A stretch of 39,331 bases of DNA. Origin: a virus. Below the pieces are notes generated by a model. That model worked only from the letters and a program-made list of their open reading frames with translations. It searched no databases and had not been told where the DNA came from. Of the stretch, positions 1 through 39,331 are shown in pieces. Every line of letters begins with the position of its first letter. The stretch's first letter is position 1. The stretch spans positions 1-39,331 of the IMG/VR virus record IMGVR_UViG_3300033143_006496; one strand, 5' to 3'. The position numbers and the translations under genes are program-made.

Positions 1-20
1 TATAATTACTATAATCAACC
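1..20 (+). promoter_or_regulatory. -10 element and start region of a cut-off promoter
   Basis: TATAAT occupies the first six bases and is followed by the CTATAATCAA initial-transcribed sequence seen after other promoters in this window (723-735, 1507-1518, 2114-2125). The upstream repeats lie outside the window. It would drive the gene at 41. Confidence 0.6.
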
Positions 21-40
21 TAGACCAAAAGGAGAACAAA

Positions 41-406
41 ATGATTGAAACTGGAAATAAGTTAAAAATCACCCCAAGCACCATCTACGAAATTTGTGAA
101 TATATTGACAGCTACCTCCACGAGGTGGAACAAAATATTTCTCACGATCGCAAAACTTTGACCAAATTTCGAACCAACGAAATTCCGTTCATTGTCGATA
201 TTCTTGGTGATTTTGGAACTTTCACCCCTGAAATGCTGGTAGAATTAAATGAAATTTCTGGCTGGGAAAAACGTGTGAAAACTAAAGACCGACTTTTGCA
301 CAATATTGCCATTTGCTACACCCGCAATATGGAATGTGATTTTATTTTTCCAGAAAATTGCGCAGGCTGTCATGATTCTGGCGCAGATTGTGAACATCAG
401 TTCTAA
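41..406 (+). CDS. hypothetical protein with C-terminal Cys/His cluster
   Basis: A 121-residue protein not assigned to a family. Its start is set by the AAGGAG ribosome site eight bases upstream. The body is mostly charged and predicted soluble. The last 20 residues carry a Cys-x2-Cys-His and a later Cys-Glu-His, which could bind a metal. It is the first gene of a rightward group of small genes behind a promoter whose -10 is at the window edge. Function is unknown. It is probably an accessory early-type phage gene, inferred only from small size and position. Confidence 0.7.
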   Translation: MIETGNKLKITPSTIYEICEYIDSYLHEVEQNISHDRKTLTKFRTNEIPFIVDILGDFGTFTPEMLVELNEISGWEKRVKTKDRLLHNIAICYTRNMECDFIFPENCAGCHDSGADCEHQF

Positions 407-415
407 CAAATTATG

Positions 416-457
416 TGCCCCGCTGGTGGCCTTGTAACCAGCAAAGGATTTCCAATG
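416..457 (+). promoter_or_regulatory. intercistronic hairpin plus RBS, copy 1
   Basis: A block of about 38 bases (GCCCCGCTGGTGGC, TTGTAACCAGC, AAAGGATTT) recurs almost unchanged at 996-1034. GCTGGT and ACCAGC can pair as a stem-loop that ends just before the AAAGGA ribosome site of the next gene. Both copies lie between a stop codon and the next start codon, so the element probably tunes translation or mRNA processing. Confidence 0.6.
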
Positions 458-673
458 GGCCGCAATAAAACCACACTAACCGTTACAAAATGTATTTTGG
501 TCGATAATGTGCATGATGGCTTTTTTCTCTGGAATTATGAAGATAGCCCACCGTCAAAAATTAATTGGTTCCAAACATGTAACGACATTTTAGTTTGGCA
601 ATCTGAAAATGATTGGCCATTCATTCACAATTTTACCCCCTTGCTGGCCAAAGAACAAGGTTTAGCTCCTTAA
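455..673 (+). CDS. hypothetical protein
   Basis: A 72-residue, tryptophan-rich protein of unknown function. The ATG at 455 is chosen over the in-frame ATG at 413 because the ribosome site AAAGGA lies at 443-448, directly after a hairpin that the longer reading would have to translate. The same arrangement is used for the gene at 1035. It lies downstream of the 41-406 gene in the same transcript, and the stop is followed at once by the next tandem-repeat promoter. No transmembrane segment or known motif is visible. Confidence 0.65.
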   Translation: MGRNKTTLTVTKCILVDNVHDGFFLWNYEDSPPSKINWFQTCNDILVWQSENDWPFIHNFTPLLAKEQGLAP

Positions 674-723
674 TCTGGTCTTAATCTTGGCTTAATCTGA
701 GCTTAATGTTGGTTGGTTATAAT
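669..723 (+). promoter_or_regulatory. Pho-box-like promoter: four 11-bp CTTAAT repeats plus TATAAT
   Basis: CTTAAT begins at 669, 680, 691 and 702, an exact 11-bp period. Ten bases separate the last repeat from TATAAT at 718-723. No TTGACA-type -35 is present; the repeats occupy its place. This is the geometry of PhoB/OmpR-family activated promoters. It drives the gene at 760. Confidence 0.75.
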
Positions 724-759
724 ATCTATAATCAAATCAACCCAATCAAGGAGAAAACG

Positions 760-984
760 ATGACCGAAAAAACTTACAAGGCTCGAATGGAAAAAAGAGA
801 AGCATTGCTTCAATTGACCAACATTCAAGCACACGCCACTGAACTTACTTTTGTTCAAATTTTCGATTCGGTCGGCCCTCACCTCTACGGCAAATTTGAA
901 GCTAAAGAACGTAATATACTTCAACTTATTTTAGAGCTTGATTTGGCCAATCTTCGAAAACTGTTTGAAGTAATCGGTCTCTAA
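760..984 (+). CDS. hypothetical protein, helical
   Basis: A 74-residue protein, Lys/Glu/Leu-rich and predicted largely alpha-helical, with no recognised family. The ATG at 760 has a good AAGGAG site and lies about 30 bases after the promoter -10. The alternative upstream ATG at 706 would start inside the promoter and is rejected. It is followed by the second copy of the hairpin/RBS element and the gene at 1035, so the two are probably cotranscribed. Confidence 0.65.
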   Translation: MTEKTYKARMEKREALLQLTNIQAHATELTFVQIFDSVGPHLYGKFEAKERNILQLILELDLANLRKLFEVIGL

Positions 985-994
985 CCAATCAAAA

Positions 995-1037
995 TGCCCC
1001 GCTGGTGGCTTTGTAACCAGCAAAGGATTTTTCAATG
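995..1037 (+). promoter_or_regulatory. intercistronic hairpin plus RBS, copy 2
   Basis: The second copy of the element at 416-457 differs by one base in the loop (GGCTTTGTAACC against GGCCTTGTAACC) and by one or two bases in the RBS-to-start spacer. The stem GCTGGT/ACCAGC and AAAGGA are conserved. It sets the ATG at 1035. Confidence 0.6.
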
Positions 1038-1343
1038 GAATGGACCAAAGACCAGATCAAGACTAAGTTACAAAATGATGATGGCTGGGTAATCCGTGGA
1101 GTTATGGCAATCTTCAAGTATCAGACTTATGCAGAACAAAAAATTGAACATACCCAAGATTTGAACGGGGTTGGCTTCAATGGTCCCGACTCTTTCATTT
1201 TGACCTCGTTTGCAAAACAACTGAACCACAAGAAAAGCAAAAATCGCGCTTTGGCTTTGAGCCAGAAGCAAATGTACATTGCTCGCAAAAAGATTTTGAA
1301 ATATGCTGGTCAACTGGCCAAAATTGCCAATGGAAAAAACTGA
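1035..1343 (+). CDS. hypothetical phage/plasmid protein of a widespread small family
   Basis: A 102-residue basic protein. It resembles a family of small uncharacterised phage and plasmid proteins with the pattern of an aliphatic N-terminus, 'Y-Q-T-x-x-E-Q', 'N-G-V-G-F-N-G-x-D', 'S-F-A-x-Q' and a C-terminal 'A-R-K-x-(L/M)-K-Y-A-G-Q-L-A-x-I-A-N'. All of these are visible here (roughly residues 29-36, 44-52, 58-62, 83-100). The family has no established function that I can state. The start is fixed by the hairpin/RBS element. The gene ends before a two-codon minigene and a terminator. Confidence 0.7.
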   Translation: MEWTKDQIKTKLQNDDGWVIRGVMAIFKYQTYAEQKIEHTQDLNGVGFNGPDSFILTSFAKQLNHKKSKNRALALSQKQMYIARKKILKYAGQLAKIANGKN

Positions 1344-1357
1344 CAAAGGAGATAATT

Positions 1358-1366
1358 ATGTATTAG
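1358..1366 (+). other. possible two-codon minigene (ATG TAT TAG)
   Basis: A strong ribosome site (AAAGGAGAT, 1345-1353) is followed by ATG TAT TAG and then by a terminator hairpin. Two-codon minigenes that cause peptidyl-tRNA drop-off are known from phage lambda bar. Here it may equally be the stub of a lost gene. Confidence 0.35.
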
Positions 1367-1369
1367 TCT

Positions 1370-1418
1370 AAAAAGTATGTGCTTAGTGGGCGGGCTAGAA
1401 CCCCGCCCCTTACTTTTT
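1370..1418 (+). terminator. intrinsic terminator after the 760-1343 unit
   Basis: GGGCGGG (1388-1394) pairs with CCCGCCC (1402-1408). The flanking AAAAAGTA and TACTTTTT also match, so the hairpin may work in both directions. Confidence 0.75.
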
Positions 1419-1462
1419 AACCCTCGCCGCGACGCCACTAGTTAAAAAAAGTACTAATGAAC

Positions 1463-1506
1463 CTTAATGCCCGCTTAATCTTCTCTTAATCTTCATTTGA
1501 TATAAT
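1463..1506 (+). promoter_or_regulatory. Pho-box-like promoter: three 11-bp CTTAAT repeats plus TATAAT
   Basis: CTTAAT begins at 1463, 1474 and 1485. Ten bases separate the last from TATAAT at 1501-1506. An A-tract block at 1436-1462 upstream is shared with the promoter at 2070. It drives the gene at 1544. Confidence 0.75.
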
Positions 1507-1543
1507 ATCTATAATCAAAGCAGTATAAAAAAAGGAGAGCACA

Positions 1544-1954
1544 ATGACTTACCAAGACCGCATCAATGCAAAGCACCAGGCCTGGAAATTAAGCCTGGAC
1601 CGCGATGAGAATGTTCGCAAGGCTTTTAGCCTCATGCGGAAATTCGAACTAATTGCCCGCATGAACTTCTGGTGTTGTGGAACTTGCGCTTCCTACGCCA
1701 TGGGCACAAAAGTTGAGGAAGCCCTGGAAAAAGGGAAAGCTCCGGTTGGAGTTGCTTATTTCCACAACCAGGACAATAACCACAAGAAAGCTGGCCACAG
1801 CTTTCACATCGGTTATGGAGATTCTAGCATCAATGATTACAAAGGTCCCCTAACCACGGTTGAAGTTGGTGAATTGATTTGCCAAATATTTCTAAGCTGC
1901 GGAGTTCCTGTAAAATGGAACCAGGACCCTGCTCACAGAATCGAGGTTTTATGA
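1544..1954 (+). CDS. DUF6891-like hypothetical protein
   Basis: A 136-residue soluble protein with a clean AAAGGAGAG ribosome site. A Cys-Cys-x2-Cys motif near residue 44, a following 'F-H-(x)-Q-D' stretch around residue 74 and 'G-x-G-Y-G-D' near residue 89 resemble the pattern of the DUF6891 family of uncharacterised bacterial proteins. This is recognition by eye, not a search. It is a single-gene unit with its own repeat promoter and a terminator 20 bases after the stop. Function is unknown. Confidence 0.65.
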   Translation: MTYQDRINAKHQAWKLSLDRDENVRKAFSLMRKFELIARMNFWCCGTCASYAMGTKVEEALEKGKAPVGVAYFHNQDNNHKKAGHSFHIGYGDSSINDYKGPLTTVEVGELICQIFLSCGVPVKWNQDPAHRIEVL

Positions 1955-1973
1955 AATAAAACTGAGTCACCTC

Positions 1974-2003
1974 GGGAGCGCAGAACATCGCGCTCCCATT
2001 TTT
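1974..2003 (+). terminator. intrinsic terminator
   Basis: GGGAGCGC and GCGCTCCC form an 8-bp GC-rich stem with a short loop, followed by ATTTTTG. It ends the 1544-1954 unit. Confidence 0.8.
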
Positions 2004-2069
2004 GTGTATAACCATATATCACTTCCCCGGTTAACGCGCCACCGTTAGTTAAAAAAAGTACTAGTGGAC

Positions 2070-2113
2070 CTTAATCTTCTCTTAACCCTACCTTAATCTT
2101 CATGGGATATAAT
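2070..2113 (+). promoter_or_regulatory. Pho-box-like promoter: three 11-bp repeats plus TATAAT
   Basis: CTTAAT at 2070, CTTAAC at 2081 and CTTAAT at 2092 are followed by ten bases and TATAAT at 2108-2113. It drives the gene at 2151. Confidence 0.75.
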
Positions 2114-2150
2114 TTTTATAATCAAAGCAGTTTAAAAAAAGGAGTTGAAA

Positions 2151-2390
2151 ATGTTAGGTTATATGCTCAGCCCAGAGTTTTCTGGTCAGGTTCACAAAGA
2201 GGAATTTTTCCTCATGAGCCTTTTCCATTTGAACCAGAAAGATTTTGCTGACGAGGCCAAATTATATTTGGAACCCAGCTTCGTCGACGAAATGGTAACT
2301 GGCCAAATTCGAGGAGATGAATTCCTTTCCGCAGTAAACGAAGTTGCGGTTGGAAGAGCTGAAAAGCATTTTATTGTTCTCGAAGATTAG
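2151..2390 (+). CDS. hypothetical protein
   Basis: A 79-residue acidic protein of unknown family. The ATG at 2151 is chosen because it lies six bases after AAAGGAG; an in-frame TTG at 2145 overlaps the ribosome-site spacer. No membrane segment or metal motif is seen. It has its own promoter and a strong terminator, so it is a monocistronic unit like its neighbours. Such independently transcribed small genes are typical of phage host-takeover regions, but nothing in the sequence proves that role here. Confidence 0.65.
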   Translation: MLGYMLSPEFSGQVHKEEFFLMSLFHLNQKDFADEAKLYLEPSFVDEMVTGQIRGDEFLSAVNEVAVGRAEKHFIVLED

Positions 2391-2410
2391 ATTGGAGGTG
2401 ATAATTCTAG

Positions 2411-2437
2411 CCTCTCCAGAAATGGAGAGGTTTTTTT
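2411..2437 (+). terminator. intrinsic terminator
   Basis: CCTCTCC and GGAGAGG pair around a six-base loop and are followed by seven T residues. Confidence 0.9.
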
Positions 2438-2523
2438 GTTTAAGGTACCGCAGGCCCCCACTGCGAACTTTTGCTCGGCACCTATATAACCATAAGCATC
2501 ATCAGAATTGGGGGCACCCGGTC

Positions 2524-2578
2524 ATTAATCCAGTCTTAATCTTAGATTAATGTTCTCTTAATCTTCACAGTTTATAAT
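2524..2578 (+). promoter_or_regulatory. Pho-box-like promoter: four 11-bp repeats plus TATAAT
   Basis: ATTAAT, CTTAAT, ATTAAT and CTTAAT begin at 2524, 2535, 2546 and 2557. Ten bases separate the last from TATAAT at 2573-2578. It drives the genes at 2613 and 2713. Confidence 0.75.
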
Positions 2579-2612
2579 TATTATAGTAACCAAAATTCAA
2601 AAGGAGAAAAAT

Positions 2613-2729
2613 ATGAAATGTAAAATCTATTTGCAAATAATTTTTGAGGGGAAGGGAATTTGCCCAAATTGTCTAAATGAAAAAATCGAACAAATTAAAA
2701 TGGAGAATAAAAATGCCAAGACCCGATAA
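2613..2729 (+). CDS. small CxxC protein
   Basis: A 38-residue ORF with a strong AAAAGGAG ribosome site nine bases upstream. It carries one Cys-Pro-Asn-Cys pair near residues 17-20 and an additional Cys at residue 3, suggesting a minimal metal-binding or redox knuckle. It overlaps the next gene by 17 bases in a different frame, so the two are probably translationally coupled. Function is unknown. It is too short for family assignment. Confidence 0.5.
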   Translation: MKCKIYLQIIFEGKGICPNCLNEKIEQIKMENKNAKTR

Positions 2730-2973
2730 CATGTCACCCCTAGAATATGCAAATTCTGAAGATTGGATTTTAGACCGAGCTGAGGAAATTACCAGTTCTT
2801 TGGAACTTATGCACCGCCACGATAACAACAAATTTCAAAAAATAATTCGAGAGTGGTGGAGTTCAGAAAATATTTCCAGAAAAATGTTGGAAGTTGATGG
2901 ATGGATGGAATTACTCGAAGATACTGGTCGACTAATTGCTTACAAATATCACAAATTCGACAACTTCCAGTAA
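2713..2973 (+). CDS. hypothetical protein
   Basis: An 86-residue Trp- and charge-rich protein, probably helical. The ATG at 2713 is preceded by ATGGAGAATAAA, a plausible ribosome site. The longer in-frame reading from 2677 starts inside the upstream small gene without a ribosome site. No known motif is visible. It ends just upstream of a hairpin that overlaps the next promoter. Confidence 0.6.
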   Translation: MPRPDNMSPLEYANSEDWILDRAEEITSSLELMHRHDNNKFQKIIREWWSSENISRKMLEVDGWMELLEDTGRLIAYKYHKFDNFQ

Positions 2974-2982
2974 ATATTAAAA

Positions 2983-3015
2983 AGCCAGCATTAATCTAGT
3001 CTTAATGCTGGCTTA
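2983..3015 (+). terminator. hairpin shared by a possible terminator and the next promoter box
   Basis: AAGCCAGCATTAA and TTAATGCTGGCTT are perfect inverted repeats of 13 bases around a 7-base loop. The right arm also supplies one of the 11-bp repeats of the following promoter. It could terminate the 2613-2973 unit, but the T-run after it is weak. Confidence 0.45.
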
Positions 3016-3044
3016 ATCTTGCCTTAATGTTGGGGGTTTATAAT
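2990..3044 (+). promoter_or_regulatory. Pho-box-like promoter: four 11-bp repeats plus TATAAT
   Basis: ATTAAT at 2990 and CTTAAT at 3001, 3012 and 3023 are followed by ten bases and TATAAT at 3039-3044. No ORF follows, so it probably transcribes a non-coding RNA. Confidence 0.75.
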
Positions 3045-3050
3045 TACTAT

Positions 3051-3270
3051 AGATAACAAAACAACCACGACTTGTCGAGAAAGTTCAATGGGAGGAAGCG
3101 AACCAGCGACAATTTAAAGTCGATTTTTTAGGGGGCAAAGGCTCGCCCAGGCTGCATACTCATAGTACCTATAAGGTTATTAAGATTGGTGTCGCTGCGG
3201 TACATGCTGGTGTGCCGGAGACACAGCTTAGGTTCAGTTCTGGTAGCACCAAATACATGTGCGAGGGGGT
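3051..3270 (+). ncRNA. candidate structured non-coding RNA 1
   Basis: About 220 bases without a credible ORF lie between two strong promoters. Visible pairing includes CGAC/GTCG (around 3106-3123), GGGC/GCCC near 3132-3149, and an outer TTGGTG/CACCAA helix spanning roughly 3186-3251. CCAGCGACAA is shared with the second candidate RNA at 3385. No known RNA family was recognised, and the 3' end is uncertain because no T-rich terminator is seen. Confidence 0.4.
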
Positions 3271-3276
3271 CGGGCC

Positions 3277-3331
3277 CTTAATCTAGCCTTAATCTTCTCT
3301 TAACCTTCTCTTAATGTTCACGGGTTATAAT
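3277..3331 (+). promoter_or_regulatory. Pho-box-like promoter: four 11-bp repeats plus TATAAT
   Basis: CTTAAT, CTTAAT, CTTAAC and CTTAAT begin at 3277, 3288, 3299 and 3310. Ten bases then lead to TATAAT at 3326-3331. It transcribes the RNA at 3338-3464. Confidence 0.75.
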
Positions 3332-3337
3332 TTAAAT

Positions 3338-3464
3338 AATCAAAACTTGCCCTGGCCGAGGTGAACACGGAAGTCCGGCCGGCCCAGCGACAAAATCGGC
3401 AATTAAGTTGCGGGTGGGCGAGGGAAAGGGGGCGCCGGAAGTTCGACGTACGCCCGGCTTTTTT
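3338..3464 (+). ncRNA. candidate structured non-coding RNA 2 with terminator
   Basis: No ORF follows the promoter. CTTGCCC (3346-3352) can pair with GGGCGAG (3416-3422) to close a domain containing GGCCG/CGGCC (3354-3380), a CGA/TCG hairpin and a GCAA/TTGC hairpin. The terminator hairpin at 3434-3464 follows. Promoter, closed fold and terminator together give a compact transcript of about 125 nt. Its family is unknown to me. Confidence 0.5.
3434..3464 (+). terminator. intrinsic terminator of candidate RNA 2
   Basis: GCCGG and CCGGC pair (3434-3438 with 3454-3458) and are followed by six T residues. Confidence 0.65.
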
Positions 3465-3469
3465 GGGGG

Positions 3470-3929
3470 CGCCCGGATTTTTGTACGCTCGGCTTAACCG
3501 GGGGCTAAAGGGGCGTACGCCCTACGCCTGAGCGTAAAGTGCCTATGGCGTACGCCGAGCACAGGAACGTTGGGGATGAGTTTCGACACCGCATACTAAA
3601 CACATTATACTTATTGCGACGGCGAGAGCGTTGGCGACTCATTTTGCGAACGCGAAGCGCGACCAGCGTTGTCGCTACGAATGGGGGTTTGAGGCGTTTG
3701 GAGCTGGGGGACGCGGTACCTGAATGTGTATGTATATATGTTTCGACCCCGTTTGTGCACCTGCGATGCCATAAGTGACCTGAAACGCCTATTAGATGTC
3801 AATCCTGACTCGAAACGACGCCCAACTTGTACATGTAGGGGAGGCTATGTCATTCGTTGTCGTCACGAATTACGACAACATTGGCCTTTGAATCACATAC
3901 ATGATGACGGAAGTTATGGATGGGCCGTG
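3470..3929. other. GC-rich non-coding stretch with GGCGTACGCC palindromes
   Basis: No credible gene is seen. The open frames here are Arg/Cys-rich, lack ribosome sites and look like by-products of GC-rich DNA. The palindrome GGCGTACGCC occurs at about 3513 and 3547, with a partial CGTACGCCC near 3448. Composition differs from the AT-rich flanks, suggesting a structural or control region. Confidence 0.5.
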
Positions 3930-3992
3930 AAAAGTTTCCCCGGTACCGGTAAAAGTTACCCCGGTACCGGAACGAGTTGCCCCGGTACCGGT
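3930..3992 (+). repeat. three tandem 21-bp iteron-like repeats
   Basis: Three direct copies begin at 3930, 3951 and 3972. Each has an (A)AGTTN start and the palindromic core CCCCGGTACCGG. Spacing of two helical turns puts the cores on one face of the DNA, as for initiator or regulator binding sites. Confidence 0.8.
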
Positions 3993-4068
3993 TAAGTTAA
4001 AACCCAAAACGCCGGGATAGACGGCGTTCGGGTGCGAGACTACACTACAAATTTAATATAGGGTTACG

Positions 4069-4353
4069 CTACTTACTATCAAGGGATAGTGAGCGTGCCA
4101 ATTTGTACAGACCGGAAGCAGCGAGCCCGCCACCGAGTGCATAAATTATAATCTCGAAATATTGGGCAAAGCCTGGATTGATAAGAGCCACCTTTTGCCC
4201 GGCAAACATAAGCGCACCAAGCGTTACAGTAATCGCCGTAACTTTTGGTCCGTCCAGATTAAATACTTCTTTAATAAACTGTACCCATCCCATTACGAAT
4301 GGGATTATTAAGATACCAGCTACTGCTTGAGTTGTGAAGTCTGTAAGTTCCAT
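4069..4353 (-). CDS. holin-like small membrane protein
   Basis: A 94-residue protein with three hydrophobic segments (about residues 8-27, 36-55 and 62-83) and a short charged C-terminus ending near 'Leu-Ala-Arg-Ser-Leu'. The pattern, including a 'G-L-x-A-S-G-L-Y-K' stretch at the last segment, resembles small phage holins. Holins form membrane lesions that release the endolysin, and a GH25 endolysin is encoded on the same strand at 38329-39126. The ribosome site AAAGGAG lies nine bases before the ATG. It is the second gene of a short leftward unit, two bases after the stop of the 4356-4694 gene. Holin identity is inference from topology; a membrane protein of other function is possible. Confidence 0.6.
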   Translation of the reverse strand: MELTDFTTQAVAGILIIPFVMGWVQFIKEVFNLDGPKVTAITVTLGALMFAGQKVALINPGFAQYFEIIIYALGGGLAASGLYKLARSLSLDSK

Positions 4354-4355
4354 AG

Positions 4356-4694
4356 TTACTCTCCTTTAAGTTGGGGATGTGACCGGCGCCGGTTAAATTT
4401 TCCAGATGCGATTACGAACACGTCTCGAGTCAGTCCAAATGTACGATAGCGAAACTCGACCCCTAATCGCTTTGCGATGGGCTTAAGCTTTGCATCAAAT
4501 AGTTCAGAATTGCCATGAAGCTCGACGCACGCAATTTGCTCTTGCGGATATTTCTGCAAATAGTATACGACTGCTTCCTCGAAGCCCGCTAACATAACCT
4601 CTTCATATGATTGTCTACGAGTCGGTATGTCAACGTTCCACAACATGCCGTGCTCACCGTACTGACGCTTTGTTTGGGTCGCTAAATTAATCAT
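4356..4694 (-). CDS. hypothetical protein, probably leaderless
   Basis: A 112-residue soluble protein of unknown family. The ATG at 4694 is chosen rather than the upstream ATG at 4730: the reverse strand shows TACAAT (4706-4701) seven bases before this ATG, so the start codon would be about the transcription start. The longer reading would translate through the -10. It is the first gene of a leftward pair with the holin-like gene. Codon use is more GC-rich than in the rightward genes. Confidence 0.6.
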   Translation of the reverse strand: MINLATQTKRQYGEHGMLWNVDIPTRRQSYEEVMLAGFEEAVVYYLQKYPQEQIACVELHGNSELFDAKLKPIAKRLGVEFRYRTFGLTRDVFVIASGKFNRRRSHPQLKGE

Positions 4695-4700
4695 AAATAT

Positions 4701-4730
4701 ATTGTACCATACGTGGTCGAAAATGTACAA
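4701..4730 (-). promoter_or_regulatory. leftward promoter
   Basis: On the reverse strand, TTGTAC (4730-4725) and TACAAT (4706-4701) are 18 bases apart, a standard sigma-70-like layout, and lead directly into the ATG at 4694. It lacks the CTTAAT repeats used by the rightward promoters. Confidence 0.55.
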
Positions 4731-5644
4731 TGCTTGCTCTTAAAGTTGTCTAGACAACATGTGAGTGTTTGAGCTAAACGTTATCGTATGACAAATGTCA
4801 TAAATGTCATATGACAAGCTAACTCACTTAATCTAAAAAACATGATACAATGATACAGTTTACGACCAAGCATTGCGAGGCTCGCACTAAGCACTTTGAG
4901 GCAGCCGCCGTCGTCGCATCGGCCACCGTTTCAAATATACGAACATATCAAGACGATTACGTTTTAAGTAATAGAACGTATAAGCTAACAATATTGACTT
5001 GAACCTATATGTATATCGACTTGAACCTATATGTATATCGACTTGAACCTATATGTAATATGTAATATGTACGAGACTGCCATTTATAATTTGTGATTAA
5101 AAATGGCAGACGAGTTGATTGAATTCGATTAGTACTAAGGTTGGCAAGCTTTATGTCCCATTAGCCTTGATTTAAAAGCTTGCCGACCATGAATACGATG
5201 AGGACTTATTATGCCGGGAAACATGATATATTTTTCGAGCTTCAACTTCGACCTTGTTTTAAAGGTCGATTTTGAAGTGAGAACAATATTTCTTGTGACC
5301 GGCCATAATTTTGTCCGAAGAGTTAAAACGACCCCATTGGGGTCCTAAAATGCGTGTCCTGCTAGGTCTTGAACCTATATGCATATGTAATATGCATTGA
5401 TGCATAATGCAAATAGACTAAATATATGGATTTTTCTTAAGTGTTCGTTCCCCCCAACGTATCCCCAACTTTATCTTAAGGCGATTTCCTTAGTACTTAG
5501 TACTAGACTCGATACGATTCTTAAGACCTTTTTAATACTTATTTACTATTACTATTACTATTAGTACTAAGTACTTAAGTACTTAATACAGACGCCACTA
5601 TAGCGGCGGTTGACTTTAAGGGCTATGTACGAACTCCTTAAAGT
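4731..5644. other. 900-bp AT-rich intergenic region, candidate origin or control region
   Basis: No credible gene is present. It contains short palindromes (TTGTCTAGACAA near 4746; TATGACAAATGTCATA and TGTCATATGACA near 4791-4815), 22-bp tandem repeats at 4996, and inverted repeats GGCAAGCTTT/AAAGCTTGCC (about 5143-5184), TCGACCTT/AAGGTCGA (about 5247-5268) and GACCCC/GGGGTC (about 5330). AGTACTTA-type repeats cluster at 5490-5590. Dense repeats between divergent gene groups suggest a replication origin or a regulatory hub. Confidence 0.5.
4996..5060 (+). repeat. three tandem 22-bp repeats
   Basis: GACTTGAACCTATATGTA begins at 4996, 5018 and 5040, with TATATC completing the first two units. 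A fourth, diverged CTTGAACCTATATG occurs alone at 5368. Confidence 0.85.
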
Positions 5645-6244
5645 ATGATATTATTAAGAGTGATGAGTCTTAAAATGAACGATGAGTTGATTGAGCAAAT
5701 AGTAAGTGCATACATTGATGGAGAGTCATTGTCGGCAGTAGGTAAACGATTCGGGATTTCATATGGCACTGTCTATAACTATGTCAAAAGGCACAACGAT
5801 GGCATACATTTACGAAGGCGAACTAAGCCTGGTGCTAAGACTGGAAAGACGAGGAAGTTTCCTGAAATTTCATCAAGCTGGTATGACAACTTTATATATA
5901 AAGAAAGGTTTGAGTTTTTGAATAGCATTATATTAAAGATGATGAAGCGGGGAACAACGGGAATCGTTTATGATGCAGACCAATATATGGATTTTATCGA
6001 ATTCTTCTATTATAGACCTAAGTTTATGAGCATGTGGAATAATTGGGTCAGTAGTGGAAGAAATAAATGGTTGCGACCAGTATTGACACATAGAATTCAC
6101 AAAGGTGAAGGTGGTTTTGATACATTGCCTAACTTATATTTTGTGACTATGTTTGAGAAACGTTGTCAGGGTTCTATTGGTTTTGACGAGTGGAAATTAT
6201 TAAAATTTGTTATAAAGTCAAACATTTCAGATTATTTTAGTTAA
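5645..6244 (+). CDS. HTH-containing DNA-binding protein
   Basis: Up to 199 residues. Residues 14-50 form a resolvase/transposase-like helix-turn-helix ('I-x-x-A-Y-x-x-G-E-S-L-x-x-V-G-K-R-F-G-I-S-Y-G-T-V-Y-N-Y-V'), followed by a basic stretch (LRRRTKPGAKTGKTRK). The rest is aromatic-rich and not recognised. It lacks a visible catalytic motif, so a regulator or a homing-endonuclease-like protein with its DNA-binding part are both possible. Start codons at 5645, 5663 and 5675 are all in frame and none has a strong ribosome site, so the N-terminus is uncertain. It lies next to the repeat-rich region, which could contain its targets. Confidence 0.65.
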   Translation: MILLRVMSLKMNDELIEQIVSAYIDGESLSAVGKRFGISYGTVYNYVKRHNDGIHLRRRTKPGAKTGKTRKFPEISSSWYDNFIYKERFEFLNSIILKMMKRGTTGIVYDADQYMDFIEFFYYRPKFMSMWNNWVSSGRNKWLRPVLTHRIHKGEGGFDTLPNLYFVTMFEKRCQGSIGFDEWKLLKFVIKSNISDYFS

Positions 6245-6251
6245 ATGATTT

Positions 6252-6300
6252 ATTAAGGCCAGATTAAGGACACAAAATGGGCTGATTGATGTGATACAAT
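6252..6300 (+). promoter_or_regulatory. possible promoter with paired ATTAAG boxes
   Basis: ATTAAG at 6252 and 6263 (11 bp apart) lies upstream of TACAAT at 6295-6300. The same spacing, box to box to -10, occurs at 19261-19309. It would drive the operon starting at 6333. Confidence 0.4.
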
Positions 6301-6332
6301 TAGACTAAGCTTAGGAGAGCTAGGAGAAAACA

Positions 6333-7148
6333 GTGGCATACCCAGATATAGATATTTTTAATAAATTTAAAAAATCGTTATGTAAAGCTTCAGAAGAGGT
6401 AATTGAAGAAGAGTTGCGTTCTATGAGCGAACATTTAAAAACGTCTTTTGATATTATAGTCGATAAAGAAAAAAGTGGGATTGACATATCTAAATATATT
6501 GCATCAGAACCGTTTATAGACAAAGATATAGATAAATTGTTAAAAACAGAACATTCTCGATTTTCTTCTATGCTTGGAAGTTCGTACACAGCAAGAGGTG
6601 CATCAACATCTGAAGATATTTACACGGCTGGATATCCAAAGATTTTAGAAAAATCAGTACCTAAATTTAGACGTAAGATTTTTAAAATACAATTAATGGA
6701 TTTGACAAGCATTATGTCTATTGGAACAACATTGCCGAATTTTATGTGTACTAGAGGTGTTCCTCGTGATGCAAAAATTATTCATGCAATAATAGAGGTG
6801 AAGCCAAAAGGCAGAGATTCTTGGGTTATAAAAATATTATATGAGCATCCAAGCTTTGATGAAATTCTTGGAAATGAAACATATCCAGAAATTGATGTTG
6901 AATATGGTACACTTATGGAAATGAATGAAATTATTGTTGCAGACCAAATCAAACTCAATAAAGTGTTAGATGCATTTGACCCAGCATATATTATGGATGT
7001 GCCTGACGATTGCAAAGGTGTAAGCAAAAAATATAAATTAAGTTTTGATGTTGCAGACGTTAAGTGGGGGTCAATAAGTGAAGGTGCTGATATAGAATGT
7101 GGGACAACAAGTGAAGGCTTGAGATTAGCACTTGTTGGAGAACCTTGA
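6333..7148 (+). CDS. hypothetical protein, operon leader
   Basis: A 271-residue protein starting at GTG (6333), five bases after AGGAGAAAA; no upstream ATG fits. No family was recognised. The N-terminal third is charged and helical. The centre contains a beta-rich segment and the C-terminus is acidic. It is the first gene of a rightward run to 12352 and lies 45 bases before the Fe-S nuclease. A structural or DNA-metabolism role cannot be separated from sequence alone. Confidence 0.7.
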   Translation: MAYPDIDIFNKFKKSLCKASEEVIEEELRSMSEHLKTSFDIIVDKEKSGIDISKYIASEPFIDKDIDKLLKTEHSRFSSMLGSSYTARGASTSEDIYTAGYPKILEKSVPKFRRKIFKIQLMDLTSIMSIGTTLPNFMCTRGVPRDAKIIHAIIEVKPKGRDSWVIKILYEHPSFDEILGNETYPEIDVEYGTLMEMNEIIVADQIKLNKVLDAFDPAYIMDVPDDCKGVSKKYKLSFDVADVKWGSISEGADIECGTTSEGLRLALVGEP

Positions 7149-7193
7149 GTAGATGGTGGATTTACAATATCGATAGAATAAAGGAATTAAAAA

Positions 7194-8087
7194 ATGACAG
7201 ATGTTTATAGAAAAGGTAAATATAGTTTTGATGTAGAGCCGCTTGTTGGTCATGTAACCCGAGTTTTAGAAAGCAAAGGAAAGGTCAAAAGAAAGCGTAT
7301 GTTTGCTTCTAGTGCTGGTTGGTGTGCAAGGCAAAATGTGTTAACTAAATTGGCACCTGAAGATATGATGTCAACAATGGGTGCATCTTCACAGTTCTAT
7401 TTTAGCATTGGAAACGCAGTGCATGAAACGTTAGAACGCGCGTTTAAAAAAGCAAGAATATTGATAGATGCTGAAATTCCAGTAAATATGTCTGAAGTAA
7501 ATATGGGTGGACGTATAGACTATTTATTAATAGAAGATGGTAATTTAGTTATCGCAGATGCAAAAACATGTGGGAAAATTCCAGCACGACCAAAATATCA
7601 ACAACCCGAACAGCTTATGACATATGGACTTATGAGTGGAATTGAGCGTTTAAAGCTCATTTATTTTAGTAGAAATGTTGCTAGTTGGGATGGCCGGCTT
7701 TATATGAAAACGTTTGATGTTATTCCAGATATCAAAAAAGTTACTAAAGTTATTGCACGTGGCCATGTTTATGCACAAGAAGAATTAATTCCAGAAAGAC
7801 CATGGAACGCACCGTCCAGATGCGGGTTTTGTCCATTCACGAAATTTTGTTTTGATGAAGTAAAAGAAGACAATATTTTTACATGGACTGGAGAAGGCGC
7901 TCCATCAAGTTCTAGTTATATTAAAGAAAAAGTAGAAAAGGAGGCATTATTATTAGCTAAGAAATTATATGCTGGACGAAAGGACCGTAGACGTAAAATA
8001 ATTATGAATTTGCTAGATGATAATATGTTAGTTAGTGAATTTTCAATAAGTACAATTGATATATTAAAGAAACATTTAAAAAAATAA
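7194..8087 (+). CDS. Cas4/RecB-like PD-(D/E)XK nuclease with Fe-S cysteines
   Basis: A 297-residue protein with the layout of the PDDEXK_1 (Cas4, AddB C-terminal, RecB-like) family. A lone Cys near residue 44 ('G-W-C-A-R') and a later C-x2-C-x5-C (about residues 210-219) would hold a 4Fe-4S cluster. The nuclease core shows His77-Glu78, Asp109 ('G-G-R-I-D-Y'), Asp122-x-Lys124 ('A-D-A-K') and the 'Q-x-x-x-Q-L-x-x-Y' helix near 137-144. Such proteins cut ssDNA 5' or 3' ends in recombination, repair or spacer acquisition. No cas1, cas2 or CRISPR repeats are visible, so a phage recombination or DNA-processing role is more likely. All key residues appear intact. Confidence 0.85.
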   Translation: MTDVYRKGKYSFDVEPLVGHVTRVLESKGKVKRKRMFASSAGWCARQNVLTKLAPEDMMSTMGASSQFYFSIGNAVHETLERAFKKARILIDAEIPVNMSEVNMGGRIDYLLIEDGNLVIADAKTCGKIPARPKYQQPEQLMTYGLMSGIERLKLIYFSRNVASWDGRLYMKTFDVIPDIKKVTKVIARGHVYAQEELIPERPWNAPSRCGFCPFTKFCFDEVKEDNIFTWTGEGAPSSSSYIKEKVEKEALLLAKKLYAGRKDRRRKIIMNLLDDNMLVSEFSISTIDILKKHLKK

Positions 8088-8098
8088 AGGAGATTTAA

Positions 8099-9043
8099 GT
8101 GAGCATTAGAAAAATTTGGATAGTTTTAGTTATGTTATTTGTTGCAATGTCATTGTCATCATGTTATTGGTGGAAAGACATTGAGCGAGATGAAGTTGGC
8201 ATTGCTTTATATAAAAATGAAATTGAGTCTTGCAAAAGTGCCGGTGTTTATACAGATGGTCGATGGTATGCAGACATGGACAAAGTTTCACTAGAGACTA
8301 TGACATTTAGCGTTAGTGACCCAGAAGTTGCAACACGAGACAATCAGTTGGTTGGCATTACAATTACACTTCAAGTTCAACGAAGTTCTGAATGTAATGC
8401 ATTGCAACAAATGTTTACAAATTGGCCATCACTTGTAAAAGATAATGAAGCTGTAATTCACAACGTAACCGCAATTACACGTGAGGGTATTAAAACGGGA
8501 ACTCGTTCATTTTCACTTATTCAATTGTTAGATGATAGAAATGGACTTGCTAATGCAATATCAGAGCATGTCTCTGAAGACTCTGCGAAGTTCGCAGTGA
8601 ACATAATTAACATTACAATAGAGAATATTGGGCTAGACCCTGCATATGCGCAGCTGATGAATGACAAAGCTTTAATGACTGCTGAAATTGACAAAGAATT
8701 ACGACGTCAGGATTTGGTGGAACAAAAAGCGGCAACAGATGCCTTAGAACAAGAAAATAGAACTATTGTATATGAACAACAATTATTGGCTGAAGCTGCG
8801 TTGACCGAGGTTGAGGTAGAGATTGCTAGACGCGAAGGAGAGAAAACTCAAGCCGCTCAAGAAGTGTATTTACTAAATGATAAAGCATATAACCTAGAGC
8901 TTATGAAACGAATGGCTGATGTTTTTGGCGACCAAGCAGTTATATACTTTGTTGAAAGTTTGGAAGACTTGACATTGTTACTGACTGGCCAAGGTGCTGT
9001 ATTGCCATTGCCATCAACAAATCCAGGACAAGGTAATCAATAA
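8099..9043 (+). CDS. SPFH/band-7 (prohibitin-like) lipoprotein
   Basis: A 314-residue protein starting at GTG (8099) after AAAGGAG. Residues 1-22 form a lipoprotein signal ending in 'L-S-S-C', so Cys22 would be lipidated. The next ~150 residues resemble an SPFH/prohibitin domain ('S-V-S-D-P-E-V-A-T-R-D-N-Q-L-V-G-I-T-I-T-L-Q-V' type pattern, where a beta-rich domain follows the membrane anchor). Residues ~195-265 form a long Glu/Ala/Lys-rich coiled coil. SPFH proteins assemble membrane rings or microdomains. A lipid-anchored version encoded by a phage is unusual. It overlaps the next membrane gene by one base (TAATG), implying coupled expression. Confidence 0.75.
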   Translation: MSIRKIWIVLVMLFVAMSLSSCYWWKDIERDEVGIALYKNEIESCKSAGVYTDGRWYADMDKVSLETMTFSVSDPEVATRDNQLVGITITLQVQRSSECNALQQMFTNWPSLVKDNEAVIHNVTAITREGIKTGTRSFSLIQLLDDRNGLANAISEHVSEDSAKFAVNIINITIENIGLDPAYAQLMNDKALMTAEIDKELRRQDLVEQKAATDALEQENRTIVYEQQLLAEAALTEVEVEIARREGEKTQAAQEVYLLNDKAYNLELMKRMADVFGDQAVIYFVESLEDLTLLLTGQGAVLPLPSTNPGQGNQ

Positions 9044-9276
9044 TGTTTATCAAAGGTCTAGTTGGTTTTTTCGTTTTGCTTCTTGGTATAATGCTCACAT
9101 TGTTGGTTCTTGCTTTATTTTACACGGGACTTACATGGTCATTACGTTTGTTTTTTTTAGCTATTGGTTATAATACAGAAGTGCATGCATCATGGCTACG
9201 CGATGGGTTTGCGACTTTCAAAGAACGTAGAAAAGTAAAGCGCGCGACTAAAATAGAAAAAGAGCAAAAGGAATAA
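9043..9276 (+). CDS. small membrane protein
   Basis: A 77-residue protein with one long or two closely spaced transmembrane segments (about residues 5-44) and a strongly basic cytoplasmic tail (residues 55-77). The start overlaps the stop of the SPFH-like lipoprotein gene, so the two are likely made in fixed ratio and may act together at the membrane. No family was recognised. Holin or lysis function is possible but unsupported because the lysis genes lie elsewhere. Confidence 0.7.
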   Translation: MFIKGLVGFFVLLLGIMLTLLVLALFYTGLTWSLRLFFLAIGYNTEVHASWLRDGFATFKERRKVKRATKIEKEQKE

Positions 9277-9279
9277 ATA

Positions 9280-9783
9280 ATGTTCGCAGGTATATCTGAA
9301 TACCAAACTATGCATCAGGTGTACCTGCGTTCAAAGGCAACTAAAATTTTGGAAACTGCCGGTGAATATTTTATTTGTCCACAAAATGAAAAAAAAGAAT
9401 CGCCATCATTAACAATAGAAATTGTTGAACAAGTAATTTGTTATGCAAAACATAAAAAATTGAAATTAACAAAACTATATGTTAGTCCAAATTTACAACT
9501 TGTAGGAGAATCTATTGTAGACATGATGAATACAAAAACAATTGAAGAGTTTAATGGTGGTGATGATATTGTAGTAGAGGTGATTTTAAAAGAAGATAGC
9601 ACTAATGATTACTATGAATGGAAATTTAGTGCCCAAAAAAATACGTATGCTTATTCAACGGCAACAACAACAAATAATATATTGTCACCAGCAGAGCCAA
9701 AGAAAATTTGTTACTTTTGCAACAACGAGGCAATAATTGGAAACTTATGCAAAGGCTGTAACGAATCTATAGAGGATAAATAA
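9280..9783 (+). CDS. zinc-ribbon-tailed hypothetical protein
   Basis: A 167-residue protein. The last 30 residues hold C-x2-C (Cys143, Cys146) and C-x2-C (about Cys155, Cys158), a compact zinc ribbon. The N-terminal part is mixed alpha/beta and unrecognised. It begins three bases after the preceding stop and ends in a TAATG overlap with the SH3b gene, placing it in the same membrane-associated operon. The function of the N-terminal domain is unknown. Confidence 0.7.
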   Translation: MFAGISEYQTMHQVYLRSKATKILETAGEYFICPQNEKKESPSLTIEIVEQVICYAKHKKLKLTKLYVSPNLQLVGESIVDMMNTKTIEEFNGGDDIVVEVILKEDSTNDYYEWKFSAQKNTYAYSTATTTNNILSPAEPKKICYFCNNEAIIGNLCKGCNESIEDK

Positions 9784-10190
9784 TGTTACGGCGTAAATTT
9801 GTCAACATATTGATACCATTATTTTTATTATTTATTATTTTATTGTTTTCATTGTTCCTTCGCAAAACTTCAAATTACGAACTTGAATATACAATATATA
9901 CAGTCACTTCTGAACCTATATCAACACCAATTCAAATTACTAAAACTTTAGTTCCAACAATTCAAATCGAAATTCAAAGCTTTGGAATTGTAGAAGTTGA
10001 TAATTTGAATTTACGAGAATGTCCTGGAATTGATTGTAAAATAATTCAAACTTTACAAGCTGGTGATTCGTTTGAAATTGCAACAATTGAAACGGTTGAA
10101 ATTGATAATAGTATTTGGCTTTGTAATTTCGAAACAAATTGTGCTAATTCTAAATTTATGAGAATTGTAAACTCAGAGGATTTGAAATGA
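9783..10190 (+). CDS. membrane-anchored SH3b-domain protein
   Basis: A 135-residue protein with an N-terminal transmembrane anchor (about residues 8-27), a Thr/Pro-rich linker (residues 35-62) and a C-terminal bacterial SH3 domain. The SH3b signature is 'L-N-L-R-x-x-P-G-x-x-x-K-I-I-x-x-L-x-x-G-D' at about residues 76-96. Bacterial SH3 domains usually bind cell-wall peptides. With its anchor the domain should face the outside of the membrane. Two extra Cys pairs in the domain may form disulfides. The Thr-Pro linker style is common in Chloroflexota proteins, a weak host hint. It overlaps both neighbours by 1-4 bases. Confidence 0.75.
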   Translation: MLRRKFVNILIPLFLLFIILLFSLFLRKTSNYELEYTIYTVTSEPISTPIQITKTLVPTIQIEIQSFGIVEVDNLNLRECPGIDCKIIQTLQAGDSFEIATIETVEIDNSIWLCNFETNCANSKFMRIVNSEDLK

Positions 10191-10633
10191 GAAGAACAAA
10201 GGGATTTGTAAAAGATAAAAATCATTATATAGTTCGAACTTATGTGCAAAATGTAATGAAAAACAAATATAATGGAATTCCAATTACAATTATGGACACT
10301 TCAGAACTTGGAGGTTTGTTTTTAGATTGGATTTTGATAATTGGTTCATTATCAATTTATATTGAAGTTAAGACCGGTGATAAGTATGACCGCAAAAATC
10401 ACAACTTAAGGCCTGGTGAATTTGAATTTATTACTAAAACTCATGCTCCAGTTTGGATTGTTGCTAGCTATTTACACCTAGATATTATGATGCATACATA
10501 TGGACCAATAGCTCAATTTTTATGGGAAAACGCGCCTTGTTTTAATGAAAACAAAGAAACAAAATATATTGATAGAAGTGTAGAATTGTTGTTGCAATCG
10601 GAACAAAACATAAAAATAGAAGGTATAAAATGA
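10187..10633 (+). CDS. small PD-(D/E)XK nuclease-like protein
   Basis: A 148-residue protein with a compact nuclease core: 'G-G-L-F-L-D-W' (Asp47), 'I-E-V-K-T-G' (Glu60, Lys62) and a following 'G-E-F-E-F' (about residues 77-81). This order resembles VRR-NUC-type or Holliday-junction-resolvase-like PD-(D/E)XK enzymes. Family-level assignment is by motif only. The likely role is structure-specific DNA cleavage during phage replication or packaging. It overlaps both neighbours by four bases. Confidence 0.65.
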   Translation: MRRTKGFVKDKNHYIVRTYVQNVMKNKYNGIPITIMDTSELGGLFLDWILIIGSLSIYIEVKTGDKYDRKNHNLRPGEFEFITKTHAPVWIVASYLHLDIMMHTYGPIAQFLWENAPCFNENKETKYIDRSVELLLQSEQNIKIEGIK

Positions 10634-11334
10634 TTTGGATTATACGTATTTATACATATTTGTTGTTAACTTACACTGGGTGGCGTACTTATGATTTCAT
10701 GTCGACTCAATTGCCCGACACCGACACTGGAATGATTATTGCTTTATTGTTTTTATTAGCAACAGAAATTGGGATGATTATATGGCACGAAGCTTCTATG
10801 CACCACGTAACCACCGATATTCAATTATTTATTAGCACAACGTTAATGTGGATAGACTTTTTTGGGGCTACTGGAGCTGGAATTGCAGATATGATTTTAC
10901 GCCAGACTGTAACTGCAGACTTTGTAATACCAGAAAGGTTCGCAACCATACTTGTCTACGGGTTACCTGTGGCAGTCGCCTTGAACGTGGCGGGCGCACT
11001 CTTATTTATATCTAATGATGCTGACACTCAGTTGTCCAGCGCTAAGCGGTCCGTGAAGCTTGAGTTATTGACTGCGGCTTTGAAGGAAATAAGAAGCAAT
11101 AAAACAGAATTGTCAAATGAAATGCTGCCCGAAATGCTTAGCTCTTTGCTTGGAAGAGGAAAGTTAAAAAAAGATGTTAAAAAAACATTACCGGCTATTG
11201 TGAAAAGGAGAACATCAACATTTAAAATACAGACTTTTGAATGTTCTAAAGGCCACGTATTTGAAGGCAAATCAAGAAATAAAAGATGTCCAGATTGTGG
11301 TGGTAAGCCAAAACGAGTGAGGAAAGCAAAATAA
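10630..11334 (+). CDS. multi-pass membrane protein with C-terminal zinc ribbon
   Basis: A 234-residue protein with about four transmembrane segments in residues 1-130 and a cytoplasmic basic tail. The tail ends in a zinc-ribbon-like motif: Cys-x3-His near residues 205-209 and C-x2-C at about 221-224. A helical charged linker separates the two parts. Membrane anchor plus zinc ribbon suggests recruitment of a soluble partner or nucleic acid to the membrane. No family name can be given. It overlaps the upstream gene by four bases. Confidence 0.7.
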   Translation: MIWIIRIYTYLLLTYTGWRTYDFMSTQLPDTDTGMIIALLFLLATEIGMIIWHEASMHHVTTDIQLFISTTLMWIDFFGATGAGIADMILRQTVTADFVIPERFATILVYGLPVAVALNVAGALLFISNDADTQLSSAKRSVKLELLTAALKEIRSNKTELSNEMLPEMLSSLLGRGKLKKDVKKTLPAIVKRRTSTFKIQTFECSKGHVFEGKSRNKRCPDCGGKPKRVRKAK

Positions 11335-11349
11335 TTTGGAGACTATAAT

Positions 11350-11463
11350 ATGACCGAGGCAGAAGCGTTGTTGGAAATAGCAGAAGCGATTAGAAATTTT
11401 AGTTTAACTTTAGGTACGCTTGGCTGGGTATTTTTAATTTTTAAAAATATGGGAAGTAATTAA
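11350..11463 (+). CDS. 37-residue single-pass membrane peptide
   Basis: A short ORF with GGAG eight bases before the ATG. It has an acidic N-terminus and one hydrophobic segment (residues 18-31). It overlaps the following ORF by one base (TAATG). Tandem micro-membrane peptides suggest holin, antiholin or membrane-modulating roles, unproved. Confidence 0.5.
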   Translation: MTEAEALLEIAEAIRNFSLTLGTLGWVFLIFKNMGSN

Positions 11464-11600
11464 TGAAAACATTAGAAATGCTAGAAATGATATTAGAATG
11501 GGCTGGTCAACATCCAATTTTATTTTTCTTTTTACTCATTACCATTGCAGAAATTATTACCGTGCCTTTCAAAACATATGCTAAATGGAGAGATATGTGA
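11463..11600 (+). CDS. 45-residue single-pass membrane peptide
   Basis: The ATG overlaps the previous stop. One hydrophobic segment (residues 19-35) is followed by a basic tail. It has no independent ribosome site, so translation probably depends on coupling to the 37-residue peptide. Function is unknown. Confidence 0.5.
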   Translation: MKTLEMLEMILEWAGQHPILFFFLLITIAEIITVPFKTYAKWRDM

Positions 11601-11625
11601 AAATAAACACAAAGGAGAGTAAGTA

Positions 11626-11829
11626 ATGGCTAGAAGAATTGTTTGGAATTATAGTTTGCCAAATGGCAAAAAGAAAGTGCGTCATGGCAAATTTTATAGC
11701 AAAATAAAACATCGGTCTGAATATATGGGCCAACAAATGGCTATGGTTCAACTTGACGGAAATACTAGAACGACTATGGTTCCTTATGAAGAATTATCGG
11801 AGGAGGATAATTATGATGGCTATAAATGA
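11626..11829 (+). CDS. small basic protein
   Basis: A 67-residue protein with a basic N-terminal half (many Lys/Arg in residues 1-32) and an acidic C-terminus. A strong AAAGGAGAG site precedes the ATG. It overlaps the start of the methyltransferase gene by 17 bases. Nucleic-acid binding is plausible from charge, but no motif confirms it. Confidence 0.6.
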   Translation: MARRIVWNYSLPNGKKKVRHGKFYSKIKHRSEYMGQQMAMVQLDGNTRTTMVPYEELSEEDNYDGYK

Positions 11830-12352
11830 ACAAATTATTGGAAATTCGCTTGAAATTTTGCCACAACTCAAAGACAAATCTATTGACATGATTTTGACAG
11901 ACCCACCGTACGATTTCACTTCAACACAAATTATTACATTGCATGATGAATTTAAAAGAATTTGTCGTGGAGTCATTATTGTTTTTGCTCCACCTGAAAA
12001 TCAATGGATTTTGCCAGCAGACCAATATGGATTTTGGACTAAGCCAATTTCAACTAAAAATACAATAAAAAGTTATTCACGTTTTGTAGAAATGATTTTT
12101 ATTTATGGTCGTAATAAGTGGAACCCAAAACGTCATTGGAGCCAATATGTTAACATATTCAATGATAGGGTAGACAGTACGAAAATTCACCCATTTAGAA
12201 AACCCCCTTCTTTAATAGAGAAATTTATACTAAATCATTCTGACCCTGGAGATTCTATCTTAGACCCGTTTGGTGGTTCAGGTGTTGTGTATGAACAAGC
12301 ACTAAAACACAATAGATATTGTATTAGTATAGAAATTAATGATATAATGTAA
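11813..12352 (+). CDS. small DNA adenine-N6 or cytosine-N4 methyltransferase
   Basis: A 179-residue SAM-dependent methyltransferase. Motif IV 'D-P-P-Y' is at residues 30-33 and motif I 'L-D-P-F-G-G-S-G' near 150-157, the order of beta-class amino-methyltransferases. The ATG at 11813 follows GGAGGAGGATAATT; the longer in-frame reading from 11753 lies inside the upstream gene. At 179 residues it is short and has little room for a target-recognition domain. No restriction endonuclease is adjacent, so it is probably a solitary phage enzyme that protects DNA or marks it. Specificity cannot be read. Confidence 0.8.
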   Translation: MMAINEQIIGNSLEILPQLKDKSIDMILTDPPYDFTSTQIITLHDEFKRICRGVIIVFAPPENQWILPADQYGFWTKPISTKNTIKSYSRFVEMIFIYGRNKWNPKRHWSQYVNIFNDRVDSTKIHPFRKPPSLIEKFILNHSDPGDSILDPFGGSGVVYEQALKHNRYCISIEINDIM

Positions 12353-12390
12353 ACAACGGGGGACACTTGCTCACTCTCCTATGCATTGTG

Positions 12391-12414
12391 GCTTCGGACT
12401 CGAAAGGGTCCGGA
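12391..12414 (+). terminator. hairpin after the methyltransferase gene
   Basis: CTTCGGACT and GGTCCGGAG pair with two G-T wobbles around a six-base loop. The run of T residues after it is short, so termination is plausible but not certain. Confidence 0.45.
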
Positions 12415-12418
12415 GTCA

Positions 12419-12484
12419 TTTAATCTTCTCTTAATGTACTCTTAATCTAGTCTTAATACTTAAATCTATTTTATATGTTACAAT
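12419..12484 (+). promoter_or_regulatory. Pho-box-like promoter of the tRNA array
   Basis: TTTAAT at 12419 and CTTAAT at 12430, 12441 and 12452 keep the 11-bp period. A fifth, degenerate unit falls at 12463. Ten bases then lead to TACAAT at 12479-12484. It lies directly upstream of the structured RNA region and the tRNA cluster and is the only strong promoter seen before the first tRNA. Confidence 0.7.
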
Positions 12485-12489
12485 GTCTT

Positions 12490-12975
12490 TGTTGAACGGC
12501 ACATTAACATGAAAAATCGAGAGCGGTAAGCAAAAAATCGCTGCCGCTCTTGAAAAATAATAATGATGATTCTAACGGCTGATGGAACTGGGCATATAAG
12601 AATGTACTTGGTAAAGCTAAAGCCAAGACTAGCCTTAAGCAAGCGAAATTTCTGATTATGCGCAGCCACCGGACTTCGGGCCGGATGAGCCAGCAAAATT
12701 GGTATATACCAGCGGTGTACTGATTTGGTTTAGCGACTGATGAGGCAAATGTGTCTAGCGGCACGGCAATAAGTCCATCACCCGCTAGAGTTATTATTAA
12801 CTTGGCCATTTAGTTATCATGACTAAATAATCAACACCTCAAAAAGAGAACAAGCCGATTGAGCTGAAAAGCAAGGGATGACAGGATTTGAGGCTGACAT
12901 AAATTGTCGTAAGGAGATTGGGAGTAAACCCAGCCAAGTTTATGTACAAATTAGAATTTTTGTGTTATTATCGGA
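12490..12975 (+). ncRNA. structured non-coding leader of the tRNA array
   Basis: About 480 bases without a credible ORF. Clear hairpins are AGAGCGG/CCGCTCT (12520-12550), CCGG/CCGG near 12669-12684, TCTAGCGG/CCGCTAGA (12754-12789) and ATTTAGT/ACTAAAT (12808-12828). At about 12875 GGGATGACAGGATTTGAGG resembles the 5' end of tmRNA, but no partner 3' strand is found nearby. It may be one or more stable RNAs or a processed leader. Confidence 0.4.
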
Positions 12976-12980
12976 AATAT

Positions 12981-13055
12981 GCTCTCTTAGCTCAGCCCGG
13001 CCAGAGCAGCCGCCTTGTAAGTGGCAGCGCAGTGGTTCGAATCCACTAGGGAGCT
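12981..13055 (+). tRNA. tRNA-Thr(TGT)
   Basis: Seven-bp acceptor GCTCTCT/AGGGAGC, D arm GCTC/GAGC, anticodon loop CTTGTAA and T arm AGTGG/CCACT with TTCGAAT. No encoded CCA. Confidence 0.9.
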
Positions 13056-13065
13056 CTTTTCAAAC

Positions 13066-13188
13066 GGGGATGACAGGTTTTCGACGGTGAATTAACGATA
13101 GCGGTAGGTGATAAATGCCCCAGTAAAAACACTGAAACTATCATAGAAAGTTAGTTTGGCGGACGCGGCTTCGATGTCGCCATCTCCA
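13066..13188 (+). ncRNA. ssrA-like: miniature tmRNA-like RNA
   Basis: The 5' end GGGGATGACAGGTTTTCGAC matches the tmRNA consensus and pairs with CATCTCC (13181-13187), including the G3-U70 wobble that marks alanine tmRNA. The T arm is GCGGC/GTCGC with a TTCGAT loop. An inner helix TTAAC-GATAG / CTATC-GTTAG (13092-13101 with 13138-13154) corresponds to tmRNA P2. Only about 36 bases lie inside, so there is no room for pseudoknots, and no LAA-type tag reading frame is seen. At 123 nt it is about one third of normal tmRNA length. Confidence 0.65.
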
Positions 13189-13192
13189 CTAT

Positions 13193-13266
13193 GCAGGTGT
13201 AGCTCAGTCTGGTAGAGCTGGAGGTTTCCAACCTCTGAGTCGCTGGTTCAAATCCAGTCACCCGCT
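13193..13266 (+). tRNA. tRNA-Gly(TCC)
   Basis: Acceptor GCAGGTG/CACCCGC with one A-C mismatch at pair 3-70, anticodon loop TTTCCAA, T arm GCTGG/CCAGT with TTCAAAT. Confidence 0.85.
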
Positions 13267-13273
13267 CCTATAT

Positions 13274-13345
13274 TGGCTTGTAGCATAACGGCAATGCGCT
13301 CGGCTGTTAACCGAGACTATGGTGGTTCGAGTCCCCCCAAGTCAG
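13274..13345 (+). tRNA. tRNA-Asn(GTT)
   Basis: Acceptor TGGCTTG/CAAGTCA, anticodon loop CTGTTAA, T arm GGTGG/CCCCC, discriminator G. Confidence 0.9.
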
Positions 13346-13352
13346 CCTTACG

Positions 13353-13382
13353 AAAATTGGCAGCTCAGGTACCCCCAATTTT
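13353..13382 (+). repeat. spacer hairpin AAAATTGG/CCAATTTT
   Basis: Perfect 8-bp inverted repeat followed by further T residues. It may act as a terminator or processing signal between tRNA-Asn and the next spacer element. Confidence 0.6.
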
Positions 13383-13390
13383 TAGTAAAA

Positions 13391-13447
13391 TGCTCCGCAC
13401 TCACCAAAGATATTGACAGAGAACTTTCACTGGGCAGAGGCGGAGCA
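13391..13447 (+). repeat. spacer hairpin TGCTCCGC/GCGGAGCA
   Basis: Perfect 8-bp inverted repeat enclosing 41 bases, filling the gap before tRNA(CAT) at 13453. Confidence 0.65.
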
Positions 13448-13452
13448 AACAC

Positions 13453-13526
13453 AGCGAGATAGAGTAGCGGCCTACCTCACCTGGCTCATAATCAGGACAT
13501 CGTCGGTTCGAATCCGACTCTCGCTA
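13453..13526 (+). tRNA. tRNA(CAT), Met or Ile2
   Basis: Perfect acceptor AGCGAGA/TCTCGCT and anticodon loop CTCATAA. It has an A1-T72 pair and lacks the three G-C pairs of an initiator anticodon stem, so it is elongator Met or lysidine-modified Ile. Confidence 0.85.
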
Positions 13527-13530
13527 CTAG

Positions 13531-13592
13531 CGGTACCAGGCCGAATGCGGTTGGTTATCTAGAATATCTGATTTTTAGTAAGCCTGGTACCG
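13531..13592 (+). repeat. spacer hairpin CGGTACCAGGC/GCCTGGTACCG
   Basis: Perfect 11-bp inverted repeat enclosing 40 bases; it occupies nearly the whole gap between two tRNA(CAT) genes. Confidence 0.75.
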
Positions 13593-13597
13593 TTCTA

Positions 13598-13669
13598 GGA
13601 TGCTTAGCTCAATGGTCGAGCAAGGCGCTCATAACGTCAAGGGCAGTGGTTCGATTCCACTAGCATCCA
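13598..13669 (+). tRNA. tRNA(CAT), second copy type
   Basis: Perfect acceptor GGATGCT/AGCATCC, anticodon loop CTCATAA, T arm AGTGG/CCACT. Its body differs from the first CAT tRNA, so one may read AUG and the other AUA. Confidence 0.85.
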
Positions 13670-13709
13670 CAATGGCTCAATGAACAACATACAATAAAGA
13701 GGGAGCCAG

Positions 13710-13765
13710 TGGACTCAAAACAATCTCTTTAGCACAAATAAGTGCGAGATAAGGTTTTGGGTCCA
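13710..13765 (+). repeat. long nested spacer hairpin
   Basis: TGGACTCAAAAC pairs with GTTTTGGGTCCA, ATCTC with GAGAT, and GCAC with GTGC, giving a 56-base hairpin. A smaller TGGCTC/GAGCCA hairpin lies just before it at about 13673-13709. Confidence 0.75.
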
Positions 13766-13769
13766 GTAT

Positions 13770-13841
13770 ATCGGAGTAGCTCATCGGTAGAGCGAGGTCC
13801 TGATAAGGCCTAGGCAGATGGTTCGATTCCATCCTTCGATA
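13770..13841 (+). tRNA. tRNA-Ile(GAT)
   Basis: Acceptor ATCGGAG/CTTCGAT, anticodon loop CTGATAA, T arm GATGG/CCATC. Confidence 0.9.
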
Positions 13842-13887
13842 CAACGACGACGGCTAATAACGTAATTGCGTTATTCTATGGTCGTTG
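13842..13887 (+). repeat. nested spacer hairpin
   Basis: CAACGAC/GTCGTTG encloses AATAACG/CGTTATT. A second hairpin, GGGTCAAA/TTTGGCCC with one wobble, follows at 13890-13925. Confidence 0.75.
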
Positions 13888-13930
13888 GCGGGTCAAATAA
13901 AATCTCGCAGAGAGGAGTTTGGCCCAGTAT

Positions 13931-14004
13931 GTCAGTATAGCTCAGTTGCGAAGAGCGCTTGTTTTACATACAAGATGTCGGGGGTTCGAGTCCCTCTACT
14001 GACA
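13931..14004 (+). tRNA. tRNA-Val(TAC)
   Basis: Perfect acceptor GTCAGTA/TACTGAC, anticodon loop TTTACAT, T arm GGGGG/CCCTC. Confidence 0.9.
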
Positions 14005-14013
14005 CAAACAAAC

Positions 14014-14086
14014 GGGCTGTTGGTGATACGGGAGAACACACCTCTTTTGCACGGAGGAGTAGCGAGTTCGAATCTCGCACGGTCCA
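14014..14086 (+). tRNA. tRNA-Ala(TGC)
   Basis: Acceptor GGGCTGT/ACGGTCC keeps the G3-U70 alanine identity pair; anticodon loop TTTGCAC, T arm GCGAG/CTCGC. Confidence 0.85.
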
Positions 14087-14093
14087 CAAGTAC

Positions 14094-14164
14094 ACTTGGG
14101 TAGCTCAGTGGCAGAGCGCTTTCCGTATGGGAAAGAGGCATTGGTTCAATTCCAGTCCTAAAAT
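14094..14164 (+). tRNA. atypical tRNA-like gene, anticodon read as TAT with G at position 33
   Basis: D arm GCTC/GAGC, anticodon stem CTTTC/GAAAG and T arm ATTGG/CCAGT with TTCAATT are present. The anticodon loop CGTATGG has G instead of the near-universal U33, and the first two acceptor pairs are mismatched. Possibly an Ile (AUA) tRNA, or a decayed gene. Confidence 0.5.
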
Positions 14165-14197
14165 ATTTATTTGTATGAAACAGATAAATAATGTACG

Positions 14198-14242
14198 TGA
14201 CATATTGCAAAAAGCCGTCATTGAACGGTGGGTAATGTGTCA
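14198..14242 (+). repeat. nested spacer hairpin
   Basis: TGACATATT/AATGTGTCA (one wobble) encloses CCGT/ACGG. Another hairpin, ATTTATTTGT/ACAGATAAAT, precedes it at about 14165-14190. Confidence 0.65.
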
Positions 14243-14246
14243 GTAT

Positions 14247-14318
14247 GGCGATGAAGCCAATTGGTTAGGCAAGTGTTTGCAAAACACTCCTTGGTAGGTT
14301 CGATTCCTATCATCGCCT
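14247..14318 (+). tRNA. tRNA-Cys(GCA)
   Basis: Perfect acceptor GGCGATG/CATCGCC, anticodon loop TTGCAAA, T arm with TTCGATT, and discriminator T as expected for Cys. Confidence 0.9.
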
Positions 14319-14325
14319 CCTTAAT

Positions 14326-14399
14326 GGTCTAGAGGTGTTAATGGTCGCATAACTCCCTGTCGAGGAGAAGGTAAGCGGGTTCGATTCCCGTCTAGACCG
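14326..14399 (+). tRNA. tRNA-Asp(GTC)
   Basis: Perfect acceptor GGTCTAG/CTAGACC, anticodon loop CTGTCGA, T arm GCGGG/CCCGT, discriminator G. Confidence 0.9.
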
Positions 14400-14410
14400 C
14401 CTAATATTAA

Positions 14411-14480
14411 GGGGAAAGTTGGCCGAACGGGAATTGATCGAGCCTTAGTAGGAATGAGTACCCTTAGTATTTTAAAATAC
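14411..14480 (+). pseudogene. truncated class II tRNA remnant (Leu/Ser-like)
   Basis: GGGGAAAGTTGGCCGAACGG matches the acceptor and D-arm start of a Ser/Leu tRNA, and CTTAGTA resembles a Leu(TAG) loop. No T arm or matching 3' acceptor follows; the next promoter begins at 14486. Confidence 0.45.
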
Positions 14481-14485
14481 CAAAT

Positions 14486-14529
14486 CTTAATCTACTCTTA
14501 ATGTTGTCTTAATGTTCATAAGTTATAAT
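14486..14529 (+). promoter_or_regulatory. Pho-box-like promoter inside the tRNA array
   Basis: CTTAAT at 14486, 14497 and 14508 is followed by ten bases and TATAAT at 14524-14529. The ATG of the next gene starts at 14536, the expected transcription start. Confidence 0.75.
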
Positions 14530-14535
14530 ATTTGT

Positions 14536-14754
14536 ATGAATGCAAAAAAAGATTGGACTGCAGCAAAAGACAAAGTTCCAACAGAATGTGGAGATTATAT
14601 TTTAGTGACTGTAGATGGTCTTGAATTAACACATGTTGGAAAAGATAAAATTTGGCGATATGAAACTAATTGCGAAATTATGTTTGGTTCAACAACTAGT
14701 GCTTGTTGGCTAAAAGTAGATTTAGATTGGTTTTTTAATAAATTGCCCAAGTAG
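14536..14754 (+). CDS. DUF551-like small protein, leaderless
   Basis: A 72-residue protein with Trp near the N-terminus, 'V-P-x-x-x-G-D-Y-I-L-V' and a C-terminal 'W-x-K-V-D' segment, resembling the small phage DUF551 type. The ATG at 14536 begins seven bases after TATAAT, so the mRNA would have no leader. The in-frame ATG at 14512 lies inside the promoter. The last 10 bases, including the stop codon, are the first 10 bases of tRNA-Arg(TCT). tRNA processing would therefore remove the stop codon from the message. Confidence 0.6.
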   Translation: MNAKKDWTAAKDKVPTECGDYILVTVDGLELTHVGKDKIWRYETNCEIMFGSTTSACWLKVDLDWFFNKLPK

Positions 14755-14817
14755 CTCAACGGATTGAGCACCTGCCTTCTAAGCAGATGGTTGTAGGTTC
14801 GAGTCCTGCCTTGGGTG
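14745..14817 (+). tRNA. tRNA-Arg(TCT)
   Basis: Acceptor GCCCAAG/CTTGGGT with G1-U72, anticodon loop CTTCTAA, T arm GTAGG/CCTGC. It overlaps the preceding CDS by ten bases. Confidence 0.9.
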
Positions 14818-14820
14818 CTT

Positions 14821-14894
14821 TGTTCCATAAACATATATGAAAATGAGATGAATCCGGATATAAGTTCATTAGTAACTATAGAGGTTGTGGAACA
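14821..14894 (+). repeat. spacer inverted repeat TGTTCCA/TGGAACA
   Basis: A 7-bp inverted repeat spans the spacer between two Arg tRNAs and encloses a smaller GATGAA/TTCATT hairpin. Confidence 0.55.
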
Positions 14895-14898
14895 TGAT

Positions 14899-14969
14899 GG
14901 GCTTGCGTGAACAGGAACACAACTGGCCTTCGAAGTCAGCTACTGCAGGTTCGAGTCCTGCCTGGCCCT
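14899..14969 (+). tRNA. tRNA-Arg(TCG)
   Basis: Acceptor GGGCTTG/CTGGCCC with one T-T mismatch, anticodon loop CTTCGAA, T arm GCAGG/CCTGC. Confidence 0.8.
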
Positions 14970-14983
14970 CTATGAATTGATAA

Positions 14984-15055
14984 CCACATGTCGCTTAATG
15001 GTAAAGCAGTGGACTTTTAATCCACCAGCTGGGGGTTCGATTCCCTCCATGTGGA
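14984..15055 (+). tRNA. tRNA-Lys(TTT)
   Basis: Perfect acceptor CCACATG/CATGTGG, anticodon loop CTTTTAA, T arm GGGGG/CCCTC. Confidence 0.9.
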
Positions 15056-15058
15056 CTT

Positions 15059-15187
15059 ATGGATATATGTAACGATTATGCCGAATGTGGTTGTGGCAGT
15101 GAAGATGAACATTGCATGTACTGCTTACGACCAAAAGACGAACATGAATTGGAAGATTGGCAGAGCGGTAATGCGTCGGCTTGCTAA
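15059..15187 (+). CDS. possible 42-residue Cys-rich microprotein between tRNAs
   Basis: The ORF opens four bases after tRNA-Lys and runs into tRNA-Ser(GCT). It encodes Cys at residue 4, C-G-C (11-13) and C-x2-C (19-22), followed by an acidic tail, which could form a small zinc knuckle. There is no ribosome site. 3' cleavage of tRNA-Lys would leave a near-leaderless message. It may be chance. Confidence 0.3.
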   Translation: MDICNDYAECGCGSEDEHCMYCLRPKDEHELEDWQSGNASAC

Positions 15188-15235
15188 GCCGTAGCCATCC
15201 AAAAGGATGCGATGGTTCGATTCCATCATCTTCCG
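15151..15235 (+). tRNA. tRNA-Ser(GCT)
   Basis: Class II tRNA. Perfect acceptor GGAAGAT/ATCTTCC, anticodon loop TTGCTAA, long variable arm CATCC/GGATG, discriminator G. Confidence 0.9.
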
Positions 15236-15366
15236 CCTTAGTAAGTTTGTTTTAGTTGCTGTAATATCATGGGAAATGGTTTGCATAAAAAATTAGCTTA
15301 CGAGTGGCACTGGAAAACCACTATAAATAAACCAGCGGCTCGCCAGTACCGATACAACTGGCACTT
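15236..15366 (+). other. tRNA spacer with nested hairpins
   Basis: No gene seen. AGTGG/CCACT (about 15303-15322) and TGGC/GCCA pairings are visible, in keeping with the other folded spacers. Confidence 0.4.
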
Positions 15367-15456
15367 GGGAAGTTGGCAGAGTCTGGTAATGCTTCGGCTT
15401 TGAATACCGATGACACGTTGAAAAAACGTGCGGGGGTTCGAATCCCTCACTTCCCG
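15367..15456 (+). tRNA. tRNA-Ser(TGA)
   Basis: Class II tRNA. Acceptor GGGAAGT/ACTTCCC, anticodon loop TTTGAAT with a C31-A39 mismatch, variable arm CACGTT/AACGTG, discriminator G. Confidence 0.85.
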
Positions 15457-15481
15457 CCTTGGCAAGTTCGCTTGCAGATAT

Positions 15482-15507
15482 AGATTTGGAGAAGTTGCCC
15501 CAAATCT
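15482..15507 (+). repeat. spacer hairpin AGATTTGG/CCAAATCT
   Basis: Perfect 8-bp inverted repeat followed by TTT. Confidence 0.65.
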
Positions 15508-15516
15508 TTTACTAAG

Positions 15517-15572
15517 CCGAGACAATGGCTATACTTGATGGATGGATAACCTTTGCTAGTACGTTGTCTCGG
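15517..15572 (+). repeat. spacer hairpin CCGAGACAA/TTGTCTCGG
   Basis: Perfect 9-bp inverted repeat enclosing 38 bases, directly before tRNA-Tyr. Confidence 0.7.
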
Positions 15573-15581
15573 TCGGCGTAT

Positions 15582-15651
15582 GGGTCTTTAGTATAATGGC
15601 ATTACGCTCGGCTGTAGACCGACAGATGGCGGTTCGAATCCCCAGGACCCA
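15582..15651 (+). tRNA. tRNA-Tyr(GTA) with short variable region
   Basis: Acceptor GGGTCTT/AGGACCC, anticodon loop CTGTAGA, T loop TTCGAA(T) with an imperfect stem. Bacterial tRNA-Tyr normally has a long variable arm; this one does not. Confidence 0.75.
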
Positions 15652-15654
15652 CAA

Positions 15655-15729
15655 GCAAATCTTTATCGTATAGCGGTGATTACGCCTCCGAAAGGGAAAG
15701 ATGTGTTCGACTCACATTAAAGATTTGCA
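15655..15729 (+). tRNA. tRNA-like gene with a shortened anticodon arm
   Basis: GCAAATCTTTA and TAAAGATTTGC form an 11-bp acceptor-like helix. A D arm and T arm ATGTG/CACAT with TTCGACT are intact. Only about 16 bases, CCTCCGAAAGGGAAAG, stand where the anticodon arm and variable loop should be. No normal anticodon can be assigned. Confidence 0.5.
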
Positions 15730-15730
15730 T

Positions 15731-15804
15731 GCCCGCATAGGCCAATTGGCAGAGTCACCAGCCTTAAGAGCTGGTCAGTACTGGTTCGAATCCAGTTGCG
15801 GGTA
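15731..15804 (+). tRNA. tRNA-Leu(TAA), short variable region
   Basis: Acceptor GCCCGCA/TGCGGGT, anticodon loop CTTAAGA, T arm ACTGG/CCAGT. The variable region is only five bases (TCAGT), unlike standard bacterial Leu tRNAs. Confidence 0.85.
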
Positions 15805-15914
15805 CACATCCTCAAGAGCCTCTGTGACTCATATTTATATGAAGGAACACATGCGCAAATGCTTGACCAGAGTACTGGTATCGCTCGGCTGACGAGTCGA
15901 GAATGAGGGAACTT
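15805..15914 (+). other. tRNA spacer with short hairpins
   Basis: CATATTTATATG, ACCAG/CTGGT (about 15868-15881) and CTCG/CGAG are visible. No gene is supported. Confidence 0.4.
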
Positions 15915-15988
15915 GCTCGCGTAGGCCAATTGGCAGAGTCACTTGTTTCAAACACAAGTCAGTGCTGGTTCGAATCCAGCCGTGAGCA
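15915..15988 (+). tRNA. tRNA-Leu(CAA), short variable region
   Basis: Acceptor GCTCGCG/CGTGAGC, anticodon loop TTCAAAC, T arm GCTGG/CCAGC, five-base variable region. Confidence 0.85.
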
Positions 15989-15994
15989 CTAAAT

Positions 15995-16068
15995 GTCCGT
16001 GTAGGCCAATTGGCAGAGTCGCTTGCCTTAGGAGCAAGATGTTGGTGGTTCGAATCCACTCGCGGACA
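15995..16068 (+). tRNA. tRNA-Leu(TAG), short variable region
   Basis: Acceptor GTCCGTG/CGCGGAC, anticodon loop CTTAGGA, T arm GGTGG/CCACT, five-base variable region. The D arm is almost identical in the three Leu tRNAs, so they derive from one another. Confidence 0.85.
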
Positions 16069-16144
16069 CTGAACATATAGCACATTTGTTCTATTTCAAA
16101 AGTACAAGAACTTGTTTTGGCCCGTTTCGAAAATGTTTTTTTAT

Positions 16145-16218
16145 CAGGGTGTAGTCAAGTCCGGTATGTCGCTCGGTTTGGGTCCGAGAAGTCGGGGGTT
16201 CAAATCCCTCCACCCTGA
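16145..16218 (+). tRNA. tRNA-Pro(TGG)
   Basis: Perfect acceptor CAGGGTG/CACCCTG, anticodon loop TTTGGGT, T arm GGGGG/CCCTC. Confidence 0.9.
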
Positions 16219-16220
16219 CT

Positions 16221-16294
16221 GTGACTGTAGCTCAAATGGTAGAGCGCCTAGCTGTGGACTAGGTATGGTGTGGGTTCGATTCCCATCAGTCACC
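16221..16294 (+). tRNA. tRNA-His(GTG)
   Basis: Perfect acceptor GTGACTG/CAGTCAC, anticodon loop CTGTGGA, discriminator C. The base before position 1 is T, so the G-1 normally encoded in bacterial His tRNA is not seen. Confidence 0.85.
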
Positions 16295-16315
16295 CTAATC
16301 ACAAAGGAGATATAA

Positions 16316-17467
16316 ATGAAGAGTGTTGTTACTACAGGAAAAATTCCAATAAAATTATGGCTTGATGATATTGAATGGGGCGCATTAGAACAAGCACGTA
16401 ACGTGGCCAACTTTCCTTTTGCTAAAAAATGGATTGCAATTATGCCAGATAGTCATCAAGGATATGGTATGCCAATTGGTGGTGTAATGGCTACTCAAGA
16501 TGTAATCGTTCCAAATGCGGTTGGTGTAGATATTGGCTGTGGAATGGCTGCTGTTAAACTAGATATAAAAGATGATGATTTGAAATATACAGCCATTTTA
16601 AAAACTATCTTGGGTGATATTAGAAAAGTTATTCCAATGGGGTTTAAGCATCAAAAAGAACCACAAAAATGGGATGGGTTTAATGAAGCTCCCGATGTTG
16701 AAATTATTCAAAGAGAATTAGCATCCGCAAAAAACCAATTGGGTACATTGGGTGGTGGCAATCACTTTATAGAAATTCAACATGGTGATGATGGACATTA
16801 TTGGTTTATGGTTCATTCTGGGTCTAGAAATGTTGGGCTTAAAACTGCTAAATATTACCATGATAAAGCAGTAAAATTATGCAAACGTTGGAAGTCTGAT
16901 ATCCCAAACAAAGACTTATCGTTTTTACCAATGGATGGTCTTGGAAAGGAATATCACATAGCTATGAAATGGTGTTTAGATTTTGCTTTAGCTAATCGTG
17001 AATTAATGTTAAAACGAATAAACGCGATAATAAAACATCATACGTTTGCTACACCCGTTTCTATTATAAATATTCACCACAACTATGCAGCTTTTGAACA
17101 TCATTATGGTAAAAATTATATTATTCATCGCAAAGGCGCAACTAAAGCAACCAAAGAAACTGTTGGAATTATTCCAGGTTCTATGGGAACAAACAGTTAT
17201 ATAGTACAAGGTCTTGGTAACCCCGAAAGTTTTATGTCGTGTTCGCATGGAGCAGGCCGTACTATGAGTCGTTCAAAGGCTAAGAAAGAGTTAAATTTAG
17301 AGCATGAACAAAAAATAATGGGTTCAGTTGTGCACGGATTACGAAATGTTGGAGATTTAGATGAAGCTCCTAGTTCGTATAAAGATATTGATGTTGTAAT
17401 GGAAAACCAAAAAGATTTAGTGAATGTGTTGGTAAAATTGACACCATTGGCATCAATAAAAAAATAA
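16316..17467 (+). CDS. rtcB: RtcB RNA ligase
   Basis: A 383-residue RNA-splicing ligase, close to normal family length. RtcB joins RNA ends with 2',3'-cyclic or 3'-phosphate to 5'-OH using Mn and GTP. Conserved motifs are all present: 'D-S-H-Q-G-Y-G-M-P-I-G-G' (45-56), 'G-V-D-I-G-C-G' with Mn-ligand Cys75, 'G-G-G-N-H' (146-150), 'H-S-G-S-R-N' (167-172), His254-His255, and 'S-H-G-A-G-R' with His311 as the guanylylated nucleophile. The start follows AAAGGAG. It lies within the tRNA array, 21 bases after tRNA-His and six before tRNA-Phe, which points to repair of cleaved tRNAs, for example after attack by host anticodon nucleases. A role in maturing the odd tRNA genes of this array is also possible. 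Confidence 0.95.
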   Translation: MKSVVTTGKIPIKLWLDDIEWGALEQARNVANFPFAKKWIAIMPDSHQGYGMPIGGVMATQDVIVPNAVGVDIGCGMAAVKLDIKDDDLKYTAILKTILGDIRKVIPMGFKHQKEPQKWDGFNEAPDVEIIQRELASAKNQLGTLGGGNHFIEIQHGDDGHYWFMVHSGSRNVGLKTAKYYHDKAVKLCKRWKSDIPNKDLSFLPMDGLGKEYHIAMKWCLDFALANRELMLKRINAIIKHHTFATPVSIINIHHNYAAFEHHYGKNYIIHRKGATKATKETVGIIPGSMGTNSYIVQGLGNPESFMSCSHGAGRTMSRSKAKKELNLEHEQKIMGSVVHGLRNVGDLDEAPSSYKDIDVVMENQKDLVNVLVKLTPLASIKK

Positions 17468-17473
17468 CAAATT

Positions 17474-17547
17474 GTGGACGTAGCTCAGTTTGGTAGAGCT
17501 TTCGGTTGAAGCCCGAAGAGTCGTTGGTTCAAATCCAACCGTTCACA
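17474..17547 (+). tRNA. tRNA-Phe(GAA)
   Basis: Acceptor GTGGACG/CGTTCAC, anticodon loop TTGAAGC, T arm GTTGG/CCAAC. Confidence 0.9.
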
Positions 17548-17554
17548 CCTTTAT

Positions 17555-17626
17555 GGCCCTATCGTCTATCGGCTAGGACATCAGGTTTTCAACCTGATAA
17601 GCTGGGTTCAATTCCCAGTAGGGTCA
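17555..17626 (+). tRNA. tRNA-Glu(TTC)
   Basis: Acceptor GGCCCTA/TAGGGTC, anticodon loop TTTTCAA, T arm CTGGG/CCCAG. Confidence 0.9.
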
Positions 17627-17636
17627 CTTGTAATAC

Positions 17637-17707
17637 GGGCTGTTGGTGAAATGGTATCACGCCGAGCTTTGGACTCGGAGTCGTCGGTTCGAAACCCACA
17701 CAGTCTG
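17637..17707 (+). tRNA. tRNA-Gln(TTG)
   Basis: Acceptor GGGCTGT/ACAGTCT with G1-U72, anticodon loop CTTTGGA, T arm GTCGG/CCCAC with one C-C mismatch, discriminator G. Confidence 0.85.
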
Positions 17708-17713
17708 CCTATA

Positions 17714-17784
17714 GGGTTCGTCGGTTAACGGCAAACCAGCGGACTCCAAACCCGCGACTGGAGGTTCGAATCCTCCCGAGCCCG
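17714..17784 (+). tRNA. tRNA-Trp(CCA)
   Basis: Acceptor GGGTTCG/CGAGCCC, anticodon loop CTCCAAA with an A31-C39 mismatch, T arm GGAGG/CCTCC, discriminator G. Confidence 0.85.
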
Positions 17785-17806
17785 CCTTAAACAAAATGGA
17801 GGTAAC

Positions 17807-18058
17807 ATGACTGTTGTTGGAGAAAAAGCAACATTTACGTTAGAGTTAGAAAATGGGGAAATATATACAATGCCCGTCATTACTGTCGAAATGTCACATC
17901 ATACTTCTATTGTTGGTGGCTTTGAAACTACAATAAAATGTGTTGGAACAGGTATGATTGAACGTTCGATATGTGAAGACAAAGCTACAAAATTGGAAAC
18001 GGCAATCGCAATAATTGAACAAGAAGAGTCAGAAGAATGTTATTTTGTATTTGTATAA
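17807..18058 (+). CDS. hypothetical protein
   Basis: An 83-residue acidic, beta-rich protein with no recognised family. A GGAGG ribosome site lies 6 bases before the ATG. It directly follows tRNA-Trp with no visible promoter, so it is probably read from the tRNA transcript and released by tRNA processing. Confidence 0.65.
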   Translation: MTVVGEKATFTLELENGEIYTMPVITVEMSHHTSIVGGFETTIKCVGTGMIERSICEDKATKLETAIAIIEQEESEECYFVFV

Positions 18059-18068
18059 GGAGTTTGTT

Positions 18069-18308
18069 ATGGCTGGAATGGGGATGCATTTAAAAGAAGC
18101 ATATTGTATTGGGGAAAAATGTAGTGTGTGTTCAAATGATGCAAGACATAAAATAGAAGAAGTTGTTCATGAGCAACCCAAGGGCTTTTTTAGAATGCGA
18201 CATCCATTAACAGCATATGTATGTTGTGATTGCTTTGGAGTTATATTTGGCAGTCTTGCTATAAAATGGTGTAGCAAAGCAAAAAAGAAAGCAAAGAAAA
18301 AAACTTAA
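18069..18308 (+). CDS. small zinc-finger protein
   Basis: A 79-residue protein with Cys11, Cys16 and Cys19 ('C-I-G-E-K-C-S-V-C'), His24, and 'Y-V-C-C-D-C' near residue 55. This spacing suits a treble-clef or zinc-ribbon fold. The C-terminus is a Lys run, suggesting nucleic-acid contact. The ATG at 18069 has AAGGAG upstream; a longer in-frame reading from 18015 lies inside the previous gene. It ends just before a repeat promoter. Confidence 0.65.
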   Translation: MAGMGMHLKEAYCIGEKCSVCSNDARHKIEEVVHEQPKGFFRMRHPLTAYVCCDCFGVIFGSLAIKWCSKAKKKAKKKT

Positions 18309-18358
18309 TCCTGTCTTAATGCTGCCTTAATGCTGCCTTAATGTTCATAGTATATAAT
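18304..18358 (+). promoter_or_regulatory. Pho-box-like promoter: four 11-bp CTTAAT repeats plus TATAAT
   Basis: CTTAAT begins at 18304, 18315, 18326 and 18337. Ten bases lead to TATAAT at 18353-18358. The first repeat overlaps the stop codon of the previous gene. Confidence 0.75.
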
Positions 18359-18391
18359 TTTTATATGCAAATGAAACACAAGGAGAGCAGC

Positions 18392-18865
18392 ATGTACAAT
18401 AATCCAACTAAATCCCAAATATTTACATGGTTCAACAAAGCTAAGGGTTGTGGGAAATTAGAAGCTGGTCGTGTAAATCGTGCGCTTGGGTATCTTCAAT
18501 CCAAATCTCTAAACGAAAAACTAAACAAATATAATACTTCCATTTATAAATGTAATTGCTACGATAACAATTTGTCTGGTTTTATTTGCAAACATCGCAT
18601 CTGCAAAATGATTATCAAACGCATTGACCAAGCCCACAAAACTAACGTCGCTTCTTTAATAGCAAGTACGACCAACGTCGTTCAACAATTCAACGCAAAA
18701 GTTGCGGTTGCAGAATATATTTCCAATGGTTATGTTATCCATTGGTTCAATGATGATTATGATGCTAAGCAATTTGTCAATACACGAGAGCCTGGAATTT
18801 TATGTGCACCTAAGTATGCTAAGGGCAATCGTGTTCGGCCAGATTACGACCATCGCACATATTAA
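18392..18865 (+). CDS. SWIM zinc-finger-like protein
   Basis: A 157-residue protein starting at 18392, three bases after AAGGAGAGC. An in-frame ATG at 18364 lies at the expected transcription start, so a leaderless 166-residue form is possible. Residues about 51-67 show 'C-x-C-x(n)-C-K-H', the pattern of SWIM zinc-binding domains found in DNA-binding and recombination-associated proteins. The remainder is unrecognised. It has its own promoter and is followed by another. Confidence 0.6.
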   Translation: MYNNPTKSQIFTWFNKAKGCGKLEAGRVNRALGYLQSKSLNEKLNKYNTSIYKCNCYDNNLSGFICKHRICKMIIKRIDQAHKTNVASLIASTTNVVQQFNAKVAVAEYISNGYVIHWFNDDYDAKQFVNTREPGILCAPKYAKGNRVRPDYDHRTY

Positions 18866-18904
18866 TCTGGCCTTAATGCTGCCTTAATGTTCATAGGTTA
18901 CAAT
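18861..18904 (+). promoter_or_regulatory. Pho-box-like promoter: three 11-bp repeats plus TACAAT
   Basis: ATTAAT at 18861 (overlapping the previous stop codon) and CTTAAT at 18872 and 18883 are followed by ten bases and TACAAT at 18899-18904. Confidence 0.75.
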
Positions 18905-18947
18905 TCAATTAAGTAAAAATCAAAGCACATTACAAAAGGAGAAAAAT

Positions 18948-19022
18948 ATGTACGAAGCATTTTGGACAGTTTTAGCAATTTTATTGCTAATCAAATTTCA
19001 CCCCAAGTACAAAGGAGAATAA
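18948..19022 (+). CDS. 24-residue single-pass membrane peptide
   Basis: A strong AAAAGGAG site precedes the ATG. The peptide is a single hydrophobic helix (residues 5-16) with a basic end. Its last codons form the ribosome site of the next gene. It is the first gene behind a strong promoter, so expression is likely. Function is unknown. Confidence 0.5.
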   Translation: MYEAFWTVLAILLLIKFHPKYKGE

Positions 19023-19024
19023 GT

Positions 19025-19276
19025 ATGGAACCAAAACAAGTTTATGAACATCTTATAGAAGTTACTGAAAAGCAAGTGGAAGGTTATATCAATGACCCAA
19101 ACTTGGACGAAGGTACAAAAGTAGGAATTTTCAACATTCATCTCAAACACGAAAGTCGAAAGTTTGTACGTAAGCTGCAAGAAATGGTGGATAATACTAC
19201 TGAACAACGGCAGCTGGAATTGGCAGAGTCTATGGAAGCTGAAGGAGACAGTGACCAAAGATTAAGAAATGATTAA
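19025..19276 (+). CDS. hypothetical protein, helical and acidic
   Basis: An 83-residue protein with high Glu/Gln/Lys content, predicted largely coiled or helical. The ATG at 19025 lies two bases after the preceding stop and eight after AAAGGAG. No family was recognised. It is cotranscribed with the 24-residue membrane peptide, and the next promoter begins over its end. Confidence 0.65.
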   Translation: MEPKQVYEHLIEVTEKQVEGYINDPNLDEGTKVGIFNIHLKHESRKFVRKLQEMVDNTTEQRQLELAESMEAEGDSDQRLRND

Positions 19277-19309
19277 GAAGCGAAAATGCAACGCTTTTTA
19301 GGTTATAAT
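19261..19309 (+). promoter_or_regulatory. possible promoter with paired ATTAAG boxes
   Basis: ATTAAG at 19261 and 19272 (11 bp apart) and TATAAT at 19304-19309 have the same spacing as 6252/6263/6295. It would drive the AAA+ gene at 19330. Confidence 0.4.
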
Positions 19310-19329
19310 TGAAACAGGAGAGAGCAACC

Positions 19330-20625
19330 ATGAACTATACGCACCAAACAGCACTAATGAGAATTCAAACAAATGTAAACTTTGCTGAGCTAATTGTAGC
19401 TTCACCAATGATGCTTGTAAACCCAACATTCAAGCGTGTTGAATTCTTGAGCATGAAAACCGGAACACTGTTTGTAGCACGTTTCAAGACAAATGGAACA
19501 CGTCGGCAATTTGTTCGTATCATAAAGGTTCTTGACCAAACTGAATACAAAGCATCTGTTGCAAGTTTTATCAATGAATACAGAGGAACAATGGTTATTG
19601 AAGCTGAACGAACCCTTAGTTCTATAAAACGTAATATAAGCCGATTGAGCGGCGCATCTCTTGAACATTCAAAATTTGGCAAACGTTTGTCATCTTACGT
19701 GTCTGATATTACGGATTTTAAAGATGTGTTGAACAAAAAAGAAAGCGAAAGTGATGAAAGCTTAATATTGTCTGGCAACCCTAAAACTTCTATTAAAGAA
19801 GAGGAAGAGCCAATCGCAAAGGAATATGCATCTGGATGGATAAATGGTGTGTTTTTTGAAGGCTCGATTAAAATGGCTTTTGAAACAGCTGTTGAATTAA
19901 CAAAAAATGATTTGCCAGTAAACATCTTGATGACGGGGCCTTCTGGATACGGGAAAACTTCATTGCCATTAGCTTTTGCAAAATTGCACGATATGGTTCC
20001 ATTCAGAATGAATTGCCCAATCGTACGCGATAGCGAGGAATTCTTTGGTTATCGTGAAGCTCGAGCTGGTGACACAGTTTTTATCAAGTCCGAATTCACT
20101 AATATTATTGAAACTGGAAATGCAATAGTTGTATTAGATGAATTGAACCGCCTCGAGTCTTGGTTGCACAACTTACTGTTCCCTTTATTAGATGACGACC
20201 GCAAAACAACTGTTCACGGTGAAAAGATTGTTGTTGGTCCAAACGTTGTGTTTGTTGCTACCATCAACGAAGGCTTTCAATATACTGGAACTTTTGAGAT
20301 GGACCAAGCATTACGCAACCGAATGGATATGACTATTCACGTTGGTGCTATGCCACCAGCAAAAGAAACAAAGTTACTTATGCATCGTATTGGAATGGAA
20401 AAACCAACAGCTATAAAGATTGTAAAGATTATGCGTGAAATTCGCAAATTGGTTGATGCTGGTGAAATTGATATCGATGCTTCCACCCGAACAACAATTA
20501 AGTTTGGCAAATTAGTTAAAGGTGGTATGAATTTTGCAAATGCAGTCAAGTTTACAATTACAAATGGTCTTGATAATAGCCAAGGCAAACAAGTATCTGA
20601 TAAAATTGGTAAGTTCCTAATGTAA
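19330..20625 (+). CDS. MoxR/CobS-like AAA+ ATPase
   Basis: A 431-residue ATPase. Residues 1-165 are a variable N-terminal domain. The AAA+ core shows Walker A 'G-P-S-G-Y-G-K-T' (203-210), Walker B 'V-V-L-D-E' (267-271), sensor-1 'A-T-I-N-E-G' (310-315) and an arginine finger 'R-N-R-M-D' (329-333). MoxR and CobS-type ATPases remodel VWA-domain partners and metal-chelatase complexes. The next gene encodes exactly such a VWA partner. Cyanophages and other large phages carry CobS-like genes of unclear function. The start at 19330 follows AGGAGAG; an in-frame ATG at 19309 lies inside the -10. Confidence 0.9.
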   Translation: MNYTHQTALMRIQTNVNFAELIVASPMMLVNPTFKRVEFLSMKTGTLFVARFKTNGTRRQFVRIIKVLDQTEYKASVASFINEYRGTMVIEAERTLSSIKRNISRLSGASLEHSKFGKRLSSYVSDITDFKDVLNKKESESDESLILSGNPKTSIKEEEEPIAKEYASGWINGVFFEGSIKMAFETAVELTKNDLPVNILMTGPSGYGKTSLPLAFAKLHDMVPFRMNCPIVRDSEEFFGYREARAGDTVFIKSEFTNIIETGNAIVVLDELNRLESWLHNLLFPLLDDDRKTTVHGEKIVVGPNVVFVATINEGFQYTGTFEMDQALRNRMDMTIHVGAMPPAKETKLLMHRIGMEKPTAIKIVKIMREIRKLVDAGEIDIDASTRTTIKFGKLVKGGMNFANAVKFTITNGLDNSQGKQVSDKIGKFLM

Positions 20626-20641
20626 TAGAGATTAGGCCAGC

Positions 20642-20685
20642 CTTAATGCTGGCTTAATCCTCTCTTAATGTTGGTAGAGTATAAT
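20642..20685 (+). promoter_or_regulatory. Pho-box-like promoter: three 11-bp CTTAAT repeats plus TATAAT
   Basis: CTTAAT begins at 20642, 20653 and 20664, with a degenerate ATTAGG at 20631. Ten bases lead to TATAAT at 20680-20685. GCCAGC/GCTGGC also forms a hairpin across the first boxes. The ATG at 20692 is at the expected transcription start. Confidence 0.75.
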
Positions 20686-20691
20686 AACTTT

Positions 20692-22617
20692 ATGGAAACC
20701 GCAAACAAAAATACAATCAATACAATAAAACGATTATACCAAAGCCACCGTATTGTGGATAGGTTAGAGTACATGGACCCAAGTTCAAGAACTTTTCTTG
20801 AATTTGCGGCAAAATCATTATCTTTCGCTCTCGATATTTGTGGAGAAAGCACTTTAAAGAAAATAGATTTTAAAGTCAAAGAGTCTCAAACAGCTTATTG
20901 CAGCGGTGATTCTTTTGGACTTGAAATTGTATTACCATTGTTTTATTTTGACGAACAAGCTTTACGAATCTTGACCAACAAAGAAATTGCTCCAGCAATT
21001 GCTTCTATTGCATTAGTGAACGGTTCTACAATTCATGAAAGTTTACACATAACACACACTGGAAATTTGAACATATTAAATGTTTTTGCTAAGATGTTTG
21101 GGACTGTTAGATTTCAAAGAAAATATGCAAAAGTTTTTGAAACACTTTATGCATTAGAAAGTTGTCTTGGTAAATCTAATTTATATGGTGTATTCAATAT
21201 TATTGAAGACATTTATATAGAAGGATTAGCCAACGAGTATCACAAAAAATTATTAAATGCTAAAAATAATATTTTCTTTTCGCAAAAAGATTTCGATAGC
21301 GCATCTGTAAACGTTTTTGCTGGTGAAGAACCGCCACAAGATTTGCTTATTTTTATGAAACGTATCGAATTTTTCGCAAACGATATTTTTGACAAACTGC
21401 TTGGAAGAGATTTGGTACAACAAGTTAGAGAATTGAGAACAAAAGAACACTCTAGATTAACAGAAAGAGCAGAATTGGCGGTAGATATTTGTATGCACTT
21501 CAATAATGCCGAACTTTTCAAAGACGAATATGATAAAACAAAAGATGTTGGTGCATCACCGTTTGGCGAAGATGGCGAAGACACTGATATGGTTATGAAA
21601 CGTCTAATGAAAGGTTTGAGCAAAGAAGATATCGAACGCTTGGGCAAATTATTAAAGCCATCTAAAAAAACTAAGCGCGGTGGTAAACCTGACAAAAGTT
21701 CTCTTGAGCTTACAAAAGAACTTGCAGAAGATATATTAAGTGAAGAGCTTACAAAACTAAGCAAAAGAGAAAAAAATGAATTTACTAAAAACACAGTAAA
21801 TTTGCCAGAACAAGTGGATTTTTACAGCAATAAAATATTGCATAGATATGGTACGTCTGGCAGAACATTAGAGCGTTCAAATGGTTGGGGTTTTATCAAA
21901 GAACTTAAAGTTTTGCGTTCAACAAAAACAACAGCTGGAGAACCACGTGACAAGGGTTCGCGTATAGCAAATCATCGCTTGTACAGAATAGCAACAGATA
22001 ACAAAATTTTTGCATCTAAAACTCCAGACCGCAAACGTGATGTTGAACTAATAGTTTTGGTAGATTTGTCTGGTTCGACAGATATGCGTGGTTTATATGA
22101 AAGAGAGTTGTGCGCAGCACGAGAAATTCATAACGCTGCAATTCAATCACGAATGAGAATAGCTACTGTATGTCACAGCAGCTTTGACAGCTCTTATGCA
22201 TATTGGACTGTTGTTGGTACCAAAGGCATGGCTGCTAAAAACATTCAAGCTACTGATGACCGCTGGAACCACACTTTAAATTTATCAAGAAGCGAAAATT
22301 ATGATGGGTATGTTATTGATAGTGTTGCAAAAACTTTATTTACAAAACGCTCTTCAACAAAAGTACTTATCGTATTATCCGACGGTGAACCCCATGGTCC
22401 AGGTTATACTGGTGGTGGGGCTGAAGACCACACAATTTTACAAATCAACAACCTGCGCAAAAGTGGTCATATTGTATTTTGTATCTCATTGCTGGGAGGT
22501 GTAGTATCTTCAAATAACAGGATTTATGGTAAAAAATGGAACATTGATGCATCAAAAGGAAGTATCGTGCAGCAGTTCCGAAAATTAGTAAAAGTTATAG
22601 CAAAAGGAGAAATTTAG
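20692..22617 (+). CDS. VWA-domain protein with HExxH motif (CobT/DUF2201-like)
   Basis: A 641-residue protein. 'H-E-S-L-H' at residues 115-119 is a zinc-metallopeptidase HExxH motif. A charged central region (about 280-380) is followed by a C-terminal von Willebrand A domain with the MIDAS motif 'D-L-S-G-S-T' at 458-463 and a later 'L-S-D-G-E-P'. The combination resembles DUF2201 putative metallopeptidase-VWA proteins and CobT, the usual partners of MoxR/CobS ATPases, encoded just upstream. The pair probably forms an ATP-driven chelatase- or chaperone-like complex. Substrate is unknown. The start is leaderless, six bases after TATAAT; an in-frame ATG at 20668 falls within the promoter. Confidence 0.8.
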   Translation: METANKNTINTIKRLYQSHRIVDRLEYMDPSSRTFLEFAAKSLSFALDICGESTLKKIDFKVKESQTAYCSGDSFGLEIVLPLFYFDEQALRILTNKEIAPAIASIALVNGSTIHESLHITHTGNLNILNVFAKMFGTVRFQRKYAKVFETLYALESCLGKSNLYGVFNIIEDIYIEGLANEYHKKLLNAKNNIFFSQKDFDSASVNVFAGEEPPQDLLIFMKRIEFFANDIFDKLLGRDLVQQVRELRTKEHSRLTERAELAVDICMHFNNAELFKDEYDKTKDVGASPFGEDGEDTDMVMKRLMKGLSKEDIERLGKLLKPSKKTKRGGKPDKSSLELTKELAEDILSEELTKLSKREKNEFTKNTVNLPEQVDFYSNKILHRYGTSGRTLERSNGWGFIKELKVLRSTKTTAGEPRDKGSRIANHRLYRIATDNKIFASKTPDRKRDVELIVLVDLSGSTDMRGLYERELCAAREIHNAAIQSRMRIATVCHSSFDSSYAYWTVVGTKGMAAKNIQATDDRWNHTLNLSRSENYDGYVIDSVAKTLFTKRSSTKVLIVLSDGEPHGPGYTGGGAEDHTILQINNLRKSGHIVFCISLLGGVVSSNNRIYGKKWNIDASKGSIVQQFRKLVKVIAKGEI

Positions 22618-22618
22618 A

Positions 22619-23266
22619 ATGGCAAAAAAGAAAGTTTCAAAAAAAGATAAAATATTTCGCAAAGGCTCTGGTCGTATTCGTAAAGCTGGAGAAAAAGGGA
22701 AGTTCTTATCTATTCAACCAGATGACCGCATTTCCATGACACCTTTAGTTGACCCAATGGTTGATATGATTTCGACCGATATCCATGAGCATTGGGATGT
22801 CAATCCGTTTGTAGCCCACCCTTGTTTGCGCTTGGCTGGAACAAAATGTCCATCATGTGAAATGGGACATGAACCACGTTTCAAGGCTTATTTACCAGTA
22901 ATGTTGCGTGATGGTGATGTAAAAGTCTTTGCGTTTGGAATTTCTGTTTATCGCAAAATCGAGTTGCTTTCTGAAGAGCTTGGCAATTTGGTTGGAAAAG
23001 TTCTTCGCGTAGTTCGAACTGGTTCTGGGCTGAAGACTCGATATGATGTTATCGCAACTGGCAAAAAAGTAAACATTGATGATGTTGAAGAGATTGATAT
23101 TATCAAGTTGCTTGGACCAACCAATTACGATGAAATTTTAGAACTGTTAGAGTCACGTGGAATTCGTACTGCTACCGTTTCCGGCTCTTCTAAAAAATCT
23201 TCAAGCAAAGAAGATTGGGAAGATGATGAAGATGATGAAGACGATGACGATTGGGAAGATGTTTAA
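22619..23266 (+). CDS. gp32-like ssDNA-binding protein
   Basis: A 215-residue protein with a basic N-terminus (residues 1-28) and a core holding His58, Cys69, Cys77 and Cys80 as likely zinc ligands. A very acidic C-terminal tail of Asp/Glu runs from about residue 199. This layout (basic head, zinc-containing OB core, acidic tail) is that of T4 gp32-type single-stranded DNA-binding proteins, whose tail contacts replication partners. It begins one base after the previous stop and ends one base before the MazG-like gene. Confidence 0.75.
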   Translation: MAKKKVSKKDKIFRKGSGRIRKAGEKGKFLSIQPDDRISMTPLVDPMVDMISTDIHEHWDVNPFVAHPCLRLAGTKCPSCEMGHEPRFKAYLPVMLRDGDVKVFAFGISVYRKIELLSEELGNLVGKVLRVVRTGSGLKTRYDVIATGKKVNIDDVEEIDIIKLLGPTNYDEILELLESRGIRTATVSGSSKKSSSKEDWEDDEDDEDDDDWEDV

Positions 23267-23752
23267 ATGATTGACAAGCTGTACGAATTGCAAAAAACAC
23301 TTGTTGATGCTCATGGAGGCATTATGCCTTTGAAGGAAGGAGAGTCTATTCAGGCTCTCCCTTCTTTCATGAACGCTTTCATTGGTATTACTGTTGAGTC
23401 AGCAGAAGTTCTTGATGAGGTTGCAAAATTATCTAGAACATGGAAGTCACCAGAAGACACGCTGCAAAATATTAAAGAAGAGCTAATAGATGTATATTTC
23501 TATCTGCTAGAAAGCTTCATGCTCATTGGTGCGACCCCAGAAGATATATATACTTTGTACCTAGAAAAGTATTATTGGAATATGGCTCGCATAATTATAT
23601 CAGGACCAAAAGAATATTCTGTTCAAACGCTTATTGCGGTTAACGCATTGCAAGAGATTGGAATACCAGCAGTAAACTTGAATTGCTTAAGCGAAAGTGT
23701 AATAAAAAGCATAATTAAAGGCCAAATAAAAAAATTGGTTAATCAAAAATAA
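23267..23752 (+). CDS. MazG/all-alpha dUTPase-like NTP pyrophosphatase
   Basis: A 161-residue, all-helical protein. 'V-E-S-A-E-V-L-D-E' (about residues 43-51) and 'K-E-E-L-I-D-V-Y-F-Y' (about 69-78) give the E-x2-E...E-x2-D metal-binding pattern of MazG/dimeric dUTPases. These enzymes remove dUTP or non-canonical dNTPs to the monophosphate. The position before dCMP deaminase and the TS homologue fits nucleotide-pool control. The C-terminal 60 residues are extra and unrecognised. Confidence 0.7.
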   Translation: MIDKLYELQKTLVDAHGGIMPLKEGESIQALPSFMNAFIGITVESAEVLDEVAKLSRTWKSPEDTLQNIKEELIDVYFYLLESFMLIGATPEDIYTLYLEKYYWNMARIIISGPKEYSVQTLIAVNALQEIGIPAVNLNCLSESVIKSIIKGQIKKLVNQK

Positions 23753-23784
23753 CGCTTGGCTAAGGTTAAATGATATAATTCTAT

Positions 23785-23982
23785 ATGATAAAAATCAAAC
23801 CCCTTAGACTTGAAACATTAGAATTTGGATTACAACAGCTAAAAAATCGTATAACATTAATGAAGATGTGCAATATTAATGGCGATGATATGGCCAAGGT
23901 TTTACAAGAATATAACAAAGCAAAAAAGGAGGTTGAGCTTGAGCGCCACAAAAGTAGAATTAAGACACAAACAACTAACTAA
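23785..23982 (+). CDS. hypothetical small protein, leaderless
   Basis: A 65-residue basic, helical protein. TATAAT (23774-23779) lies five bases before the ATG, so the message is probably leaderless; no ribosome site is present. It overlaps the next gene by 44 bases in another frame. No known motif is visible. Confidence 0.5.
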   Translation: MIKIKPLRLETLEFGLQQLKNRITLMKMCNINGDDMAKVLQEYNKAKKEVELERHKSRIKTQTTN

Positions 23983-24154
23983 AAGAATGCATATGTTTGA
24001 ACAAGTACTTATGGAATGTAGCTCAGACGCAATGTTGTTTGAGATTGGCTATGGTGAATTCAAAAAAGAATTTTTACTCAGAAACAGAGTTGCAAAACTA
24101 AACGATAAAACTTGGGCCCAACTAAAAGTGCTTGCGGAAATAAACAATGATTGA
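23939..24154 (+). CDS. hypothetical small protein, TTG start
   Basis: A 71-residue helical protein. TTG at 23939 is chosen because it lies six bases after a perfect AGGAGG; no ATG in frame has such a site, and an ATG at 23879 precedes it without one. It overlaps both the previous gene and, by eight bases, the dCMP deaminase gene, implying coupling. Function is unknown. Confidence 0.5.
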   Translation: MSATKVELRHKQLTKRMHMFEQVLMECSSDAMLFEIGYGEFKKEFLLRNRVAKLNDKTWAQLKVLAEINND

Positions 24155-24590
24155 AAAAACTATAATGTATATGCGAATGTGTAACCTAGTTGCTTTACAA
24201 AGTCGAGACCCTTCAACAAAAGTTGGCGCTATAATCGTTAGTCAAGATGACCAGATTTTGTCAACTGGATTTAACGGATTCCCTCGTGGAGTAAGGGATT
24301 TTGACGTTCGATATTTCGATAGAGAAACAAAATACAAACTGATTGAACATGCTGAACGTAATGCAATTTACAACGCAGCAAGGACTGGTACTAGTTTACT
24401 TGAAGCAACGTTATATGTACCATGGATGCCATGTCATGAGTGTGCCAGAGCTATAATACAGTCTGGAATTAAGCGCATTTACATTGGAGACTTTGGTGAC
24501 GAAGAGCTTAAAGAACGGTGGAAAGAAAGCTGGAGATATTCGAAAATTATGTTCAAAGAAAGCAATGTGGAATTATTTTTAGTTCCATAA
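24147..24590 (+). CDS. dCMP deaminase
   Basis: A 147-residue zinc deaminase. 'H-A-E-R-N-A-I-Y' (68-75) and 'P-C-H-E-C-A' (95-100) supply the zinc ligands His68, Cys96, Cys99 and the catalytic Glu70. It converts dCMP to dUMP for thymidylate synthesis. The N-terminal motif 'S-R-D-P-S-T-K-V-G-A' is also typical. Beside a TS homologue predicted to use dCMP, it would set the balance between dUMP and modified dCMP. Confidence 0.93.
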   Translation: MIEKTIMYMRMCNLVALQSRDPSTKVGAIIVSQDDQILSTGFNGFPRGVRDFDVRYFDRETKYKLIEHAERNAIYNAARTGTSLLEATLYVPWMPCHECARAIIQSGIKRIYIGDFGDEELKERWKESWRYSKIMFKESNVELFLVP

Positions 24591-24600
24591 GGAGAGCAAA

Positions 24601-24930
24601 ATGAGCAAAAGAGATGTACAAATCGCCACGATGATTGAAAGATTGGCACATATTGAAGAAAAACTCTATGAGGGCAAAGGACTTATTGATAAAGCTAATG
24701 GAGTTATCCATTCTGGATGGTTATTTTTGATGGGTGTTGCCATACTTATAATGGGGCTGATTGGACTTTCACCCCTTTATATTTTTATAGGCCTTGCGGT
24801 TTTGATTGCAACTATTATTCGAGATATCAAATTAACAAATGATATCCTAGAGATTAATTCTGCATTACGCAAATACAAAAATGAAAAGGTCAAGTTGACA
24901 TTTGAACTTTTAATAACGAGAAGAGAATAA
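24601..24930 (+). CDS. small membrane protein with coiled-coil ends
   Basis: A 109-residue protein with two adjacent transmembrane segments (about 39-56 and 58-75) flanked by charged helices at both ends. AAGGAGAG lies seven bases upstream of the ATG. The hairpin-in-membrane layout resembles reticulon-like or holin-associated proteins, but no family is recognised. It begins ten bases after the deaminase stop. Confidence 0.65.
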   Translation: MSKRDVQIATMIERLAHIEEKLYEGKGLIDKANGVIHSGWLFLMGVAILIMGLIGLSPLYIFIGLAVLIATIIRDIKLTNDILEINSALRKYKNEKVKLTFELLITRRE

Positions 24931-24931
24931 A

Positions 24932-25732
24932 ATGGATATTGGAATAATTGGTTTAGGAGCAATTGGGTCGGCTATAAAACTTGGGTTTGAAAAGGTTGGG
25001 CATAATGTAAAAGGCTACGATATTGCAATGCCTGAAACTAAATTTGATGATTTATTAAAATCAGAAATTATTTATATTTGTGTTCCAACACCACAAGATG
25101 CGGATGGTTCGTGTGACACAAGTATTGTAGTTTCTGTTGTTGAAGAGCTAAAACATTCAGCATTTTATGGCGTTATTGCAATCAAATCTACCGTTGAACC
25201 GGGGACTACCCAAAAATTAATTGATGAGTTTAAAAACTGGAACATTTGCTTTGTTCCAGAGTTCTTAAGAGAGCGCAGTCCATTTATTGACTTTGTCGAA
25301 AACCACACGTTGTTAGCAGTCGGAACAAGGCAAGATAGAGTATTTGATACTGTAATAAGGTGTCATGGTTCATTGCCACAAAATGTAGTTAGAATGAGCC
25401 CAACAGATGCAGAGGTTTTGAAATATTATCAAAACGTTTACAATGCTCTTAGAGTTATATTTGCCAATGAAATGTATGAAGTATGTAATGCCATTGGTGC
25501 TAATTACGACAAGATTTTTGAAGCATTCAAATTACGCGGAACGTCATCTGGCAAATATATGACCGTCAATAGTAATTGGCGTGGATATGGCGGAATGTGT
25601 TTGCCAAAAGATACAAAAGCTTTTGCGCATATTGTTGACCAACTCGACCTTGACATGAATATGTTTCGTATGATTGTCGATGAAAATAAAAAATTTGAAA
25701 CAACAGTTCCAGATGGAATGAGGTTAATATGA
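24932..25732 (+). CDS. UDP-glucose/GDP-mannose dehydrogenase-like enzyme, short form
   Basis: A 266-residue NAD-dependent enzyme. It has the Rossmann motif 'G-L-G-A-I-G' (7-12), 'S-T-V-x-P-G-T' (86-92), 'P-E-F-L' (109-112), Lys164 and the catalytic Cys223 in 'G-G-M-C-L-P-K-D'. These are hallmarks of UDP-glucose 6-dehydrogenase. Family members are about 400-450 residues; here the C-terminal UDP-binding domain is missing. The gene overlaps the epimerase by four bases, so the two likely act in one UDP-sugar pathway, plausibly for DNA or surface glycosylation. Confidence 0.85.
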   Translation: MDIGIIGLGAIGSAIKLGFEKVGHNVKGYDIAMPETKFDDLLKSEIIYICVPTPQDADGSCDTSIVVSVVEELKHSAFYGVIAIKSTVEPGTTQKLIDEFKNWNICFVPEFLRERSPFIDFVENHTLLAVGTRQDRVFDTVIRCHGSLPQNVVRMSPTDAEVLKYYQNVYNALRVIFANEMYEVCNAIGANYDKIFEAFKLRGTSSGKYMTVNSNWRGYGGMCLPKDTKAFAHIVDQLDLDMNMFRMIVDENKKFETTVPDGMRLI

Positions 25733-26754
25733 CAACAGTTCTTATAACTGGTGATAGAGGTTTTATTGCTGGGTACCTTATAAAAAAATTATTGTTCAAC
25801 TGTAAAGTTGTTGGTATTGACAATGATTGGAAATATGGTCCACAAATTAAAGACTTTGACAATCACCCGAACTATACTCATTATACCCATGATGCAAAAG
25901 ACGTTGATTTTTTAAAAAATGTTTTAAAAATTCATAAAGTTGACTATTTTGTAACTAACGCAGCAATAATTGGTGGAATTAGTTTGTTTCATAAACTAGC
26001 CTATGATTTGTTAGCGGAGAACGAACGCTTAACAGCTGCTGCTTTTGATGCAGCCATTTGGGCATATCAAAACTTTGATTTGAAAAAAATTATTGCTATG
26101 AGCTCATCAATGGTTTTCGAGAATGCAGATTTGTTTCCAACCGCCGAATATGACATTAAACGGTGTTTGCCACCATCTTCAACTTATGGTTTTCAAAAAC
26201 TTGCTGTAGAATATTTTTGCAAAGGCGCGTTCCAGCAATACAAATTGCCATATACAATAGTGAGACCATTCAATTGTGCTGGCATTGGAGAAAAACGCGC
26301 ATTGCTAGACGAAGAAGTAATGTCTGGAAACATTAAGTTAGCATTTAGCCATGTAATTCCAGACCTAATTCAGAAAATATATAAAGGCCAAGACCCGCTT
26401 CACATACTTGGTAATGGCACACAAATACGCGCGTATACTTATGGTGGTGATGTTGCTGATGGAATTTACGAATGTATTTTCCACCCATCTGCAGAAAATG
26501 AAGACTTTAATATTTCTACAAAAACAGAAACATCAGTGCTACAACTTGCAAAAAACATTTGGGAACGGCTCAATATAGACAAAGACTTTAATTATGTTTG
26601 CGATGAGCCTTTTCTATATGATGTCCGCTATAGAATTCCTGCCGTTCACAAAGCATATGACATGCTTCAATTTAGTGCAAATACACGTCTAGATACTGTT
26701 TTAGATGAAGTTGTACCATGGGTTATCAAAATGATAAAAGAAGGCAAAATATAA
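25729..26754 (+). CDS. NAD-dependent sugar epimerase/dehydratase (SDR)
   Basis: A 341-residue extended short-chain dehydrogenase. The cofactor motif 'G-D-R-G-F-I-A-G-Y-L' starts at residue 8. The catalytic pair is 'Y-G-F-Q-K' (about residues 154-158), preceded by 'S-S-S-M-V-F'. It would epimerise, decarboxylate or dehydrate a nucleotide-sugar, probably the product of the dehydrogenase just upstream. The exact substrate cannot be read. It ends with a one-base overlap with the next peptide. Confidence 0.85.
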   Translation: MTTVLITGDRGFIAGYLIKKLLFNCKVVGIDNDWKYGPQIKDFDNHPNYTHYTHDAKDVDFLKNVLKIHKVDYFVTNAAIIGGISLFHKLAYDLLAENERLTAAAFDAAIWAYQNFDLKKIIAMSSSMVFENADLFPTAEYDIKRCLPPSSTYGFQKLAVEYFCKGAFQQYKLPYTIVRPFNCAGIGEKRALLDEEVMSGNIKLAFSHVIPDLIQKIYKGQDPLHILGNGTQIRAYTYGGDVADGIYECIFHPSAENEDFNISTKTETSVLQLAKNIWERLNIDKDFNYVCDEPFLYDVRYRIPAVHKAYDMLQFSANTRLDTVLDEVVPWVIKMIKEGKI

Positions 26755-26846
26755 TGAGTTATTTAATTGGAACACCACACCATACACTAACAATTATGAT
26801 TGGCATAATGTTTGCCATAATTGCCGCAATGATAACTAAGAGGTAA
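26754..26846 (+). CDS. 30-residue membrane peptide
   Basis: The ATG overlaps the epimerase stop (TAATG). The peptide is one hydrophobic helix (residues 11-27) with a Lys-Arg end. There is no separate ribosome site. It is one of several micro-membrane peptides coupled to upstream genes in this phage. Confidence 0.45.
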   Translation: MSYLIGTPHHTLTIMIGIMFAIIAAMITKR

Positions 26847-26850
26847 ACAA

Positions 26851-27489
26851 ATGAGCATAATAAAGTCAGGTGACTATTTTATCTATGGTGATGATGCTCA
26901 CCAGCTCTACAGCTCAACGCATGATTTGCCTTATTATAACCATATGGATATACAAGATAAGGTTGTTCTGGATGTTGGTGCGTGCTTCGGACTGTACTCT
27001 AAATATGCAGCAGAGCATGGCGCCAAAAAAGTAATTGCAATAGAACCTGACCATGATAATTTTGAGTTATTAAAAATGAATTGTGGACATCTTCATAATA
27101 TCGTAATGATGGAAGGTGCAGCAACAACTCGAAAAGTTGCTGAATTAGAATTGTATTCATGCGGAAGCAGAACAATGCATACATCATATTCTGTTCGTGG
27201 AAGAAAGTCTACATCCGTAGACGCAATTGATTGGGAAGGCCTTTTGTATGTATATGAACCAGAAATAATCAAAATGGATGCTGAAGGCGCTGAATTTGAA
27301 CTATTAGAAGTTGTGTTACCAGATTTTGTTCGTGAAGTTTCTATAGAGTTTCACTACTCTGTACGCACAGCAATAAAAGCAAATTTTGCAAAAATTGTAG
27401 AACAATTTGACTCATGGGATTTAGTTGGCCCGTTTATTAGACTTGAAGACACAAAAACGTGGCTTCAAATGGCGAGGTGGAAGAGGTAA
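26851..27489 (+). CDS. FkbM-family SAM methyltransferase
   Basis: A 212-residue methyltransferase. Motif I 'V-L-D-V-G-A-C-F-G' (about residues 33-41) is followed by 'I-A-I-E-P-D' (about 61-66) and 'K-M-D-A-E-G-A-E-F' (about 144-152), the typical FkbM pattern. Family members O-methylate sugars or small molecules. It sits between sugar-nucleotide enzymes and a glycosyltransferase, so a sugar attached to DNA or a surface glycan is a likely substrate. Confidence 0.85.
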   Translation: MSIIKSGDYFIYGDDAHQLYSSTHDLPYYNHMDIQDKVVLDVGACFGLYSKYAAEHGAKKVIAIEPDHDNFELLKMNCGHLHNIVMMEGAATTRKVAELELYSCGSRTMHTSYSVRGRKSTSVDAIDWEGLLYVYEPEIIKMDAEGAEFELLEVVLPDFVREVSIEFHYSVRTAIKANFAKIVEQFDSWDLVGPFIRLEDTKTWLQMARWKR

Positions 27490-28731
27490 ATGAATATACT
27501 TTATGTAATGCAACAATCAATATATAATAATGAAGGGAAATGGCTTAGTGCAGATAGCAATATAAATATGTTTGCTGGGTTTGCAAGAGAACTTGTGAAA
27601 CATGTAGACTGGCATCTTTATGTTCTTATTGCACAATTAAATATGTTTGCTGATATTGAGTCATATGATGAAATTTTTCAACATGAAAATATAACATATA
27701 TCCCATATTATTTTCCCGTTGATGCTTTTAGAAATAGATATAATTTTTCTGTTTCATCGTTTGAATATATATTAGACCAATATCCATCTACTGTTATAGA
27801 TTTTGATGTAATTATAAATAATATTACAGAGCAAAGTCGAAATATAAAAACATTATTGCACCTTAAAAAACTAAACACAAAACTAATAACACAATGTTTT
27901 TGGATTGATGCACCTGAAATTGGTGAAGCAAAGGTTGCTAAAGAAATATCATATGATTGGCGACAAACAGATGGGTTTGAATGTTCTGATTTAGCTGTGT
28001 TTACGTGTAATTCGACAAAGTCTGCATTTATTCATAACGCTATGCAGAAATTTAACCCACGTATTGTCAAGAAAATTGAAAGCAAATCTACGGTCTGGGA
28101 TTTTGGCTATTCGATAGACGAAGCACTTGTACCAATAAGCAAACAAGAACATCCCGAAAAGGTTCGTGTTTTGTTTTTGAATAGATTATCTGGAATAAAT
28201 TATGCACATCATCTTGAATTTATAGAAGCTGTAAATAATTTATATCATAAGCGTCAAGATTTTGAGGTTGTATTTACAAATCCATCACGCAAAGTTGAAC
28301 CTAAACTTATTCGCGCTTCATGTGAAGCGGCAATAAAATATAATGATGACAAGCCACTCAACAGAGAGGAATATTGGCGATTGTTATGGGGTAGTGATAT
28401 TTCGGTGCATTTATTTACTATGGAACGGTATGGTGGATGTGCTTTGCGTGAGTCTATTGAGGCTGGAAACATTCCAGTAGTTGCAAACATTTTTGAACAA
28501 AGTTATATTGTTGGTAGCGATTTTCCACAAGTAATGGTCAATGCAAACAAAGAAATTGACGAAAAATCATTGTCTGATACGTTGGATTATGCTATTGACT
28601 TTGCATATTCGCTTAGAGAACACGACCGCTCTGACAGTATGGATGCCATATATAATAGAAATTCACAATCTTCGTTTGAAGTTACTGTACCCAAAGTAAT
28701 TAGTGATATTGAAAAGATGATGGCTAAATGA
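27490..28731 (+). CDS. glycosyltransferase, GT-B type
   Basis: A 413-residue protein with a two-domain GT-B layout. The C-terminal half contains 'R-V-L-F-L-N-R-L' (about 222-229) and a GT4-like donor-site segment 'M-E-R-Y-G-G-C-A-L-R-E-S-I-E-A-G-N-I-P' (about 312-330). It would transfer a nucleotide-activated sugar. In this cluster the acceptor could be hydroxymethylated DNA or a virion protein. It starts directly after the methyltransferase stop and overlaps the kinase by four bases. Confidence 0.75.
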   Translation: MNILYVMQQSIYNNEGKWLSADSNINMFAGFARELVKHVDWHLYVLIAQLNMFADIESYDEIFQHENITYIPYYFPVDAFRNRYNFSVSSFEYILDQYPSTVIDFDVIINNITEQSRNIKTLLHLKKLNTKLITQCFWIDAPEIGEAKVAKEISYDWRQTDGFECSDLAVFTCNSTKSAFIHNAMQKFNPRIVKKIESKSTVWDFGYSIDEALVPISKQEHPEKVRVLFLNRLSGINYAHHLEFIEAVNNLYHKRQDFEVVFTNPSRKVEPKLIRASCEAAIKYNDDKPLNREEYWRLLWGSDISVHLFTMERYGGCALRESIEAGNIPVVANIFEQSYIVGSDFPQVMVNANKEIDEKSLSDTLDYAIDFAYSLREHDRSDSMDAIYNRNSQSSFEVTVPKVISDIEKMMAK

Positions 28732-29267
28732 TAATTTTATTTGAAGGTGTGGATGATACGGGAAAAACTACTATTGCTAATGAGCTAAGTAAAGTTATCA
28801 ACGTACCAGTTTATAAAAACGAGACGCAAAAAACGCTATACAATGAACATAATGAAAAGCATTTTGAATTGTTATTGAAATTTGGTGGTAACGTTGAACT
28901 ACAACTTATGGAACTTCTTAAGCCTGATATAATTTTTGATAGAAGTTTTGTGTCTGAATTTGCTTATGCACGAGCATTTGATAGAAAGTCTGATGACAAA
29001 TTTGTTCATTATTTGTCGTTAAAATATAATGCTCTTGGAACTATCATTGTTTATTGCTATAAAGATAATATTGATGATGTGTTTGATGATGAAGTGATTC
29101 CCAAGCACAAAATAATGGCAATAAAAAACGCATATGAATTGTATTTTTGGCACACACCAATACCGGTCTTACATTTAAACACAACAGACAAAGATTTAAC
29201 CAAACAAATAAACGCTATTTTATTCTTTCTTCAAAAGCAAAATATAATTAATGAAGTCTTAATATAA
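28728..29267 (+). CDS. deoxynucleoside monophosphate / thymidylate kinase-like
   Basis: A 179-residue P-loop kinase with 'F-E-G-V-D-D-T-G-K-T-T' (4-14), the thymidylate-kinase signature, and 'F-D-R-S-F-V-S-E' (about 68-75) as the DR(Y/S) substrate motif. It phosphorylates a dNMP, perhaps dTMP or a modified dCMP as T4 gp1 does. Position directly before the dCMP-type TS homologue supports the second option. Family assignment is firm; substrate is inference. Confidence 0.8.
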   Translation: MIILFEGVDDTGKTTIANELSKVINVPVYKNETQKTLYNEHNEKHFELLLKFGGNVELQLMELLKPDIIFDRSFVSEFAYARAFDRKSDDKFVHYLSLKYNALGTIIVYCYKDNIDDVFDDEVIPKHKIMAIKNAYELYFWHTPIPVLHLNTTDKDLTKQINAILFFLQKQNIINEVLI

Positions 29268-29308
29268 TATTTTCAACATGTTTGATATAATTCAATAGGA
29301 GAGTGCAA

Positions 29309-30268
29309 ATGTTTACGCATAAATATAAAAACATTCTATTAGAAACACACAAAATTGGTAACCCAGTCACGTCAGAAACGGGAATTGTTACAAGAGAATT
29401 TATTAACAAATCTTTTGTATTTGACTTTCCAAGATACAGATACCCACTTCCAGAAATTCATAAATTTAATATAGCTTTTGCAATTGCCGAATGGCTTTCA
29501 TATATGCTTGGAATAGATGATTTAAAATATTTCACAACATATATAAAAAAATATGAAGATTGGTCATCTGATGGAGCTACTCTGGATGGAGCATATGGAC
29601 CACGTTTAAATGTACCTACCAACCAATTGTTAACAGTTATTGATGCATTGAGAAACAATCCAAGTTCTCGCAGAGCTGTAGTTTCTATTTATAGAGGGTC
29701 TACAGATTTATTGGGAGGTGGCGGATTAAATACACCGTGCACACTAACTATGCAATTTGTATTACGTAACAATTATTTACATGCAATAGCAAATATGCGC
29801 TCTAACGACGCCGTTTGGGGGTTACCATATGATTTGTTTTGCTTTACAATGATACAAGAATTTATTGCAGCCAATCTTGGTTGTAGTCTTGGCAGATATC
29901 ACCATAATGCTGGGTCGTTTCATTTGTATGAACGTCATTTTGAGAAAGTTGAAAAATTAAAAGAAGTTAAAAATTATATGCCAGGAGATAATCCAGGCAC
30001 GTCAATGGGTGTTATGCCAGTAAACTTATCTTATGATGAATTGCACAAACTTTATAAGATTTATGCAAATCCATATACATATGATTTTTACACGTTAACA
30101 TGCGAATTGCCAGAATATTTACAAGATTTTGCATTTGTTGCAAGAGCATTTGTTTATCGTAATCGCAATACTATTACTGGTGAAGAACATGTTGATGGAA
30201 TTGCTGCATTTAATAATATTAAAAGTGAAGCATTGAAAGTTATTTTAGAACCTTGGATGTCTAATTGA
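29309..30268 (+). CDS. thymidylate-synthase homologue, predicted dCMP hydroxymethylase or methylase
   Basis: A 319-residue member of the thymidylate synthase superfamily. The catalytic Cys144 lies in 'T-P-C-T-L', then 'R-S-N-D' (164-167), 'G-L-P-Y-D-L' (171-176) and 'S-F-H-L-Y-E-R-H' (203-210). Relative spacing equals the canonical Cys146, Asp169, Asn177, His207, Tyr209. The residue at the Asn177 position is Asp175. Asn to Asp here switches specificity from dUMP to dCMP in T4 dCMP hydroxymethylase. The enzyme therefore probably makes 5-hydroxymethyl- or 5-methyl-dCMP. The ATG at 29309 follows AGGAGAG, and a local TATAAT is at 29286. Confidence 0.85.
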   Translation: MFTHKYKNILLETHKIGNPVTSETGIVTREFINKSFVFDFPRYRYPLPEIHKFNIAFAIAEWLSYMLGIDDLKYFTTYIKKYEDWSSDGATLDGAYGPRLNVPTNQLLTVIDALRNNPSSRRAVVSIYRGSTDLLGGGGLNTPCTLTMQFVLRNNYLHAIANMRSNDAVWGLPYDLFCFTMIQEFIAANLGCSLGRYHHNAGSFHLYERHFEKVEKLKEVKNYMPGDNPGTSMGVMPVNLSYDELHKLYKIYANPYTYDFYTLTCELPEYLQDFAFVARAFVYRNRNTITGEEHVDGIAAFNNIKSEALKVILEPWMSN

Positions 30269-33072
30269 TGTTTACACACCTTCACGTTCACACTGATGCA
30301 AGTATTTTAGACGGACTTGGTACGGTTGATGAGTTAGTATCAACGGCAAAAAGCTCTGGTTTTAAAGCTTTAGCCATGACCGACCACGGTACGTTAGCAA
30401 ATGCAATTTCATTTAACAATGCGTGCAATGAAGCTGGTATAAAACCAATTCTTGGAGTTGAAGGATATTTAATTGTTGATGGCGATGTTGGTCATATAAC
30501 ATTGTTGGCTGATGGCAAACGTGGATTTAACAATTTAGTAAAGCTCAATAATTTAGGCCATGCAAGTAAACATCGGCGACCTGCGTTTACTGTTGACCAA
30601 CTGTTAAAATATTCTAAAAATTTAATATGTCTTACTGGATGCGTTTCTTCACCATTGAACAACTTGCCTAAAGATGACGCCTTGAAACTGGGAACAAAAT
30701 TGAAAGCTGCATTTGGGTCTAATTTGTTCGCCGAAGTTATGTTTGTGGCGGATATTGATACGTGGACTCGACCAATGTGGTTGGCCGACAAATTAGATTT
30801 GCAAACTGTTGTTACAAACGATGTTCATTTTCCACGTCAAGAGCACGCAATCATTCATCCGCGAGTTGTAAGAATGAGGGCTGGATTTGATTATAATTCA
30901 GAACATTTATGGTTGAAAAAGGCCAGATATATTGGTAGTCGAGCAAAGGCTGCTGGAATTAAATTCAAAGATTTCAAACAAATGGTAGCTAATACTGGGG
31001 TGGTTGCAGATAAAATTTCTTCAGTAAACTTATCTAGAACTGCAAGCTTGCCACATATCGAAGATGCTGAAAACAAGCTGCTACAAAAAATAAACGACGC
31101 TTTACATTTTTATGATTTGAAAACACAGCTTAAGTATTATGACAGAACAATGCATGAGTTAGATATCATTATAGGAACTGGATTTGCAGCATATTTTCTT
31201 ATTCTAAAAGATATTATAGATTATGCAAAAAAAGTTGGAACTAAAGTTGGTCCTGGTCGTGGTAGTGGCGCGAGTTCATTAGTTTTATATTTGCTTGGTA
31301 TAACAGAAATTGACCCACTAAAACACGACCTTATTTTTGAACGTTTCTTAAGCAAAGACCGCAAAGAAATGCCCGATGTTGATGTAGATTTTGACAGTGT
31401 TCATAGAAAAAAAGTAATAGAATACACAGCAAAAAAATGGAACGCAATACCAATCGCTACATATTCACGGTATTCGCACAAATCTTTAATTCACGATTTG
31501 GCAAAATCGTTTAGGCTTGGACGTGATGTTGGTGTAGAAATTGCTGAACGTGGTGAAGATAGTGATATATTTAAAACAACTGCAGCCGAAAACCCCGATT
31601 TTGAATTAGCATATGAAACAATGTTGCACCAAGTACGACATAAAGGCAAGCATGCTGGTGGTGTTATTATTACAGATGCCGTTGTTCCTATAGAACGTGT
31701 TGGTAACGAATTGGCGGCTGCATGGACAGAAGGCAAACAAAATCAACTTACGCAAGCGGGAATTGTAAAATTTGATTTGCTTGGATTAGCAGCACTGTCT
31801 GTAATTGGGCAACTAGAAAATAAACTAAAACAAATTGCACCAGAACCAACAGATGGTCACGCTACATTTAATATATTTACCAAAGGAACTTTAGCTGGCA
31901 TTTTCCAATTTTCTGGTTCTCCTGGTATTCGTGACCTTACAATAAGAGTTGCTCCATCTACGTTCAAGGATTTAATAGCAATCAATGGACTATATAGACC
32001 AGGTGCGTTGGCTGCTGGAGTTACTGATAAGTATCACGAATGGAAGTCAAAGCCAAGAAAAGTACCAGAACTTATTGAAGATATTTTAGCAGATACTTAT
32101 GGAGCAATTGTATTTCAAGAACAGGTTATGGCAATATTTGCACGTGTTCTTGGAATTACGTTTTCAGAAGCAGATGGCATCCGCAAAATAATTGTAAAAA
32201 GTAGACCAGACAATCCATCATGGGTAAAGAAATTTGTTAAATTAAAGGAAGACTTTCTTAGAGCAGCTGGTAAAAAATTAACACCAAAAGTAGCCACAAA
32301 TCTCTGGAACGAATTGGCTACGCATAGCAAGTATTCATTCAATAGAGCTCATTCTACAGCATACGCACGCATTGCCTGGGACATGGCATGGTGGAAAGCT
32401 AATTATCCCACATACTTTTATGCAGAAAGTTTGAACTATGATTTGAGCAATCAGCAAGCATTAGTGTTAGAGGCCGTTTCTCATGGTATAGACATTGTAC
32501 CACCCGATATAAACAAATCTAACATTTTACATACCGCAGACAATGAACATGTTTATATGCCATTGAGTTCGATAAAATTTCTTGGTGCCAAGGGCGCCCA
32601 AGCAATTATTGATGAACGATTGAATGGTGATTTTGCTACAACAGATGACTTTATGAAACGAGTGCCAAAATCATTAGTTCGTGCAAGAGCAAGAGAAGGG
32701 TTTTGGCATTTAGGCAGCTTTGATAGCTTGGGAGCCATGGAAATTAGCAAAGAAGATTTGCAATTTTCTAAAAAATACAAACCACCAAGAAACAAGCACG
32801 AATCATATTTAAAATATCTTGGAATAATTATGCCAACCTCTCGAATGATAAAAGAAATGGAACGATTACCTGTTGGCTGGTCAATGGGAATTGTTGACCA
32901 TATAAAAGAAAAACGTTCTAGGTGGGGACTATATAAAGTTTATTATTTGACTCCATCTGGTGTGTGTTGGTCTAGAGATGCGCACATTGAAGAAAACGAC
33001 ATTATCGCCATAAAAATTAAAAAATCCAATGGCAAACTACTTGACTATGAGAATTATAACCATATATTATGA
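30268..33072 (+). CDS. dnaE-like: DNA polymerase III alpha-type (family C) replicative polymerase
   Basis: A 934-residue family C polymerase, shorter than bacterial DnaE (about 1160). The PHP domain keeps 'H-L-H-V-H' (4-8), 'M-T-D-H-G-T-L', 'G-V-E-G-Y' and 'N-D-V-H-F', so proofreading-type nuclease activity is plausible. The palm has 'G-P-G-R-G-S-G' (about 328-334) and the catalytic 'P-D-V-D-V-D-F-D' (369-376), with a third Asp in 'K-F-D-L-L-G'. The fingers have 'F-Q-E-Q-V-M' and 'F-N-R-A-H-S-T-A-Y'. A small C-terminal beta domain follows. It overlaps the TS homologue by one base and the helicase by four. Confidence 0.95.
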   Translation: MFTHLHVHTDASILDGLGTVDELVSTAKSSGFKALAMTDHGTLANAISFNNACNEAGIKPILGVEGYLIVDGDVGHITLLADGKRGFNNLVKLNNLGHASKHRRPAFTVDQLLKYSKNLICLTGCVSSPLNNLPKDDALKLGTKLKAAFGSNLFAEVMFVADIDTWTRPMWLADKLDLQTVVTNDVHFPRQEHAIIHPRVVRMRAGFDYNSEHLWLKKARYIGSRAKAAGIKFKDFKQMVANTGVVADKISSVNLSRTASLPHIEDAENKLLQKINDALHFYDLKTQLKYYDRTMHELDIIIGTGFAAYFLILKDIIDYAKKVGTKVGPGRGSGASSLVLYLLGITEIDPLKHDLIFERFLSKDRKEMPDVDVDFDSVHRKKVIEYTAKKWNAIPIATYSRYSHKSLIHDLAKSFRLGRDVGVEIAERGEDSDIFKTTAAENPDFELAYETMLHQVRHKGKHAGGVIITDAVVPIERVGNELAAAWTEGKQNQLTQAGIVKFDLLGLAALSVIGQLENKLKQIAPEPTDGHATFNIFTKGTLAGIFQFSGSPGIRDLTIRVAPSTFKDLIAINGLYRPGALAAGVTDKYHEWKSKPRKVPELIEDILADTYGAIVFQEQVMAIFARVLGITFSEADGIRKIIVKSRPDNPSWVKKFVKLKEDFLRAAGKKLTPKVATNLWNELATHSKYSFNRAHSTAYARIAWDMAWWKANYPTYFYAESLNYDLSNQQALVLEAVSHGIDIVPPDINKSNILHTADNEHVYMPLSSIKFLGAKGAQAIIDERLNGDFATTDDFMKRVPKSLVRARAREGFWHLGSFDSLGAMEISKEDLQFSKKYKPPRNKHESYLKYLGIIMPTSRMIKEMERLPVGWSMGIVDHIKEKRSRWGLYKVYYLTPSGVCWSRDAHIEENDIIAIKIKKSNGKLLDYENYNHIL

Positions 33073-34283
33073 ACGAATTAATAACGTTATCGCTAATAGA
33101 TAAGAACCCAGAGTTCTTAATAAAGTTTCCAAATAACTTTTTTAGTCCATTTGATATGTCTATGGTTGATTGGGTTTTAGAGTTTTATGCAACAAAATCT
33201 AGATTGCCGTCAGTGTCTAGACTTAGAAAAGAACATTCTTCATTTATACCAATCACATCAGATGAAGGATTGCTACTTGAAGATGTGTTTGAGCTAACGC
33301 TAAAAAATAAACGCATGTCTTTTGTTTCACGTAAACTGGCTGAAGCAGAAGAGTTTATGTTAGACAATAGTGGTGATTATCCAGAAGCTATTATTGAAGA
33401 GATTTCATTAGCTCAAAATACTGAAGAGTTGTATGTAGATTATGCATCGTTTGACAGAAAGAAAAAATACATAAGAAAAGCCCGTCTAAATCTTGGTTTA
33501 GCAATTTTAAATAGAGCCATGAAAGGGCTTTCGGATGGGGATTTTGCACTAATTGCAGGAAGACTTGGTACTGGGAAGTCGATGATTAGCAAATTCTTTG
33601 CATACAATTGGTGGCTTGCTGGTAAAAACGTTTGTTATGTTTCAAACGAAATGTTACATACAGATATTTTTATGCGTCTTGATGGGATTGTATGTGGCAT
33701 AGACCCACTGAAATTTAGAAGCAGTGATTCTCCAGGCTATTCAAAAATGATTGATGGGGTCGTGGAAACAATTGCCGAACGGAAAGCAGCTGGAGCTGGC
33801 ACAATTATAGTGCCCAAGCAACGTGGACTATCGCCTGCTGGACTTGCTTCTCTTGTTAGGTATATAAAAGATATTGATGTGCTGGTCGTTGATGGTGTTT
33901 ATCTAATGAACGTGCCTGGTGCTAAAGGTGGTCCAAACTGGGAACGCGTTGCATACATATCACGGGCACTTAAGCAGCTAGCATTAGCTTTGGAAATTCC
34001 AGTTGTTGGGCTTACTCAATTAAAAAGAATTGGTGGCAAAAAAGAAATTGACCCAGAAGACTTAGCATATTCAGATGCTCTTGGTCAAGACGCAGATTTT
34101 ATTATTGCATTGCGAAAATTGGCCACTGACGCTACAAGACTAGAGGCTCTTTTAATAAAAAATCGATTTGGTCCAGAAGTTGGTACCACAATAGCCATAG
34201 ATTGGGACCATATGCGATTGATAGATGAGGCTGTAATGCCATCAGAAGTCACCAAGGAGCTGCCAGAAGGCATGAAATGGTAG
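33069..34283 (+). CDS. dnaB-like: DnaB/gp41-type replicative helicase
   Basis: A 404-residue RecA-fold helicase. Residues 1-130 are a diverged N-terminal domain. Walker A is 'G-R-L-G-T-G-K-S' (164-171), Walker B 'V-L-V-V-D-G-V' near 276-282, and 'L-T-Q-L-K-R' near 316-321 is the later motif typical of DnaB family 4 helicases. It unwinds the fork ahead of the adjacent polymerase. The start overlaps the polymerase stop (ATGA), and the primase follows 12 bases downstream. Confidence 0.9.
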   Translation: MNELITLSLIDKNPEFLIKFPNNFFSPFDMSMVDWVLEFYATKSRLPSVSRLRKEHSSFIPITSDEGLLLEDVFELTLKNKRMSFVSRKLAEAEEFMLDNSGDYPEAIIEEISLAQNTEELYVDYASFDRKKKYIRKARLNLGLAILNRAMKGLSDGDFALIAGRLGTGKSMISKFFAYNWWLAGKNVCYVSNEMLHTDIFMRLDGIVCGIDPLKFRSSDSPGYSKMIDGVVETIAERKAAGAGTIIVPKQRGLSPAGLASLVRYIKDIDVLVVDGVYLMNVPGAKGGPNWERVAYISRALKQLALALEIPVVGLTQLKRIGGKKEIDPEDLAYSDALGQDADFIIALRKLATDATRLEALLIKNRFGPEVGTTIAIDWDHMRLIDEAVMPSEVTKELPEGMKW

Positions 34284-34295
34284 GCATTATATAAT

Positions 34296-35210
34296 ATGTC
34301 ATACTACAAACATACATCAGCAGAGTTCATCGTGGACCCTTTGGCTCTTGGCCTTACTTTGGGCCATTATTCATATCCAGAGATTTCTTGCTTGTGTCCA
34401 TTCCACAACGACCGCACTCCAAGCGCAAGCTTTAATATGGAAAAAGGTGTGTTATATTGCTTTACATGCGCATCGTCATTTTCTGCCAAAGAGATTGCAA
34501 ATTATCTTGGTGGTGTTGTATCGTTAATGAAAAAATCAGACAAATTGCGTCTGTTAGCAATGCATGGTTCTGGTGAAAAGTTAAAAAACTGGAAAAAAAC
34601 TGCATTATTCCCATTGGCACTAAACAATGAATATTTGCACTCTAGACTTGTTGATAATGAAACAATAAACAGATACAAAATACGAGCTTATTCTAATTCT
34701 ATTTTTTTTAGGTTACATGCGCACAATGGTAAGCTTGTTGGTGTGCAAGAGCGCCTTGTTGATAATAATAAATATAGATATATTGTACATGGAAATAAAC
34801 CACCACTATGGCCTGCAAAGGAGGTGTTTACATTAGACAAATCTAAAACAGTTTATTTAACAGAAGGTGTTTTTGGTGCTCTTAGAGCAAAAATGGCTGG
34901 ATTACAAGCCTTTGCAATGCTAGGAGTTAGCCAACCATTCAAGGCTTTAGAATTACTAAATGGATTTAATGTAATCAGCGTATTTGACGATGATGTTGCT
35001 GGGTATACGGCCGCAATAAAACTTGCAAAATGCGGAATACCAACAGCATTCCCAACTTTTGTTGCCGATGAAGCTACACCAGGATTTTGGAGGGCTTATG
35101 ATGAAAACAAATATGTAACATTAAGTACACAAAAAATCACAAGACATGCAACAAGCAAAGAACGTACGAAAATGTTAAGAAATGCAAATAGATGGTACAA
35201 AAGGAGATAA
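34296..35210 (+). CDS. dnaG-like: DnaG-type primase
   Basis: A 304-residue primase. The CHC2-like zinc finger is Cys34-x2-His37 and Cys55-x2-Cys58. The Toprim core follows: 'L-T-E-G-V-F-G-A' (about 188-195) and 'F-D-D-D-V-A-G' (about 230-236), giving the Glu and Asp-x-Asp metal ligands. It makes RNA primers and works with the helicase encoded just upstream. It is about half the length of bacterial DnaG and lacks a clear helicase-binding C-terminal domain. No ribosome site is obvious at the ATG, so coupling to the helicase is possible. Confidence 0.9.
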   Translation: MSYYKHTSAEFIVDPLALGLTLGHYSYPEISCLCPFHNDRTPSASFNMEKGVLYCFTCASSFSAKEIANYLGGVVSLMKKSDKLRLLAMHGSGEKLKNWKKTALFPLALNNEYLHSRLVDNETINRYKIRAYSNSIFFRLHAHNGKLVGVQERLVDNNKYRYIVHGNKPPLWPAKEVFTLDKSKTVYLTEGVFGALRAKMAGLQAFAMLGVSQPFKALELLNGFNVISVFDDDVAGYTAAIKLAKCGIPTAFPTFVADEATPGFWRAYDENKYVTLSTQKITRHATSKERTKMLRNANRWYKRR

Positions 35211-35214
35211 GCAA

Positions 35215-35517
35215 ATGGCTAGGTATGAAGTAACGCTTGATATTGATTTTAAAGTGGCACAAGAGATTGTTGAAGTTATTTTTCACAACCCTGGAACCAC
35301 GGTAAAATGGAACGATGGAACAGAAATAACTGTTCGGTGTATGGAAGGTGATGTGTTTGACAAGGATAATGGACTTAATGCAGCTATAGCAAGAAAAGTT
35401 ATTCCCAATCGCACAGAATATAAAAAGCTTATTGAAAACGCTATTGTTGTGCCGGATTTAATGCTTCGCAATCCGGCACCAACTAGAAAACAAAAATTAT
35501 TAGGGAGAGGCAAATGA
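35215..35517 (+). CDS. hypothetical protein
   Basis: A 100-residue protein of mixed alpha/beta prediction with a basic C-terminus ending in 'L-L-G-R-G-K'. The ATG at 35215 lies six bases after AAAAGGAG; the longer in-frame reading from 35182 lies in the primase gene. No family was recognised. It overlaps the next lipoprotein gene by four bases. Confidence 0.7.
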   Translation: MARYEVTLDIDFKVAQEIVEVIFHNPGTTVKWNDGTEITVRCMEGDVFDKDNGLNAAIARKVIPNRTEYKKLIENAIVVPDLMLRNPAPTRKQKLLGRGK

Positions 35518-35783
35518 ACATATATAGAAGACGTTTTGTACATCTGTTTTTGATACTTGTAACAATACTTATGTTTTTTGTATTGAGTTCTTTGCTGTCT
35601 GGATGCGCACCAATGACAGAAACGATTTCAACTGCAGAAAACAGTACAAACGTACATTATCTCATAAACACTTTTGATTATCGAGTTTTTAGAGTCGTTG
35701 ATAGAGAAGCTAATGTTGTGTGTTATTTGAATGGAGATAGCGGAATTGATTGTATGCCATTAAGTGACACTAACTTGTACTAA
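35514..35783 (+). CDS. small lipoprotein
   Basis: An 89-residue protein with a long signal peptide (residues 1-31, basic start then hydrophobic) and the lipobox 'L-L-S-G-C' at residues 27-31. The mature part is about 58 residues with two Cys that could form a disulfide. Phage lipoproteins can block superinfection or serve as outer spanins; neither can be decided here. It is the last gene of the rightward operon and is followed by a terminator. Confidence 0.75.
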   Translation: MNIYRRRFVHLFLILVTILMFFVLSSLLSGCAPMTETISTAENSTNVHYLINTFDYRVFRVVDREANVVCYLNGDSGIDCMPLSDTNLY

Positions 35784-35803
35784 AGTACATATAAATGAAT
35801 CAT

Positions 35804-35841
35804 AAAGTTGTCGTAGCTAGGAACAGTACGACAACTTTTAT
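35804..35841. terminator. bidirectional intrinsic terminator
   Basis: AAAGTTGTCGT and ACGACAACTTT form an 11-bp stem followed by TTAT on the right and ATTTAT on the left. It separates the converging gene groups. Confidence 0.85.
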
Positions 35842-35877
35842 ATTATACTATACAAGATGCACTAAATTTTTTATTTT

Positions 35878-35915
35878 GCTATAAACGCTATAAAACGCTA
35901 TAATGCTATAAAGCA
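35878..35915. repeat. GCTATAA direct repeats
   Basis: Four copies of (T/C)GCTATAA occur at 8-11 base spacing between converging genes, flanked by GATGC and GCATC. Function is unknown. Confidence 0.5.
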
Positions 35916-35988
35916 TCCAAAAGTGAGTCACCACGGGGGCTACCGGTGCATCGGCCTGCTATTTATATAAGACTATATAGGTGTGTTT

Positions 35989-37194
35989 TTATGGTTTGGG
36001 GGCAAAGTGCCACTCTGTATCATTATTTAGTTTAGAAATAAATCCACCTTGAGACGTATACACTTGGCCATTATAATATGCTTTGTCGTCACGTATTTGA
36101 ACCGTGTCATACGCGACTAAGCTTTCATCTTGTACATGAGCAACCCCAAATCCCTGTTGCCAGTTTTGGTTTATACTATGTCCAGGCACGACAAAGTCTG
36201 TGCGACATAGACAACCGGGACTAGCAGCCATTATTACTCGTTGCGATTCACTATCATTGACTGTTGTTGTTACGACTTCTGAGCGATGGATGTGACCAAA
36301 TATTTTTGATACAAAAGATTGGCTAAGCAAAGCCCATCCACTAGAACCAGGAACTTTTCGTGCTACGTTTCCATGAATAGCATCGATATGTTTTGTAATT
36401 TTAGCCATATTGTTTGGATAGCCGTTGAACCACTCGATACCAAGTTTGTCGACTTCTATAAAACTATCTAATCCCCATTCAAACGTTGTTTTTATTTTTG
36501 TAGCTGGTTTTAGTTTGAACGCGGCTGGCAAATGTCTCATGTATGCAAGCGGGAACCTTAATTCGTGATTGCCCTCTAACATAATATGACGAGCATGAGG
36601 GACTGCCATTTTGAATTGTCCAAGCCACCACGTCAACTCACAAATTGCAGGTTGCGTGGTCATATGAAAAGCCGGCTCACGAACAAATTTATCAGACCAT
36701 TCGTTAGCATCCAATTGGTCACCAGACCAAACAATTACGTCTGGCTGAAGGTCTATCGCAACTTGTAACGCAATGTCTAGTGCATGACGGTCGTGGAATG
36801 GCTCTAAATAACCGGTAGAATTGTCTGCACGATAACCCATATGTGCATCAGCTAAATGCAATATTATTGGGTCTGATTTGAACTTTAGGTTTTTCTTTCG
36901 TGATGGGGGAGTGTTTATTTGTACGGATACTGGACTAATAACTGGGTGAACTGCTTCTGGTGCCTTTCGTGATAGCCATGCTTTTACTTGCCACAGTGGA
37001 ATGGGCTGTCCACCTTTCATTTGCCCATCCCATTTGTTTATCACATGGCTTTCTAATACCCATTCTTTCAAATTTATTTCACACGCTTCAATCAACTGGT
37101 CTAATGTTTTTATCCGATGTGATTTGCTCGTAATTGTTTGTTCGTTTGGACTCTCACTCTCAATGGATATTGGGTTTTCGCCAAAGTCATTCAT
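35989..37194 (-). CDS. calcineurin-like metallophosphoesterase
   Basis: A 401-residue protein. The phosphoesterase motifs are in order: 'L-A-D-A-H-M-G' (about 113-119), 'W-S-G-D-Q-L-D-A' (about 155-162), 'G-N-H-E' (about 208-211) and 'G-H-I-H' (about 296-299), supplying the di-metal ligands. Family members include phosphatases and nucleases. The N-terminal 100 residues contain a possible helix-turn-helix-like segment. The ribosome site AAGGAGAA precedes the ATG. It is the last gene of the leftward operon; its substrate is unknown. Confidence 0.85.
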   Translation of the reverse strand: MNDFGENPISIESESPNEQTITSKSHRIKTLDQLIEACEINLKEWVLESHVINKWDGQMKGGQPIPLWQVKAWLSRKAPEAVHPVISPVSVQINTPPSRKKNLKFKSDPIILHLADAHMGYRADNSTGYLEPFHDRHALDIALQVAIDLQPDVIVWSGDQLDANEWSDKFVREPAFHMTTQPAICELTWWLGQFKMAVPHARHIMLEGNHELRFPLAYMRHLPAAFKLKPATKIKTTFEWGLDSFIEVDKLGIEWFNGYPNNMAKITKHIDAIHGNVARKVPGSSGWALLSQSFVSKIFGHIHRSEVVTTTVNDSESQRVIMAASPGCLCRTDFVVPGHSINQNWQQGFGVAHVQDESLVAYDTVQIRDDKAYYNGQVYTSQGGFISKLNNDTEWHFAPKP

Positions 37195-37231
37195 GTCATT
37201 TTCTCCTTAATGATAGATGTTAATTATATCA

Positions 37232-37579
37232 CTAATTGTCCAAATCTAACTCTTCCGGCGGAGCTACAGGTTCAATATTATGACTTTTAAGTTGTTTGAA
37301 AAGCTTACGAATATATGTACGCAACAACACGTTTATATTTTCTAAAATACGAATTCGACCTCTAAGTGCTTTGATTTCATCGTCTTGCAAATCAATTCGT
37401 GCGCCTTGGTTGGTAACTCGTAATCGTAATTTTTCTATAGTATCTATTGTGTCCGTAATAGTATTACTCATTTTATTAATGACATCTGCTTTTGTAGCTC
37501 GATAAGCGTTGTATGCCAAAATTAAACTTGTTACAGTACCAATTGCCATTAAAACTTGTCCAATGTCTAGGTTTTCCAT
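37232..37579 (-). CDS. membrane-anchored coiled-coil protein
   Basis: A 115-residue protein with one N-terminal transmembrane segment (about 9-25) and a long coiled coil (about 33-97), then an acidic tail. This topology resembles inner-membrane spanins or hemolysin XhlA-like lysis accessories, and it lies with the endolysin and a holin-like gene. The assignment is from topology and context only. The start overlaps the 3' end of the 37567-37839 gene by 13 bases. Confidence 0.6.
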   Translation of the reverse strand: MENLDIGQVLMAIGTVTSLILAYNAYRATKADVINKMSNTITDTIDTIEKLRLRVTNQGARIDLQDDEIKALRGRIRILENINVLLRTYIRKLFKQLKSHNIEPVAPPEELDLDN

Positions 37580-37839
37580 TTTACGTACTCCAATAATGCT
37601 GTTATAACGGCTAATTCGGAAGCGGTTACGATAAAAACAAATATTCTATACAGTTCTTTATGTGATGGAACTGTTGCCCAAACAAATTGTGATGCAATAA
37701 TAGTAACCATTCCAATAGACGCAATGGCAGTTAACATAAGTGCGATTTTTATAGCCCGTATATCGGTCTTAAAAAATGCACATATTGCCACACACGCTAA
37801 CAAAGTACTTACTATAAATTGCATCACAATTGTAAACAT
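37567..37839 (-). CDS. three-pass membrane protein, holin-like
   Basis: A 90-residue protein with three hydrophobic segments (about 4-22, 29-50, 63-84), a classic class I holin layout. It lies in the leftward operon between the endolysin and the membrane-anchored coiled-coil protein. Two holin-like genes in one window (this and 4069-4353) may form a holin/antiholin pair. No sequence family was recognised. Confidence 0.6.
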   Translation of the reverse strand: MFTIVMQFIVSTLLACVAICAFFKTDIRAIKIALMLTAIASIGMVTIIASQFVWATVPSHKELYRIFVFIVTASELAVITALLEYVKWKT

Positions 37840-37840
37840 T

Positions 37841-38332
37841 TTAGAACTCCAGTTCTGTATCTTTCATATACAGACCGCCAGTAATAGCAATGCTGGTGCT
37901 GTCAGAATTACGAGCTTCTGGTGCATCGTGTATTAAAAATGCTCTACCACCACCATCTGCTTTGATTGAGTCTGGGAACACGTGAACTATTGAACCATCT
38001 GGAATAAAAGTACGGTCACCCATATCGATAGGATGAGCAAGCTCAGCACCACGTTCTTGAGGCGGGTCTTTTTCATGTGCATCGTTCCATTTTACAATTT
38101 CCCAGCAAACAACTGCTATTTTCCCAGGTTTTGCAATTGCTCTAGCTTCGCGATATGTTATTTCTGGGTCTTCTTCCTCTGGTGGTATTTCAGGGAGTGC
38201 TTCACCAGATATACTTGCTGGAACTGTAATTACAATAGATACATTTTCTTTACGTTTTGCAATAGCAAGCAATTCGTGAAATTCATCTTCTGTTATCACT
38301 GTGCTGCCACTAGATACTAATTCAACAATCAT
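37841..38332 (-). CDS. hypothetical protein of the lysis operon
   Basis: A 163-residue protein with an alpha/beta N-terminus, a Pro/Glu-rich hinge (about residues 46-57) and a beta-rich C-terminus. It overlaps the endolysin stop by four bases. No family was recognised. Virion or cell-wall association is a guess from position. Confidence 0.65.
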   Translation of the reverse strand: MIVELVSSGSTVITEDEFHELLAIAKRKENVSIVITVPASISGEALPEIPPEEEDPEITYREARAIAKPGKIAVVCWEIVKWNDAHEKDPPQERGAELAHPIDMGDRTFIPDGSIVHVFPDSIKADGGGRAFLIHDAPEARNSDSTSIAITGGLYMKDTELEF

Positions 38333-39126
38333 TGTTTTCTCCTTAGTTCAATATTTATAACCGCTTCTATATCGTCATCTGAGCTGTCTAAAATACCCAC
38401 AACATCAATTGGAAATGTGTTAGACGGCGGAGGTGGCGTTGGTGGTTGGGTAACGTTAAACCATTCCATCATCTCAGCAGGTGTGCCATTGTACACATCC
38501 ATGTCTACAGATGGTGCTACAGACCATGCATACTTTTTCATTATACCATTTTCTGGTCCCTTTTTGTTTTTATCAGCTGAGTACTGCCATATCTTCCAAT
38601 CTACGGTACCCGCAGGAAGGCGTGGCTGCCACTCTTCAGTAAGAGGTACATTATACATAACATCATTCCATCCATAGTACGGCCATTGAGCAATCCAAAG
38701 TGGCCACTCTCTAACCCATGTTGTATGACCATACCAAAATAGCCACTCTTGAATTATTGATGGGCTACTATACAATAAAGTACGTTTATTAGTTTCAGCT
38801 TTAACACCAAGCAATGTGTCGTGTAATATTTGGCCAAACTGCATCGATGGACTATTGCCAATTTTTTCAAAATCTATTGCTACTCCATCAAAATGATATC
38901 CCTCCATTGTATTTAGAAAAGCATCTATTTGACGTTGAGCTTCCATTCCAGAACGTAAATAATGATACGCAATTTTTAATGGAACTAATTCTGATTGAGC
39001 ATAAAGCCGTTCAAACTCTTTTGAAAGACTACCATCAGACACTTTCAAGATAATAAAATCATGATGGCCTTGATGTACATAGTTTGGTTGATATTTTTGA
39101 TAAATGTCAATTCCTGTTGCTCTCAT
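38329..39126 (-). CDS. GH25 lysozyme-type endolysin
   Basis: A 265-residue glycoside hydrolase family 25 protein. 'G-I-D-I-Y-Q' (5-10), 'D-F-I-I-L-K-V-S-D-G' (23-32), 'A-Y-H-Y-L-R' (53-58), the catalytic 'D-F-E' (Asp85, Glu87), 'I-W-Q-Y-S' and 'D-M-D-V-Y-N-G' follow in the expected order. It cuts the glycan strand of peptidoglycan. There is no signal peptide, so it needs a holin. The C-terminal 35 residues after a Pro-rich linker are a short extra segment. Confidence 0.88.
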   Translation of the reverse strand: MRATGIDIYQKYQPNYVHQGHHDFIILKVSDGSLSKEFERLYAQSELVPLKIAYHYLRSGMEAQRQIDAFLNTMEGYHFDGVAIDFEKIGNSPSMQFGQILHDTLLGVKAETNKRTLLYSSPSIIQEWLFWYGHTTWVREWPLWIAQWPYYGWNDVMYNVPLTEEWQPRLPAGTVDWKIWQYSADKNKKGPENGIMKKYAWSVAPSVDMDVYNGTPAEMMEWFNVTQPPTPPPPSNTFPIDVVGILDSSDDDIEAVINIELRRKQ

Positions 39127-39135
39127 AATTTTCCT

Positions 39136-39331
39136 CTATATAAACATATTTGGTGAAATTGCTACGCCTTCTCCAAGCGGTGCGGCTGGAACTATTGATG
39201 CTCCAACAATGGCATAATCAACGGTTGCATCAGGGGTAAAAGAAACGGTAGTCGATATTCCAGTTGCGACCTCGTAACCTGCGCCACCATTGATGCGGGT
39301 AAATAATTGCACATCATCACAAAGTGGATTT
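39136..39331 (-). CDS. C-terminal end of a probable virion protein (partial)
   Basis: An open frame of about 64 codons enters from the right edge and stops at 39136, ten bases before the endolysin start. It is Gly/Thr/Ala/Val-rich and beta-prone, like the C-termini of tail or fibre proteins. Its N-terminus and identity lie outside the window. Confidence 0.5.
   Translation of the reverse strand, partial: NPLCDDVQLFTRINGGAGYEVATGISTTVSFTPDATVDYAIVGASIVPAAPLGEGVAISPNMFI

Follow-up and report, generated by a model that had tools for sequence, protein, structure and literature searches.

Promoter arrays on the rightward arm

The window, by which we mean the whole 39,331-nt stretch of viral DNA that was analysed, carries on its + strand a series of promoters in which TTAA(T/C) boxes are repeated head to tail upstream of a -10 element. 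Eleven such sites had been listed in a sequence-only reading of this DNA, and all 11 start coordinates were right to the base. The first promoter (669..723; boxes at 669, 680, 691 and 702; -10 TATAAT at 718-723) opens with a box that forms the stop codon of the ORF at 413-673. The second (1463..1506; boxes at 1463, 1474 and 1485; TATAAT at 1501-1506) stands ahead of the ORF at 1544-1954 (DUF6891), which is followed by a terminator-like hairpin at 1974-1997, and the third (2070..2113; boxes at 2070, 2081 and 2092; TATAAT at 2108-2113) precedes the ORF at 2151-2390, after which lies another such hairpin at 2409-2432. Small ORFs follow the promoter at 2524..2578 (boxes at 2524, 2535, 2546 and 2557; TATAAT at 2573-2578). 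Predicted transcripts without a clear ORF follow those at 2990..3044 (boxes at 2990, 3001, 3012 and 3023; TATAAT at 3039-3044) and 3277..3331 (boxes at 3277, 3288, 3299 and 3310; TATAAT at 3326-3331), the latter transcript being GC-rich; the predicted non-coding transcripts at 2950-4100 matched no Rfam family. The promoter at 12419..12484 (boxes at 12419, 12430, 12441 and 12452; TACAAT at 12479-12484) is followed by an RNA region and by the tRNA cluster, inside which lies the promoter at 14486..14529 (boxes at 14486, 14497 and 14508; TATAAT at 14524-14529), where an ATG 6 nt past the -10 likely begins a leaderless ORF (MNAKKDW...). The first box again coincides with a stop codon at 18304..18358 (boxes at 18304, 18315, 18326 and 18337; TATAAT at 18353-18358; ORF 18015-18308) and at 18861..18904 (boxes at 18861, 18872 and 18883; TACAAT at 18899-18904; ORF 18341-18865). 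At 20642..20685 (boxes at 20642, 20653 and 20664; TATAAT at 20680-20685) an ATG, also 6 nt past the -10, is the likely start of a leaderless CobT/VWA-like gene, with replication and nucleotide genes behind. A twelfth promoter on the + strand has its boxes beyond the left edge of the window: TATAATTACTATAATC at 1-16, with the -10 TATAAT at 1..6, matches the other promoters in their -10s and start regions, and at the corresponding place the orthologous gene of G001, a relative phage, is preceded by a complete box promoter.

At 10 of the 11 sites, three or four boxes recur with a period of 11 bp, or one helical turn, exactly 10 bp separate the last box from the sigma-70 -10 that follows (TATAAT at nine, TACAAT at one), and a -35 hexamer is missing, which is the layout of OmpR/PhoB-family sites. 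Counted strictly, five of these sites have three boxes and five have four, with four more boxes at 12419. The three to five copies previously described therefore hold for three and four only, five not being reached in the window (G001 reaches 6 and 7), and the distance of exactly 10 bases does not extend to 12419. At this site the register is kept, the last intact box lies 21 (10+11) bp before TACAAT, and AATCTA occupies the in-register slot closest to the -10, where G001 has an intact ATTAAT with 10 bp between it and TATAAT. Across the + strand of the window, pairs of TTAA(T/C) are spaced by 11 in 29 cases, by 22 in 19 and by 33 in 6, and no other distance from 6 to 39 occurs more than once. 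A consensus scan of bases 1-5000 revealed no TTGACA-type promoter coinciding with the array -10s, in agreement with the original observation that no TTGACA box is present.

Chance, selection and box composition

Arrays of two boxes, N10 and TANAAT were absent from 100 order-1 and 200 order-3 Markov shuffles. Spacer identity within an array (0.48) is close to that between arrays (0.45), as it is in G001 (0.48 and 0.44, respectively), and because the spacers vary equally within and between arrays while TTAA is invariant, the boxes look selected rather than freshly duplicated. Position 1 is C in 31 of the 35 boxes. Compared with the cyanobacterial-type Pho consensus (C/T)TTAA(C/T)(C/T)(T/A)-N3, positions 1-6 match in most boxes over three to four repeats, whereas positions 7 (C 17, G 8) and 8 (T 15, C 10) match in part only.

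The repeats could also be only a phased A/T signal, of the type described for Campylobacter, that serves a housekeeping sigma factor, or else UP elements contacted by the alpha subunit of RNA polymerase. The helical phasing and the missing -35 hexamer would fit such a signal, as would the A/T-rich surroundings of the arrays in three AT-rich phages (G002-G004). However, the hexamers are near-invariant rather than A/T tracts, with C so prevalent at position 1, the 10-bp distance is fixed, and the spacers are rich in G/C: position 7 is always C/G and position 10 mostly so, a composition that speaks against a mere periodicity of A/T tracts or UP elements. We therefore regard this explanation as very improbable.

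Distribution in phages and cellular genomes

G001 carries 12 arrays, with up to 6 and 7 boxes, all of them on the rightward arm and none in its leftward head-tail (structural-gene) arm. A third relative (L021) shows the same divergent arrangement of terminase and box promoters, and 28 such promoters, with TTTAAT boxes in identical geometry, occur in a 194-kb phage that is apparently unrelated. As an off-by-one control, a scan of IMG/VR for TTTAAT boxes with a 9-bp gap returned 2 stretches, none from the 194-kb phage. A further scan gave one more contig (L128), which is chance-like. Megablast of the left 24 kb matched no phage record, protein searches reached phages only at a distance, with about 30% for the DNA polymerase, about 42% for RtcB and under 28% for the helicase, queries with the DNA polymerase and the CobT-like protein found no relative in IMG/VR, and the Band-7 and nuclease profiles matched only the relative already known.

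The motif was also counted across phage and cells, as had been proposed. The window holds 6 perfect three-box arrays in 39 kb, and GTDB r220 yielded only 8 single stretches; since no genome there carries the perfect array repeatedly, no host with consensus-grade arrays is in sight. The two-box CTTAAT pattern turned up 3 times in about 0.9 Gb of sequence from 199 Planctomycetota genomes, in just 2 of the 199, and Planctomycetota are accordingly unsupported as the host clade. In Planctomycetaceae MAGs the array layout lies upstream of pstC-pstA-pstB-phoU and also of phosphodiesterase genes (GDPD and metallophosphoesterase). Two Legionella-group genomes are enriched in the two-box form (53 against 7 and 34 against 4 in the reversed control), with the same 10-bp spacing to TATAAT; the reader of these boxes is likely PmrA.

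The restriction of the arrays to one arm, and their being nearer to consensus than those of nearly any cellular genome, is what a private phage regulon predicts. An activator of another fold encoded by the phage could bind the repeats and replace the -35 contact, defining an early or middle class of promoters independent of host physiology. T4 offers a precedent, its middle promoters combining a TATAAT -10 with a box for the activator MotA where the -35 would otherwise be, although the MotA box is single, differs in sequence and forms no 11-bp repeat array. Many ORFs in both the window phage and G001 belong to no known family, and the window encodes a conserved helix-turn-helix protein at 5645-6244, which shares 41% identity with that of G001. 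The best Pfam matches of this protein, however, are the homeodomain-like HTH_28/HTH_23 and not the OmpR-type winged helix, and no PF00486 or PF00072 response-regulator domain was found in the window, as had been stated before, or in the relatives searched. With repeat, period and -10 distance equal to those of known bacterial OmpR/PhoB sites, and with the identical geometry in the 194-kb phage, we consider a phage-encoded activator quite unlikely.

The probable reader of the arrays

In E. coli the Pho box consists of 8-bp repeats with a 3-bp linker, and 10 bp separate the last repeat from the -10 downstream (PMC1906773); this geometry, in line with the one given for it in the sequence-only reading, equals that of the window arrays. 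The 11-bp direct repeat is shared by the boxes of cyanobacterial SphR, and the Synechocystis pstS2 box, CTTAATTCtatCTTAATTTcgaCTTAATCA, contains three CTTAAT repeats (PMC1906773). The PmrA box is a pair of half-sites, CTTAAT-N5-(N)TTAAT (PMC3973317), and every array in the window contains such a pair of hexamers 5 bp apart, plus one or two further repeats. Because the arrays agree with the boxes published for E. coli, cyanobacteria and PmrA, the reading of an OmpR/PhoB-family activator in place of the -35 contact is well supported. What the sequences show is the arrays themselves, with their geometry, conservation and distribution over genomes, and from these we infer the protein that reads them, its family and its contact with sigma. 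Overall, it is likely that the arrays are sigma-70 promoters of a tailed phage that depend on an activator and are read by a response regulator of the host. One winged-helix domain would occupy each 11-bp CTTAATN5 repeat, head to tail and all on one face of the DNA, so that three or four repeats could accommodate up to two dimers, and sigma region 4 would be contacted by the subunit bound to the final repeat, at 10 bp from the -10. The virus thus probably borrows a host activator of the stress-response type, with the PhoB/PmrA layout, for the genes of its rightward arm. The small modular genes, non-coding RNAs, tRNA cluster, CobS/CobT-like genes and replication genes of this arm would be coupled to the active host regulator, and the structural genes would be served by other promoters.

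The earlier proposal of a PhoB/OmpR-family regulator accordingly stands as to type, given the published geometry and the pst-phoU arrays of the Planctomycetaceae, but not as to Pho identity. The motif does not diagnose 'Pho', because it is equally a PmrA box and is enriched at the 10-bp spacing in the Legionella-group genomes. Cellular Pho boxes lie ahead of phosphate genes and are further from consensus, whereas the phage arrays precede small ORFs, RNAs, tRNAs, CobS/CobT-like and replication genes, none of them for phosphate uptake or scavenging; the window's single phosphoesterase (35989-37194) is on the opposite strand and without boxes. Phosphate specificity is thus only suggested. A PhoB-like phosphate regulator is nonetheless the leading sub-hypothesis, at somewhat short of an even chance, because at least three boxes are typical of SphR/PhoB targets while PmrA sites have two half-sites. 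A host regulator of the PmrA/BasR/QseB type, responding to metals or envelope stress with no role in phosphate, would account for the hexamers 5 bp apart and for the 10-bp distance shared with the Legionella-group genomes. We judge it rather unlikely, since the three or four boxes here and the up to seven in G001 resemble cyanobacterial and Planctomycete Pho promoters and not the two half-sites of PmrA.

Early and middle promoters of phages are usually strong and host-like or are served by phage factors. It is plausible, and we suggest it tentatively, that this phage lineage has put a whole arm under a single host stress regulator by means of consensus-grade arrays, that the nutrient or stress state of the host thereby gates how infection proceeds, and that unrelated phages have converged on the same design. 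If so, a regulator of host signal transduction would act as the master switch of one phage arm, phage development would be tied to host physiology, and the arrays would provide a sequence signature by which such phages could be recognised in metagenomes. Use of a host OmpR/PhoB-family regulator by a phage is itself known, promoters of the cyanophages P-SSM2 and S-PM2d being bound by host PhoB, and the same work cautions that Pho boxes predicted for phage genomes are unreliable (PMC10976474). In those cyanophages the boxes are few, degenerate and close to some genes, whereas in the window phage essentially all promoters of one arm carry strict multi-box arrays, and it is this near-universal use that looks new. 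The arrays also constitute near-perfect natural test sites for relating the number of 11-bp repeats to activation by OmpR/PhoB-family proteins.

Box arrays in the window and their relatives

The eleven start positions at which the sequence-only reading had placed repeat-built promoters (669, 1463, 2070, 2524, 2990, 3277, 12419, 14486, 18304, 18861 and 20642) are all exact. At ten of these sites, TTAA(T/C) boxes recur with an 11-bp period and the final box lies exactly 10 bp ahead of TATAAT or TACAAT; this gap had been claimed for all eleven, but at 12419 TACAAT lies 21 bp past the last box. The claimed three to five copies proved to be three boxes at five sites and four at five others, with four at 12419 and five reached at no site in the window. 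The 12419 array looks like a decayed copy that has kept its register, because the corresponding slot in the relative phage G001 holds an intact ATTAAT 10 bp ahead of TATAAT. A further promoter has its -10 in the first bases of the window. Order-1 and order-3 shuffles gave zero arrays. CTTAAT-N5-CTTAAT-N5-CTTAAT-N10-TATAAT, matched exactly, occurs 6 times in the window, and the 257 Gb of GTDB genomes contain 8 stretches that have it. The arrays are a real feature, far from chance, and common to several phages. The boxes look to be maintained by selection, because TTAA is invariant across them while spacers within one array are no more alike than those of different arrays.

Most of the left part of the window has counterparts in G001 (record IMGVR_UViG_3300033143_006887; protein identity 28-83%), which carries 12 arrays, eleven of them with 4 to 7 boxes by strict count. 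In the leftward arm of G001 (bases 1 to about 23,000), which encodes the portal, head protease and major head and tail proteins, we found none. A third relative, L021, whose terminase and portal are 84-85% identical to those of G001, carries a single array, located at the divergent junction that corresponds to the one in G001. GTTAAAAAAAGTACTA, upstream of the boxes at 1463 and 2070, is found again in L021.

The layout in other phages

In the apparently unrelated phage G002 (193.7-kb record; L103-L112) we counted 28 arrays, most with two TTTAAT boxes, at the same 10-bp distance (TTTAAT-N5-TTTAAT-N10-TATAAT, the -10 being TG-extended as TGNTATAAT); in a gapped search 10 bp predominated, with a few at 11. 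Phages G003 and G004 contain several arrays each, and the reversed pattern gave 0 or 1 matches in G002-G004. Phage contig L020 (48% GC), with no detectable similarity to the window, carries a back-to-back pair of divergently oriented CTTAAT-box promoters at 5144-5737. The Trans_reg_C domain was absent from all 11 phage records searched for it, and the receiver domain from all 6.

The candidate activator and its cellular counterparts

PhoB makes up for a missing -35 element by contacting sigma region 4. E. coli PhoB sites consist of 8-bp repeats separated by 3-bp linkers and end 10 bp ahead of the -10, and SphR sites have at least three repeats of the CTTAACCT type (PMC1906773); PmrA sites are CTTAAT-type half-sites 5 bp apart (PMC3973317). 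E. coli PhoB boxes and the phage arrays share the 11-bp repeat unit and the 10-bp distance. Given these published sites, each 11-bp repeat is likely bound by one winged-helix domain, and the activator would contact sigma region 4, substituting for the -35. Membership of the activator in the OmpR/PhoB family is well supported; the motif by itself does not separate PhoB-like from PmrA-like proteins, and the repeat number leans towards a PhoB-like one. Cyanophages use host PhoB, predicted boxes being functional only in some cases (PMC10976474); such use is already known, and what looks new here is that nearly all promoters on one arm are built on arrays of this kind.

Three of the 8 GTDB stretches come from Planctomycetaceae MAGs and two from Legionella-group genomes. 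In the Planctomycetaceae MAGs, arrays of 3 to 6 boxes are found upstream of pstC-pstA-pstB-phoU (L029), a pstC-like gene (L091), a GDPD gene (L075), a metallophosphoesterase gene (L076, partly degenerate) and genes for other proteins (L081, L086). In the two Legionella-group genomes the two-box form, 10 bp from the -10 as in the phages, is enriched (53 versus 7 and 34 versus 4 in the reversed control, up to one mismatch allowed); it is nearly absent across 199 Planctomycetota genomes. From the box sequence, and because PmrA is a global regulator throughout the genus Legionella (PMC6989116), we infer that PmrA reads these boxes. In at least two bacterial groups that are not related to each other, the layout therefore belongs to the OmpR/PhoB family, with differing signals.

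Genes and RNAs of the window

The window (IMG/VR virus record; 39,331 bases, 37.6% GC) is a fragment of a tailed phage, and none of 50,697 phage records is a near match to it. It encodes a PolIII-type DNA polymerase, DnaB-like helicase, primase-like protein, thymidylate synthase, dCMP deaminase, GH25 lysozyme, metallophosphoesterase, CobS/CbbQ-type AAA ATPase and a weakly CobT-like VWA protein. Its 26 tRNA genes (12981-17786, + strand) cover nearly all amino acids and enclose an RtcB RNA ligase gene, an arrangement that suggests cleaved host tRNAs are repaired or replaced.

At three sites (673, 18308 and 18865) the first-box TAA doubles as the stop codon of the preceding gene, so tightly are they packed. 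Successive cassettes of promoter, small gene and terminator-like hairpin occupy 1384-2432 (+). At 14530 and 20692 (+), ATG lies only 6 nt past the -10, which predicts leaderless mRNAs for these two; in most of the remaining units an AGGAG site is found 21-32 nt past the -10.

Upstream of the tRNA cluster, non-coding 12802-12982 (+) is 85% identical to stretch L013:10587-10769, far above its flanks, and probably forms a structured RNA downstream of the 12419 promoter. A 126-nt tmRNA-like RNA (13066-13191, +) matches RF00023 at both ends (41.3 bits, E 6.7e-15; below the 47-bit gathering score); its mRNA-like part appears to be missing, since 54 nt replace about 300 model positions. Some box promoters (window 3105 and 3386, +; G001 25966, 30022 and 30288) precede transcripts that lack a clear ORF and have CC(A/T)GCGACAA or CTGCGACAA in common, in many cases with TTTAA after it. 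These transcripts are possibly a small RNA family; the window copies had no Rfam match. Three closely spaced CCCCGGTACCGG repeats at 3935-3995 might form an origin or a protein-binding site.
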